NCBI GenBank assembly: GCA_947561585.1
Contig: CANNZV010001140.1
Location: 1-64,000, forward strand
DNA: 64,000 bases
Origin: Caprella mutica
Taxonomy: Eukaryota; Arthropoda; Malacostraca; Amphipoda; Caprellidae
Reading direction: 5' to 3'
The notes beneath the pieces were generated by a model. It ran no database searches. It worked only from the letters and a program-made list of their open reading frames with translations, and was not told the origin of the DNA. The position numbers and the translations under genes were made by a program. Below are positions 1 to 64,000 of this stretch, in pieces. Each line of letters starts with the position of its first letter. The stretch's first letter is position 1.

Positions 1-1084
1 CTCGCGCCCGCCAATCATTGGACAAATGATTGAACGGCTGCATCGCAACAAATGGGCGACAGTTTGAACACATTTTGTAAACATGTAAGATGTAACCTTT
101 ACCTAATTTAAGATTATGTTTCTTGGGCTCAAAATAATTACTGTCGAAAATGTTTTGTTTCTTATCGTTACATTAAAAAATGACGTTAACTTATAATAGT
201 AAATGGTACAGATACTACTTTCCTAATCTTGTAACTCTTTAACTAAGCATTTTAGACCATACCTTCATGGAATAAAATGTGTTTATATCGACAAATTCAA
301 TCTTATGTTAAAGTTTGGCAACAAAAGTGTCAGACACCCTGTATATTGAAGTGAAATTATTATTCGAATCAAATTAAGAAGCTGAAAATATAAATTGTCA
401 AACTGTATTCCCAAATAATTCACAACACAGCAGTTACACTGCAGATATAATACTATGTTGACGATTACATATTTCAAATATTTAATAGGACTGAATATTC
501 AACACTCACTTGCATTGTGAATCAACAGAGGTGAGCCATTACTGCTGACTAACTGGTCTCTTTAAAACAACTCTTGTGTTTCTGATGGACGTATGGATGA
601 CAGAGAGGTACGCCTGAAAAATAAACACCAATTTAATCACACAAATAGATAACTCTTTAATACTTTTACAATAGAAGCCATGCCAGGTCAAGTGGTTCAA
701 GGGTTTTTATCCACCCTGGCCCTGAGTAAGGAAGTAGCCTGTATAGTGACCCACTTTCCTTTAGTCTGCCATAAACGGCCATTAGTTTAAGAAATATGAC
801 GAAGAAAATTTTGTTCACTATGCATAATGAGTCTATAGACTACAGAGGCTACTTCATTACTCAGGACACTACATTCACTATACAGGATTTCACTATATTA
901 GAGTTATAGTTTAGTAAATACTAAATTGTATAATATTAATTAGAACTTAAAAATATTTCAACTTATATAAAATTCTATATTTCTTACTATTAGTTTCGGA
1001 ATTAACTATATACATTTTTATCCCATGAACAATTTGACTTCAGTTTGACCATTAAGCGATATTTTTAGTAAAACTCCTGAACCT
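1..1084. other. Non-coding, repeat-derived DNA
   Basis: No convincing gene is seen. At about 336-349 the sequence CAGACACCCTGTA looks like the outer end of a Tc1/mariner-type element (it reads TACAGGGTGTCTG on the other strand), but no partner end was found. An imperfect inverted pair, about 718-750 against 830-872 (shared core GAGTAA.GAAGTAGCCT), may be a small foldback remnant. The rest is AT-rich. Confidence 0.4.
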
Positions 1085-2095
1085 AATAGACCACCAAAGT
1101 AAAGTGATTTCGGTTCCGTTTTAGATTATCGGCGAAATATTCCTATGTTATTCGTACGGGAAAAAAAATTAGGTGGTACGACATCCATTACAGCTGACTA
1201 TTTACTTACGCTTGGAAGATTCAAATCAATATTTCGATACCTAATATCTAAATGCATTCATTGCTATAAAGTTCATTGAAATGTGAATTCAAATAAAAAA
1301 GTTATTAACAATTTAATTAGAAATAACGTCAATTAAAAGACAGATCCGTAAATTAGGTAACCTGTACAACATCTTTAAACGCGAGAAATTTGAAAGATTG
1401 GTTACCAAATAACGTAAAGTTCTCTCAGTTTTAGGAGTATAACTTATTATTAGAAGTGATTTTATTTACTTTATACCCTTTCTATCTAAGGATAGGATTC
1501 TGAAACCTAAGTATTAGGTTTATGTATTATTACAAGATATAATAATACAATATAACTAGTTAGTTTCATAATTATATTTATTTAAATGAATATAACATAA
1601 AATAATATATAATAACTAGTTTCAGAATTTTAAATACTTAACTAGGTTTATTTTATGAGTTAGGTACAAAGGTAGGTTCACCGTACCTATTTTCCCCATA
1701 CCTAGTTCGGTTTCAGAATCCTATCATAAGATAGAAAGGGTATAAAGTAAATAAAATTACTTCAATAATAATTAATAAGTATTATACTCTCAAAACTGAG
1801 AGAACTTCTCGTTATTTTGTAACCAATCTATCAAATTTCTTGCGTAAAAATATGTTGTACAGGTTACCTAATTTACGGATTTGTCTCTTAATAGACGTTA
1901 TTTATAATTAAATAGCTTATAATTTTTTTATTTGAATACACATTTCAATGAACTTTATAGGTATCGAAATATTTACTTACGATTCTCCAAGCGTACGTAA
2001 ATATTCATCTGTAATGGATGTCGTACCACCTAATTTTTCTCCCGTACGAATAACAGAGAAAAGAATCCAAATCAATTCACTTTGGTGGACTATTA
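1085..2095. repeat. Long inverted repeat (foldback element), arms about 400 bp
   Basis: The left arm (about 1085-1506) is matched by the reverse complement of the right arm (about 1708-2095) over nearly its whole length with scattered mismatches and small indels. Shared stretches include GTACGACATCCATTACAG, AGGTAACCTGTACAACAT and TACTTTATACCCTTTCTATC. About 200 bp of AT-rich sequence separate the arms. Transcription would give a long hairpin. A 93-codon frame at 1948-2229 lies inside the right arm, resembles no known protein and is treated as chance. No clear target-site duplication was found, so the class is open. Confidence 0.8.
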
Positions 2096-2882
2096 CAGTA
2101 AAAGTCCTGCGTTATGAAAAGCACCTGAGTTATAAAGTAATCATGGTAGTACGCAAGTATTTTCGACAGCTAATTATGTTCATTCAATTAATCTTTAGAT
2201 TTGGTACCTTAAACTCTAATATAAAATAGGTTTTAAATATAAATTGTAGCTATGCACAATATTCAATGAGCTTGGCGCTACGCATCTACCTACCTAGGTA
2301 AAACTTTGAATTGAACAAATTCAATACACCGGTGCTAAACATAATATCATGATATTTATATCGTTCATTCATTCAAGTAACTAATTATAAACTTAATAAA
2401 TGACCAGTAAAGTGTGAAACTATATATAGATAACTAAAACTTATTTATAACAGGCCTCTCATTTAAATTACATCCTAACATAACCTAATATTATACATTT
2501 TTTTCTTACATGATCGAAAATGTTTAACTGTACAATAATTCGTAACTTACCCATGTCCATAATATTTCTAAACTTTCATAGAAAAATAACATAACTGTAT
2601 AAATTATAATTTGGGTTACAGAGTATAATCAATAATTATTGGATAACAAAATCTCAGATAGGCCTGAGACAGGATAAGTTTCACATTATCGGACGATTCC
2701 ACATTTTCGATCAAGTAAGAAAAAAGTATATATTTAATAGTTATGATTAACTTTTTATTTTAATTGTTATTTACAATAACTGCAAATGACATAGATACCA
2801 ATTAAAAAAAAGATCAATAATGACTATCATATACATACTTTTTCATATAGTTAAGTTATTTATAAATTCGAAGAATAGACTA
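2096..2882. repeat. Non-coding region with two outward-facing MITE ends
   Basis: About 2494-2553 (ending ACTTACCC) and about 2661-2725 (starting GGATAAGTTTCACATTATCG) are inverted to one another and share the core ATTTTCGATCA. Both match the ends of the complete small element at 42440-42656, but here the ends face outward. They are therefore two neighbouring broken copies or a rearranged one. No gene is seen. Confidence 0.5.
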
Positions 2883-3489
2883 CAGAAAAGCCTCGTAGTA
2901 GACCAGAGTTACGTTCTAAGTTTGTTTGGTCTAGTAAGAAACTCACTTTATCAGTTTCCTACTGGACCAACATCGTTTTCTCTAAAAGTAAAACGGTGAC
3001 TTTAATATTTCGATAGCTCTATTTGTTTATGATAACTTTAATGCCAAATTAATGGTGACCAACATACTATTTTGAAGGGAAACAAATTTAGAAACAGTAT
3101 GAATTTTTTACTTAAATTAAAATGAATATAATATATATATTTTTAAATTAAATTATCTTTCTATGAAATTGAAATAGTCTTCACAGTATCTAGTTTTCTA
3201 TAACTTTTTACATCATTTTTTTTTTAGCACAGACTCGACCATCAAATTTTGAACCGATTCTGCCCGATGTTTTATCCTAAAAACAACATTATTCAAATTA
3301 GAGATTTATATTTAAAACAGTATTGTAGTTATTACTCCTTGTAATATTTAAACTAGAATAACTGTCAGGTGATAAAAATTATGTTTTGTCTAGTACGATG
3401 TTTTTTCCAGTACAGTTTCAAAAATTTCTTTGTCTAATCTAATAGGAGGTTTGTCTATAAGGAGGCTGGTCTACTACGAGGTTTTGCTG
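2883..3489. mobile_element. pogo/Tc1-mariner-type MITE, 607 bp
   Basis: The left end begins CAGAAAAGCCTCGTAGTAG and the right end, reverse complemented, begins CAGCAAAACCTCGTAGTAG. The 24-bp inverted ends differ at only two positions. Both sides are flanked by TA (2881-2882 and 3490-3491), the target duplication of the Tc1/mariner superfamily. The CAG start and CCTCG core recall pogo/Tigger ends. There is no transposase frame, so the copy is non-autonomous. Confidence 0.8.
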
Positions 3490-4063
3490 TATTTGGAATT
3501 ATTTGATATACTATATAACTTTATATGTCTAAGCTTTCCTATCTAACTAAGAACATGAAGAAAATAAACTTTTCTTGAACACAGCTTAGTTTGTGGTGAA
3601 CCATATATGTATACTAAGCGCCCAACGTGTTAATAGGTAGTAGTTTTTGTTCTGAACGAGTTTCAACAATTGGGAACTTGCACTAAGAAAAACATAAATC
3701 ACGTCCTAAAAAAATAATTTTTAGATGACTATTGTTCAATGTTCCTAGCTACTATCATTTCTTTGTGATGTTTTATTTTTAGTATATAATTGTATTGTGT
3801 TCATTACAGGTACACGGTACACATATGAGAGACTAAGATTGCTGCGCAGGTACTAAGAACAAAGAACATCGCTCGACCGCTTATCCCAAACCCACCAAAT
3901 TTTATAAATTATTGACGAACCTGCACGGCTGGTTATTTTAATAATAAAGAAGTAGTTATATTGTTTGAAAAACCATTAATAACTTACTTTGATTATTAAA
4001 TTCAATATGGACGCTAACCATATTGAATATGGACGCTAACCATATGCAACTGTTGGAAACATC
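3490..4063. other. Intergenic, upstream of the RING-like ORF
   Basis: No gene is seen. A perfect 20-bp direct duplication (unit AATATGGACGCTAACCATAT) occurs about 4000-4043, just before the ATG at 4064. CATTACAG at about 3805-3812 could be a splice acceptor for an untranslated leader exon, which is unproven. Confidence 0.4.
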
Positions 4064-4960
4064 ATGAACCAACTAGAAGATTTGAATAAGGAAGCCTTTT
4101 GTAATGCTGGTAAAGGAAATCTGAAATACCTAAATTACGCAAACATTGTTATAAAGGAAATCAATCGTGGCAGGAAAGATAGAACAATCAACATCGACGA
4201 GATAGCTGAACTATGTGAAAAAATATACGAATGGCTAGCAGGCTTCCATCATGTGAATGCTGCGTTGGACAGATATAATGCCGAACCACATCTAATGGAA
4301 TTTACACCAAGCATAAATTCCGTTCTTCGTGATGTGAAGAAATCAATTGAGAAGAATTTCTTCTATAGAAAATTTTGTGTATCATACGAGTATCATGTAC
4401 AGCAAAAAGAAAGCTGCAAGTTCCATCTCAGAACATACGATGCTATAATCGCTATCGACAATCTATACAGCATTGCCAAAACAATTATTAAAGACCGAGA
4501 ATATAATTTCAACATATATTATGGATATTCCAGCTTCAACGGAAGGACTCCTACTGAAATTTCATTCTTGCAACTATGCTTGGATGATAGCAACACTCAT
4601 TTGACTTTAATAGAAGGGCCGGATTACACATTTAATTCTCAGCCCATCAACAGCACAACCTTCCACGCCTCATTTTTTAATATTTTAACATCTACATCAA
4701 CTGAAGTTTGGCTGAAACGGAAAAGTCTCACAGACTTCAGAGGCGATATGTTAGATAGATGTACAATAGGACTGAGTGACTGTGTTCCTTCAAACTTATT
4801 ACCTGTCCAATCCGGTTACAGACATATATTTTGTTCAGGATGTATCGATAAATGGTATGAAGCCAGGAACGATTATAGTTGTCCTACTTGCCGCACCGTT
4901 TCTCCTGAATACATTCGGGCCACTGGATACAAGAATTTTCTCTCATTGCTCCCTGGATAA
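4064..4960 (+). CDS. Unknown 298-aa protein with degenerate C-terminal RING-like domain
   Basis: This is an intact single-exon frame without detectable transmembrane segments or signal peptide. The N-terminal 230 residues are a mixed charged/aromatic region that I do not recognise. The C-terminus (about residues 233-276) follows the RING E3-ligase plan, with RHIFCSGCIDKW about residue 253 and a final CPTCR about residue 273. However, the first zinc pair reads CTIGLSDC, with Gly where the second Cys is expected, and the residue before the His is not the usual Cys (SGYRHIF). One or two zinc ligands therefore seem lost. Known RING proteins transfer ubiquitin; with these losses, activity is doubtful. 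There is no operon context and the neighbours are transposons. AATAAA lies downstream at about 5203. It could be a decaying host gene, or a captured viral or transposon gene. Confidence 0.6.
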   Translation: MNQLEDLNKEAFCNAGKGNLKYLNYANIVIKEINRGRKDRTINIDEIAELCEKIYEWLAGFHHVNAALDRYNAEPHLMEFTPSINSVLRDVKKSIEKNFFYRKFCVSYEYHVQQKESCKFHLRTYDAIIAIDNLYSIAKTIIKDREYNFNIYYGYSSFNGRTPTEISFLQLCLDDSNTHLTLIEGPDYTFNSQPINSTTFHASFFNILTSTSTEVWLKRKSLTDFRGDMLDRCTIGLSDCVPSNLLPVQSGYRHIFCSGCIDKWYEARNDYSCPTCRTVSPEYIRATGYKNFLSLLPG

Positions 4961-5556
4961 ACAGTTTTAATGTCCATTGTAGTTGTGGTGACACCATATA
5001 TATTGTTGGCACTATTTGTGTTCTAATCATAATTTTTCAATAATACTGTATTTTCTTCTAGAATGTTCCTTTTTCCCCTCCGTTCAGTACACGTCCAAAA
5101 TTAGAACACTTCCAAAATATGTATTTTTCATTTATTTTTATTATAATTTCTTATTTCCGCTTAAGGTTTATGTTTTTTAAGGTAGTTTTCAGTTTATAGT
5201 TTCAATAAATATAGTAGATTAATGTCATAATAAATAGAGCAGCTGGCATACGAAAGTTACCAGGAACTCAATTAGTGACAGAGTATAAAATATGTGCAGC
5301 CTCAATGGACGTTCTTTTTCTACAACTGAACTCGTTATGACATGTCAATTAGTTATAAAATATGCACTTCATGCAATTTTCTGTATTCCTAAAATGTCAA
5401 TTCCATTTATTCAAGCAATTCCCACTCTAGTGTAAGTTATATTTAATCTCATCATTTGTGATTTTCTTATATAGGTAGGCACTTAGATATTAGGTTCAAT
5501 ATCCCTCTCCATTTTATTTGTTTGTGGCCTTTAGGCAGTTATAGGTAGGTAAATAA
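4961..5556. other. Intergenic between RING-like ORF and copia element
   Basis: AT-rich, no gene. AATAAA motifs at about 5203 and 5230 could serve as polyadenylation signals for the upstream ORF. The last five bases (AATAA, 5552-5556) are the target-site duplication of the copia insertion. Confidence 0.5.
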
Positions 5557-5895
5557 TGTTGGAATTTTAGTTTAAATGTATTACACACTCTTATATATGT
5601 TTAATGTTAACTTCCTGTTAGATTAGCTGAGCTATATTAATTACCTATTGTTTAAATAACAATGTATTACTTTTATGAGAAACGGACTTAAGGGTTAAAG
5701 TCCGATCACAGTTCCGGTGCGTCTTAAATAGCATCGTATGTCAATTCTTAAGTCAGTCTGTCTTTTACATTACTCAGTGAGAGATGTGCTTCACTCATCT
5801 CTCTAATATACTTCTAACTGTAAAACATATTACTCTTTAAATAAACTCTATGTCTTAACGTTGTTAACCCACTATAATTTAACCTAATTATAACA
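5557..5895 (+). repeat. copia 5' LTR
   Basis: Starts TGTTGGAATTTT and ends CTAATTATAACA. It contains a hairpin-like CGGACTTAAGGGTTAAAGTC segment and, near the 3' end, TAAATAAACTC. No difference from the 3' LTR was found on reading. Confidence 0.95.
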
Positions 5896-5911
5896 GGTTA
5901 TGGGCCCAGAA
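5896..5911 (+). promoter_or_regulatory. copia primer-binding site
   Basis: GGTTATGGGCCCAGAA immediately follows the LTR. It has the form of the copia site that pairs with an internal half of initiator tRNA-Met rather than with a tRNA 3' end. About 485 bp of untranslated leader follow before the gag ATG at 6397. Confidence 0.75.
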
Positions 5912-6396
5912 CGATAAGAGTTTATAAATCAAATTATGTTTAAAAACACTTAGAAATATATTTGAGTAATCAAGTGACAATAAGTACAGTGAAAAAGTGT
6001 TAAACTAAATGACACATATACGCACGAACGTTTGTGTAAGCATATCTTACTAGTGCGCTTATTGAGGTCAATAATATTGACTGATATCTCGGTCTGTACT
6101 TGTTTGTCTCGTATAATTATTCTTTGCGGAAGAGGTGTCAAGAGAAGGTCACAAATTACCTTTAAATCTGTGACCTTATCCTTTGGTAAACAGTCTTTCA
6201 ACAAAAGGTTCTTGCGAACTAAGACTTGTGTTGCTGTTCCAATTTGAATATTAATAATTATATTCTGTGAAGTTATTCTTATGAATTAGAATAATTATTC
6301 CTGATTAAATATCAATTCAGTTAAACAGTAAATCAATTTAACTGCTTTGTTTGTTTATGTTTGTTAAGTATTGAATGACAATAAATACTTGAAAAC

Positions 6397-9219
6397 ATGT
6401 CTTCAAATAAGTTACCGGAGATTGTTCCCCTAGACGGAAATAATGACCCTACATGGAGCGTACAAATGAAGATGTACCTCTTAAGAGAGAAACTGATGGG
6501 TATAGCTGATGGATCTAAACCAGTTCCACCAGATTCCTCTTCAACTGAGATTAAGGATGACTATGAAACTAAGAAGAATAAAGCGTTGGCAGATATAGTA
6601 CTATCTATTTCACCGGATCAATTGTACATAGTTGGACAACCCACGGATCCACGCGTTGTCTGGACCACCCTTCAAGAAACGTTTCAGAAAAACACGTGGG
6701 CGAACAAATTTCGTCTGAAGAAGAAACTCTACAATTTGAAATTGAAATCTCCTGAACTACTCAACTCCCATTTGAAAGAACTAACTGAAGTTTTTCAAGA
6801 GCTGGCCTTGTTGGATCAAGCGGTCAGTGAAAAGGATAAAGCTATTTGTCTATTATCATCCTTACCAGAACAGTTTGAAGTGTTAGTTACTGCACTTGAA
6901 GCACAGTCAAACATTCCTAACTGGAATACCGTAGCTGACACACTCCGGAGAGAAACTGAAAAGTTGAGTATTAAATCCAATGATGGTTTGGCATTATCAA
7001 ATACACAGATTGATGCAGCAGTAAATAAACAGTCAATTAAGTGTCATTTTTGTAAGAAATTAGGCCACGTGAAGAAAGACTGCTTTAAATTTAAACGGTA
7101 TTCTCAAACTAACAGAACTCAAAATCAGCCTAATGATGTAAACGTAAGTCATATAGAACTTAATCACACAATGTATGCTAATGCTAGCGCTCTTTGTAAC
7201 AAATATGACGACAGTAATATTTGGATAATAGATTCAGGCTCTTCATCACACATGAGTGGTGATAAAAATTTATGTAGAGATTTTGCAAACATTACCAAAC
7301 CTATCAATGTTCGAGTAGGCAATGGAGCTGTTTTGCAAGCTATTTCACTAGGAAATGTTTCTGTTATTGTGAATATACCAGATGGTGGAAGTAGAAAATG
7401 TACAATAAATGATGTATTATATGTGCCAAATCTAGCTTTTAATCTACTATCAGTGTCAAAAATGACAAATAATAATAAATCTATTATTTTTGAAAATGAT
7501 AAATGTAAAATATTGAACGAAAATAAAGAGTTAATTGCTGTGGCTCACTGTGTTGGTCAACTCTATTATCTAAATACTTTAGTTCATAAAGCTGCTGTAA
7601 CGGTTGATCAAAATAAAGTAAACCTTCTATGGCATAGAAGGCTTGGTCATATAGGTAACGACAACTTGACTAAAATGATCCGAACTAAATCAGTTAATGA
7701 TCTGGATAGTAAATTAAAGGCTATAGAAGGTGTGTGTGAACACTGCTGTAATGGGAAAATGCATAAAATACCATTTTCTACAAGCATTAAGAAAAATTGT
7801 AAACCTCTTGATTTAATCCACACAGATGTCTGTGGGAAAATTACTCCCACTTCCAGGGGTAATAATTCATATTTTCTGACCTTTATTGATCATGCTACTC
7901 GATACTCCTGGATATATGTTATTGCCCATAAGAGTGATGTGTTTCAGAAGTTTTTGGAATGGAAAGCAATGGTTGAAAATATTTACGAAAGGAAAATTAA
8001 AACCTTGCAGTCAGATAATGGAGGAGAATATACCTCAAATAAGTTTGAATCATATTTACGCAATGAAGGTATAATTCACCAGAAATCTATTCCTAAAACT
8101 CCTGAACAAAATGGGTTAGCTGAAAGATTTAATAGAACTATTATGGAAAAAGTTAGATGTATGTTATCTGATTCAGGAATTGATAAGGAATTCTGGGGTG
8201 AAGCACTATATACTGCAAATTACCTTAATAATAGATGCATTAATTCATTTTTAGTTAATAAAACTCCATATGAAGCATTAAATCTTAGAAAACCAAATGT
8301 AAAGCATTTAAAAATCTTTGGATGCTCTGCTTTTGCTCACATTTCTCGAGATGAACGATCAAAATTAGAAAATAAAGCTACCAAATGCCTGTTTCTTGGT
8401 TATGGCACTGTTTCTAAAGGGTATAAGATGTATGATGTTGAATCTAAAAGAATCTTCTTTTCCAGGAATGTAACCTTTGATGAATCAGTTTCATCTAAGA
8501 TTGAGACCCCTCAACTGATTGAGACCCCTACCTCTCCACTGGTGTTCCCTTCAGAAGATTCAGAACCTGCAGGGCCTGAGATTCAAACTCCTGACAATAA
8601 TCCTCCAGTTGCACCTGAGGCGCAACCTGTACCAGCTATCAGACCAGATGAGGATCTTCCTGAACTGGAAAATAGACGATCGTCTAGAACGCGTCGAGCT
8701 CCTGTTAGATACGGTAGTTGGGATTATAACCTTGATCAGTTTGAGGAGGAGGGTTTATTAGTCAATGGGAATATCAATATCGAACCTAGGTCGGTATCTG
8801 AGGCTCTTAATAGCGGTTCTGAATCCTCTAAATGGAAACTTGCCATGGAGAGGGAATTAAATGCTTTTGAGAAACATAAAGTTTTTGAACTCGTAAAACC
8901 TACCTCAGACTTAAACATCATTAAATCTAAATGGGTGTTTAAAAATAAAAAGGGATCTGATGGTAGAGTGGCTTCATATAAAGCTAGATTAGTCGCTCAG
9001 GGTTTCTTACAGAGACCTGGAATCGACTATGATGAAATTTTTGCTCCTGTAGTTAGATTTGTATCGGTGCGAACCATGTTATCGTTAGCTGCTAAACAAG
9101 AATTATTTGTACATCACTTGGATGTCAATTCTGCTTTTTTAAATGGGGATCTTAAAGATCTTAAATCAATCTTCCAGGCTATGTTCTACCAGGAAAAGAA
9201 GATTTATTGTGCAAACTAA
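6397..9219 (+). pseudogene. copia Gag-Pol, first part (gag, protease, integrase, RT start), frameshifted
   Basis: A 940-codon frame. Residues 1-210 are copia-type gag. A CCHC zinc knuckle (CHFCKKLGHVKKDC) lies at about 215-229 and a protease DSGSSSH about 278. The pre-integrase H-x-H motif (WHRRLGHIG) is about 412. The integrase acidic triad sits in HTDVCG (about 475), SDNGGEY (about 540) and GLAERFNRT (about 577). RT begins with WVFKNKKG, KARLVAQGF (about 861) and HHLDVNSAFLNGDL. After GDLK the frame goes wrong: the normal continuation is found in another frame from about 9180, apparently after a small deletion. The true protein would continue into the next two segments, so the polyprotein cannot be made as one chain. 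Confidence 0.93.
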
Positions 9220-9737
9220 ACAAATCTATGTATGGTTTAAAACAATCACCCAAATGTTGGAATGATTCTTTGGATGCATATCTTAAATCCTTAGGATTTA
9301 TTCAGTCCTATTGTGACTCATGTATTTATGTTAAAGTAATCAATGACTCACCATGCTTCATTTCTGTGTATGTAGATAATATTATTGTAGCATGTAAGAA
9401 CTATGATGACCTGACTAAAATCAAGACTGATTTAAGTGCTAAATTTGAGATGAAAGACTTAGGAAAATTATCCTATTTCTTAGGCATAAAAGTCGTACAA
9501 GACGAAAATAAAATATCATTAAATCAATCTTCATTTGTCAACGAGTTATTAGATAGATTTGAATTCAATAATTGTAAACCAGTATCCAATCCTGCTGATG
9601 TTAATTCTCATTTGGAACCAACTACTGATGATTGTGAACTAGTAGATAAAACTAAATATCAGTCAGCTGTAGGTGCTTTACTTTATCTATCTACTAAAAC
9701 TAGACCTGACATAACTTATGCAGTTGGAAATGTCTAA
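9207..9737 (+). pseudogene. copia reverse transcriptase, C-terminal part
   Basis: Continues RT in a shifted frame with CKLNKSMYGLKQSPKCWN, then the palm motif, then FEMKDLGKLSYFLGI and GALLYLSTKTRPDITYAV. The catalytic YVDD box reads YVDN (GAT to AAT at about 9377), which removes a metal-binding aspartate needed for polymerisation. The frame ends in a stop at 9735-9737, caused by an apparent one-base loss relative to the next segment. Confidence 0.92.
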
Positions 9738-10305
9738 ATTTTGTTCCAATCCAAACACTAAGCACTGGTCTGCAATTAAGAGAATATTTAGATATCTAAA
9801 GGGCACACCTGATCTTGGCATTACATATGGTAATGAAGATTCTGATTTGATAGGTTATTCTGATGCCGACTGGGCAGGTAACAGAGTTGATAGGAAAAGT
9901 ACTTCTGGCCAATGCTTTCTGTTAAATAATTCCATTATTTCTTGGCGCTCTGTGAAACAGTCATGTGTTGCTTTATCAACGGCTGAAGCTGAATATGTTT
10001 CCCTCTCTGGTGCCTCCCAAGAAGCTGTATTTCTAAATAAATTACTATTAGATCTTAAAGTACCTAATAAGAATCCTATCGTTTTGTTTGAGGATAATCA
10101 GTCAGCAATTTGTATTGCTAAAAATCATCCTAGATCGAAACACATTGATATTAAATTTCATTACATTAGAGATCTTGTTGCTTCAAACATAATTAAACTT
10201 GTTTATTGCCCCAGTGAAATTATGCTTGCTGACATATTTACCAAACCTCTGCCTACTGATAGATTTACTAAATTAGTTGAATTAATAGGCATGAAAAATA
10301 TATAA
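9718..10305 (+). pseudogene. copia RNase H domain
   Basis: Typical copia RNase H: YSDADWAGNRVDRKSTSG, WRSVKQSCVALSTAEAEYVS and FEDNQSAICIAKN, then the HIDIKFHYIRD motif, ending LADIFTKPLPTDRF. The acidic residues of the RNase H fold are present. It lies one frame away from the preceding RT segment. The stop at 10303 is followed directly by the polypurine tract and the 3' LTR. Confidence 0.92.
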
Positions 10306-10307
10306 TG

Positions 10308-10319
10308 TCGTGTGAGGAG
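10308..10319 (+). promoter_or_regulatory. copia polypurine tract
   Basis: The purine-rich GTGTGAGGAG lies directly before the 3' LTR start TGTTGG, the position where plus-strand synthesis is primed in LTR elements. Confidence 0.6.
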
Positions 10320-10658
10320 TGTTGGAATTTTAGTTTAAATGTATTACACACTCTTATATATGTTTAATGTTAACTTCCTGTTAGATTAGCTGAGCTATAT
10401 TAATTACCTATTGTTTAAATAACAATGTATTACTTTTATGAGAAACGGACTTAAGGGTTAAAGTCCGATCACAGTTCCGGTGCGTCTTAAATAGCATCGT
10501 ATGTCAATTCTTAAGTCAGTCTGTCTTTTACATTACTCAGTGAGAGATGTGCTTCACTCATCTCTCTAATATACTTCTAACTGTAAAACATATTACTCTT
10601 TAAATAAACTCTATGTCTTAACGTTGTTAACCCACTATAATTTAACCTAATTATAACA
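10320..10658 (+). repeat. copia 3' LTR
   Basis: 339 bp, same ends and, on reading, the same sequence as the 5' LTR. Followed by the AATAA target duplication at 10659-10663. Confidence 0.95.
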
Positions 10659-11006
10659 AATAATTCATGAATATTGTGTGTCATTTAATTTGTAACATCG
10701 TGCGTATAATTTATATTATAAGCACAATAATAGGTTCGTAAATTACTTAGTCAGGTTTGCAAATGTACTTACAGTTCAGGTCTTAGTTTGAGGTCTACAT
10801 CCCACTGGCTTAGGTTCTACTAACTCAGTCGAGGGCCTACTTAGTCAGTAGCTTACTGCCTACCTATATCTTCAACGTACTTCTAACCCCAACTGACAAT
10901 TCGTCAAAACTGTATCCCACCTTCAACTTGTTTACCTACCTACCATCCGGTAACACGTGCCCTATCAACTAGTTACGTATCAGGTTGGTTCCGTACCTAA
11001 TTATTA

Positions 11007-11295
11007 TAATATTATTGACATTACTCATATACATGTAGGTACATTGTATTATTATCAACATTTCTCATATAGCTATAGGTTGTATTATTAGTAACAATTG
11101 TCATATAGGTAGGGTCTATTATTATAAAGATTTCTTCTCATATAGTTAGGGTGAATTATTTTCAACATTTCTCATATAGGTAGGGTGTATTATTTTCAAC
11201 ATTTCTCATATAGGTAGGGTGTATTATTAGTGACATTTCTCATATGAGGGAGGGTGTATTATTATTGAGATTTATTCTTATATAGGTAGGCTATA
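11007..11295. repeat. Tandem repeat, 34-bp unit (variable)
   Basis: About seven imperfect copies of TATTATTTTCAACATTTCTC followed by ATATAGGTAGGGTG. The two central copies (about 11153-11220) are nearly identical with a 34-bp period; outer copies vary in length. The preceding 10664-11006 holds no gene. Confidence 0.75.
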
Positions 11296-11365
11296 TAAAA
11301 TAGTTAATTTTATCCATGTTTTTCATCAACCCTTCTTGGTAAAATCTGTAATTTTGATATATATA

Positions 11366-12572
11366 GTTTGGAAGCAAATGAAAGTGCATATTATAATCCA
11401 ACGAAAAATATATTTAATAATTTACAGTAATGTATTATTACATAAGGGTTTTAAGAATTCAAAAATCATAAATTTATTCAAAATGTCCCCCTTGTTTTTA
11501 AAAACAGCCTCAAATCTCCTCCGAACTCCACACTGCAATGGAATTTACCACAGGCCTTTGATTCAAGAATGGACCATACCGAAAAGTCGATAGGATTAGC
11601 ATCTGGGGAGCAGGGAGGCCACATTTCTTTGGACCAAAACCGTGGAAGATGGTCATGGCACCAGTTTTGAGTGACATTTGCAGTATGTGAAGTCGCGCCG
11701 TCTTGCTGAAATGTCCATAGAGTGTCATTACCGAAGTGATCTTTAGCTGATTCCAACATTGGCGTCAAAATATTCTCAATATAACATTTAGCATTGATTT
11801 TGGCGCCTTGTTCCACAAAAATTAAAGGAGATCTCCAAGTTTCTGAAACGGCGGCACAGACCATTACTGAAGCAGGTTTCATGGTTCTGTGGACAGTTTT
11901 TTGGTTGTATGGGATGTCTTTTGCACTTTTACCAATTATTCTGTCATTCCTACGGTTGTGAGCCATTTCCACTGTGAAAATTTTTTCGTCAGACCAAACA
12001 ATTTCACCAGCCGTGCCAGACTTCAATTCTCTCAGAAGTGCTTTGCTTCTCTCCAATCTCTTTTTCTTTACAGCTTCTGACAGAGTCTGTCTCTTTTGGA
12101 GGGTGAAAGAGGACATTTTTAAGTCTTCTTTGACAACTCTTCTCATTGTTCTGGGACTCGCATTAGCTGTTTTGGCTAACAATCGTATTGACGTTTTCGG
12201 GTTCCTCCTGATCTTCTCTCGGGCACATTTTATCAGTTGTTTGGTGCGTTGTGAGCGTGGTCTACCACTTCTTGGACGATCAGTCAAGTCTCCTCTCTCA
12301 TTAAAACGCTTCACACACTTCCAAACAGTCGATCTCGCTATTGAGAGAGTCTTTGAAATGACGGAATCTGACTTCCCTGCACGGTGTAGAGCAATAATGG
12401 CTTCTCTTTTGTCTGACATTTTTGAATTGACTAAATTTTGTAAAAAATAACACTGCCACCTCATAATGTAGTGTCTCTACTATAGTTCAAACCCTATCAC
12501 CTACTTAGGAATTTATTTTTAAGAATTATATTAATGTTTGAAAAATTGCTTCCAAACTTACGCCCCACCCTG
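11366..12572 (-). mobile_element. maT-type (DD37D) mariner element, copy 1
   Basis: The right end reads CTTACGCCCCACCCTG followed by TA (12573-12574), matching the terminal repeats of copies at 30688-31982 and from 63358. The left end begins only at GTTTGGAAGC, because the outer 15 bp (CAGGGTGGGGCGTAA in copy 2) have been replaced, so this terminal repeat is damaged. The element encodes a minus-strand transposase with a 3' deletion and is probably immobile. Confidence 0.9.
11478..12464 (-). pseudogene. maT (DD37D) transposase, C-terminal deletion
   Basis: A 328-codon frame. The N-terminus has paired helix-turn-helix DNA-binding regions (AGKSDSVISKTLSIARSTVW; a GRPRS linker; a second helix set with RRNPKTSIRLLAKTAN). 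The catalytic triad is in IVWSDEKIF, FQQDGATSHT and SPDANPIDFSVW. I count 37 residues between the second D and the D of NPID, which gives DD37D, the maT signature. The initiator is probably the ATG of MSDKREAI, 15 codons in. Near the end about 73 bp present in the other copies are missing between short TCC repeats. This shifts the frame and replaces the normal C-terminal 45 residues. Confidence 0.9.
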
Positions 12573-13123
12573 TATATCCATGAATGAGAAAGTCAATAAC
12601 AAAGATTTTAATTGAATGAAAAATATTAGGATTTAATTTTTACTACTACCATATGGAAATAAATTATTCCTATTATGAACTTTGTGTTTTTCGTCCTCGT
12701 GCAAGCCCTTTTTATTTACCTTTTTTTTAATTCGTTGCAGGACGTTTACTTTTTGTTGTAACTCTTAACAGATTATCACAAAAAGTGTATGAATAAAACT
12801 GTTTAGAAAATTTTTAGGTTTGACAGTTTGTAAAATAAACTAGAATGAAAATGGGTTTCAGTTTTTTTTTGCGCTACCCTGTATTTAAGTGAACTGTTTG
12901 AGAAATAGTTCGACGAAGTGTTTTATACTATATTCAGATTCACAGCATAAGCTGTACCTAATCCAAATATATTTTAAGAGAACTGTATGAGATTATTAAT
13001 ATATAAATAGGTAGTTTTAAAATTAATAAAAATATGTTCTTTCTAATGGTTCATTGATACCTATTCCTGATTCAATTAACATACTTTTCATCGAATGAAT
13101 TATTCTCTCCTGACTACACCTAT
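12573..13123. other. Intergenic
   Basis: No gene. GCGCTACCCTGTA at 12871-12883 looks like one outer end of a Tc1/mariner-type repeat (TACAGGGTAGCGC on the minus strand); its partner was not found. Confidence 0.4.
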
Positions 13124-13357
13124 TGTGGTAAGGCAATAGAAATGGCTCAATTGGAGAATAGGTATTTATTTCAAGGAACACAACAAGATAATAGCGAGAG
13201 GTACAGTAGTTGTGTGGCTAGGATGAGGTGTGGAAGTAGAATGAATATACAGTTCAATTAAGAGTCTAAGCTAGACACATAGGAGATATTTAAACACAAC
13301 TCAGTAATCTATCAGGCTGCGCCTACTAAGTGTAAATCACAATACCACTATATTACA
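13124..13357 (-). repeat. gypsy 3' LTR (full length, 234 bp)
   Basis: Reads TGTGGTAAGGCAATAG to CACTATATTACA on the plus strand. The sequence abutting it (13358-13370) is the polypurine tract on the minus strand. Confidence 0.85.
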
Positions 13358-13370
13358 TTCCTCCCCTCTA
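13358..13370 (-). promoter_or_regulatory. gypsy polypurine tract
   Basis: Minus strand TAGAGGGGAGGAA directly precedes the 3' LTR, as expected for the plus-strand primer. Confidence 0.75.
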
Positions 13371-14026
13371 GATATGACATATTATTAGAAATTATTTTAC
13401 AGAATACACAGAATAAACATTACAACAGTAAACATTCTGTAGCGACAGTAATATTAATATAAACAAACAAATTTTATATTTATTTTGGAACCAATATTAA
13501 AAAGAAATAATCAATGATACATTAGTATGAAAATTAGAATTAGGATTACAGAATAGTAAAAAGTGTTTTGAAAAAGGATATACATTATGCAGAAGATGAG
13601 AAGAACAATCACAAGTACGTAGACAGTACAGAATAGTAATAACTAAATTAAATCAATAATGGAATCGTTCAATGGGTTTTGTGGTCCTTGTGGAACGTCT
13701 CAGGATTGGTGATTTTTCCACCTGGGGAACATCAACGTTCTTCGGGGCTTCCGGAATTTCATCATCAGTTCCTCCGTCAGTGGTCATTAGGGATCGTCCT
13801 GGGAATGAGTTGGTCCAAATGCCGTTTCACCTTACGTCCATCCTCAGCAGTGCATTCGTAGGAGATGGGTCCAGTTTGTCTCTGTACGAATGCTGGTGAC
13901 CACTTGTTCGTGTCCTTAGAGTACCATTACAGGATCACCAACTGAAATATCTGGTATTCTTGGGCGTCCTGTATGATTCTGAACTTGGGCTTGCTGTCGC
14001 TTGTACACTTGAGATTGGACACAGAC

Positions 14027-14675
14027 CTATGGGTAAACCAAATCCAGACGAGACCTCAAACGCCTGCCAAACATCAGCTCCGCCGATGAGACGCCTGTAG
14101 TTGAATGAGGGGTGAGTCTATAGTTGAAGAGGAACTCATCAATGAGAAGTTTTATAGGTTTCTCGGAAGTCGAAAGCTGTTTTTTAAATGTTCCAACCAT
14201 TTTCTCTGCTAAGCCGTTGGTCGAGGGATGGTACACAGCAGAGGGGCTGTGCAAGATTCCTCAAACCTTCAAGAAACACTTAAATTCAGTTGATCTGAAG
14301 CAAGGTCCATTATCAGAAGTGATTGATACTGGGAAAGCAAAGGTTGCAAATGAATGAGTTAAACAATCAATGGTGTCTCTAGCACTAGTACCAGTAGTGT
14401 TGTAGACGTCAACCCACTTGGAATGAGCGTCTACCAGCACAAAGAAGAATCGACCGTTTACGGGACCAGCATAATCGATATTTAAACGATGCCATGGTTT
14501 TGAAGGTCAGTTCCATAGGTGAAAATCTGCTTTAGGGATCTGTAGAAGATTTACTAATTTCCTCCATAAATTTATCGAGATTTGGCCACCAGATATAGCT
14601 TCTGGCTAATTCTTTCATCCTGGAGGATCCAGAATGGGTTGAATGAAGTTCCTCCAGTAGTAGCCGTCTTAGTTT
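14027..14675 (-). pseudogene. gypsy integrase, frameshifted
   Basis: Read on the minus strand, the HHCC-type region is recognisable (HSTHSGSSRMKELARSYIWW). The catalytic core follows, with HRLNIDYAGPV, LVDAHSKWVDV, SITSDNGPCF and YHPSTNGLAEKMVGTF, so all three acidic residues are present. The pieces lie in different frames with stops between them. The last open part (14254-14027) ends GVSSAELMFGRRLRSRLDL. The remaining 3' sequence (13371-14026) is degenerate. Confidence 0.8.
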
Positions 14676-14964
14676 CACCGGAATGACAACACGAGAACCC
14701 CAGAGTATACACCCACACTGCAGCGATATCTCGTCCTAACGGGAAAGATATGGAGTAACATCTGGGTCCCCCACCATCTTTTCAGCCCAACCATTTTCAA
14801 TATATTTGAAAACTTATGACAATGCTGGATCTCGCCTAGTGTATTCCTGGATTTCACGGTAGGTGACTGGAGAAGATTCCAAGAAATTGACTAATATATC
14901 CCACTCCTTAGAAACAGGAGATGTGTCCTTTGAAGAATCCGGCAGAGGTAGTCTACTCAGTGCA

Positions 14965-15981
14965 TCAGCTATACCAAGTAATACACCAGATCTGTGCTTG
15001 AGAGTGAAATTGTAGCATTATAGACCTTCGCTGAATACGACCCGAAGCCATAGTTGGGGTTGCTTTGGTTTGTGAAAATAGATCCAGCAAGGGTTTGTGG
15101 TCAGTGATTACAGTGAAATCACTTTGACCCCATAGGTAGAAATGGAATTTATGAAGAGCAAACACTATAGCCAGTGCTTCTCTTTTGACTTGACCGTAAT
15201 TCCTCTCAGCCGGAGCTAAGGTTCTCGAAGCGAAGCAAATAGTGCGTTCAACTCCATCGATAAGATGACAGAGAACGGCTCCAATTCCGTAAGAGCTACT
15301 GTCAGCAACGACCACTAAAGGAAGTAAATGAACCAAAAGAATGGACTCAGATAAAACCTTCTTCGAAGCCTGGAATGCCGATTCTTGAGATTCACTCCAC
15401 TTCCATGGTGAATTTTTCCTGAGTAATTCATTTAATGTTTCTAGTAAAGATGCTGCCGAAGGTATGAAACTCCTATAAAAATTAAGCATTCCTAAGTATG
15501 CTCTTAGTTGAGTGATATCAGTAGGAGTTGGAGCAGCCCTAATTTTCTCATTAGTAGGATGAAGACCTTCAGCATCGATCAAGTAACCAAGATAAGTCAC
15601 TTTAGGGACTCCAATCGAACATTTAGATAATTTTAATCCAGCATCTTGCATCAGAGTAAGAACCTTGTGGAGTCTTTCATCATGTTCTACATCCGTGGGA
15701 GCGGTAATAAGGATGTCGTCTAGGTAGCAAAACACTCCAGGAATGTCTCTTAGTAGACCTTCCATTGCACGCTGAAAAATACCAAGTGCTGATGCTTCAC
15801 CAAAACTAAGTCTGTTATAGACAAACAAACCACGATGGGTATTCAGAACAGTGTATTGTTTAGATTCCTCATCCAATTGAAGCTGTACATAGGCTTGAGA
15901 CATGTCTAGTTTAGAAAATATTACTCCACCAGATAGTTTTCTGAAAAGATCTTCCATTCTTGGGATAGGATAAGTATCCAA
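14965..15981 (-). pseudogene. gypsy reverse transcriptase and RNase H, lacking RT N-terminus
   Basis: A 338-codon frame beginning inside RT at DTYPIPRMEDLF. The palm is present (VFCYLDDILI, about residues 84-93), then connection motifs (LGYLIDAEGLHP, LRAYLGMLNFYRSFIP). RNase H includes VVVADSSSYGIGAVL, FASRTLAPAERNY, REALAIVFALHKF and ITDHKPLLDLF. The end is frameshifted. The RT fingers are gone: the frame begins right after the protease fragment of the gag frame, consistent with one internal deletion of several hundred bases. Confidence 0.9.
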
Positions 15982-15994
15982 ACGTGCGGCTTTG

Positions 15995-16924
15995 TTAACG
16001 GTTAGATTTTGATATCAATGAACGAGCTGCACCCGTATCAATTTCCATGAGCAAATTCTTACCATTAAGAGTAACCGTAGTGACGTTAGGTTGAAGTTTC
16101 TTGCCAGAAATACCAAATACGTACTCATAGCAACTTGAGTGATCTGGCTCTTGACTAGGACCAGCTCTGAGGACATTAATATTACCCTGCTTTGTTTGTT
16201 TGGATGTTCGTTTCTTAAAACAACGACTCTTCAGATGACCCTTTTTGCCACAAAAATAACATTGTTGGTCTTTGTAGGGACAGTCAGGACGCCAATGCAT
16301 CTTACCGCACGCCGTACAGGGTGTGGGTGGTTCTTTGTCCTTATTTGCTATAGTGGATCTAAGAGTCTGTTCTTGGAGTGATCTGACGACATTGATAGGT
16401 TGACTTCCCATAGCCAGGACATCACGACTAGCTGCCTCTCTAGCTGAAGCCATTTCAAGCGCTCGCTTGAAAGTTAGGTCAGATTCGGACAATAGAGTCC
16501 TTTGAGTTTCGGAGCTAGACAACCCCATAACAAATCTATCACGGAGCATATCGTTTAGTTTGTCACCAAAGTCACAAGTGTGAGCTAAGGACTTCAACCC
16601 CGCGACAAAATCTGCTACAGTTTCTCCAGGCTTTTGAGACCTAGAGTAGAAAATGTACCTCTCATAGATAACGATGACTTTAGGCTTAAAGTGTTCTTTA
16701 AGAGCTGCAATTATGTCATCATATGACTTAGTAGCTGGGTCATTAGGTGAAAACAGGTTGCGGGCCAAGGAATAGATCTTTGGTCCTCTCAACGTCAGAA
16801 AGGATGCCACCTTCTTTTCGTCCTTTACTCCGTTAGCTACGAAGAAAAGTTCAATGCGACTGACATAGGTATCAAAATCCCCCAGACTAGGATTGAAATT
16901 ATCGATATTTTCAATTTTAGCCAT
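15995..16924 (-). pseudogene. gypsy Gag plus start of protease
   Basis: I choose the ATG at 16924 (MAKIENIDNF), just inside the primer-binding site; an earlier in-frame Met lies within the LTR. A retrotransposon gag domain spans about residues 1-190. A cysteine cluster (CTACGKMHWRPDC) is followed by a CCHC knuckle (CYFCGKKGHLKSRC). A protease active site MEIDTGAARSLIS comes near the end. The frame stops shortly after, at the internal deletion junction, so no complete protease is encoded. Confidence 0.88.
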
Positions 16925-16945
16925 TGTATAGAGGTGTAGTGAAAA

Positions 16946-16962
16946 ATCCTCGTCGCCAATTA
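16946..16962 (-). promoter_or_regulatory. gypsy primer-binding site
   Basis: On the minus strand, directly after the 5' LTR, ATAATTGGCGACGAGGA resembles the TGGCGAC-type tRNA primer sites of several insect gypsy elements. The priming tRNA was not identified. Confidence 0.5.
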
Positions 16963-17081
16963 TGTGGTAAGGCAATAGAAATGGCTCAATTAGAGAACAG
17001 GTATTTATTTCAAGGAACACAACAAGATAGTAGCGAGAGGTACAGTAGTTGTGTGGCTAGGATGAGGTGTGGTGTATTACA
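16963..17081 (-). repeat. gypsy 5' LTR (internally deleted, 119 bp)
   Basis: Matches the first ~113 bp of the other LTR, then jumps to its last bases (TGTATTACA). About 115 bp are missing relative to the 234-bp LTR. Several substitutions separate the two LTRs, so the insertion is older than the copia element. Confidence 0.85.
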
Positions 17082-17380
17082 CCGATGTTTTTTTATTACA
17101 TGATGAAAAGTTATTACGATCCATTATCCATAATTATTGTATATATACACACTCCCATAAATAACATTGCAAAAATTACCTATATATACCTACTTCGTTT
17201 TCTATGCAATGAGATGCGGTTAAGAGACTCTTGTTTGCCACCAACTTCAACCGTTTTACGTGAGTGTTAACGCTAAGCACAAAAAGATCGTACAGTTTTC
17301 ACTGGTGCTAAGCGCAAACGAGACTTAACCTTGAGCAACTCGATTTTTGTGGCTAAGAGACTTTGGATTGTGGATCTTCA

Positions 17381-17565
17381 TTTATCTTTAAGAGAATAAT
17401 GAGGATATCAATTGGAAATAACGAGGGTATATTATCTTTAAGGAAACAATGAGGATATCAAGTGGAAATAACGAGGGTATATTATCTTTAAGGAAACAAT
17501 GAGGATATCAGTTGAAAATAACCAGGGTATATTATCTTTAAGGAAACAATGAGGATATATATCAG
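17381..17565. repeat. Tandem repeat, 50-bp unit
   Basis: Three to four copies of a unit starting GAGGATATCAATTGGAAATA and ending TTTAAGGAAACAAT, with a 50-bp period. It abuts and forms the apparent 3' end of the Rep-like reading frame. The 17082-17380 stretch before it holds no gene. Confidence 0.85.
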
Positions 17566-18141
17566 TTCTTCGCCCAAATCAGGGAAAGGAGTCGGTTCGA
17601 CAAATGGATATGCTGTTGCGGGACTTATAATAGGAACATCACAATAATCCTGACAAAAGATATTGTCGAGAGTAACTACCTCCCATCTATCAATGGAAAG
17701 CATTGAACGCTCAGGATATCCATTGGAGCATACCATAATTTTAAGAGAACTCCACAGCCGCCTACACCCTCTGTATTTTCCTGATACCATCAAGCCATTC
17801 TTCAAATATTCCAATGCAGAATAGTCGAAATGCTTTAGGGCTGGTCTGCTAACATCCATAACCAATCCAGCTGTACCATCAGGTACTAGAGGCGGTAGAT
17901 CACGAGATGAAACATTTCCATCTACATAGGAATAGTTGTACAGTATTGTCATGAACATGCAAAGGAAAATTTTACCTTTGTTGCCCTCTACATCAACGAT
18001 CCAAAGAACTTTCCGGTTGTCCTGCTCCATTAGCATGCGAAGAATTTTGTACTGCCAATTTTTAAGCTTCTTTGATGACCATGTTGCATGCAGATCTAAT
18101 TTACTTTTAATTTCTTTTAATTCTCGAACTCTTCTGTCCAA
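17488..18141 (-). pseudogene. Endogenous CRESS-DNA-virus Rep-like superfamily 3 helicase domain
   Basis: A 217-codon open frame matching the helicase half of replication proteins of small circular single-stranded DNA viruses, in the nanovirus/alphasatellite-like style. Visible motifs: Walker A EGNKGKI (residues 52-58), Walker B GLVMDVSR (92-99), an LEYLKNGLMVSGKY segment (110-123), motif C IMVCSN (135-140) and SIDRW (149-153). The usual Ser/Thr after the Walker A lysine is Ile, which should impair nucleotide binding. The HUH nuclease domain normally upstream is absent; the same frame upstream of 18141 meets a TAA within about 8 codons. From about residue 193 the frame is just 50-bp tandem repeat. 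I infer an old integrated viral fragment. A domesticated helicase fragment is the alternative. Confidence 0.78.
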
Positions 18142-18653
18142 GAATACATAGTTTGCAGCTTATTCTTTCGTTACTTTTAGTTGCTGGGAACATGATGGAA
18201 TCAGCAATCCTCTTATCATCATTTGAATGGATGGTGGGCGCTTGTTTTCAGTGGAATTCGATTCTTCACCAAGGTGTTCCCGACTAAAATCTCCGACGAT
18301 TTCAAAATTCTGATCTGTTTATAACAAACAGATGTGAGAAAATAATCAAAATTAACATAGAATTCTAACATAATACTAAATAAAACTATCACCTGCTCAG
18401 TCAAAGAAAAGAGTATCCGTATTTCTAATTTTCACATTTAAAATAAGTAAGCTTCACAAATTATAATGCTTGTAGATATTTTAAAATTTATCTGAGTACA
18501 CGAAAAAAATATTTAGTATTTAAAACTAATAGTAAATTATAAAATTGTAATTTGAGAAATTAGCAGCATGCGGAAACTTTTTTCATAATACACTCCTAAA
18601 TATATTTACATGGTATGAAGCTCTTAGGAATGATAAACATCTGGTACCAATCT
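18142..18653. other. Flank of the Rep-like fragment
   Basis: On the minus strand the Rep frame extends about 45 codons further upstream, interrupted by one stop, with no HUH nuclease motifs that I can see. The remainder to 18653 is AT-rich with no gene. Confidence 0.4.
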
Positions 18654-18879
18654 GTAATAGTCAGAGGTGGGCAGCGCTACTTTGAAAAGCAGCGGCGCTG
18701 CCGCTGCTGCTACATGCATAATAATGTAGCGGCGCTGCCGCTACCGCTATATTTTGAAAAAAGCAGTGGCGCTGCCACTACAGCAGAATGTAGCGGCAGC
18801 GCTACTTTCCAAAATAATATCATCTATGTTGTAAAATTGAATTTATTATATTTACGGTCACGTACAGCGTAGAAATTAA

Positions 18880-19740
18880 ATGTTGATCCCCTGAAAAAGA
18901 TTACACGCAAGGATAGGAACAAATTCCAAATAGCTACGAGACATAACTATCCTTGATCAAGAGAGAACTTAAAGAGGAAACCATTGAAAACTAGTGATGC
19001 TGTTTTTAAGAGAGTCCGTGTGGAGAAACTCGCCACTGTAGAATATTGGAACTAATTGTCTCTTATGTTTCACCTATTACGAGGCCTCTTTCGAAATATA
19101 CACACAAGGTTACTATGGGCGGAAAAGTATCTTAAGACTAATTACCGAACAGTACTCTACAAAGACAAAATGCCTCTCGACAGCCCTGACTGATGGGCTA
19201 AAGCTAGGCTCCCTCATGCCTCACCACATCGCCAACGAATTTGACGTCAACATGGAAGTGGAGGTGTGATAATTTTGGCTGGGACCATTGGAAATGAACT
19301 GGTCGGATCTTCCAGGATTCCAAAAGGAGTGAAAATAAATTTTGCTAATTATATTAACTTTTTGAATTGTGGATTTGTTCATTGGCTGAAAAGGAACTGC
19401 TGCGTTAAAAAAAAGTTATTTTCATACATGACAACGCTCTTCTCACTCTACTAAGGCAACTGTGTATTTCCAGAGGAGTAGTAAGTTCGTCAATGACAAG
19501 TTGATGGTATGGCCTAGTCTCCCAGTCCCAATTGAAGAACTTCAGTCCATCCTGAATAAGAATGTGTAAGTGCGAAGACGTCAGTTCTCGTCGAAAGATG
19601 AGCTCTGGATGGATACTGAAGACTCTTTTAAGACGATAGCGTCTGATACAATTCAGAAATTTACAGATTTGATGGATAAGCGTCTTTTAGAAATGGTGGA
19701 AAAGAGGGAAAATCAAACAGGATATTGACTTAAAATTAGC
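18880..19740 (+). pseudogene. Tc1-like transposase remnant (DD34E type)
   Basis: Broken by many stops and frameshifts but recognisable across frames on the plus strand. KTSDAVFKRVRVEKLATVEY is followed by GGVIILAGTIGNELVGSSRI (the equivalent of GG.VMVWAGI in Tc1 proteins). Then comes FIHDNALLTLL around the second catalytic D, MVWPSLPVPIEELQSILNKN (degenerate SPDLNPIENLW region) and RRQFSSKDELW near the C-terminus. A 62-codon open piece lies at 19266-19454. It is clearly inactive and old, with no terminal repeats found. It sits inside hAT-like element C. Confidence 0.75.
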
Positions 19741-19996
19741 AGTTAAACTACACATGAACGCTATCGCAAGAAAAATTACAATAGAATTATTTAAAACGTT
19801 TATTTACGCATTTTTAGTGTTATGCTTGGTACACTGAAAATGAATAACTTTTAGTAAAATGATTGTAGCATCCGAAATAATAATTGAAATACTTTGAATT
19901 TTCTTTAAAAGTTACTCGCAATGTAGGTGCGCATTTCCTGAAATTTCCAAGATTAACCATTGAGTTAAACTAATTTTATTGCAACAAACATATAAG

Positions 19997-21497
19997 CAGA
20001 GATGGGCGGGATTGTACTTTCACAGTACCAAGTAAAAGTACTAAGTAACAAGTAAGTACTTCAAGTACTTGAAATACTTACTTGTTACTTCAAGTACTTT
20101 CTGAAAAGTACTTTGATAAATTACTTTGAAGTACTTTTTACAAGTACCTGTTACTTCCCAAGTAAAAAGTACTTTGTAAAGTACATTTTTCCTTATATAA
20201 TAAAATGACAGTCAGACTTACGACAATGTCGCAACAGTTGCTAGATGTTGCCAATTGGATTCAAGATATTTTAATAGATTCGTTCTATAATCTCTGTAAA
20301 ATTGAATATCTTTCCCGTTTAAAAATGTATTTTCAGCACCGTACACACTATCAAACTGGATAAAAACTGTTCGATTTTAGTTTTGTCAAACACTAAAATC
20401 TAGAGTTTGAAGAGCCAGGTGAGGTCCAACAAGTAGAATCAAACTAAGATATTGTATTATTTTATGAGAAGATGATAGTTTATATATTCTGAATTACAAT
20501 CATGTATATGAGCTATATTGACCAATTGAAGTACAATTCTATAATTATTTTGTGATACCTAGATATCGCAACCAATATTTGCCAAACGCATACATTGAAA
20601 AGAGTCAGTGTGATAATGTTCTATCAGAGAAGAGAGTCACTCTGATGATGTTCTATCAGAGAAAAGAGTCACTGTGATTATGTACTATCAGAGAAGAGAG
20701 TCACTGTGAAGATGTACTATCTGAAAAAAAGAGTACTGTGATGATGTGCTATCAGAGAAAAGAGTCACTGTGTTGATGTACTATCAGAGAAAAAAGTCAC
20801 TGTGATGATGTACTGTCAAAGAAAAGAGTCACTGCGATAATGTACTATCAGAGAAAAGAGTACTGTTATGATGTACTAGCAAAGAAAATAGTCACTGTGA
20901 TGAAGTACTATCAGAGAAAAGAGTCACTGTGATGATGTACTATCAGAGAAAAGAGTCACTGTGATGATGTACTGTCAGAGAAAAGAGTCACTGTGATGAT
21001 GTCCTATCAGAGTAAAGACTCACTGTGATGATGTATTATCAGAGAAAAGAGTCACTGTGATGAGTACTATCGGAGAAAAGTTACTGTGATGATGTACTAT
21101 CAGAGAAAAAAGTCACTGTGATGATGTGCTATCAGAGAAAAGAGTCACTGTGATGATGTGCTATCAGAGAAAGAGTCACTGTGATGATGTACTATCAGAG
21201 AAAAGAGTCACAGTGACGATGTACTATCAGAGAAAAGAGTCACTGTGACGATGTACTATCAGAGAAGAATCACTGCGATGATGTACTATCAGAGTTAACA
21301 GTATAAATCATTAGTTTTTAAATTATATAGGAAATGTACTTGGTACTTGAAAGTATTTTAGAAAGTATTTGGTACTTGTACCTTGAAACTACTTTTTTAT
21401 TTGAGTACGTACTTAGGCAACTACTTCAAGTACTTTGATTTACGAGTACTTGTACCAAGTACTTGAGTACTTTCGATGTACTTTTCGCCCATCTCTG
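19997..21497. mobile_element. hAT-like element A (copy 1), non-autonomous, satellite-filled
   Basis: Inverted ends begin CAGAGATGGGCG on both sides. Flanking 8-mers CATATAAG and CACATCTG match at five of eight positions, as an eroded hAT duplication would. Both subterminal regions are packed with variants of the palindrome AAGTACTT, and the centre is a 32-bp satellite. There is no transposase. Another copy of this family is split between 28073-28515 and 55412-55964. Confidence 0.8.
20596..21295. repeat. 32-bp satellite inside element A
   Basis: About 21 tandem copies of a unit beginning GAGAAAAGAGTCACTGTGAT and ending GATGTACTATCA. Units differ by substitutions and 1-3 bp indels. The same unit, reverse complemented, fills 28265-28515, and one unit remains at 55948-55964. 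Confidence 0.9.
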
Positions 21498-21884
21498 CAC
21501 ATCTGCTTAAAATCGTAAGACGATGTGTAAGTTGATCGTATTAGGCGGTTTTATCTTAATATCAAATATTCACATTGCGTATCATTATTATGGTCGTACC
21601 TCCTATGAATCATTGTTTGAATATTAGTTGGTCGTTCTGCGCGGATTTGTCTGAATATCACTTACAACTGATTAGCTATCTAGGGTCGCGCATTTGTGTA
21701 GACTTTTATCTAGATTCCTCAGATAACTTTAATATTTTTGATTTTAAAAGAAACGGTAGCGCAAAAAACCTCTAGCGCTTCTGAAAAAAGTTGCGGCGCT
21801 GCCGCTACTGCTACATTAGCACAGAAGTAGCGGCGCTGCCGCTACACAAAAAGAAGCGGCGCTGTGCCTACCTCTGGTAATAGT

Positions 21885-24800
21885 TTATATCTATACTTAT
21901 TGTCGGTAAGTACCTTTAATGCCCAATTAGCTCTACGAAAAATCTTACGACAGCGAGCCATTCTCACGCTACGCCAAAATTCGAAGTAGCCCTATAGATG
22001 AAGGCTCCCTGTAGTTGGTGACACCTCTTTACCAAACACAACTCTTCTAACTTTAACTTTCTTATTTTGTAAGTATTTCACATGATCAAAGTCGGTTTGG
22101 TAGTAATTGTGATAAGTAAAACACCAGCGTGTTACCTGAACATTCAGAATTTGAGCCATTATTGCACGGGTGTAGGTCAAAAGCTTCCCCCCCCCCGGTC
22201 AAGAGCCACCCCCCCCCTCTGTTTTGTAATCCTTATTTACCTATATTATTTAATCCTTATTGATACTTTTGTAGTTCGATCATTACTGATTAAACATAAA
22301 TTTACCGCTTAGCCCACAAAATTACAAATCTCTATAATGAAATAATTATACCCAAATAATTTAGTAGTACTTTCGATATGCATTAATTAATTTTGCTAAT
22401 CGAATGAATATTTAGGTTTGCTCTATTCAGTTGAAAAATACATTTGCATAGCGTATTCTATATTTATGGTTTGTCTGAAACTCTTTAGTCTTAAACTTTT
22501 GATATTTTTTTAAATTTACCATCATATAGATGTAAATCGGATGGCGAAAATCAACTAGCTTTGATTTCCTATACTTCATAAAAATGCTTATAATTTCCAT
22601 TTGGGATATTCGTGATAGGCTCATACAGTTAAATTGCGGCTCTTTAATTCTTAATTGTGGCCCTCTCATCAAGAAAGTATCTAAAACCTGCTTTTTTTAC
22701 TGATTCTATATTGTAATTTTAATTTATTGATTTAATGAACTTTTTGAAGCCATTATTAGTGTTTCTGTATTTAGAAGCCGAAGCTAGTTAGTGTGCCGCA
22801 ATTTACTTATTTCACTCTGTATGTATTTACGATTTGTGAGAAGTGGTGAAGTTCAAAATTATTGTTGGTGTGACCTAACGTCATGTATTATGGGGGAAAG
22901 AATAAACGAGGTCACTTTGAATTTTATTAGCAAAAACCGTGGAGTTTTCAGTCAATATTTTGAGATTTGACAACGTTGCATAACATAAGCACCTCCCACA
23001 CGTAGTAAGAAAAAAGATGCCAATTAGTGAATAGTAAATGACTACATAAATACCAATTAGTGATTTTTTTGAATATTCAAAAACAATTCCAGTTAAATAA
23101 TGTCGAATACGAAATTTTCCTTTCGATTAAAGTTAACCTTACTATTAAGCCAGTAATAACAATATGACATGTATTTTAATTTATTCAACAATTCTTCCAA
23201 AATCTAAGAAAAAATTGGTATCATTCATTATATCATATGTTTTACAACATTTAACTTAAGCTAAATAGCGCTTAGCGTATTTGGTATTTGCCTAACATTA
23301 CTTCGAGATTATCTAAAGTATTATATCTTAAACAGTAATTAGGAATAATTCCTTCGATCAAACTATTTTGCATCGCAAACTTAACGAAATATGGGGAAAA
23401 AGATGGAAAAGTTTTAACTGTATCATTGCAGGTTTCATGATTTTTTTGCGGCAGTTGTATTGTCAAATTTTCCACAGCTTTGAGAGTTAGAATAGTTTGG
23501 TTTGTTATACTTAAATATTCATTAATGAGTGCTAAGATATAAACCACGATATTTCATCGTATTTAATTTTCAATCTTGCTTTTGTTATGATATTTAAGAC
23601 ACTACATCCGCACAGAACAGATGCAACAGATTGGCCTATGCGGATCGAAATGCAACTGCACCAAACATTTCATGTGTATATTATATGCAAGAATTTAATC
23701 ATGGGACATAGAAAACAATATTTTATAAACAAGTGGGCAATGGTTAGTAGGCAAAAAATAAAGCACGAACTTCCCAGATCTTTTGAACTATTTATTCATT
23801 CAAAACTTTAGTATCAAAGCTCAAAAGCCATTGAAGATCAAGGTCAGGAAGATATTTAACAACAATTCTAGTAGAGAAAAGAAACATGCCGAAAGATGCT
23901 GGTTTTCGCAAAATTCTTTTTAATTTCTACCTTGTCAGCTTTTAACGCTACTTGCAGTTTTAGAGGACATTTATGCTCTTCAACTAGGAGATCAGATTTT
24001 TTTAGTATACTTAATTTACTATCACCTCTTCATTTTCCTCTTCCATCCTTGAGGGCTTTCATCGGTGCTTGGTCTCACTTTAATGTCACATTACTTGGTT
24101 AGTGACATAATTCATCGGGTAGCCTATCTGCATCCACAAGCATAGTCATTGACTGGTGGTTGGTAACTGTATATGGAGTTACTTTTTTCTCTGACTGCTT
24201 CCTAGAGTCCATTGTAATTTATTATCTTTTAACGTGGTAATATAACCTTGGATTCCGAAACAGACGTTAAACCCTTGACTAAATTTATTAAATTAAATCG
24301 CAAGATCCTTCGATTCATGAATTACCATTAAAGATTAATTATTTATGTATACCCTTTATTCTGCAATTTTGTAAAAAGAGGAAAGGACTCTCAAGAATGA
24401 GAATTCTGATGTAAACTTCTATCCTCTGACCTGGCAAGACGAGTTTGCTCCATTGGTATAATCGCAATAGATTTTTTTTATATAATATTCTTTTTGCAGA
24501 CAATCAGAGGAGTTCTAATTTTAACAACTTAAGATTCATGTAAATATAATATAAAACCTAAAACTTTTAGTGTTTATTTGTTAGTTTAACGTTTCTTTGT
24601 TGGTTTAAAACCAATTTGAGTTTTTGTATGACTTGTCAAAAACACGGCATTTATCATAAATTCATAATTATTTACAGTTCTATCTTTCACTAGCTGTCCA
24701 ATTATCTTAAGCGCAAATAAAAGCTACCCTCGTTAGGATATCAGTCTTATTTTGAATTTAATTCAAATTTAATATCCAAAGCAAATTGTTCGCTGAATGA

Positions 24801-25269
24801 TTACCTATTTACTGGAGTAACTTTAGGATTAATTTAGCAAAATAATTTTGGAAATCTCCAAAAGGCAATTTATGGTGAATCGAAATCGAAGACTCAAATC
24901 TGTAAGGCATGAGCATTTGCAGCAAATAGGATAAAGAATCAATTTATTTAACAAACTCTTTACAAATCAAATTAAATTCAGAAGCGTTAAAATGATATAA
25001 TGAAGATTTTTACAGGTAATATATAACTCTAGTAACAGTAATATACAGAAGTTCCTATATAAATTTGCTATTCATAATAAGTATATACAGACAGTTTTAT
25101 AGATCAATGAATACGTAAATATGGAACAAACATTTAAAACAAACTAAATATAAATTTAATTATAACAATGAATTAATGAACGGATTCAAAATAAAAAATA
25201 AAGTTGTATATATCTAAACTAATACCATCGCATAAATATAAAAATATAAAATAATCCGATATTGATTTC
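21885..25269. other. Intergenic, no supported gene
   Basis: Two short C-tracts sit in a duplicated context (GGTCAAAAGCTT plus Cs, then GGTCAAGAGCCA plus Cs) at 22168-22219. Open frames up to about 90 codons occur (for example 23272-23547 minus), but none shows a recognisable motif or composition unlike the AT-rich background. I see nothing else. Confidence 0.4.
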
Positions 25270-25545
25270 CTAATATTTAGTGTAGCCTCCTTCGACTTCC
25301 ACACACTCTTCTATGCGACGAGGCATACTTCTAGCTAGATTTTCAAAGAAATAAGGAAAATTTCTAAGTTTTTTCCACATGCTGGCTACGTGCTGTTCAA
25401 GAGCTTCAGACGATCTTTCATTGGCATGGTCCCACTCGTTGACTATCCAGCCCCAGACATTTTCAATCGGATTATGATCAGAATTTCTTGCCGGCCAGCG
25501 TAGGGGTTGAAAGTCGCCATTGTCTCTGACTTTTAGTAAGTCAGT
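25270..25545 (-). pseudogene. Tc1-like transposase C-terminal remnant
   Basis: Minus-strand codons encode GDFQPLRWPARNSDHNPIEN, then VWGWIVNEW and later FENLARSMPRRIEECVEVEG. This is the end of a Tc1-family transposase, with the third catalytic acidic residue in NPIEN. Asn replaces the usual Pro-adjacent Ser of the SPDLNPIE motif. Everything upstream of GDFQP is missing; the open frame continues to 25608 but is not transposase-like. No terminal repeats were found. It is an old fragment. Confidence 0.8.
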
Positions 25546-25608
25546 ATAGTATAGTCTCTGACTTATATAGCACAATCCTATAAGTAGACTCGATTTCACG
25601 TCCTTCAC

Positions 25609-26419
25609 TCGAATAAGACATCTCTACTTACATTTTCTAACTTTTATCTCAAACAAATCGTTAATCTTCTCATAATTAAGGGAATATTTCATATTTGTTC
25701 CTTTGTTTGATGTGCCTGAAAACATTATTTCCTACTGAATAGATTATGCGTTCCATATGTATTTGTGTATGATAAAGAATATAGGATGAAATTTGTAAGT
25801 ATCAATATTTAATGTTGTGCGGTGTATGTTCCATATAATTTGTGGCAGATTTGAGCAAAACCCACGCCTCAATTCCCATAGATGTAGGGAGTTGGAAGTT
25901 GAAAAAAAAAAAATAATCTGTGTGATCCACTACTTATCTTTCATGTATGATATCAAACGAAAATAATAATAAGAAACAATTCAGACTCAATGCAGACAAA
26001 GAAACGCCTAAATCAGCCTCTCCTCAACAATAAAAATGACCAAGTCAATTTTCAATATTGATCTGATCTCCAGTCACCAGCTGTACGTGTTACATATTTT
26101 TTTCCTAAATTTGGTCAAATAAATCATAATTTGTTATTTACTAACTCTTAAAATAGGAAAGAATAGTGAGTAAAATCTATTTTGATGACTATGTCGAAAA
26201 ATTAGACTAGTATGAACAATTTTGCAGTTACCCCAACCCCTCCAAACTAGCCAGTGCAGTGCTCCACACTTATATAGGAAGCTGTTTTGCTCCGTGGGGA
26301 AACTGATGAGGAAGGAGCGTTACATGCAAGAAATTGAAGAGGAAAAATAATAGCTGACTACGAAACCAACATTTAAATTTTTGGGAGTATACTTGATTTA
26401 GATGTCCTGAGGGTAGCCA
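25609..26419. other. Intergenic, no supported gene
   Basis: AT-rich with an A-tract at 25903-25913. Nothing recognisable. Confidence 0.4.
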
Positions 26420-26720
26420 TTGCTCTCAGAGTGGGTGCCAGAATTTGTGTGACTCATTCGCTGCTGTGATAATGGGATGCAAGTTAGAGGACTGCATGGC
26501 CTGTCTTCGGTGTCTTGTAGGTACAGTTCTGGGTGTAACCCGAGACATGGGCAATGAATGATGTTGTGAAGCGGGCTTTGCAGAGAGCAGGATTCCCATC
26601 AGTACTAAAAAATGGAGCCTTCTGGCCTGGTATTCCAACAGCAAATGGCTCTCGCTATTCAGAGAGGGAATGCCTTCAGCATCCTCTCAGCCGCGAAAGA
26701 GAAGTTTTAGAGGGTCGGGT
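26420..26720 (+). pseudogene. Degenerate retroelement-like coding remnant
   Basis: Higher GC than its surroundings. Across frames it reads CRYSSGCNPRHGQ, then VKRALQRAGFPSVLK and PGIPTANGSRYSERE. The KRALQRAGFPSVL stretch resembles a conserved segment often annotated near reverse-transcriptase genes in invertebrate repeats. Stops and frame changes show it is dead. The assignment rests on memory of the motif and is weak. Confidence 0.3.
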
Positions 26721-27479
26721 CCACACCTTCAAAGAACTCAACCCCTCACTTGTAGTTCAGGTGGAATTTCCTCTTCTGTACAGATTTTCTCCTTGTTTTT
26801 AATGCACAAATATTGTTTTTTTTTAACAAAAAAAAAATAGTATTTTTGTAAGCAAATCAGGCTATTCCAGCAATAAAATTGCTCCCTACGATAAAATTCC
26901 CTTCTACCATACCTCTATTTCTTTCTATTCAACTCAGCAAAAATGAAAGCAGTATTTAAATTTTAGATGCAAAATATTGGACGATCATGTATATTGTTAA
27001 CGTTTATTTGGTCATGATGTATTTGATTCAACGTTTAATTTGAATATTCAGTTTTATATGTATAAACATTCTTTAAAATTTGTGTTTTATATTTTGCTTG
27101 GGCCCCGAACTGTTGTAATTTGGATTATGTTTTGTCTATTGCCATTTTCACTATGTCCATCGTTTTTTCAAGGTTCCTTGTGGTTCTATAGGAAAGAACT
27201 AGGTTTTTAACCTTAAACTATGAAGTTCAGTAGCCTTCATTGCAGTTTTCATTCAAATTCACCTCTTCATTCTCCTCTTCTATCCGTAAGTTTACACATA
27301 GGTGGTTTTCTCCTTTTTTGTCTCATTTCATTGGTAAGCGACTGAATTCACGGAGTAGCTTTTTGTAGGTTATTTTTGATCGTGAAGCTACCTTTCTTTC
27401 TCACCGACCGTTCTCCTCTATCGTCGATCGTGCTGTGCAATCTGTGGATTCTTAATTAGTGCTACCAGCGATCGATGTA
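26721..27479. other. Intergenic, no supported gene
   Basis: AT-rich, with T/A runs at 26812-26838. Nothing recognisable. Confidence 0.4.
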
Positions 27480-27580
27480 TTTCGGGGGGCGTGCTGCCCT
27501 CCGAGCCCCCCTGCCATGTAATTAATCAATCATGAAGTGTGCAGTACAACAGACTAACGGATACAACACACTATGCTAAA
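27480..27580. repeat. GC-rich repeat module, copy 1
   Basis: GGGGGGCGTGCTGCCCTCCG, then AGCCCCCCTGCCATGTAATT and a CAATCATGAAGTGTGCAGTA stretch. It matches in order the module at about 37009-37080 (GGGGCATTCGCCCCCGAACC and onward) and its inverted copy at about 58320-58370, despite substitutions. It stands out from the AT-rich surroundings. Confidence 0.55.
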
Positions 27581-27899
27581 GCTATCTTTAGACAAAAAAC
27601 GTGCAAACACGAGTTTTTTCGAATTTCACAATCCTTCAGTAATACTTAGGAAATAAATAACTTTATACCCTAAAAAGTATTAGTTTCTTAAAAAAAACGG
27701 CTTTGATTTTCGGATTCTATGGACGAAAATACATTAAAAAAATTCGAATTCAATTTGGTGGGGGTCGTCAAATGGGAAAGATCCCTACATCTTAATAATT
27801 ATCCAAACTTTTAAACACTGAAATGATTCCAACATGTGTATTACACTGAAAGAAAAGTGTACTTAATCGAACCTATATATAGTTTCATACAAACCACAA

Positions 27900-28072
27900 T
27901 GTTGGTCGTTTTTAAACCATACCACAGCTGTGGTTTGGATCAAACATCATGAATTTATAATGTAATTTTGCCTACATGCATGTACTTTATCTTACCTACA
28001 TCTATCATCATTCTAACTACAGCTGAATGTCCATTTTACCTACATACATGCAATTCAAACCACAGCTGTGGT
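27900..28072. repeat. Diffuse direct repeats interrupted by element A
   Basis: Contains the palindrome CCACAGCTGTGG twice (about 27922 and 28060) and repeated TTTTACCTACATACATGCAA-like and AACTACAGCTG-like segments. The same repeats continue, reverse complemented, at 55250-55411. These are the two original flanks of the split element A. Confidence 0.55.
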
Positions 28073-28515
28073 CAGAGATGGGCGAAAAGTACATCGAAAG
28101 TACTTAAGTACCAAGTACAAGTACTCGTAAATCAATGTACTTGAAGAAGTTGCCCAAGTACTCAAATAAAAAAGTATTTTCAAAGTACAAGTACCAAGTA
28201 CTTTTTAGAGTATTTTAAAGTACCAAGTACATTTACTATACAATTTAAAAACTAATAATTTATACTGTTAACTCTGATAGTACATCTTCTCAGTGACTTT
28301 TTTCTCTGATAGTACATCATCACAGTGACTCTTTTCTCTGATAATACATCATCACAGTGACTCTTTTCTCTGACAGTACATCATCACAGTGATTCTTTTC
28401 TCTGATAGTACATCATCACAGTGACTCTTTTCTCTGATAGTACATTATCACAGTGACTCTTTTTTTTCTGATGGTATATCACCACAGTGACTTTTCTCTG
28501 ATAGTACATCATCAC
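28073..28515 (-). mobile_element. Element A copy 2, first half (right end plus satellite)
   Basis: Starts CAGAGATGGGCGAAAAGTAC after the 8-mer GCTGTGGT, passes through AAGTACTT-type repeats and about seven 32-bp satellite units, and is cut at 28515 by element B. The other half lies inverted at 55412-55964 with the 8-mer CCTGTGGT (read in this orientation) on its outer side. Confidence 0.85.
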
Positions 28516-28539
28516 TAGGGCTGTGACATGGCTTATTTC

Positions 28540-28740
28540 GCATATGCTCGTAAGAATTTGCTTATACTTTTTTGAAGCATATGCATTTTGTAAGGGCTTT
28601 AAGCAAAATCATTTGGGCATATGCTTTTTGTTAGAGCTTCAAGCAAAATCATTCGAGCATATGCTTTTTGTTAGGGCTTAAGCAAAATGTTTCGAGCATA
28701 TGCTTTGTCAAAGAGCTTATCTAATTTTAAAGCATAATAT
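28540..28740 (+). repeat. Subterminal repeat cluster of B (left end)
   Basis: Five or six copies of CATATGCTTTTTGTTAGGGC / AAGCAAAAT-type units. Motif AGCATATGC recurs. It mirrors the AGCTTATAAAGCATAT cluster at 38215-38360. The position suits transposase-binding sites. Confidence 0.7.
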
Positions 28741-28999
28741 CCTTTCGTTGAGGCTTTCGTGAACAGAAAACATCTTAAACTGTTCATGAAAAAGTTGATA
28801 TATAAGTAACACAGATTACCTACATATTCAGTAATCAATTCATTCTGTGGAAGTTCCACGTGGCATCAAGTGCAATGTATTATTATAGATGCCTCAGATT
28901 AGAACCATTTTTCTTTCGTGTTAACTCACTTAGCTCTTTTAATACTTCTTCTTCTATATTAATTTTCTTCTTTAATACGATGTTGTATTTTTCATACTT
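28741..28999. other. Internal B sequence without gene
   Basis: AT-rich. Short frames only. It ends at the retrotransposon target site TTGCTGCTCTAT (29000-29011). Confidence 0.4.
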
Positions 29000-30687
29000 T
29001 TGCTGCTCTATCCCCCCCCCCCCCCCCGAGTGTGCAACATTGACGTTGTGGGGGGGCTTGAGCGCTTCGAAGAAGCGAGGAGCTGTGCCAGTGGGGTGAC
29101 CTAGTCACCCCGGAAGATGCAATCATGCTGGAGAGGTCCTCACGGAGGAGCCAGACCAATAGCTCACGACGATAGACCTCTGGTAACTGACGCGGAAAAC
29201 CCAAAAAGGAAGGTAACCTTACCAAAAATCCCCTCCGATATAGGTATAATCAAATATGAAAAGTACAAATATGGCCACGGCCCCCAGTCCCGGGCAGCCC
29301 CTCCAGTCGTCGCTGAGTGGGGGGCAAGGGGGTGCTAAGAATCTCCCGGTCCAATTGAGCGACACCTCGGCAACGAACGCATCTCCATCTGACTCTGTAC
29401 CTGGAATAACTCAAAAACCAAGTGGCTCGGGTGAGCCCCAATCTTCCAATATGCCCTGTGCATCAAAATCCAATGCACATGTCCAGGTAGTGGACAAATC
29501 TACAGGTAGATCGTCTACCAGACCAAGAGAACGTAGAGAGAAAAACACCTTCGACGAAATGTACTCCACCAAGAACTTTATAAAATACTACTCAATTAAA
29601 TCTAAAAGTGATGCAAACCTAACTAAACTAAATGTGTTCAAAGTTGATAGAGCCATCAGAATCCTAATTGGACCATTTGAAAGAATATCTGAAGACTACA
29701 ATAATAAGACATGGACCATAGAAGTTAGAGCAGCACAAGGACTAAAATTGCAACAAATGACCGAACTACTCTCTGAACAAATCATTGTAACACCCCATGA
29801 ACATCATAATAAATCACAGGGAGTGGTCACTTGTGCACTCCTCAAGGGATATAAAGATGAAGAAATCGCAGAGGGACTTGCTGAACAGGGAGTCCTCAGC
29901 TGCCGAAGAATTGTGAGAAAAGCAAAGTCACCCAACCCGGAACCTACTACAACACTAATACTGACCTTCAATACACCTAACCCACTAGACCGTATCACCA
30001 TCAGAACAGGATTAATAGAAAGAGCAAGACTTTATATACCCCTTCCCAGACGATGCTTCAACTGCCACCGATATGGACACTCTGGAGCCAAATGCAGGAA
30101 ACCGGTGCCAGTCTGTGGTCGATGCAGCAACAATATAATAGGAGACCATAACCAGCAAACATGTACACTCCCTATAAATTGTGCAAACTGCAAAGAACCT
30201 CATAGTGTATCCTCTAGAACCTGCCCTAAATATCTAATAGAAAAAGAAATACTGGCCCTCAAAACGAAGGAACACCTTTCTTTTGCTGAAGCCAGAGCTA
30301 AGGTAAACTCCACCTCCAAAATCATATGCAGCGGCAACCGCTACTAAACCAACAGACAAAACTAAAGATAATAGTAATAATAACATGCCAAAACAAAGAA
30401 TTGAGGAATCTATTTGCAATAACGATAATAACAACAATGATTATACACCAAACTACAACATGGAACAGAGAAAATCCACCAAAAGAACATTTTGCAGAAC
30501 TGACTCATCTTCACCAGAACGAAATAAAACCAAGAAAAAGCATAATAAACCATCTAAAATTCCCAAACATGACGGAAACTACCATTCCCCTATCCGAAAT
30601 GATAGCGAACCAATGGAAACAACCATACCACCTGACAAAATTGAGAAACAAAACCCAGCCCCAGATTTACATGAAATAACCCAAATA

Positions 30688-31982
30688 CAGGGTGGGGCGT
30701 AAGTTTGGAAGCAATTTTTCAAACATTAATATAATTCTTAAAAATAAGCTCCTAAGTAGGTGATAGGGTTTGAACTATAGTAGAGACACTACATTATGAC
30801 GTGGCAGTGTTATTTTTTACAAAATTTAGTCAATTCAAAAATGTCAGACAAAAGAGAAGCCATTATTGCTCTACACCGTGCCGGGAAGTCAGATTCCGTC
30901 ATTTCAAAGACTCTCTCAATAGCGAGATCGACTGTTTGGAAGTGTGTGAAGCGTTTTAATGAGAGAGGAGACTTGACTGATTGTCAAAGAAGTGGTAGAC
31001 CACGCTCACAACGCACCAAACAACTGATAAAATGTGCCCGAGAGAAGATCAGGAGGAACCCGAAAAGGTCAATACGATTGTTAGCCAAAACAGCTAATGT
31101 GAGTCCCAGAACAATGAGAAGAGTTGTCAAAGAAGACCTAAAGATGTCCTCTTTCACCCTCCAAAAGAGACAGACTCTGTCAGAAGCTGTAAAGAAATAG
31201 AGATTGGAGAGAAGCAAAGCACTTCTGAGAGAATTGAAGTCTGGCACGGCTGGTGAAATTGTTTGGTCTGACGAAAAAATTTCACAGTGGAAATGGCTCA
31301 CAACCGGATGAATGACAGAATAATTGGTAAAAGTGCAAAAAACATCCCATACAACCAAAAAACTGTCCACAGAACCATGAAACCTGCTTCAGTAATGGTC
31401 TGGGCCACCGTTTCAAAAACTTGGAGATCTCCTTTAATTTTTGTGGAACAAGGCGCCAAAATCAATGCTAAATGTTATATTGAGAATATTTTGACGCCAA
31501 TGTTAGAGTCAGCTAAGGATCACTTCGGTAATGACACTCTATGGACAATTCAGCAAGACGGCGCGACTTCACATACTGCAAATGTCACTCAAAACTGGTG
31601 CCATGACCATCTTCCACGGTTTTGGTCCAAAGAAATGTGGCCTCCTTGCTCCCCAGATGATAATCCTATGGACTTTTCGGTATGGTCCATTCTTGAATCA
31701 AAGGCCTGTGGTAAATTCCATCGCAGTGTGGATGATTTAGAGCGTTCGCTTCAGAGATCTTGGAAGGAAATTTCACAAGAACAGTTGCGTGCCGCAGTAG
31801 GAGGAGTTCGGAGGAGATTTGAGGCTGTTATTAAAAACAAGGGGGGACATTTTGAATAAATTTATGATTTTTGAATTCTTAAAACCTTTATGTAATAATA
31901 CATAACTGTAAATCATTAAATATATGTTTCGTTGGATTATAATATGCACTTTCATTTGCTTCCAAACTTACGCCCCATCCTG
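30688..31982 (+). mobile_element. maT-type (DD37D) mariner, copy 2, complete ends
   Basis: 1295 bp. Starts CAGGGTGGGGCGTAAGTTTG and ends, reverse complemented, CAGGATGGGGCGTAAGTTTG. TA duplicates lie at 30686-30687 and 31983-31984. It is inserted in the 3' part of non-LTR ORF1. The same insertion at the same site is present in the inverted copy from 63358. Confidence 0.95.
30796..31859 (+). pseudogene. maT (DD37D) transposase with nonsense and frameshift
   Basis: Same protein as copies 1 and 3. Helix-turn-helix regions lie in the first 134 codons, likely initiating at MSDKREAI (30841). A TAG at 31198-31200 stops translation after AVKK, and one T is missing at about 31282 just after VWSDEKI. 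The remaining 31287-31859 frame holds the rest of the catalytic core (IQQDGATSHT, SPDDNPMDFSVW) and the full C-terminus (RRRFEAVIKNKGGHFE). The protein is inactive as written. Confidence 0.92.
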
Positions 31983-32079
31983 TAGAAAACGACATACTGA
32001 ATAGTGCTCGTAAAGCATTCAAACACAGGAAGAAAGAGAAAAATGCACAGCACAACAAGAAATAGCCCACCAGATCCAT

Positions 32080-35000
32080 ATGAATCCCCAACACAAGATA
32101 ATACAATGGAATTGTCAAGGCTATAGAGCAAAATATGAAGATCTATGTAAATTACTGAATCAAGAAAACCCCGCAATAGTTATTCTACAAGAATAACCAT
32201 GTTAAACCATCAACCACTTCGCCCACCAAATAGCTATTGTGTATATAGTGACTTCCATGCTCCAATCCCAGGACATGGACTTGCAACCCTAATAAAAAGA
32301 GATATACCCCACTTCATACTTAACGTCCAGACTAATCTCCAAGCCTCAGCATTCAGAATACAGCTTTCCTGACAGTACACGATACTTAATATATACCTAC
32401 CTCCAAGGTAATTTATACAACTTGATGAAATTAACACAATTATAGATCAACTTCCTCCAACTTCAACTCAAGACATCCCTTGTGGGATAATGGCTGTAAC
32501 CAACCTGATGCAAGATCACGCACAATTGAAAATCTGCTGCTCTCCTCATCCTTATCAATACTAAATACAGGTAATGCCACCCATCTCCACACTCAGACTG
32601 GAATAACATCTGTCATCGACATCACTTTATGCTCTGCAATCCTATCCACGGAATTATCATGGTCAACTTTGGATGACCTTCATGGTAGTGACCACTACCC
32701 GATTGTGATAGTAGAGATAGCAACTGAGGCTCAACCTGCTGAACCTAGGTTCTTAGAGCACAGAGCAGACTGGCAAACATTTCAACAAAGTACTACAATA
32801 GAAGACTACGAATCCCTAACCAATAACAATACAATTGATGAACTTATAGATAATATACAATATCACATCATCGATGCAGCGAACATCTCTATTCCTAAAT
32901 CATCAGGCAAAATCTACCCTAAAACCGTACCATGGTGGACCCCCGAATGTACCAATGCAATCAGAGAACGAAAAATAGCCCTACGCAAATACCAACGCAG
33001 CAAACTCATTGCAGATAAGATAGCCTACTGCAGGGCTCGTGCAATAGCAAAGAAAATTCAAAATGAATCCAAAATACTCTCATGGCAAAAATATGTATCT
33101 AAAATCAATATAAACACTCCAATGTCCATAATTTGGAAGAAAATACGAAAAATCAGAGGAACATACCATAGCACCAAACCCCCATACCTCATCAAGAATA
33201 ACCAGATAATTACTGACAGCGAGACGGTTGCTGAAATGATGGCAACTCACTATGAAACTATAAGCAGCAATAGAAACTACAATCAACAGTTCAGAAGATT
33301 GCAACGATCAAAAGAGCATACTATAAACTTCAAGACGCAACAAGATCTAAAATACAATAGCCCACTTACAATCATAGAATTCAAACGCATGCTCTCTCTA
33401 TGTGGTAATTCTGCTACAGGAGAGGACAAAATGAGCTATAACATGATTAAAAACTCAGATGAAAGTAGCCAACACTTCTTATTATCAATAATGAACAAAA
33501 TATTTGACTCCGGCATCTTCCCAACCAACTGGCGAACAAGCATTGTCCTCTCATTTCCTAAACCTGGAAAAACACCTACAATAGAAGAAAATTACAGACC
33601 GATATCCCTCACAAGCTGTGTAGGTAAACTCATGGAGAAAATAATAAATGCAAGACTCACCATCATACTTGAATCCTCAAACCTCATCCCACCTCATCAA
33701 TTCGGCTTCACTAAGCAAATTCTCCTCAGACATCCATAACGCTCTTAACCAAAAGGAACAGATTCTATGTGTCTCTTTTGACCTCCGCAAGGCTTATGAC
33801 ACCACCTGGAGACATGGAATTCTTAAAACCATTTATGAATTTGGCCTACGAGGAAAACTTCCAGTTTATCTCCAACAATTTCTACAGAATAGACTATTCA
33901 AAACAAAAATAGGAACCTCATTCTCCCAAGACCACAGCCTGGAGCAGGGAGTTCCTCAGGGCAGCGTCCTGAGCTGTACCCTGTTCTTAATTGCAATCAG
34001 TGGCATCCTTGATGCTACTCCTAATAACATCAATGCCATTCTCTACGTTGACGATCTCCTGATATACTGCCAAGGCAACTATAGACCATCCATGGAAAGA
34101 AGACTCCAAGCTGCAATAAACTCCATCAACCACTGGGCCACAACACATGGTTTCACCTTCTCCGCTCCTAAAACTAACTGTATTTACTTCCACCAAAATC
34201 GAAAATGGCAACCCCTTGCACATCTGACGCTCAACGGATCCATAATCCCTCATAGAGAATCTATTCAATACTTGGGCCTAATCTTCGATCACAAGATGAC
34301 TTGGAGAGAGCACATAAAAAGGATTAAAAATGACTGTATGAAGAGACTCGATATCCTAAAATGCCTCTCCCACACATCTTGGGGATCTGACAGAGTGATC
34401 ATGCTACGACTGTACAGGGCGATCATCAGATCCAAGCTAGACTATGGTAGCACCATATACTTCTCTGCTAAAGACAACATCCTAAAATTACTAGATCCAA
34501 TCCACAATTCAGCAATCAGACTATGCACTGGAGCATATAGGTCATCACCAATGATAAGCCTATATGCAGAGAGTGGTGAGAGCCCTTTGATTGCCAGAAG
34601 ATCTCAATTGATAATGCAGTATTATGCAAGAACCCTCCAACTACAAACTTCTGCAGCCTACCCAAATGTTCACCAAGCACAAGATGACCATGACCTAAAC
34701 CACTCAGTAACAAGCACTGCAAACCTTATCAGACAAAACTTAAACAATCTCCATTTGAATATCTCGACATTACCTTTCAAATTTTCCAACCAACCAACAT
34801 GGCAGATAAACCCTAGCATCCTCTGTACAAAACATGACTATCCAAAAAAAGACTCTTGCGATAGCTACACTATGAGAAGCTACTTCAATGATCACTTCAG
34901 CCAGCACCATCACCATCAATTTCCCATCTACACTGATGGATCTAAGAGTGAGATGGGAGTCGGATGCTCTGCTGCCAGCCTGAGAGGATGCATCAAGATG

Positions 35001-35758
35001 AAGCTGATGGCTGAGAGCTCAATCTTTACGGCTGAGCTCTGCGGACTACTATGTGCCCTGAAGATAATAGAGTAAACCAGGAAGAATTCATCTTGCTATG
35101 TGATTCACGTAGCGCGCTGAGTGTACTCCTACACTACGACTCCACTCATCCCTTGATCTCCAGAATAGTAAGAACTGTCATTAGATTACAAATGACGAAC
35201 AAAAAGATTCAATTCTGCTGGTGTCCATCCCATGTGGATATCCCCGGCAATGAGAAAGCAGATAGGATGGCGGCAGAAGCCGCAACCCAGAACACCCCGA
35301 TAATGAATCTGAAAATACCATACAAAGACTGGTACTCTATTATCAAAAAGAAAGTGAGAGGCGTGTGGAGAGAAGAATGGAGGAATGTACCCAATAATAA
35401 ACTCCGTTCTCTGAAGGAGACTGTAGATTGCTGGCCATCAAGTAACCAATCAAATAGAAAACACTCAATCATGCTAACCAGACTAAGAATAGGACATACA
35501 AAGATAACCCACCAACACCTCATGGAAAATAGAGAACAACCCTACTGTGATGACTGCATTGTACCACTCTCAGTGAAACATATAATAGCAGAGTGTCCAA
35601 CACACTCGGACACTAGACGAAGAATATACCCAGAAGCAACACAGGAACCAAACGAAACAATGAAGCTAATACTAACCGAAAACAAAGACCAACCATATGA
35701 CCTCCACAGACTGCTTCAATACATTAGACAGATTGGAATAGTTGATGAAATAGTGTGA
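32080..35758 (+). pseudogene. Non-LTR ORF2 (endonuclease, reverse transcriptase, RNase H), multiply broken
   Basis: Starts at ATG 32080 (NPQHKIIQWNCQGYRAKYED), the usual N-terminus of an apurinic-type endonuclease. EN motif GSDHYPIVIVE is at about 32690. RT motifs include NYRPISLTSCVGKLMEK, SFDLRKAYDTTW, GVPQGSVLSCTLF and the catalytic ILYVDDLLIY (about 34042). RNase H has FPIYTDGSKSE, AELCGLLCALK, LLCDSRSALS and SHVDIPGNEKADRMA, then a C-terminal Cys/His knuckle (CDDCIVPLSVKHIIAEC). Stops occur at about 32195 and 32370, with a frameshift at about 33715 (shared with the other copy) and a 4-bp loss at about 35072. Open segments are 32480-33739, 33648-35075 and 35051-35758. Confidence 0.92.
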
Positions 35759-35957
35759 ATGAAACCTGAATAAATGAAGAGTGCGATGCGAAATAGGAAG
35801 CCCTGAAGCATCAAGAATACCAGCTTACATCAAGGTTCCAAGGTTGCTGCTCTATATTATAAATACACGTTATGTCGAACATGAGCCATCACCTAATTTT
35901 TTTTTGCAAATCTTAATTTCAGATTCGTAATTGCAGTAAGTTTGAAACTTTGACATA

Positions 35958-36462
35958 GCGAATTCTATTCCAATAGAATTGAAATATTGTAAGGACAATC
36001 GAGGTATGTTGTTTGCATGACATCATAACAACAACACTCTAAAATCATATTGAAATTTTAAAGTAAATTTGTAAAAACAGTTATTAATTTGCATAATATA
36101 TTAAATAAATATATATTTTATCAATTATTTAACCTGCCAAACCCCTAATTTTCTCTTTAAATTTGTTCCCTTGCTTATGTCACGTCACAAATCACTTAAT
36201 TGTCGCTACTTATCAATATTAGTATTTATTTGGGAAGGCACCAAAGAGTAAAGCTTTGTGAGCTGTGTTTACAAATCGAGTGATTTGTGACCGTGACGTC
36301 AACAAGGCAACACACATAAATAGAAAATTAAGGTTAAGCTCTGTTTTTATAATAGAACGTTCTTCAATTGTATTAAATATTATTTTAGAGTGTTGCTGTT
36401 ATGACGTCACGAACACAACATGCCTCGATTTTCCTTACAATATTTCAATTCTATTTCCAGGT
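35958..36462. repeat. Long inverted repeat inside B (about 505 bp foldback)
   Basis: The left side GAATTGAAATATTGTAAGGA, TCGAGGTATGTTGT and GACATCATAACAACAACACT is mirrored by the right side ending CCTTACAATATTTCAATTC. An inner pair is also complementary (GTCACGTCACAAATCACTTA against GAGTGATTTGTGACCGTGAC). CRE-like TGACGTCA occurs at 36294-36301 and 36403-36410. The inverted copy is at about 58915-59420. A 78-codon frame at 36265-36501 lies in the arm and is not credible. Confidence 0.75.
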
Positions 36463-36772
36463 TTTAAAACCAGATTGCGCCACAACGCACTTTTTAAATA
36501 GAAATTGTCGACAGTAGTGTATCTTATTGTAGCATAATATCTTTAGCGTAACTCTTTAAATTTTTAGAAAAAAAAATCAATTTGATAGCTTGCACGAGCT
36601 ACCATCCAGGCCAGGATAACTAAAGTTGCTAAATCAGTCAATAATTTTTTTTTGTATATTCATAACTAAATCCAATGCTCTAGAAATTTTAACTGACAAG
36701 ATTTTCCGAAAGTTCTACAAAGTTGAAGTGATAGTATAATTGTTTCTATTTCAATGTGTTGTGTAGGCTCAG

Positions 36773-37160
36773 GGTGGAAAATTCGGTCTCTGTTTATAAT
36801 GGTGTTATGAAAGAATAATAATATAAAAAGTTGAAATTATTATGTCTTAAATGTGTAGTTTATTTATTAAAATAGGATAACATTAACCGTTTTAAACTGA
36901 TTAGTAACATTAGAAATTTGACATTTATTTAACATGAAATTTGAGCGGAAAATTCAGTCTCGGAAATATCGGTCTCGGAATATTGGCTTATGAATTAGAT
37001 GAATCCGGGGCATTCGCCCCCGAACCCCCCTACTACGTCATTAAACAATCAGGATATGTGCAATACAACAAACTCATTTATGTTAAGAGGTCATTTATAA
37101 TTTTAAGACCGAAATGTCAAGACCGAATATTCCGAAACCGAAGTTTCCGGCCCCCTGTTG
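36773..37160. repeat. GC-rich repeat module, copy 2, with CGGTCTCGG inverted motifs
   Basis: AAATTCGGTCTCTG (36778), then TTCAGTCTCGGAAATATCGG TCTCGGAATATTGG (36954-36987), the GC core GGGGCATTCGCCCCCGAACC (about 37009), and an inverted match AAGACCGAATATTCCGAAAC (about 37119). The order and motifs form an inverted-repeat mini-element. A related core is at 27480-27580. Confidence 0.55.
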
Positions 37161-38214
37161 TGTAATTCTAAGCAAAGAATCAACCATGTATGTATAGAAA
37201 AACGCAAAATCAAGCTATTTTCAAGAATGACAGACAATTTTATTCCTTCATTTCGAGTAATAACGATCAACATGTTTCCCGTAGGAATCTACAGTGTGCC
37301 CAATAAGGCTATGCTTTTACTGTCTAAAATTATAAAGTATAGTAAACAGCGCATAAAGTTTTTGAGATACTGTCTCTACTGGGTAATTTTCTATTGATAC
37401 AGTGTTGCAAGTTTTTCAAGATAACTCTTCTCTGATTAGTTCATATAAACTATAGTTTGATGAACTAAGGTGTCTCGCTTTAGTGACAAAGCCTTAGGAT
37501 GAACTCGAAACACCTGGGTTCAAGTTCAAGTTGTTTATTTTCCCCAGTTTGTGTTGAATTAAATCACATTTCAAATAATAGAACTTTGAAACTCTCGACA
37601 TATATGGTTGTAATGTGGTTTGTTATTTCAGCTAGTTTGTTTCACTGTACACTTCATTATTGTCTCAAGTTGATTGTTTTCCATTGCCTAGCATTCAGGA
37701 TTCCTAAAGCAGCACGCCTCCCAGTCAATGATCTAGTAACCTTAAAAACAATACCCTAAATAACTTATCCGCAATTAACAATATTTTTAAAACTATATTC
37801 TAAGTGGTAGTAACCTTTTATTTTTTAACCATAGAGGTGCCACCCGGAATATACTTATAGTGCAGCCAACTAATAAAATTTAACTTCATTGACTGGGTGC
37901 TAACGCGCCCCATACCACGGAAAATGAATTCTAGTGATGAATTTTTCCAATGTAAAATCTACATTTGTTTAATCAGGGGTTGCTATATTTATTTATTTAA
38001 ATAGTTTTCTTTGAAGATGAAAATATCTTTTATACATAATCAGTTCATTTTATATTTCCTGAAATATCTATTAGATACCTATTTAGTTAAAAGATACCTA
38101 TTTAGTTAAAAGATACCTATTTAGTTAAATAATAATAGTGTTCCCCTTGATTATTGCTTGTTTTCTTCAACCAAAAGAAATTTTTTAACTATATACTATT
38201 GTATATTTGAAAGC
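37161..38214. other. Internal B sequence, no gene
   Basis: Contains ATAAACTATAGTTTGAT at about 37446, a half of the hairpin that is complete in the other copy (57549-57830). About 290 bp of that hairpin are missing here. Near 38085-38130, AAAAGATACCTATTTAGTTA is tandemly repeated two to three times. Short open frames (about 37158-37397, 37499-37759) are also present in the other copy but show no known motif. Confidence 0.45.
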
Positions 38215-38372
38215 ATATCTATTAGTAAAAGCTTATGCATCTTCGTATTCGAGCTCTTAAAGCTTATAAAGCATAATCTGAAACGGTTTTACAGCCTTAT
38301 TTTTGGAGCTTATAAAGCATATTTTTAGAGCTTATAGAGCATATCTTGTAAGGCCTTACAGTCACAGCCCTA
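38215..38372 (+). repeat. Subterminal repeat cluster of B (right end)
   Basis: Four copies of AGCTTATAAAGCATA-type units (38250-38350) precede the terminal GTCACAGCCCTA. The identical cluster starts the inverted copy at 55965-56120. Confidence 0.7.
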
Positions 38373-38444
38373 ACTAAGAAATTATTAATCACATGTATGT
38401 AGATTTAATGTAAATCAGGCGGGAAACTGGAGTGGCGTGTACGT

Positions 38445-39314
38445 CACAGATCATTGAATATAGAAGATGTCCCACTCCTACGTGGACGCTAGTGGCCAAA
38501 TAATTATTTAAGTCAGAGCGTATCAGCCAATCAGAGAGATGCGTAACGTGACGTCACATATTACCATCGTACTCACAAACGGGTATAAGTATATACATAA
38601 CGGTCATAGCTAAATTTTCTTTTACTTCCTATAAACAGATATGGAAATTTTAATTTTCAGGAAAATAGGGTAATTAAAGTCGTATATATTTTAATGTATA
38701 TTTATTATAAAATAGAAAACAAGAATCGAAGTCGAAACTGAAATATTTCGAGCAAACTGAAGAGTGTCTTATTAACTGTTCAGTCTCAACGCCATTGTGC
38801 AAGCCTTTAGCCACAGTCATATTTCTGAATAAAAACAACTTGTACCCATCTTTAGATGTATTGGTACAAAAGAAAAATGAACATTTTCACGCATTGCTCA
38901 TTATTCACCAGTTAATTTTGATGAAATATAAGAGAATTATTGAATTAGGCAGAAAATACAGCGCACACCCTCCGCTCATGTTATTGCATCAGAAATAAAC
39001 CAACGTTTCAAATTCGTACTGAACACACACACACACGTACAAAACATGTATACAGAACAGAAATAATTATATTGTTTATAAATGTATAATTTTATTATCA
39101 GTTTAATATCATAAATTAATGTCTTGATTTTAAATAGCATATTTAAATTCAATAGTATTCTCTTTTTGTCGTTTTTTGAATAATTAAAACAAAATAATAT
39201 ATCAATCGTAGACAACTCCAAGGATACGTCACGTTACGCACTCCTCCGATGCCAAGTGTCGCTAGAAATTTGAAAATACTGTAGTGGGATATCTTCTATA
39301 TTCAATGATCTGTG
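38445..39314. mobile_element. Foldback/MITE element D, copy 1 (870 bp)
   Basis: Ends are CACAGATCATTGAATATAGA and its inverted match (TCTATATTCAATGATCTGTG). Flanking 8-mers GTGTACGT and GTGTCAGT match at six of eight positions. It carries CAGCCAATCAGAG (38524-38536) and TGACGTCA (38549-38556), shared with copy 2 at 50727-51155. 8-bp duplications occur in both the hAT and P superfamilies. There is no transposase. Confidence 0.75.
38524..38556 (+). promoter_or_regulatory. CCAAT box plus CRE-like site in element D copy 1
   Basis: CAGCCAATCAGAG matches the NF-Y CCAAT consensus. GTGACGTCAC 12 bp later is a full CRE/ATF palindrome. TATAAGTATATA follows about 30 bp downstream (38584). The arrangement is promoter-like, but function is unknown. 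Confidence 0.4.
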
Positions 39315-41627
39315 GTGTCAGTTTCAGGCGGCTAACCTCAAGGATAATATACTTTACTTTAGGTTGACTGAACAGGAACAGCTGATCGATACGTCTGGCA
39401 GACGCTGAAATTGGTGCCCAAGTCTCGTAATTAACCCCGAAATATGGGCAGTTGAGGTATTTACTCAGCGATTTCTAGATTCTTTTTACTTTTTTAGTGA
39501 TCTAGAAGTCTTAAAACCGTAAATGAAACATTTCATTATGATATGAAATAATAATAAGTGCATTAAAAGACTCAATAAAATAGGACCATCTTGGGCACCA
39601 ATTGAACCGAGTGAATAATTTCCTACTTCTAGTTGATGTATTTCAATATTCAGTCTTTTGTTTATTTTTTCAAACAATGAAGGCTATATCAAACTATTTT
39701 GGAGTTACCTGCAAATTACAATAAATAGGTACCTATCTAAATTCATAGTGTGCAGTCTCAGAGTCTGCAGATAATAGGAAAATCTCTTCCAAGATCTTAA
39801 CTAGCTAGATGATATAATATATAGGATATCAAATCATGAGAAAAATTAGTCACAATAGACTAGTACTGATAGTGTTTCGATTCAATATGTTCACAGGAAA
39901 TAACAATTTAACATGTAAGCAAAGGAATTAATTCGAAATTGCTCGTAAGTATGAATAAATACCTACCTTATCAACTACCTATCCTAAATCAAATTAGAAA
40001 GTAGGGCAGCTTTAGCCAATATATTGGCTAGAACCTACTCAGCCTAGCAAGTTAGGTACTAGCTACCTATAATTTTAGATCTAATACCTAATTTCAATTG
40101 GTGAGAGTATACAATTTTCTCTTTTATGTTAGTAATAATGTTACCATGCTAATTTTCAATTTGGAGAGAATTTTAGATTATTTATACATTTTGGAGTGAG
40201 ATTATACTTCATTTTGGACTTTTCGTCACTTTTGGAGAGTTTTGAACTCCTGGAGAGAAAATTGGTGAGTCTGACAGTCATGTTTTAGTACTAGGCCAGT
40301 CTGGAAAAATAGGTGCTTTCTGATGAACTAATTATTACTCTGTGGGAGTTTTACAGACTTCAAAAATTAATGGTAAATTGCTAAAAATTGTATAATCCGC
40401 AGCATTTAGCATATAGAGTTCGTCTGTTAGCCTAAGCAGTTTTCCAGACAGGGTACTAGGTACATTATACAAGTACATAGGTGATTAATTAACATGTATA
40501 ATTATAAACAGAGCAATGAATTCAGAATTGCTCTCAAAGATCTTGTAAATCTTTTTTGGACCTTAAATAGCTCTGAGCTCTCCAAGAATCTTTTGAAAAT
40601 ATCAGTATATCACATTATACCAGACACCAGTAAGTTCAGTAACCTCTAACCTAAGTCCTTAACCAGTCTGCATTCCATGTTTCAGAGTGTGTCAGTTAGA
40701 GCCAATTAGGCTAATTAACTTCATCTTCAAAACTCTAATTTCCAGATTCGTCTAGCTGGCTTAAAATTTTGAATTAGGCTAATCTAATCCCTATAATATA
40801 ATGGATGATGCCTGGTCCATGCCATGGTAATTTTGGCTTGAAATCATCCAAAAATGAGCCATTTTCTCTAGATCCCTTCAAATGAATTCCAATATCTTTG
40901 ACAAGTTCCAAAGTGTGTATCTTGGTCACCAATATAATGGATTCTCCAAGATAATCCTGAATTAGTCAAATTGCCCTCCAAAATGATAGAATAATCAAGT
41001 ATTATCTCCAATTTAACATTGTAACAATGAAGAATATTAGAAATTGCTAGTCAATATGAATTATTGGACTGTCCAAGACTTCAAATAGCTTGTCATTAAT
41101 GCCCATTAATTATAATGGCGAGAACTCCCTAGCTTTAGAACTTAGTATCTTTCAATAATTCTCATAAAATCAAACTGAAAAAGTATCACCTATTACCAAG
41201 TTTTGAAGCAGGTACTTCTCGTCACCATTTTAATTTATAGCTTATGGCGAGAACTTTTTCATCAATTAATACCTAACACAGTTAGTTTAGAATCAAACAT
41301 CAAATGATGAAACTGGTTATACAAAAAGTGAAGGATGATGAAGAAAACTTTGTTGTGCTTTTAAGTTTTTAACTTGGAAAGTATACCACCTCTCTTCTCC
41401 AAGTAGCTAGTAGAGTTTGGGAATCTTACTCATGTACTTGTCTAGGATTTTGGACTCTTGTATACCAAGTTAAAAGTTGCAGAGTCTGGGAATACTAGCC
41501 AAGGTACTTGTCCAGTATTTTGGACTCTTGGAGAGTGGAAAATAGAAACTTGGGTAGTATATTATAATTTCCTCCTATGTAACAATGTTGAATTGGAGAC
41601 TAAAAATGATAGTCCTCTTCTCTTGGC
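39315..41627. other. Intergenic, no supported gene
   Basis: AT-rich. Local runs of TTTTGGAGAG-type sequence occur at 40130-40265. Repeated TAGGTAC/CTACCTA words occur at 39960-40090. Nothing coding is recognised. Confidence 0.4.
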
Positions 41628-41630
41628 TAA

Positions 41631-41821
41631 AGGCCTTGTTACACAGTGCGAGTTGGCCTAGCCAGTTACTGTAGTGCAGCTACTCGTGCAGTGTGACCGC
41701 ATCAGTCAAGCAACTGTTAAGGAAATTCAATGGTATTAACATTGAGCTACTGGCATGCGAGTACACTGGGACAGCTGCTGTCCACTCTCACGACAGTAAC
41801 TCGCACCGTGTAACAAGGCCT
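41631..41821. mobile_element. PIF/Harbinger-like MITE, 191 bp
   Basis: Inverted ends AGGCCTTGTTACACAGTGCG and, from the right, AGGCCTTGTTACACGGTGCG. TAA flanks both sides (41628-41630 and 41822-41824), the 3-bp duplication typical of PIF/Harbinger. The inside is GC-richer than its surroundings and non-coding. Confidence 0.75.
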
Positions 41822-42181
41822 TAAGGTTTTGCACATTATTTCACTTGGAATTGAGGGAAAAATGGGAACTTGGCTTAGATTTTTTCTAAATTCTCTCTAT
41901 ATGCGCATGTCAAATTAGAGAGTTAACAGATTTCAGTACAAAAATGTTCAGTATGCAGATTCATTCAAAAATACTAAACTCTTCATGAGGCCTCTGGACT
42001 ACCCATTATATTGGCTGGCATGTCAATACTACAAGTAGCTAATAGCTAAAGTATGACTGTGACACTACTTGACACTCTATTGACTAGTCTAGAGAGTAAT
42101 TTATTTTTGGTTTGCTATTTATTCTTAATCTTCTATGATATAATGTTTATTTTTGGAGAGAAATCTAGACATTTATGTTAA

Positions 42182-42249
42182 TGTAGCTTCCAGAGAGTAA
42201 TTGGAGAGTTTACAATTAACTCTCCAATTACTCTCTAGAAGTTACATAA
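42182..42249. repeat. Short near-perfect hairpin
   Basis: GTAGCTTCCAGAGAGTAATT GGAGAGTT and its inverted match around a 7-base loop; about 28-bp arms with about two mismatches. It could be a miniature foldback remnant or a small-RNA precursor. Confidence 0.6.
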
Positions 42250-42439
42250 AATATGATGTAAAAAATACAACATAGTCTAATGTAGGTATAATGTTGTAGT
42301 TTGTAGTATTTAAAAGAAATTGATCATTTTGTAATATGGTCTTTGATCAACTCGCTGGTAAGGGGAAAAATCAATTATAATTATATATATCAAAATATAC
42401 CATGATTCAGAGTAGTGAGCTCATTTATATATATACCTA

Positions 42440-42656
42440 GGGTACCTAGGTTCTGAACTATCGGACAGTTCCACATTTTCAGACAAAAATGTAAAATAAT
42501 ATTTTTTTTTTAAATTTCAAATTTGAAACAGTTTTAGGATAAAGTAATATTTGTATCCCAAAATAATTGTTTCTAATTTAAAATTAAGACAAGACTAATA
42601 TCATTTTAAATTATTGTCCAAAAATGTGGAACTGTCTGATAATTCAGAACTTACCC
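42440..42656. mobile_element. Small MITE, 217 bp
   Basis: Left GGGTACCTAGGTTCTGAACT then ATCGGACAGTTCCACATTTT. Right end reverse complemented: GGGTAAGTTCTGAATTATCA then GACAGTTCCACATTTTTGG. Related ends occur at 2494-2553 and 2661-2725. The target duplication is unclear. It is non-coding. Confidence 0.65.
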
Positions 42657-44886
42657 GAGCTAGTATTTTCTACCTATATACTTATATAGTGTCTAATATT
42701 TATAACCATTTTCTACATATTGAGACTGTCAAGTGATTTTATTTTATTTATTAACTAAACTGATAATCCCAAATTTGTGTCCTTGATATTTAAAACTGTC
42801 CTTTAATTTTACTTTCAAACTTGTGTGGCAACCCTGTTACTGTACCTGTAGTTTGTAAACTAAGCATTACAAATGGAGGCATTGATTAGTAAATAAACTG
42901 TTAATCAAGTTCAATCATATGCATAAAGCATTTATCATTGCTACTAATATTAGTTTGCTTCAAACATGCATCAATCACGTCTAAACTCTTTGAATGTGTG
43001 CAGAGATTCCTGTGTCAAACTTTAAAGGTAAAAGTCTTTAGGTAAGAATAATTTGATTAGTAATTCATTTCTCAGCACGTGTTTAATATAACACATATTT
43101 ATTTCAGACTCAAGAGAGGATTATGCCAGTCGCCCAAGTTGCAGTTGTTACATAAATCTGAGCCAGTTAGTCACCAACACCAACAGAGGTGTTAGATTGA
43201 AATTTTCCCCTCTTCCCATAAACATATTAGGGTAAGTTATTAGTTAACAGTAAAATTGAGCTCGTATGAGAGATATTCATTTAAAGTACAAACGAAATTT
43301 CAGTTTTTGAATCAGAAGTGGAGTTACGGCATTTGAATGATTTGATTTTCAAATCTAATTGATAATTAATGTAATTGAACATTACATGTCATGATTTCGA
43401 TTGATTCAAACAAGAAAGCCTAACCAATTCAGACTTGTTTCTGTAACACACTCTGTTGTATTAGGTTTTTGTTATTTCTTAACAACATGGAAAAAATTAT
43501 TATCAGCTGTAGTTGATGAGAGTTAATTTTATCAGAACGCATCTCAAAAGTCAGTGTCTTATTGACAAAAATAACAATCACTTCATTATGATCCGTCTGT
43601 TACTGAACGTTTCCTATTTCCTTACAGGCTGGAGAACTTGCTTATGACTACAAAATCTTTAGTTCTTAACTTCTTCAAAAGCAAATTGAGGATTTCCTGG
43701 AGGTTCCTGTTGAATTGGATCTGTCACGATATCCTTGTGATCAATTCCTTCCTGTAGTGTTCTTTTTAAGACTTTTTGTACATTCGTGTCTATCTTCATA
43801 TGTTAAATTCACCAGATATTTTAATCGTAAATGTCAGAGATTTTCTATGAAACATGAAAATATTTTATTATTCTCACTGGCTAAATTAGATTATGAAGAG
43901 TTTACCATGGAATTTAATTACACGTTTTTAGAGGTCATATTTACCTTTTTTTAAAGTACCTTTATACTATTTTGATAATTTGTAAAGTTTAACTGGGTAA
44001 TAATACAAATCTAAGAAATAAAGAATATATTCAAATTAAATTATGCAGTTCTTTTTTATTTTCATTAATATTCAAGTGACTAGGAAAATCTCCTCTCCAA
44101 TTTGAAATATGACAAACTACTATATAATAGCTAAAATTCAAACATAAAGCTCCGTATACATGAGCTTCACAAGATATAGATATGAAAAAAAAAATCCCAC
44201 GCTTGTTTCTACTTATTGGATCATTTTGCTATATAGAACAATTAGATTCTTGGTCAGCTGTAAAGACTTTAAAAAGAAAGGTAATTAGGTTTTTGTGAGT
44301 TAATTATGCATCGGTAATGATACAAAAAATTAAAGAACCTATTTTTAGCAGGAATTATTGTAAATAAGATGATTATCTAGCTAAGCAATATAGCTACATC
44401 ATTATCATAAATAATATACATCACTATTATAAATAATAAACATCAATACAGGCCTCTATGGCTAATTATGTAATCTCACAATAGTTTTCAGATTTTCATC
44501 AAGAACTAACTTATGCACCATGTGATATAGTTAATTCTCGTGTGCCAAGGAGTAGAACATAGTGTCAACGAAGATAAATTACACTACATCCTAATTTACA
44601 AGTAGCTAATAATTATTTACACACCAACTAATAAATAGATACATTCTAATTCACAAACTTACTAGCTAATTTTTATATTTATTTATCAAGTGAAAATTTA
44701 ATGTAAGAGACATATTAGCTAATATTAAAAAGTTAGAAACTCACAGATATCAATAGTTTCTACAAAAGGGTTTCATTAACAGCAGTTAGTAAGACTTATT
44801 TACAATGATCTAGAACAGTACAGAATATATGTGTATAATACCCGACATTCTGCATCAAAAATAACTAAAAATCTAAATGAATAGGA
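42657..44886. other. Intergenic, no supported gene
   Basis: Splice-like signals on the plus strand (TTATTTCAG at about 43101-43109, CTTACAG at about 43621-43627) border short segments, but no protein family is recognised. A 79-codon frame at 43715-43954 has no motif. AT-rich elsewhere. Confidence 0.35.
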
Positions 44887-47525
44887 TTAAAATAAATGTC
44901 GTTTTACTAATTTCTTGGAACGATTTTGTTTTTTAATTTTTTTAGCTTCCCTTCTACTTTTTGAAACATCTGATTTGTTAAGATACCTAATCCGAAAATA
45001 TGTCCTACATCTAAAATAAAACTCTACTACCTCTATGGGAAGATCAACAACAGCCACAGCAGCACTAGTGAGGTTTGTGACCGAATTAGATTCAATTTTA
45101 ATGCAAATTTGATCATTCTCGGGCTCATTGTGATGACTCCTAAATAACGTTTCAAGTTTTTCAAATTTAGGTTTCTCACTATCTGCAATTCTTTTAAGTC
45201 CCCCTCTATTTTTGAATTCAATGAAGTCATCTTTAGTCATATCATAAGAAGCTAACCCACCCAAGTTTCTATATTTATTACTGAATTTTTGTACCAAAAA
45301 CCCTAGAACATAATCAAATCCATCTTCCTCTTTATCTAGAGCAGTGTTATCGGATAACAGTAATGTTTCTACATCACATAGATCAATATTGGTTTTAGGT
45401 GGTTTCTTAATTGGAGAACTGAGATTATTCAAAGAACTAAGACTAGACACGACAATATCATCTTTATCTAATAGCTCTGTGTTTGATGCCACAGAAGTCA
45501 AACATTCATGCTTATTAACTATGATGACCCTTTTCATTATTTGTTTGAATGCAAGTGCATCAGGGTGATCATAAGTTCCATCCATTTGCCTAATTAATCC
45601 AAAGAGATGCTCTAGTACATCTTGGTTCAATCGTCTAGTTAAAATGTATCTGAATTTGAACGTTTCTTTGAGATCATTGAAAAGATTAGAGATGGATTTG
45701 GAACTTATGATCACCCCATACATAAATTTGAATTTTATATTATTAACAGTTGCATTTTTCATGTTATCAATCATTGTGGATAATATCTTGGTATTTGCTA
45801 TTTGTGAAGCCGTTATCAGATTTATTATTGAAAGAACTATTCATTACATCGAACCAGTCATTCGTATCTTTAATGAATTGAGCAGTTTGGACCTAAGTGG
45901 GAGATTCAAGTTCATTTTTGGTTATACCTAAGTACATCAGCGCATCATAGACGCTGTTAGAAAGTAACTGGTCTGCAAGCCGTACCTTCTGCCTACCATT
46001 ACCCACAACAGTAAGGTTATCCATGCCGATTTTATGACAAATGTTCAGATCTCCAGATTGGTGCTGTAGCAATTCAAATAAAGGGGCGGAATTTATAAAT
46101 TTATCATTGAATTTTATACCATAATCTAATAAATTATTTCTAATTAGTTTTAATAGATGTGGCACATCAGCAAAGGCATGTATAACCCTATCTGCAGAAG
46201 AGTGTGGGAAGTTTGGCTTTTCTTCAGTTACATTAAGGGCCTTGAACAGACCTTGATTACTCCCACCTAGGTCACAGACTATTCCATACACAGAAAAACC
46301 ACTGTCTTCTAGTCTTTGTATTATTGAACTTAAAATTGTAGGAGTCATATCTGAATTGTATTGATAGTATACTGGTTGTTTCCAGTTATTCAAAATTCCC
46401 CTTGCCATACAAACCTGAACTTTGTCATAGTCAGGATAATTGCTATCGGAGGCTCTATCGTAAGAGTATTTAGGAGTCAAACTCATTTCGTCAAAACTCA
46501 ACATGCAAACTCTCTCTCCTTTAGTCATTGAAGATGATCTTATGGAGAGAATTTTAAAAACGATATTCAACAGGCCTGGCTCGACATTAATATTTTTGAT
46601 GTATGCATTAAGTGAAGGAATTGATGGCAAGGGGAGTTTCAATTTTTTAATTGCATATTTATATGCTTTTGTTGAAACACTTCTGAATGCCAATCCTGGG
46701 ACAATATCTTCTTCAGACCATTTTGCAACTTTTTTACCTGTAAGTAATTTCCTGATTTGAATTTTAGAAAAGTAGGGAGATAACTTATTTTCTATTGAAA
46801 TTAACGCATCTTCAGATGCTTTAGGAGCAAGCTTTAAAAGTTGATGTTTCAAAGTATTATTGTCTCTAATTAAACTATTGATTTTAATTTTCTGATTTAT
46901 TCTTTCATTATTTGAAGTGAGAAATTTTTCCTCTAAAGAAGATACTCTATCATTGGCAATCAGAAGTGTCTCATAAATATTCTGGTTCAATTTATGGAAA
47001 TCATAACAAGATTTCTTCCTACAGTAATTAATATGTGAATTTGCATCAGATTCCATTCTCTGCGATGGTCCAGCAGAGTCCATTCTCTGCGATGGTCCGG
47101 CAGATTCCATTCTCTGCGATGGTCCGGCAGATTCCATTCTCTGCGATGGTCCAGCAGAGTCCATTCTCTGTGATGGTCCAGCAGAGTCCATTCTCTGCGA
47201 TGGTCCGGCAGAGTCCATTCTCTGTGATGGTCCAGCAAAGTCCATTCTCTGTGATGGTCCAGCAGAGTCCATTCTCTGCGATGGTCCGGCAGAGTCCATT
47301 CTATGCGATGGTCCGGCAGATTCCATTCTATGCGATGGTCCGGCAGAGTCCATTCTCTGCGATGGTCCGGCAGAGTCCATTCTCTGCGATGGTCCGGCAG
47401 AGTCCATTCTCTGCGAGGGTCCGGCAGAGTCCACCCTTAGAGATGTACCGGCAGAGTCTATGATTTGCCCAGCTGATTCTTCCAGCTGACATAAAAATGT
47501 ATCCCATGTTGCACTAGTTGGATAT
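44887..47525 (-). pseudogene. P-element/THAP9-like transposase, broken
   Basis: The main frame 47434-45893 (513 codons) and a downstream frame 45774-44887 (295 codons) together match P-superfamily transposases. A 9-residue repeat region covers the first ~130 codons, followed by a Leu-rich coiled-coil-like stretch. The RNase H-like core has LSFDEMSL (about 314), MARGILNNWKQPVYYQY, VCDLGGSNQGLF (about 387) and FADVPHLLKLIRNN (about 421). The C-terminal part has YILTRRLNQDVLEHLFGLIRQ and a GFDYVLGFLVQKF segment. A TAG after LESPT and a frameshift near 45775 separate the two frames. A polypyrimidine-AG acceptor (TTTTCAG) at 47526 suggests this exon begins at 47525. No THAP zinc finger is visible. 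It is decayed as written. Confidence 0.85.
47045..47460 (-). repeat. In-frame 27-bp coding minisatellite
   Basis: About 15 copies of a 27-bp unit (plus strand AGTCCATTCTCTGCGATGGT CCGGCAG) encode a repeated MDSAGPSQR nonapeptide at the N-terminus of the P-like transposase frame. Variants change Asp to Glu, Gln to His and Gly context only mildly. No unit breaks the frame. Confidence 0.92.
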
Positions 47526-48047
47526 CTGAAAATTTTAATACAAAGTGGAAAGTTAGGTACCCTAATTTTGTAATAAAAAAAATTGAAATATATATCTGAA
47601 AACGAAATAAGAAACCCTCCTGCATAAGAAATTGCTTGGTTTCACATATTATATTATATATACTATTATAATTTTGTAAATACATACTCAAATAATATTG
47701 GCGAACATGTGGCTCAAAAGAACATAACCATTCATTTAATTAATTAGGACAAGGTGAATATTCATAAACTACAATTAATGGCAAAGACATTGGCCCCAAT
47801 AATATCAACTGACATTATTTGGTATAAACTGAGTGAGAACCCTCTGACTTACTTATAAAAGACAATTTACTTTGTTGAAAAGATTTTTGGATTTCAATTT
47901 GATAAAAGAAGTGTTAAGCATTTAATGCAAAATTTTATAGTTATATTTGTGAGGCAGCCAAGTTGTTTAATATAGCTACCATCAATTGAAAATGGAAACC
48001 ATAATCTAGCTGGTAATTAATGGGTGTTTTAATCTAGTGATATATAC

Positions 48048-48119
48048 CTTCAGGTGGATGAGCAACACGGTCCTGTTGGTATTGTACTGATGCACGGTTA
48101 CTAAGTGCTGCAGTTGCAT
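48048..48119 (-). other. Possible upstream exon of the P-like gene
   Basis: 72 bp bounded by TTTATTCCAG and GTATATA on the minus strand. One frame reads ATAALSNRASVQYQQDRVAHPP. Joining it to the 47525 exon in the frame used there meets a TGA, so either the exon, the splice pair or the gene is damaged. Tentative. Confidence 0.25.
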
Positions 48120-48219
48120 CTGGAATAAAAAAAATGTTTTTTAATGCTATATATATTTTGTGAGTTAAAAACTAGTGTACAAATAGCTATTTTTAATTAT
48201 TTATTATTATAATGGTATA

Positions 48220-48460
48220 ATTTAACCCTCTCTGACATCAAAAAGGAAATTAAAAACAAGGACCTCAGAGAACAACTTAAGAGGAACGTGGCTCCATAAT
48301 TAAAGTCACCCACCACAGTCAGTAGCAATGCTCATGGGTGCAGAAAAGATACTCCATGCCTACAGTCACCTATAAGGCTATAACTACACCTGTGATGAAA
48401 GGGTGATAGTTCTCGTTATAGCTACTGCCCTTACTCGCTCAACAGGTCATTATTATTATT
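48220..48460. repeat. Possible 3' fragment of a non-LTR element or SINE
   Basis: GC-richer than its neighbours and ends in GGTCATTATTATTATTTT, an ATT-type tail as seen on some non-LTR elements and SINEs. A GGCTATAACTACACCTGTGA stretch precedes it. No domain is identified. Confidence 0.3.
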
Positions 48461-49335
48461 TTACATTAAAGATTGATCTTAATTTTTAACTATATTTTTC
48501 AATTATTTATTGATGATGAATGGCACTTTGGCAGTCAGAATTTGTGAGTTTGAATCTTTGATGTCCTAATTATTTCTGAATTAATTCAATTATTAATAAC
48601 AATAATTGATAATTTTCTCCATTTATTGTTAATTCTTATTCTGTAGACTTGGCAAAAAACATTCAAATATAGGAATTACTTCAAAAATATTCACACAGAA
48701 TATTTCTAAATTGTCTCCCATATAATGCAGACCAGAGTAGAATAGTTGATTCTGGATAAGTGTAACACATTTTTTCACTTTCCAAATTCATGTTGAGTTT
48801 GTTACAATAGGGTACATTTCTAAATTTTCTGTACTGTAGAGTTCAATGAAAATTATGAAATGCTCTATTCTTTTATATTAGCTACCTTATTATGTGGAAA
48901 TTTAAACAAAATATACTAGGTATAATTTAATTTTTATTATGTTACATATAATTTATAAATATTAAAAGTATGACTTAATTTATGTTTATGCCTTATGGGT
49001 CATTATTAAAATAATTTAATGTAAATTGAGAGTTTATCTTCTAATTAGAGAATTTTTCCCTAAGAAGTAATTTAGAGGTTGGACTAAACCCACTCTGCGT
49101 AATATGTCTCCTGGCTCTCGGAGATTTTAAATTAAGGTAGAGTCACTCTGAGACTCATCAGTAGATTCAGAATCTCCCACAGCTAAATTAATGGTAACAT
49201 AGAAATTGATTCAAAATCTCCAGACTGCAGAATAAGGAACATTTTTTCATGACTCTCAGCAACAAATCTGAGCCCAATTTTAGAAATGGAAATCTCTGCG
49301 GGAGATCATGAATTAATTCCTATGTAAGCCTGTAA
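48461..49335. other. Intergenic, no supported gene
   Basis: AT-rich; short motifs such as TCTGCAG and GAGAATC recur. Nothing recognised. Confidence 0.4.
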
Positions 49336-50229
49336 GGCCCATACTATACTGGCAGTTTCACCACCCTGTTTATGCCACTACCACCCTGTTTATGTCACTA
49401 CCAAGGAAGTTATAGTACTAAGGAAGCGGTGTAACGGCTAAACCAACAACGTATAAGCGGAACCATCGTGTTAACACCTTGTTGTTAGCAATTAGTCAAG
49501 TGAGCTTCCTTGTCTCTCTTCGCTTCAGTCAAAACAGCTTCCTTGGCGTCTTGTTGTTGTTCCGCTGTGTCGTGTGGTGACGTCACAGCACACATATGAC
49601 GTCACCCTAGCAACAGACTGACAGTTCAGGGAGCATTCGCACACGGCCAGTGACGTTTGAGAAACGAGGGAGGTTGCACGCATCTAGCACACGCTCCAAC
49701 AAACGCTTATTTAAGTCATTAACATTGCATCTGTTGCCTAAATATTCATCAATTAATCTTCTTACATCAGTTAAATGTCCATAGATGAGAAAATTATTGA
49801 GCAAAATGATCAGATACCTAAAGTATTTTGAAGAATAATGTGTAAGTTAACATCAGCTGTTGTGCTAACGAGAATCGTTACTCAGTCAGGTCTGAGAGCG
49901 ACGCACACACGTGTACTCTCCCTCGTTTCTAAATCTACACTAGAAGCTAACACGATTGTAACGGCTTCCATGGGCTATGTTAGCCGCCTGGTCACTACCC
50001 TGTTTATGCCTCTTCAATTAACCACGGTTAAATGAATGGGAAAGCAAATTTGCATAGTATATTGGAGTTGCTACCACCTTAGCAGTCTGTGTTGCTACGG
50101 TGGCACTGCATCTGGACGCATTACTACCGCCGCAGTAGCAACGATTTGCAAAGAATACTGGGCAGTTTCACTTTGACAGTCAAAGTATAAGCACATACAC
50201 AGACCAGTATAAAATAGAAAATATGCCAA

Positions 50230-50580
50230 TATGAATACAGCTAATATAAAAAATATATATATATTTTTTTATATATAATTCTTTACATAAATTTTTATTT
50301 AGATATATATTTGTTAAATAGCTACATTTTTTTACATATTATTTTTTAATTATATACTTTTTTTTTTACTATTGATTCCCCATTAATTTTAATGGGGAAG
50401 TACACTATAATATATATATATATATATACATATCAATCACACTCGAGAATTTAAAAAATAAACACAATATTTTTAGAAAAATGAATTTTTTTCATAAAAT
50501 AAAATAATTTAGAAAAAAATATCAGAAATCTCAAAAAAAATTCATTCATTTATAAAATTTGTATTGAATAAACATTCAAT
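50230..50580. repeat. Low-complexity AT region with (TA)n microsatellite
   Basis: Long A/T runs, with a (TA) run at 50409-50427. Nothing else. Confidence 0.7.
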
Positions 50581-50726
50581 TTCTACAGAAAACATTGTAT
50601 AGACTGCAAAGCGTATCTGGTGCATTCTCTCTCCCCAGTATACTTTGCAAGCAGTGAGAAAGTGGCGGATACATTCTCACCGCCTAGTATACTTTGAATG
50701 TTAAGAAGCAGTAGCAGGGCAGTGAC

Positions 50727-51155
50727 CACAGAACATTGAATAGAAGAAGTGTAGATCCCATTATATTGCTCTTGAGTGCCGTTTACAGTGACGTCACTTA
50801 AACTAGAGCCACTCAGCCAATCAGAGGCTTCGTTTCACCAGTTCTGTTTGAGTCCGTATTTTGAATGCGTATTACAACCGAAATGGTGTCAATTTGTGTT
50901 TGTTGCAAAGAAGATTAATTTATTATTGCTTAGTAGCTGGGCTATAGAATATAGATAATCGTGTACATAATTTGGTAGGAAGATATAACTCCCAGCAAAG
51001 ATAATGAGCTGAGGTAGAATGCACGCTCAAACTGTTTTAGAGAGAGTGTTTATAGTGACGTCAGCGATCAATGGACGTGATTAGTTGAAATTTTACGACT
51101 GTGTACACCATGTGTACACGTTCGATCTGAGCTTCTTCTTATTCAATGTTCTGTG
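50727..51155. mobile_element. Foldback/MITE element D, copy 2 (429 bp), 8-bp TSD
   Basis: Ends CACAGAACATTGAATAGAAG and inverted match CTTATTCAATGTTCTGTG. Perfect 8-bp duplication GCAGTGAC (50719-50726 and 51156-51163). Contains TGACGTCA at 50789-50796 and 51056-51063 and CAGCCAATCAGAG at 50814-50826. The GC-rich duplication and CA start would suit the P superfamily; hAT is the alternative. Confidence 0.85.
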
Positions 51156-51616
51156 GCAGTGACACTGCGGCGGTGAAACTACTAGTGTAGTAGGTATACG
51201 CATTACCATTAATTTAGCTGCAGGAGATTTTCAATTAATTCCTATGTTACCATAAACTTAGATTACTTAGCTGCGGGATATTTTAAAAAACTTGGCTATT
51301 TTGGAGAGAAATTTCAAAATCTTCAGAGAGAAATTGCCACAAAAACTAAATAAAGACGTACATTCCTGTTGTCTATTGAGTTGATATTGTCGAAAATTCC
51401 ATGTTTCAAAGTGTGGCAGGAAAGTCCCCAGCTTGGTGGAAAAAATGGATCAAGGTCACCACATTTAAGATAACTTGAAGAAGAAATATGACTTCCTAGT
51501 GAAGATTTAACACTTGAAACATCTTTATGCATCATGTCTGACTATCTGATGCTTGTGTATCACTTGAGACTATCTATAAGTGATTTACTTGCTATTTATA
51601 GGTTTCCAAACTCATC

Positions 51617-51669
51617 CCCCCCCCTCCCCCATTCTACATAATCAGATTCCTGCTGATTATGTAGAATCT
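51617..51669. repeat. C-tract and perfect 15-bp hairpin
   Basis: CATCCCCCCCCTCCCCC is followed by ATTCTACATAATCAG, seven bases and CTGATTATGTAGAAT: a perfect 15-bp stem. Confidence 0.7.
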
Positions 51670-54600
51670 GAAGTAGAAAATCAGAAATTCCTGCTGAGTT
51701 CATTGAGTTAACCTAGACAAAATCTCTGCAGAGTTTCTCAAATTCTCCATAAATCTGGATCAGAGTTATATGGTTCTGTAGACTGGATGCTATCATGCTG
51801 GCAGCCACAGAAGAAAACCCAAATTCTGACAGAGTTACCTGGATTCACAACTCGAGAATTCATAATCTCAACGACAGAGTAACTGGTAAATTGTTCATAG
51901 AGATCTCTTATTCTGTTTGTAGCAAAATTAATGTAAATATAGGAATTAAATCAAAATTGATCGGAGAGAATATCCCAAATATCTCCCATATTCATTATTC
52001 TGCAGACTGGAGTCAGAATTTATTAATGATTACCTCTGCATAGTATGATAGTGCATAGTATTAGACTATTAGTAAACTAAGTAAAGCATGCAGTGCAGAG
52101 TTCACATTTTTTCAAATATTATGAAATATATAACTGATTTGCCACAGTCTGCAGAATATGGGACATTTTTAACATTTTCTGTGTGAACAATCCTTAATTT
52201 CCTCCTATACTTACATGTATTTAACTAAGAAAAAAAGCCAAAATAAAGGATTTCTTGGAGAACAGTTTACCAGTTCCTGCAGTCTGGCAGTGATTTGTAG
52301 TAGTTAAAACTTAAAAGAAACAATCAGAAGTCTGAAGAGAGTTATTTTTCCATCATGGGAGGTCGGGCAGCTGCCATAGAATGAATAATGCAGACGCCAG
52401 ACCAGAGTGGAATAATAACTCATTTCAGATTAACTAGTAACTCTGTTAGGAATTTAGAATGGACAAAAATTACTCATTTTAACCCAAAAAATGCAGAAAT
52501 CAGTAAATTATTTTATAAATTTCAACTCCGCAGTGAAAACTGATGTAAAATAAGTCATTTATGCTTCACAATTCAGACAATTGTGTTTGTTGTGATGATA
52601 AACATCACTAATGGGAATGCATGAAGTTAGGAGTAACTCTGTTAGAAAAGAAACCAATTTCTGGTAACACTCATTGCTAACTAATATAAATAATTAGAAT
52701 TGCGGTCGGCAAACGATAACGGAGTAAGATAGGCTTCGACCAATTGACTCAATAAGCAGTCAATGGGTTCATTTTTTCACGTTTCATCAAATGATAAACA
52801 TAATTCTATATTTTTAAAGTTCTAATGATGCGTTCACCTCGCTGAATAGATCAAAATGTTCGTAAATAACCAGCAAATAAGATTACAATTCACTTCATCA
52901 CTAATTCTGAGTAAATACTTATAATTTTAAAGTTAAACACAATTTGGTCGAAATATCGGTTCGGTCGGCGATTCGATTCTTACTCTATATATCACTATTT
53001 TGCCTATAATATTGTAAGGGAAAATTGCTAAATCAATATTGTTAGTCAGTTACCTAGTGCATGGAAGACTAGCCAATTGAATTAATTTGTTTGCTGGCTT
53101 TTTCAAGATTTTTTTTTTGAAAAGTTAGAGTACCTAGTTCTGTGCACCACTTACAGACTAATAATTATCTTCTAAATTTCATAATTATCTCTGATGACTT
53201 GATTGTTCTGTTGGCAGTCTGCAGAATATGGAATATTTTTTATCCTTTTCTGTGAAAATTATCTTTAGGTTTCTTTTACTTTTATTTCAATGAGAAGTTG
53301 AGAACAATAATGAGATCAGTTTCTATGGACTTTGATATATGATGATCAGTTAATGGGATTTTTAAAATTCAGTGCATTTATTACATTCAACTGTAACCTG
53401 TATGCCAAATAGATTTTAAATAGTGTATTCTTTACTATCAAATATTTTAATTTAAACACCAGACTACTGAAACTGGTAAATTGTTCTAAAATTCTCTATT
53501 TTGCATTCTGTTTTCAACAAAATAAATTTAAATTGAAGAAGATAAGTATTTTTTGCACAGAAAATATTTAAAAAATTAATATTCAGCAGATTTGATTTGA
53601 GATAGTTACTTTCTGGCTTCTGGTAACAATTTAATTAGTTGGGACTGAAATGCTCTCTGAAATCAACCTAAATTACTACTTCTATGGAATTTTAACTTTT
53701 TATAGATACCATGACTTTCATGTGGCTCTTTTTTCAGAGTAATATGATATGAATTTTTGGTAACAGTAGCTACAAAGTGAATGAAATTAAGTAGCTAGTA
53801 CTTTTTCTTTACATTTAATTCTATGTTGTCATCAATAGCTGCGTGATAGCTAATTGATTATTTTTCTCATTCAATTATATTCATTCTCTGCTTTCAAATC
53901 TACTTTATTTAATTCTAATTTAGAGAAGTCCATTGGATAAAGGAAATATGTTCTTGCTGTTACCTAATCTAAGACTGTTTATATCTCTTGCGGATGATTA
54001 TTTTAACAATTAAGTCAATTATCATTATATTCATTGTGAATTTTAGTTTTTTTGCTAATCATTGCTACATAGCTAGTCAGTAATTAGCCTTAATCTCTCA
54101 ATTGTTCTAACTATTCTCAACAATTTCCTAATTCCATATTTTTGCAGACACCAGAGACATTCTAATGAAGACATTTGGGGTGGCTTGCCTACTTTTGCTA
54201 ACATCATCACAACAACAAGAGATTGAGGCCCACAACTGCTGATGTTGGTGTTAACTTTTAGAGGTAAGTTTTACCTATTTATTTGACTTGTAGCTAACTA
54301 TGAATGGGAAGATCTTCATTAATCGATGATTTGTAATTTTCTTTTCAGTCATATGGCTAACTATTGAAGAGGATAGCTTGGCAAGAGAAGTAATCTTCCT
54401 TCTTAGTCTCATTCCAGCCACCCATCTTCAAAGTCTTCTGAAGTTGATCAATATTATGTTTCCTCTGATGACATTATATTTTGAGTGCCAACACTTTTTA
54501 AATGCGATTGATGTAGCATTTTAAACTATTCCAAGTTTTGAATTTGCAATATTGAAAGGAGTGCTGAAACATTTTTTTTACTTTACTGTGAACATCATTG

Positions 54601-55249
54601 TACGATATTCCTTCAATGTTATGATATGAAAGCTCCATGCGTCACTGATTTGTTGAGTCGCTTTGAGAAATAGCTAGCTGTGAACAATTCAGTTCATGAA
54701 CTACTAAATGACTTTTTATTTCTTTGGGTACTTAAATCTTGGAGCTACAAGGAAGCTTTATTTGGGCCTTTTTAAACATAACTATATATAATCTAGTTGC
54801 AGTTTCTCCTTTGATGGTGTGATCTCAAATTTAGTAATTTATTAAATGAGTTAATAGAATTGTTATATTTCTTAAATATTTTATTCATGTTTAATAATAC
54901 ATAAATTGGTAACTTTTTCAATTTGTATAGCTTCTGAGAAACTATTATAATTTTCTACTTACTAATGATTACCAAGTAATGTGTGTTTCTGAAATTTACA
55001 TTTTATATTAAATGTAATTAATTAATTTTGAGTTTTGTTACAATGATTTGATAAATATGGAAAGATTTGCTAAATATCCAATTTAATTATTTATATTGTA
55101 TCTATTTTAACTAACTTAACATAAGTATTATCACTCTATATTTAATAGTTAATCTTCATGCTGTATTATATATGAATTCTTATGAATTTGATTACTACAC
55201 TATTTTGTAATTGAGTGTAGCTAAAGTAAACATTATCCAAGTGACTAAA
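51670..55249. other. Intergenic, no supported gene
   Basis: AT-rich. TTTTTGCAG (about 54141-54149), AGAGGTAAGT (54258-54267) and CTTTTCAG (54341-54348) are good splice-like signals, followed by an open plus-strand stretch to about 54524. No protein family is recognised and the exons are short, so I do not call a gene. Confidence 0.35.
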
Positions 55250-55411
55250 ATAAAATGCATGTAGGTAAAATTGCTTAGCGACTGTAGTTTGAAGGATTAG
55301 TTTATCAGTTAATTATTCTTTTACATGAGGTTTGAATTGCATGCATGTTGGTAAAATAGACAACCAGCTGTAGTTTAATCAATAAGCATGTAGGTAATGT
55401 TTAACCACAGG
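55250..55411. repeat. Diffuse repeats, partner flank of split element A
   Basis: GCATGTAGGTAAAATTGC, GAATTGCATGCATGTTGG and AGCTGTAGTTTAATC resemble, in reverse complement, the repeats at 27900-28072. Confidence 0.55.
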
Positions 55412-55964
55412 CAGAGATGGGCGGGAAAGTACTTCCCAAGTACCAAGTAAAAGTACTAAGTAACAAGTAAGTACTTAAAAGTACTTTCTAAAAAGTACTT
55501 TGCATAATTACTTAGAAGTACTTTTTACAAGTACTTGTTACTTTCCAAGTAAAAAGTACATTTTTTTTCCTTTCAGTCAAGAGATTTTAAAAGATTAAAT
55601 TTAAAATCTCTACAAAATTAATTCTTTTTCTCATCAAAACTGTATTTACAGCAACTGGATAAAAACTAGAGTTTCAAGATGTCCAACATGTTGGAAAATT
55701 GTTTGTCAAGCAGTAAAATTGAAAACTTTGTCAAACAGTAGAATCGAAAACTAAGACTGTAAGACATATTGTACACTTTTATGTGACGGTGAATATTTAT
55801 ATATTCTGACATACAATCATGTATAGAGACTATGAGTTATATTGACCAATTTAAGTACATTGAATATAATTATTTTATGATACCTAGATATCACAACCAA
55901 TATTTACCAAACACATTGACGAATTATAAGCGTGTGGACGTGTACAGTGAGTCACTGTGATGAT
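55412..55964 (+). mobile_element. Element A copy 2, second half (left end), inverted relative to first half
   Basis: Starts CAGAGATGGGCGGGAAAGTA, runs through AAGTACTT repeats and unique sequence resembling 19997-20595, and ends in one satellite unit (GAGTCACTGTGATGAT) at the start of B. The outer 8-mer ACCACAGG is, in reverse complement, CCTGTGGT, one base from the GCTGTGGT beside the first half. Confidence 0.85.
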
Positions 55965-56554
55965 TAGGGCTGTGACTGTAAGGCCTTACAAGATATGCTC
56001 TATAAGCTCTAAAAATATGCTTTATAAGCTCCAAAAATAAGGCTGTAAAACCGTTTCAGATTATGCTTTATAAGCTTTAAGAGCTCGAATACGAAGATGC
56101 ATAAGCTTTTACTAATAGATATGCTTTCAAATATACAATAGTATATAGTTAAAAATTTTCTTTTGGTTGAAGAAAACAAGCAATAATCAAGGGGAACCCT
56201 ATTATTATTTAACTAAATAGGTATCTTTTAAGTAAATAGGTATCTTTCAACTAAATAGGTATCTAATAGATATTTCAGGAAATATAAAATGAACTGATTA
56301 GTAATTTAGTGATTATGTATAAAAGATATTTTCATCTTCAAAGAAAACTATTTAAATAAATAAATATAGCAACCCCTGATTAAACAAATGTAGATTTTAC
56401 ATTGGAAAAATTCATCACTAGAATTCATTTTCCGTGGTAAGGGGCGCGTTAGCACCCTGTCAATGAAGTTAAATTTTATTAGTTGGCTGCACTACAAGTA
56501 TATTCCGGGTGGCACCTCTATGGTTAAAAAATAAAAGGTTACTACCACTTAGAA

Positions 56555-57268
56555 CAGGGGTGGGCACACATTGTATTTTTCAGTGCCGAAAGATGGAATC
56601 TCAGTGCTAATTTTCTTTTCATTTTCTAAATTACTGGGGATACTGATCGAGTAATTATATAATGAGGTGGTAGATTTAATTGAAATACGAACATGTACAA
56701 CGGTACATATTTGGAGCATAAATATTGGTAGTAGGTTTATCATTTGCATTAAAAAGAATTAATATATGATATATAAAAAAATTTCTTCATGTGAAAATAT
56801 CACAATAAAAACAAAAATAAGCTAGCATAAGTAATAATAAGTAACTCATAAATTCACAGGATAAATTACTTACCTAACTTATTAATAATGGGAATTAAAA
56901 ATGATTGCATAAATATTTACCACAGTGTTTGAATGTCCCAAGACAAGCGTATGAAAGATGTAAATTTAACTATCTAGATAAAAGAGACAGAGGTAAATAA
57001 ATTAAATACCGGCACTATTGTAACAATAAACAAAAAAATCCTTAACGGATAAAATTTACTATCAAAGTATCAAGGGCATTCATTATAAATACACTGTTCT
57101 TCAATTAGTTGACCATGCACTTCTATATTATCCTTTTAGTTTATAGAGCAGTCAGGGCTAAAAATTCTTAATTTTCTTTGGAAGAAAATAAAGCACCGTT
57201 TCCCGGGTGGGCAGTGGTGCCTTTTTGAGGGCCAAAATAGCACTGAGTGCTGCATTTGCCCACCCCTG
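56555..57268. mobile_element. hAT-like MITE, 714 bp, present only in the right B copy
   Basis: Ends CAGGGGTGGGCACACATTG and (right, inverted) CAGGGGTGGGCAAATGCAG. Perfect 8-bp duplication ACTTAGAA (56547-56554 and 57269-57276). The left copy has the empty site with a single ACTTAGAA (read TTCTAAGT at about 37798). It is non-coding. Confidence 0.93.
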
Positions 57269-57548
57269 ACTTAGAATATAGTTTTAAAAATATTGTTAAT
57301 TGCGGATAAGTTATTTAGGGTATTGTTTTTAAGGTTACTAGATCATTGACTGGGAGGCGTGCTGCTTTAGGAATCCTGAATGCTAGGCAATGGAAAACAA
57401 TCAACTTGAGACAATAATGAAGTGTACAGTGCAACAAACTAGCTGAAATAACAAACCACATTACAACCATATATGTCGAGAGTTTCAAAGTTCTATTATT
57501 TGAAATGTGATTTAATTCAACACAAACTGGGGAAAATAAACAACTTGA

Positions 57549-57830
57549 ACTTGAACCCAGGTGTTTCGAGTTCATCCTAAGGCTTTGTCACTAAAGCGAG
57601 ACACCTTAGTTCATCAAACTATAGTTTATATGAACTAAAGTGCATCAGTTCGATGCACTTTTGTGTCTTGGTTATAAAAGTTTGTTGAAATGATGAGTGA
57701 ATTATTCTCTCCTGTTTTTTTCCTCATCATTTCAACAAACTTATAGCTATGACACTAAAGTGCATCGAACAGCACCAAAGTGTCTCGCTTTAGAGACAAA
57801 GCCACAGAGTCAACTTGATACACCTGGGAG
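57549..57830. repeat. Long hairpin in right B copy (partly deleted in left copy)
   Basis: Arms around CCCAGGTGTTTCGAG, GGCTTTGTCACTAAAGCGAG, ATGCACTTTTGTGTC and AAGTTTGTTGAAATGATGAG are mirrored by CTCATCATTTCAACAAACTT, GACACTAAAGTGCATCGAA, GTGTCTCGCTTTAGAGACAA and ACACCTGGGA. In the left copy the sequence between the equivalents of about 57637 and 57938 is absent. Confidence 0.75.
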
Positions 57831-58204
57831 CATCGGAATTTCTCAGAGTGCAAGGAAGGGAAGGCCAACAAAGGGCGGAGCACTAACGGTTTAGTGCTCC
57901 GCTCAATGTTGGCTCCTCCTCCTTCTAGCTGATCAATCAGAGAAGAGTTATCGTGAAAAACTTGCAACACTGTATCAATAGAAAATTACCCAGTAGAGAC
58001 AGTATCTCAAAAACTTTATGCGCTGTTTACTATACTTTATAATTTTAGACATTAAAAGCATAGCCTTATTGGGCACACTGTAGATTCCTACGGGAAACAT
58101 GTTGATCGTTATTACTCGAAATGAAGGAATAAAATTGTCTGTCATTCTTGAAAATAGCTTGATTTTGCGTTTTTCTATACATACATGGTTGATTCTTTGC
58201 TTAG

Positions 58205-58600
58205 AATTACACAACAGGGGGCCTGAAACTTCGGTTTCGGAATATTCGGTCTTGACATTTCGGTCTTAAAATTATAAATGACCTCTTAACATAAATGAGT
58301 TTGTTGTATTGCACATATCCTGATTGTTTAATGACGTAGTAGGGGGGTTCGGGGGCGAATGCCCCGGATTCATCTAATTCATAAGCCAATATTCCGAGAC
58401 CGATATTTCCGAGACTGAATTTTCCGCTCAAATTTCATGTTAAATAAATGTCAAATTTCTAATGTTACTAATCAGTTTAAAACGGTTAATGTTATCCTAT
58501 TTTAATAAATAAACTACACATTTAAGACATAATAATTTCAACTTTTTATATTATTATTCTTTCATAACACCATTATAAACAGAGACCGAATTTTCCACCC
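58205..58600. repeat. GC-rich repeat module, copy 3 (inverted)
   Basis: Inverted counterpart of 36773-37160, including GGTTCGGGGGCGAATGCCCC at about 58345. One of the near-identical arms of the B pair. Confidence 0.6.
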
Positions 58601-58914
58601 TGAGCCTACACAACACATTGAAATAGAAACAATTATACTATCACTTCAACTTTGTAGAACTTTCGGAAAATCTTGTCAGTTAAAATTTCTAGAGCATTGG
58701 ATTTAGTTATGAATATACAAAAAAAAATTATTGACTGATTTAGCAACTTTAGTTATCCTGGCCTGGATGGTAGCTCGTGCAAGCTATCAAATTGATTTTT
58801 TTTTCTAAAAATTTAAAGAGTTACGCTAAAGATATTATGCTACAATAAGATACACTACTGTCGACAATTTCTATTTAAAAAGTGCGTTGTGGCGCAATCT
58901 GGTTTTAAAACCTG

Positions 58915-59420
58915 GAAATAGAATTGAAATATTGTAAGGAAAATCGAGGCATGTTGTGTTCGTGACGTCATTACAGCAACACTCTAAAATAATATTTAAT
59001 ACAATTGAAGAACGTTCTATTATAAAAACAGAGCTTAACCTTAATTTTCTATTTATGTGTGTTGCCTTGTTGACGTCACGGTCACAAATCACTCGATTTG
59101 TAACCACAGCTCATAAAGCTTTACTCTTTGGTGCCTTCCCAAATAAATACTAATATTGATAAGTAGCGACAATTGAGTGATTTGTGACGTGACATAAGCA
59201 AGGGAACAAATTTAAAGAGAAAATTAGGGGTTTGGCAGGTTAAATAATTGATAAAATATATATTTATTTAATATATTATGCAAATTAATAACTGTTTTTA
59301 CAAATTTACTTTAAAATTTCAATATGATTTTAGAGTGTTGTTGTTATGATGTCATGCAAACAACATACCTCGATTGTCCTTACAATATTTCAATTCTATT
59401 GGAATAGAATTCGCTATGTC
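58915..59420. repeat. Foldback inside right B copy
   Basis: Inverted counterpart of 35958-36462, with GTGACGTCAT and GACGTCACGG motifs. Confidence 0.7.
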
Positions 59421-59613
59421 AAAGTTTCAAACTTACTGCAATTACGAATCTGAAATTAAGATTTGCAAAAAAAAATTAGGTGATGGCTCATGTTCGACAT
59501 AACGTGTATTTATAATATAGAGCAGCAACCTTGGAACCTTGATGTAAGCTGGTATTCTTGATGCTTCAGGGCTTCCTATTTCGCATCGCACTCTTCATTT
59601 ATTCAGGTTTCAT

Positions 59614-62600
59614 TCACACTATTTCATCAACTATTCCAATCTGTCTAATGTATTGAAGCAGTCTGTGGAGGTCATATGGTTGGTCTTTGTTTTCGGTTAG
59701 TATTAGCTTCATTGTTTCGTTTGGTTCCTGTGTTGCTTCTGGGTATATTCTTCGTCTAGTGTCCGAGTGTGTTGGACACTCTGCTATTATATGTTTCACT
59801 GAGAGTGGTACAATGCAGTCATCACAGTAGGATTGTTCTCTATTTTCCATGAGGTGTTGGTGGGTTATCTTTGTATGTCCTATTCTTAGTCTGGTTAGCA
59901 TGATTGAGTGTTTTCTATTTGATTGGTTACTTGATGGCCAGCAATCTACAGTCTCCTTCAGAGAACGGAGTTTATTATTGGGTACATTCCTCCATTCTTC
60001 TCTCCACACGCCTCTCACTTTCTTTTTGATAATAGAGTACCAGTCTTTGTATGGTATTTTCAGATTTATTATCGGGGTGTTCTGGGTTGCGGCTTCTGCC
60101 GCCATCCTATCTGCTTTCTCATTGCCGGGGATATCCACATGGGATGGACACCAGCAGAATTGAATCTTTTTGTTCATCATCTGTAATCTAATGACAGTTC
60201 TTACTATTCTGGAGATCAAGGGGTGAGTGGAGTCGTAGTGTAGGAGTACACTCAGCGCGCTACGTGAATCACATAGCAAGATGAATTCTTCCTGGTTTAC
60301 TGATTCTATTATCTTCAGGGCACATAGTATTCCGCAGAGCTCAGCCGTAAAGATTGAGCTCTCAGCCATCAGCTTCATCTTGATACATCCTCTCAGGCTG
60401 GCAGCAGAGCATCCGACTCCCATCTCACTCTTAGATCCATCAGTGTAGATGGGAAATTGATGGTGATGGTGCTGGCTGAAGTGATCATTGAAGTAGCTTC
60501 TCATAGTGTAGCTATCGCAAGAGTCTTTTTTTGGATAGTCATGTTTTGTACAGAGGATGCTAGGGTTTATCTGCCATGTTGGTTGGTTGGAAAATTTGAA
60601 AGGTAATGTCGAGATATTCAAATGGAGATTGTTTAAGTTTTGTCTGATAAGGTTTGCAGTGCTTGTTACTGAGTGGTTTAGGTCATGGTCATCTTGTGCT
60701 TGGTGAACATTTGGGTAGGCTGCAGAGGTTTGTAGTTGGAGGGTACTTGCATAATACTGCATTATCAATTGAGATCTTCTGGCAATCAAAGGGCTCTCAC
60801 CACTCTCTGCATATAGGCTTATCATTGGTGATGACCTATATGCTCCAGTGCATAGTCTGATTGCTGAATTGTGGATTGGATCTAGTAATTTTACCATAGT
60901 CTAGCTTGGATCTGATGATCGCCCTGTACAGTCGTAGCATGATCACTCTGTCAGATCCCCAAGATGTGTGGGAGAGGCATTTTAGGATATCGAGTCTCTT
61001 CATACAGTCATTTTTAATCCTTTTTATGTGCTCTCTCCAAGTCATCTTGTGATCGAAGATTAGGCCCAAGTATCGAATAGATTCTCTATGAGGGATTATG
61101 GATCCGTTGAGCGTCAGATGTGCAAGGGGTTGCCATTTTCGATTTTGGTGGAAGTAAATACAGTTAGTTTTAGGAGCGGAGAAGGTGAAACCATGTGTTG
61201 TGGCCCAGTGGTTGATTGAGTTTATTGCAGCTTGGAGTCTTCTTTCCATGGATGGTCTATAGTTGCCTTGGCAGTATATCAGGAGATCGTCAACGTAGAG
61301 AATGGCATTGATGTTATTAGGAGTAGCATCAAGGATGCCACTGATTGCAATTAAGAACAGGGTACAGCTCAGGACGCTGCCCTGAGGAACTCCCTGCTCC
61401 AGGCTGTGGTCTTGGGAGAACGAGGTTCCTATTTTTGTTTTGAATAGTCTATTCTGTAGAAATTGTTGGAGATAAACTGGAAGTTTTCCTCGTAGGCCAA
61501 ATTCATAAATGGTTTTAAGAATTCCATGTCTCCAGGTGGTGTCATAAGCCTTGCGGAGGTCAAAAGAGACACATAGAATCTGTTCCTTTTGGTTAAGAGC
61601 GTTATGGATGTCTGAGGAGAATTTGCTTAGTGAAGCCGAATTGATGAGGTGGGATGAGGTTTGAGGATTCAAGTATGATGGTGAGTCTTGCATTTATTAT
61701 TTTCTCCATGAGTTTACCTACACAGCTTGTGAGGGATATCGGTCTGTAATTTTCTTCTATTGTAGGTGTTTTTCCAGGTTTAGGAAATGAGAGGACAATG
61801 CTTGTTCGCCAGTTGGTTGGGAAGATGCCGGAGTCAAATATTTTGTTCATTATTGATAATAAGAAGTGTTGGCTACTTTCATCTGAGTTTTTAATCATGT
61901 TATAGCTTATTTTGTCCTCTCCTGTAGCAGAATTACCACATAGAGAGAGCATGCGTTTGAATTCTATGATTGTAAGTGGGCTATTGTATTTTAGATCTTG
62001 TTGCGTCTTGAAGTTTATAGTATGCTCTTTTGATCGTTGCAATCTTCTGAACTGTTGATTGTAGTTTCTATTGCTGCTTATAGTTTCATAGTGAGTTGCC
62101 ATCATTTCAGCAACCGTCTCGCTGTCAGTAATTATCTGGTTATTCTTGATGAGGTATGGGGGTTTGGTGCTATGGTATGTTCCTCTGATTTTTCGTATTT
62201 TCTTCCAAATTTGGACATTGGAGTGTTTATATTGATTTTAGATACATATTTTTGCCATGAGAGTATTTTGGATTCATTTTGAATTTTCTTTGCTATTGCA
62301 CGAGCCCTGCAGTAGGCTATCTTATCTGCAATGAGTTTGCTGCGTTGGTATTTGTGTAGGGCTATTTTTCGTTCTCTGATTGCATTGGTACATTCGGGGG
62401 TCCACCATGGTACGGTTTTAGGGTAGATTTTGCCTGATGATTTAGGAATAGAGATGTTCGCTGCATCGATGATGTGATATTGTATATTATCTATAAGTTC
62501 ATCAATTGTATTGTTATTGGTTAGGGATTCGTAGTCTTCTATTGTAGTACTTTGTTGAAATGTTTGCCAGTCTGCTCTGTGCTCTAAGAACCTAGGTTCA

Positions 62601-63260
62601 GCAGGTTGAGCCTCAGTTGCTATCTCTACTATCACAATCGGGTAGTGGTCACTACCATGAAGGTCATCCAAAGTTGACCATGATAATTCCGTGGATAGGA
62701 TTGCAGAGCATAAAGTGATGTCGATGACAGATGTTATTCCAGTCTGAGTGTGGAGATGGGTGGCATTACCAGTATTTAGTATTGATAAGGATGAGGAGAG
62801 CAGCAGATTTTCAATTGTGCGTGATCTTGCATCAGGTTGGTTACAGCCATTATCCCACAAGGGATGTCTTGAGTTGAAGTTGGAGGAAGTTGATCTATAA
62901 TTGTGTTAATTTCATTAAGTTGTATAAATTACCTTGGAGGTAGGTATATATTAAGTATCGTGTACTGTCTGGAAAGCTGTATTCTGAATGCTGAGGCTTG
63001 GAGATTAGTCTGGACGTTAAGTATGAAGTGGGGTATATCTCTTTTTATTAGGGTTGCAAGTCCATGTCCTGGGATTGGAGCATGGAAGTCACTATATACA
63101 CTATAGCTATTTGGTGGGCGAAGTGGTTGATGGTTTAACATGGTTATTCTTGTAGAATAACTATTGCGGGGTTTTCTTGATTCAGTAATTTACATAGATC
63201 TTCATATTTTGCTCTATAGCCTTGACAATTCCATTGTATTATCTTGTGTTGGGGATTCAT
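59614..63260 (-). pseudogene. Non-LTR ORF2, copy 2, broken
   Basis: The same endonuclease-RT-RNase H protein as copy 1, starting at the ATG 63260. Open segments are 62860-62132, 62105-61602, 61693-60836 and 60897-59614. Private lesions: one base missing in the VSKINI region near 62210, and about 35 bp lost near 60895, which splits RT from the RNase H part. The frameshift near 61625 is shared with copy 1. Unlike copy 1, the RNase H junction (CALKIIESVNQEEF) and the RIQLSRQY segment are intact. RT catalytic ILYVDDLLIY is retained. Confidence 0.9.
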
Positions 63261-63357
63261 ATGGATCTGGTGGGCTATTTCTTGTTGTGCTGTGCATTTT
63301 TCTCTTTCTTCCTGTGTTTGAATGCTTTACGAGCACTATTCAGTATGTCGTTTTCTA

Positions 63358-64000
63358 CAGGATGGGGCGTAAGTTTGGAAGCAAATGAAAGTGCATATTA
63401 TAATCCAACGAAACATATATTTAATGATTTACAGTTATGTATTATTACATAAAGGTTTTAAGAATTCAAAAATCATAAATTTATTCAAAATGTCCCCCCT
63501 TGTTTTTAATAACAGCCTCAAATCTCCTCCGAACTCCTCCTACTGAGGCACGCAACTGTTCTTGTGAAATTTCCTTCCAAGATCTCTGGAGCGAACGCTT
63601 TAAATCATCCACACTGCGATGGAATTTACCACAGGCCTTTGATTCAAGAATGGACCATACCGAAAAGTCCATAGGATTATCATCTGGGGAGCAAGGAGGC
63701 CACATTTCTTTGGACCAAAACCGTGGAAGATGGTCATGGCACCAGTTTTGAGTGACATTTGCAGTATGTGAAGTCGCGCCGTCTTGCTGAAATGTCCATA
63801 GAGTGTCATTACCGAAGTGATCCTTAGCTGACTCTAACATTGGCGTCAAAATATTCTCAATATAACATTTAGCATTGATTTTGGCGCCTTGTTCCACAAA
63901 AATTAAAGGAGATCTCCAAGTTTTTGAAACGGTGGCCCAGACCATTACTGAAGCAGGTTTCATGGTTCTGTGGACAGTTTTTTGGTTGAATGGGATGTTT
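63358..64000 (-). mobile_element. maT-type mariner, copy 3 (cut by window end)
   Basis: Starts CAGGATGGGGCGTAAGTTTG after TA (63356-63357). It occupies the same position in the non-LTR element as copy 2. Confidence 0.93.
63481..64000 (-). CDS. maT (DD37D) transposase, copy 3, partial
   Basis: An open frame to the window edge covering the catalytic half. VMVWATVSKTWRSPL, then FQQDGATSHTANVTQNW and SPDDNPMDFSVWSILESKAC, with the complete C-terminus RRRFEAVIKNKGGHFE. The C-terminal deletion of copy 1 is absent. Whether the nonsense and frameshift of copy 2 are shared cannot be seen, because they map beyond 64000. Confidence 0.9.
   Translation of the reverse strand, partial: NIPFNQKTVHRTMKPASVMVWATVSKTWRSPLIFVEQGAKINAKCYIENILTPMLESAKDHFGNDTLWTFQQDGATSHTANVTQNWCHDHLPRFWSKEMWPPCSPDDNPMDFSVWSILESKACGKFHRSVDDLKRSLQRSWKEISQEQLRASVGGVRRRFEAVIKNKGGHFE

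Follow-up and report, generated by a model that had tools for sequence, protein, structure and literature searches.

A segment of 17.6 kb appears to have been flipped between two opposed copies of a mobile element, here called B, on contig C1140. The window, the whole stretch of DNA that was analysed, comprises bases 1-64000 of this 178,896 bp contig. Provided that the assembly is correct, comparison with uninverted relatives supports the reality of the inversion well. Both breakpoints fall within one larger repeat, C, and the inversion therefore lies within mobile DNA. The event looks like one of a known kind, here striking mobile DNA, and a transposon-made inversion is in this case recorded unusually completely within one assembly. 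As the repeat that holds both targets has 174 pattern matches, no second genome is needed to reconstruct the unrearranged order.

An earlier, sequence-only reading of the window had proposed an inversion, a split element A and exchanged target duplications. Its coordinates and words were all correct when re-read in the sequence, and the three proposals are borne out, with the uninverted relatives of C keeping the original order. Two parts of its interpretation reach further than the data allow, namely that a crossover explains everything and that B is a simple hAT element.

Layout of the inverted segment

The features that define the rearrangement are as follows.

27844..28072, + strand: left end of C, outside the inversion; starts CACTGAAAGAAAAG, and its last 8 bases, GCTGTGGT, are the target duplication of A
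28073..28515, + strand: first half of A, hAT-like, with a 32-bp satellite; ends in the B target word ATCATCAC
28516..38372, + strand: left arm, a B composite of 9857 bp, TAGGGCTGTGAC...GTCACAGCCCTA
38373..55964, - strand: inverted segment, 17,592 bp; the C pieces at both ends are reversed with respect to the uninverted copies L058 and L059
38373..38435, - strand: piece of C whose place in the uninverted order is left of the B2 site; its start is the altered duplication TTCTTAGT (read on the - strand)
38445..39314, no strand assigned: mobile repeat D, about 870 bp, with 32-bp inverted ends, inserted in C
44887..47434, - strand: pieces of a P-element-type transposase in the C interior, forward in the uninverted order; Pfam and PDB matches
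52986..55411, - strand: C interior whose place in the uninverted order is immediately right of the A site; at its end stands the altered duplication CCTGTGGT (read on the - strand)
55412..55964, - strand: other half of A; read on the - strand, it begins with ATCATCAC
55965..C1140:66827 (window part 55965..64000), - strand: right arm, a second B composite, 10863 bp

The two halves of A each stop at a TAGGGCTGTGAC end of B, at the positions that had been given for them. A full-length A at 19997-21497 matches the half at 28073-28515 through its positions 1-441 (90%) and the reversed half at 55412-55964 through its positions 907-1237 and 1323-1501 (70-77%). Because the halves match different parts of the full-length element, they represent two different ends of one element and, given the assembly, this comparison shows them to be opposite ends within a single family; the matches rule out that the same end is present twice. 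A second opposed pair in the region (20084-22300 and C1140:69530-71721) carries A with the same 800-bp flank, 91% alike, on one side only, and its right A is without the far end and runs into other sequence. This pair was considered as part of the inversion and rejected, as it lies outside C and has no homology beyond A other than that single one-sided stretch.

The original order of C was read from other copies of the repeat. At up to two mismatches, the reverse complement (rc) of 38373-38395 has 94 + 80 occurrences (174) compared with 0 + 1 for a control. All seven unoccupied C copies that were fetched (L039-L045) are continuous across the B2 site, running through rc(38373-38440) and on into 66828-67144. 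Two of them, L043 and L042, were extended and are referred to in this form as L058 and L059; they are 99.4% alike over 1.8 kb and so are weaker than two independent witnesses. Both have the order 27839/27843-28072, rc(52986-55410), rc(38373-38435) and then 66828 onward, and this colinearity identifies them as the uninverted state, with paralogous C copies, not an uninverted chromosome of the same locus, serving as the reference. The left end of C is 97% alike to L058rc 6016-6250 and L059rc 6327-6556, the interior at 52986..55411 is 94% alike to L058rc 6244-8734, and the piece at 38373..38435, which also has relatives in L039-L045, is 95% alike to L058rc 9383-9445. The overlaps of 7 and 8 bases between successive pieces in L058 are the target duplications, and the C sequence is complete at both C junctions. 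If the assembly is taken as correct, the comparison shows that both C pieces were once adjacent.

The same copies bear on a reading without any rearrangement, in which the pieces of A and C have nothing to do with one another and came to lie at their four places by chance. A and C are indeed multicopy and ATCATCAC is a satellite word, but the four pieces abut the ends of B to the base, and in orientation, order and target words the C pieces agree with the empty C copies. The continuity and colinearity of those copies in effect refute the chance reading, to which we assign next to no probability.

In the window C has the ends CACTGAAAG...CTCTCAGTG, for which no matching duplication was recognised by eye. 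It spans 3.74 kb in L058, and the copy in the window has about 14.5 kb more interior. From its position in the window this long interior probably belongs to C, as does, probably, the P-type transposase within it, as opposed to another nested element. The transposase pieces match the Pfam families TNP-like_RNaseH_N (2e-19) and Tnp_P_element_C (2.5e-6), and 45893-46999 as a query matches the P transposase of PDB entry 6p5a (1.6e-52). A 2-kb look at the expected distance beside an interior paralogue (C1423, L060) found no left end of C there. The interior in the window holds an insertion of roughly 590 bp that three paralogues of this interior do not have. Among 40 scored of 2011 candidates, copies of repeat D, 91-97% alike over query positions 5-874, are found in many further contigs, and C appears to resume after D, judged by eye over some 13 bases. 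No second full-length copy was found of the left flank among 37 scored of 6145 candidates, or of the interior among 40 scored of 5735. Directly left of C, 24300-27476 is a high-copy repeat with longer matches about 89-96% alike in other contigs (37 of 6145 scored). Inside the open frame of the P-type transposase, 47047-47458 holds about 15 copies of a 27-bp repeat encoding an MDSAGPSQR-type peptide.

Target duplications and the composite arms

The two 8-mers flanking each arm agree with one another at only 3/8 and 4/8 positions, against 8/8 and 7/8 when the pairing is exchanged between the arms. The 8/8 pairing alone would be weak because ATCATCAC is also a satellite word of A, a caution that the sequence-only reading had rightly given. 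That reading had further predicted that, past position 64000, the right B copy would end in GTCACAGCCCTA followed by TTCTTAGT. The end was found as predicted, at C1140:66827. The next word is instead TTCATAGT, which agrees with the predicted word at 7/8 positions, a match equalled by 193 of the 178,888 8-mers on contig C1140; it is followed by the right end of C, which extends to C1140:67144.

Both altered words can be understood from the empty copies. Among the listed matches to the left-arm flank (0 or 1 mismatch), TTCTTAGT is seen in the window only and TTCGTAGT at one place, and the others read TTCATAGT, as does the empty B2 target in C copies; the simplest account of TTCTTAGT is thus that a substitution later changed the left copy. 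The empty A target reads GCTGTGGT in both L058 and L059, so that CCTGTGGT in the window is most simply a later change. Given the assembly, the comparisons show both these target words and the nested inserts that the arms have in common, which are listed here with the features found in one arm.

29012..35843, + strand: non-LTR (jockey-like) retrotransposon in B, with 12-bp duplications TTGCTGCTCTAT at 29000-29011 and 35844-35855
30686..31984, + strand: Tc1/mariner-like element nested in the retrotransposon; ends set by eye, inverted ends TACAGGGTGGGGCG...CGCCCCATCCTGTA
56555..57268, - strand: hAT-type MITE, 714 bp, right arm only; CAGGGGTGGGC ends, 8-bp duplication ACTTAGAA
57639..57935, - strand: B segment of about 297 bp, in the right arm and not in the left arm

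The earlier description of B as a single 9.9-kb hAT element has to be replaced: the arms are composites of a non-autonomous element, a retrotransposon and a Tc1-like element. Judged by its sequence, B is a non-autonomous element of the 2-4.5-kb class with 8-bp duplications, and it carries a 6.8-kb jockey-like retrotransposon. Its end word TAGGGCTGTGAC has 380 + 388 occurrences in the 903-Mb assembly (7200 contigs) compared with 9 + 16 for a backwards control. From the first places listed, convergent pairs of exact TAGGGCTGTGAC ends at most about 4.5 kb apart were taken as 17 family members (L021-L037); a wider pair, 8.1 kb on C203, was excluded. Among these 17, which were chosen for exact TAGGGCTGTGAC ends, the 8-bp duplications are perfect in 14, match at 7/8 in two and at 6/8 in one, and B accordingly has the 8-bp target duplication and short terminal inverted repeat of a hAT element. 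No stop-to-stop frame over 114 residues was found in the 17 elements. The target pattern of the family, nTnATnAn, is palindromic. Its central AT, at positions 4-5, is shared by all 17 words compared, each of the three imperfect pairs being represented by its right-hand word; in L023 the left-hand word breaks this AT. The pattern is fitted by ATCATCAC and departed from by TTCATAGT at position 7, and it differs from the Buster-type target word nnnTAnnn (PMC3517528).

Aligned to the family, an arm consists of B at 1-496 and 7329-9857, with the 6.8 kb between them as the insertion. The retrotransposon matches Exo_endo_phos_2 and RVT_1 above the Pfam cut-offs and RNase_H weakly, below the cut-off (22.8 versus 25.8 bits); its first frame, 29256-30347, has no Pfam match, and the named matches of the frame at 33648-35075 among public proteins include jockey and X-element relatives. 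For the Tc1-like element HTH_29 is above the cut-off, and DDE_3 has an E value of 5e-5 but is below it (23.6 versus 28.6 bits). Further copies of this element, 95-98% alike, lie at 11365-12575 and C1140:67549-68643. The retrotransposon with its Tc1-like insert is common to both arms, and the 5' junction between B and the retrotransposon is spanned at 2/40 scored places (294 candidates), both of which are the arms; a third composite copy was not found in this search. As the junction occurs at the two arms only among the places scored and the inserts are common to both, the composite seems to have arisen a single time, in B, before being doubled locally.

The opposed arms are 99.5% alike, with 51 mismatches in 9821 aligned bases (0.52%). 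The mismatches are spread evenly (chi-square p 0.93) and the longest identical run is 747 bp, compared with a mean of 857 in random simulation; neither measure bears the mark of a recent conversion tract between the arms. If an insect-like mutation rate of about 3e-9 per base per generation is assumed, which may not be that of the host, the arms would have parted roughly 0.9 million generations ago. The retrotransposon region holds 36 of the 51 mismatches. The other 15, in the B parts, were polarised by family majority, with eight assigned to the left arm and seven to the right; at six of the 15 the minority base also occurs in one or more family members, which makes 'private to one arm' less than strict. 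The indels between the arms include ones of 35, about 298 and 722 bp. The 714-bp MITE has a match in 0/17 members of the B family. The segment of about 297 bp matches seven of the 17, four of these over most of its length, and its presence in relatives makes deletion from the left arm the simplest explanation.

Routes to the inversion

The account that we consider probable, with considerable room for doubt, combines invasion of C, local copying of the composite B and a crossover between the opposed copies. A would have inserted into C at GCTGTGGT, and B at TTCATAGT, close to the right end of that repeat. A jockey-like retrotransposon would have entered B, and a Tc1-like element would have entered the retrotransposon. 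The composite would have been copied locally, in the opposite orientation, into the satellite of A at ATCATCAC; the second copy may have been placed by standard local transposition in A or, alternatively, in C. The two opposed B copies would then have undergone homologous recombination, which inverted the 17.6 kb, split A and C and exchanged the duplications. For this account we infer the order in which the two B sites were filled, local copying of the composite, crossover in place of transposition and a correct assembly. Long, opposed and near-identical arms are a suitable substrate for crossover, and crossover is ranked first because it needs no unusual transposition. The clean, even divergence of the arms gives no positive sign of crossover, and a chromosome carrying two B copies in uninverted order was not found. 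The departure of TTCATAGT from the family target pattern, the limited independence of L058 and L059 and the lack of a left end of C in the stretch read beside the interior paralogue also weigh against this account.

The sequence-only reading held that a crossover explains everything. It does fit, but is not the sole fit, as a one-step transposition of a hybrid element gives the same junctions. In this alternative a single composite B stands at TTCATAGT in C, and the 5' end of one sister chromatid's B is inserted together with the 3' end of the other's at ATCATCAC in A; by symmetry the original site could be that in A. In one event and not two, this step would yield a second B opposed to the first, an inverted interval and the observed duplications. 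In the available part of the literature, the outcomes of hybrid insertion and of crossover (ectopic recombination) are alike except that the copies are identical in the former and chimeric in the latter (PMC2775673), and inversions in maize have been made by related alternative transpositions of Ac/Ds (PMC8225341). The step predicts arms identical at birth; both share the retrotransposon and Tc1-like insert, the composite 5' junction was found at the two arms only (2/40 scored of 294 candidates), the polarised differences number eight left and seven right, and the mismatches as a whole are even along the arms. Each of these items also fits a recent local copy followed by crossover, and the minority bases at 6/15 polarised sites qualify the count of eight and seven. 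Alternative transposition is, moreover, rarer than ordinary local transposition. We regard the hybrid-element step as unlikely, though with an appreciable chance of being correct. The fuller proposition, that one sister-chromatid hybrid transposition of a hAT-like composite produced both the inversion and the second B copy, as a natural counterpart of the alternative transpositions of maize Ac/Ds, is a doubtful one; if true, a 10-kb cargo was doubled in the same step as the flip.

A further alternative to the crossover account is an error of assembly, with two ordinary opposed B insertions in C between whose 10-kb arms the assembler crossed. Exchanged duplications are exactly the pattern of such an error, and the assembly is in 7200 contigs. 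Against this, contig C1140 is without any N, and the arms can be told apart: they have 51 mismatches, their longest identical run is 747 bp and indels add further differences, so that accurate reads of a few kb could be threaded through them. An assembly flip is thus distinctly improbable in our estimation.

Comparison with known inversions

In the literature on mechanism, the nearest known cases look to be the Galileo inversions of Drosophila and the alternative transposition of maize Ac/Ds. Inversions 2z3, 2j and 2q7 of Drosophila buzzatii were made by Galileo, a transposon of the P superfamily (PMC2775673). As far as the available part of that account extends, the window shares with them opposed element copies at both breakpoints, exchanged target duplications (here 8/8 and 7/8), target words that unrearranged DNA has in a single copy, and insertions that the breakpoint copies received later. 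For Galileo both copies were shown to be chimeric, which decided that case, and standard chromosomes were sequenced, whereas the reference here is paralogous and no third composite to provide parental types was found among 40 scored of 294 candidates. The present case also differs in that the element is hAT-like, the 17.6-kb span lies inside another repeat and the copies share nested inserts. As in maize Ac/fAc, 8-bp duplications are found at inversion junctions bounded by element copies; in the available part of the maize account (PMC8225341) two nearby elements undergo reversed-ends transposition and the segment between them is lost, while here no C is missing at the two C junctions. Reversed-ends transposition between two separate B sites was rejected for this reason, as the DNA between the sites should be lost and the C junctions are complete.

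In mammals, long inverted repeats with opposed arms of about 10 kb around a few tens of kb give rise to short-range inversion, and their arms are segmental duplications kept alike by conversion. The arms here are of similar size, but they are transposons and have no conversion tract.

The approach, a search for known repeats whose two halves stand separated against the ends of opposed elements, could serve to count such inversions genome-wide. These counts could in turn be used to ask what shares are due to crossover and to one-step alternative transposition, which junctions alone do not tell.

Between 28000 and 56000, 10 open frames of at least 120 residues were listed and eight were scanned; seven match transposon-type families or domains and one matches nothing. 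As the scanned frames are transposon-type or without a match, a phenotypic effect is not indicated. Elsewhere in the window, 5557-5895 and 10320-10658 are 339-bp direct repeats, 100% identical and 4.76 kb apart from start to start, which may be the LTRs of a young retrotransposon.
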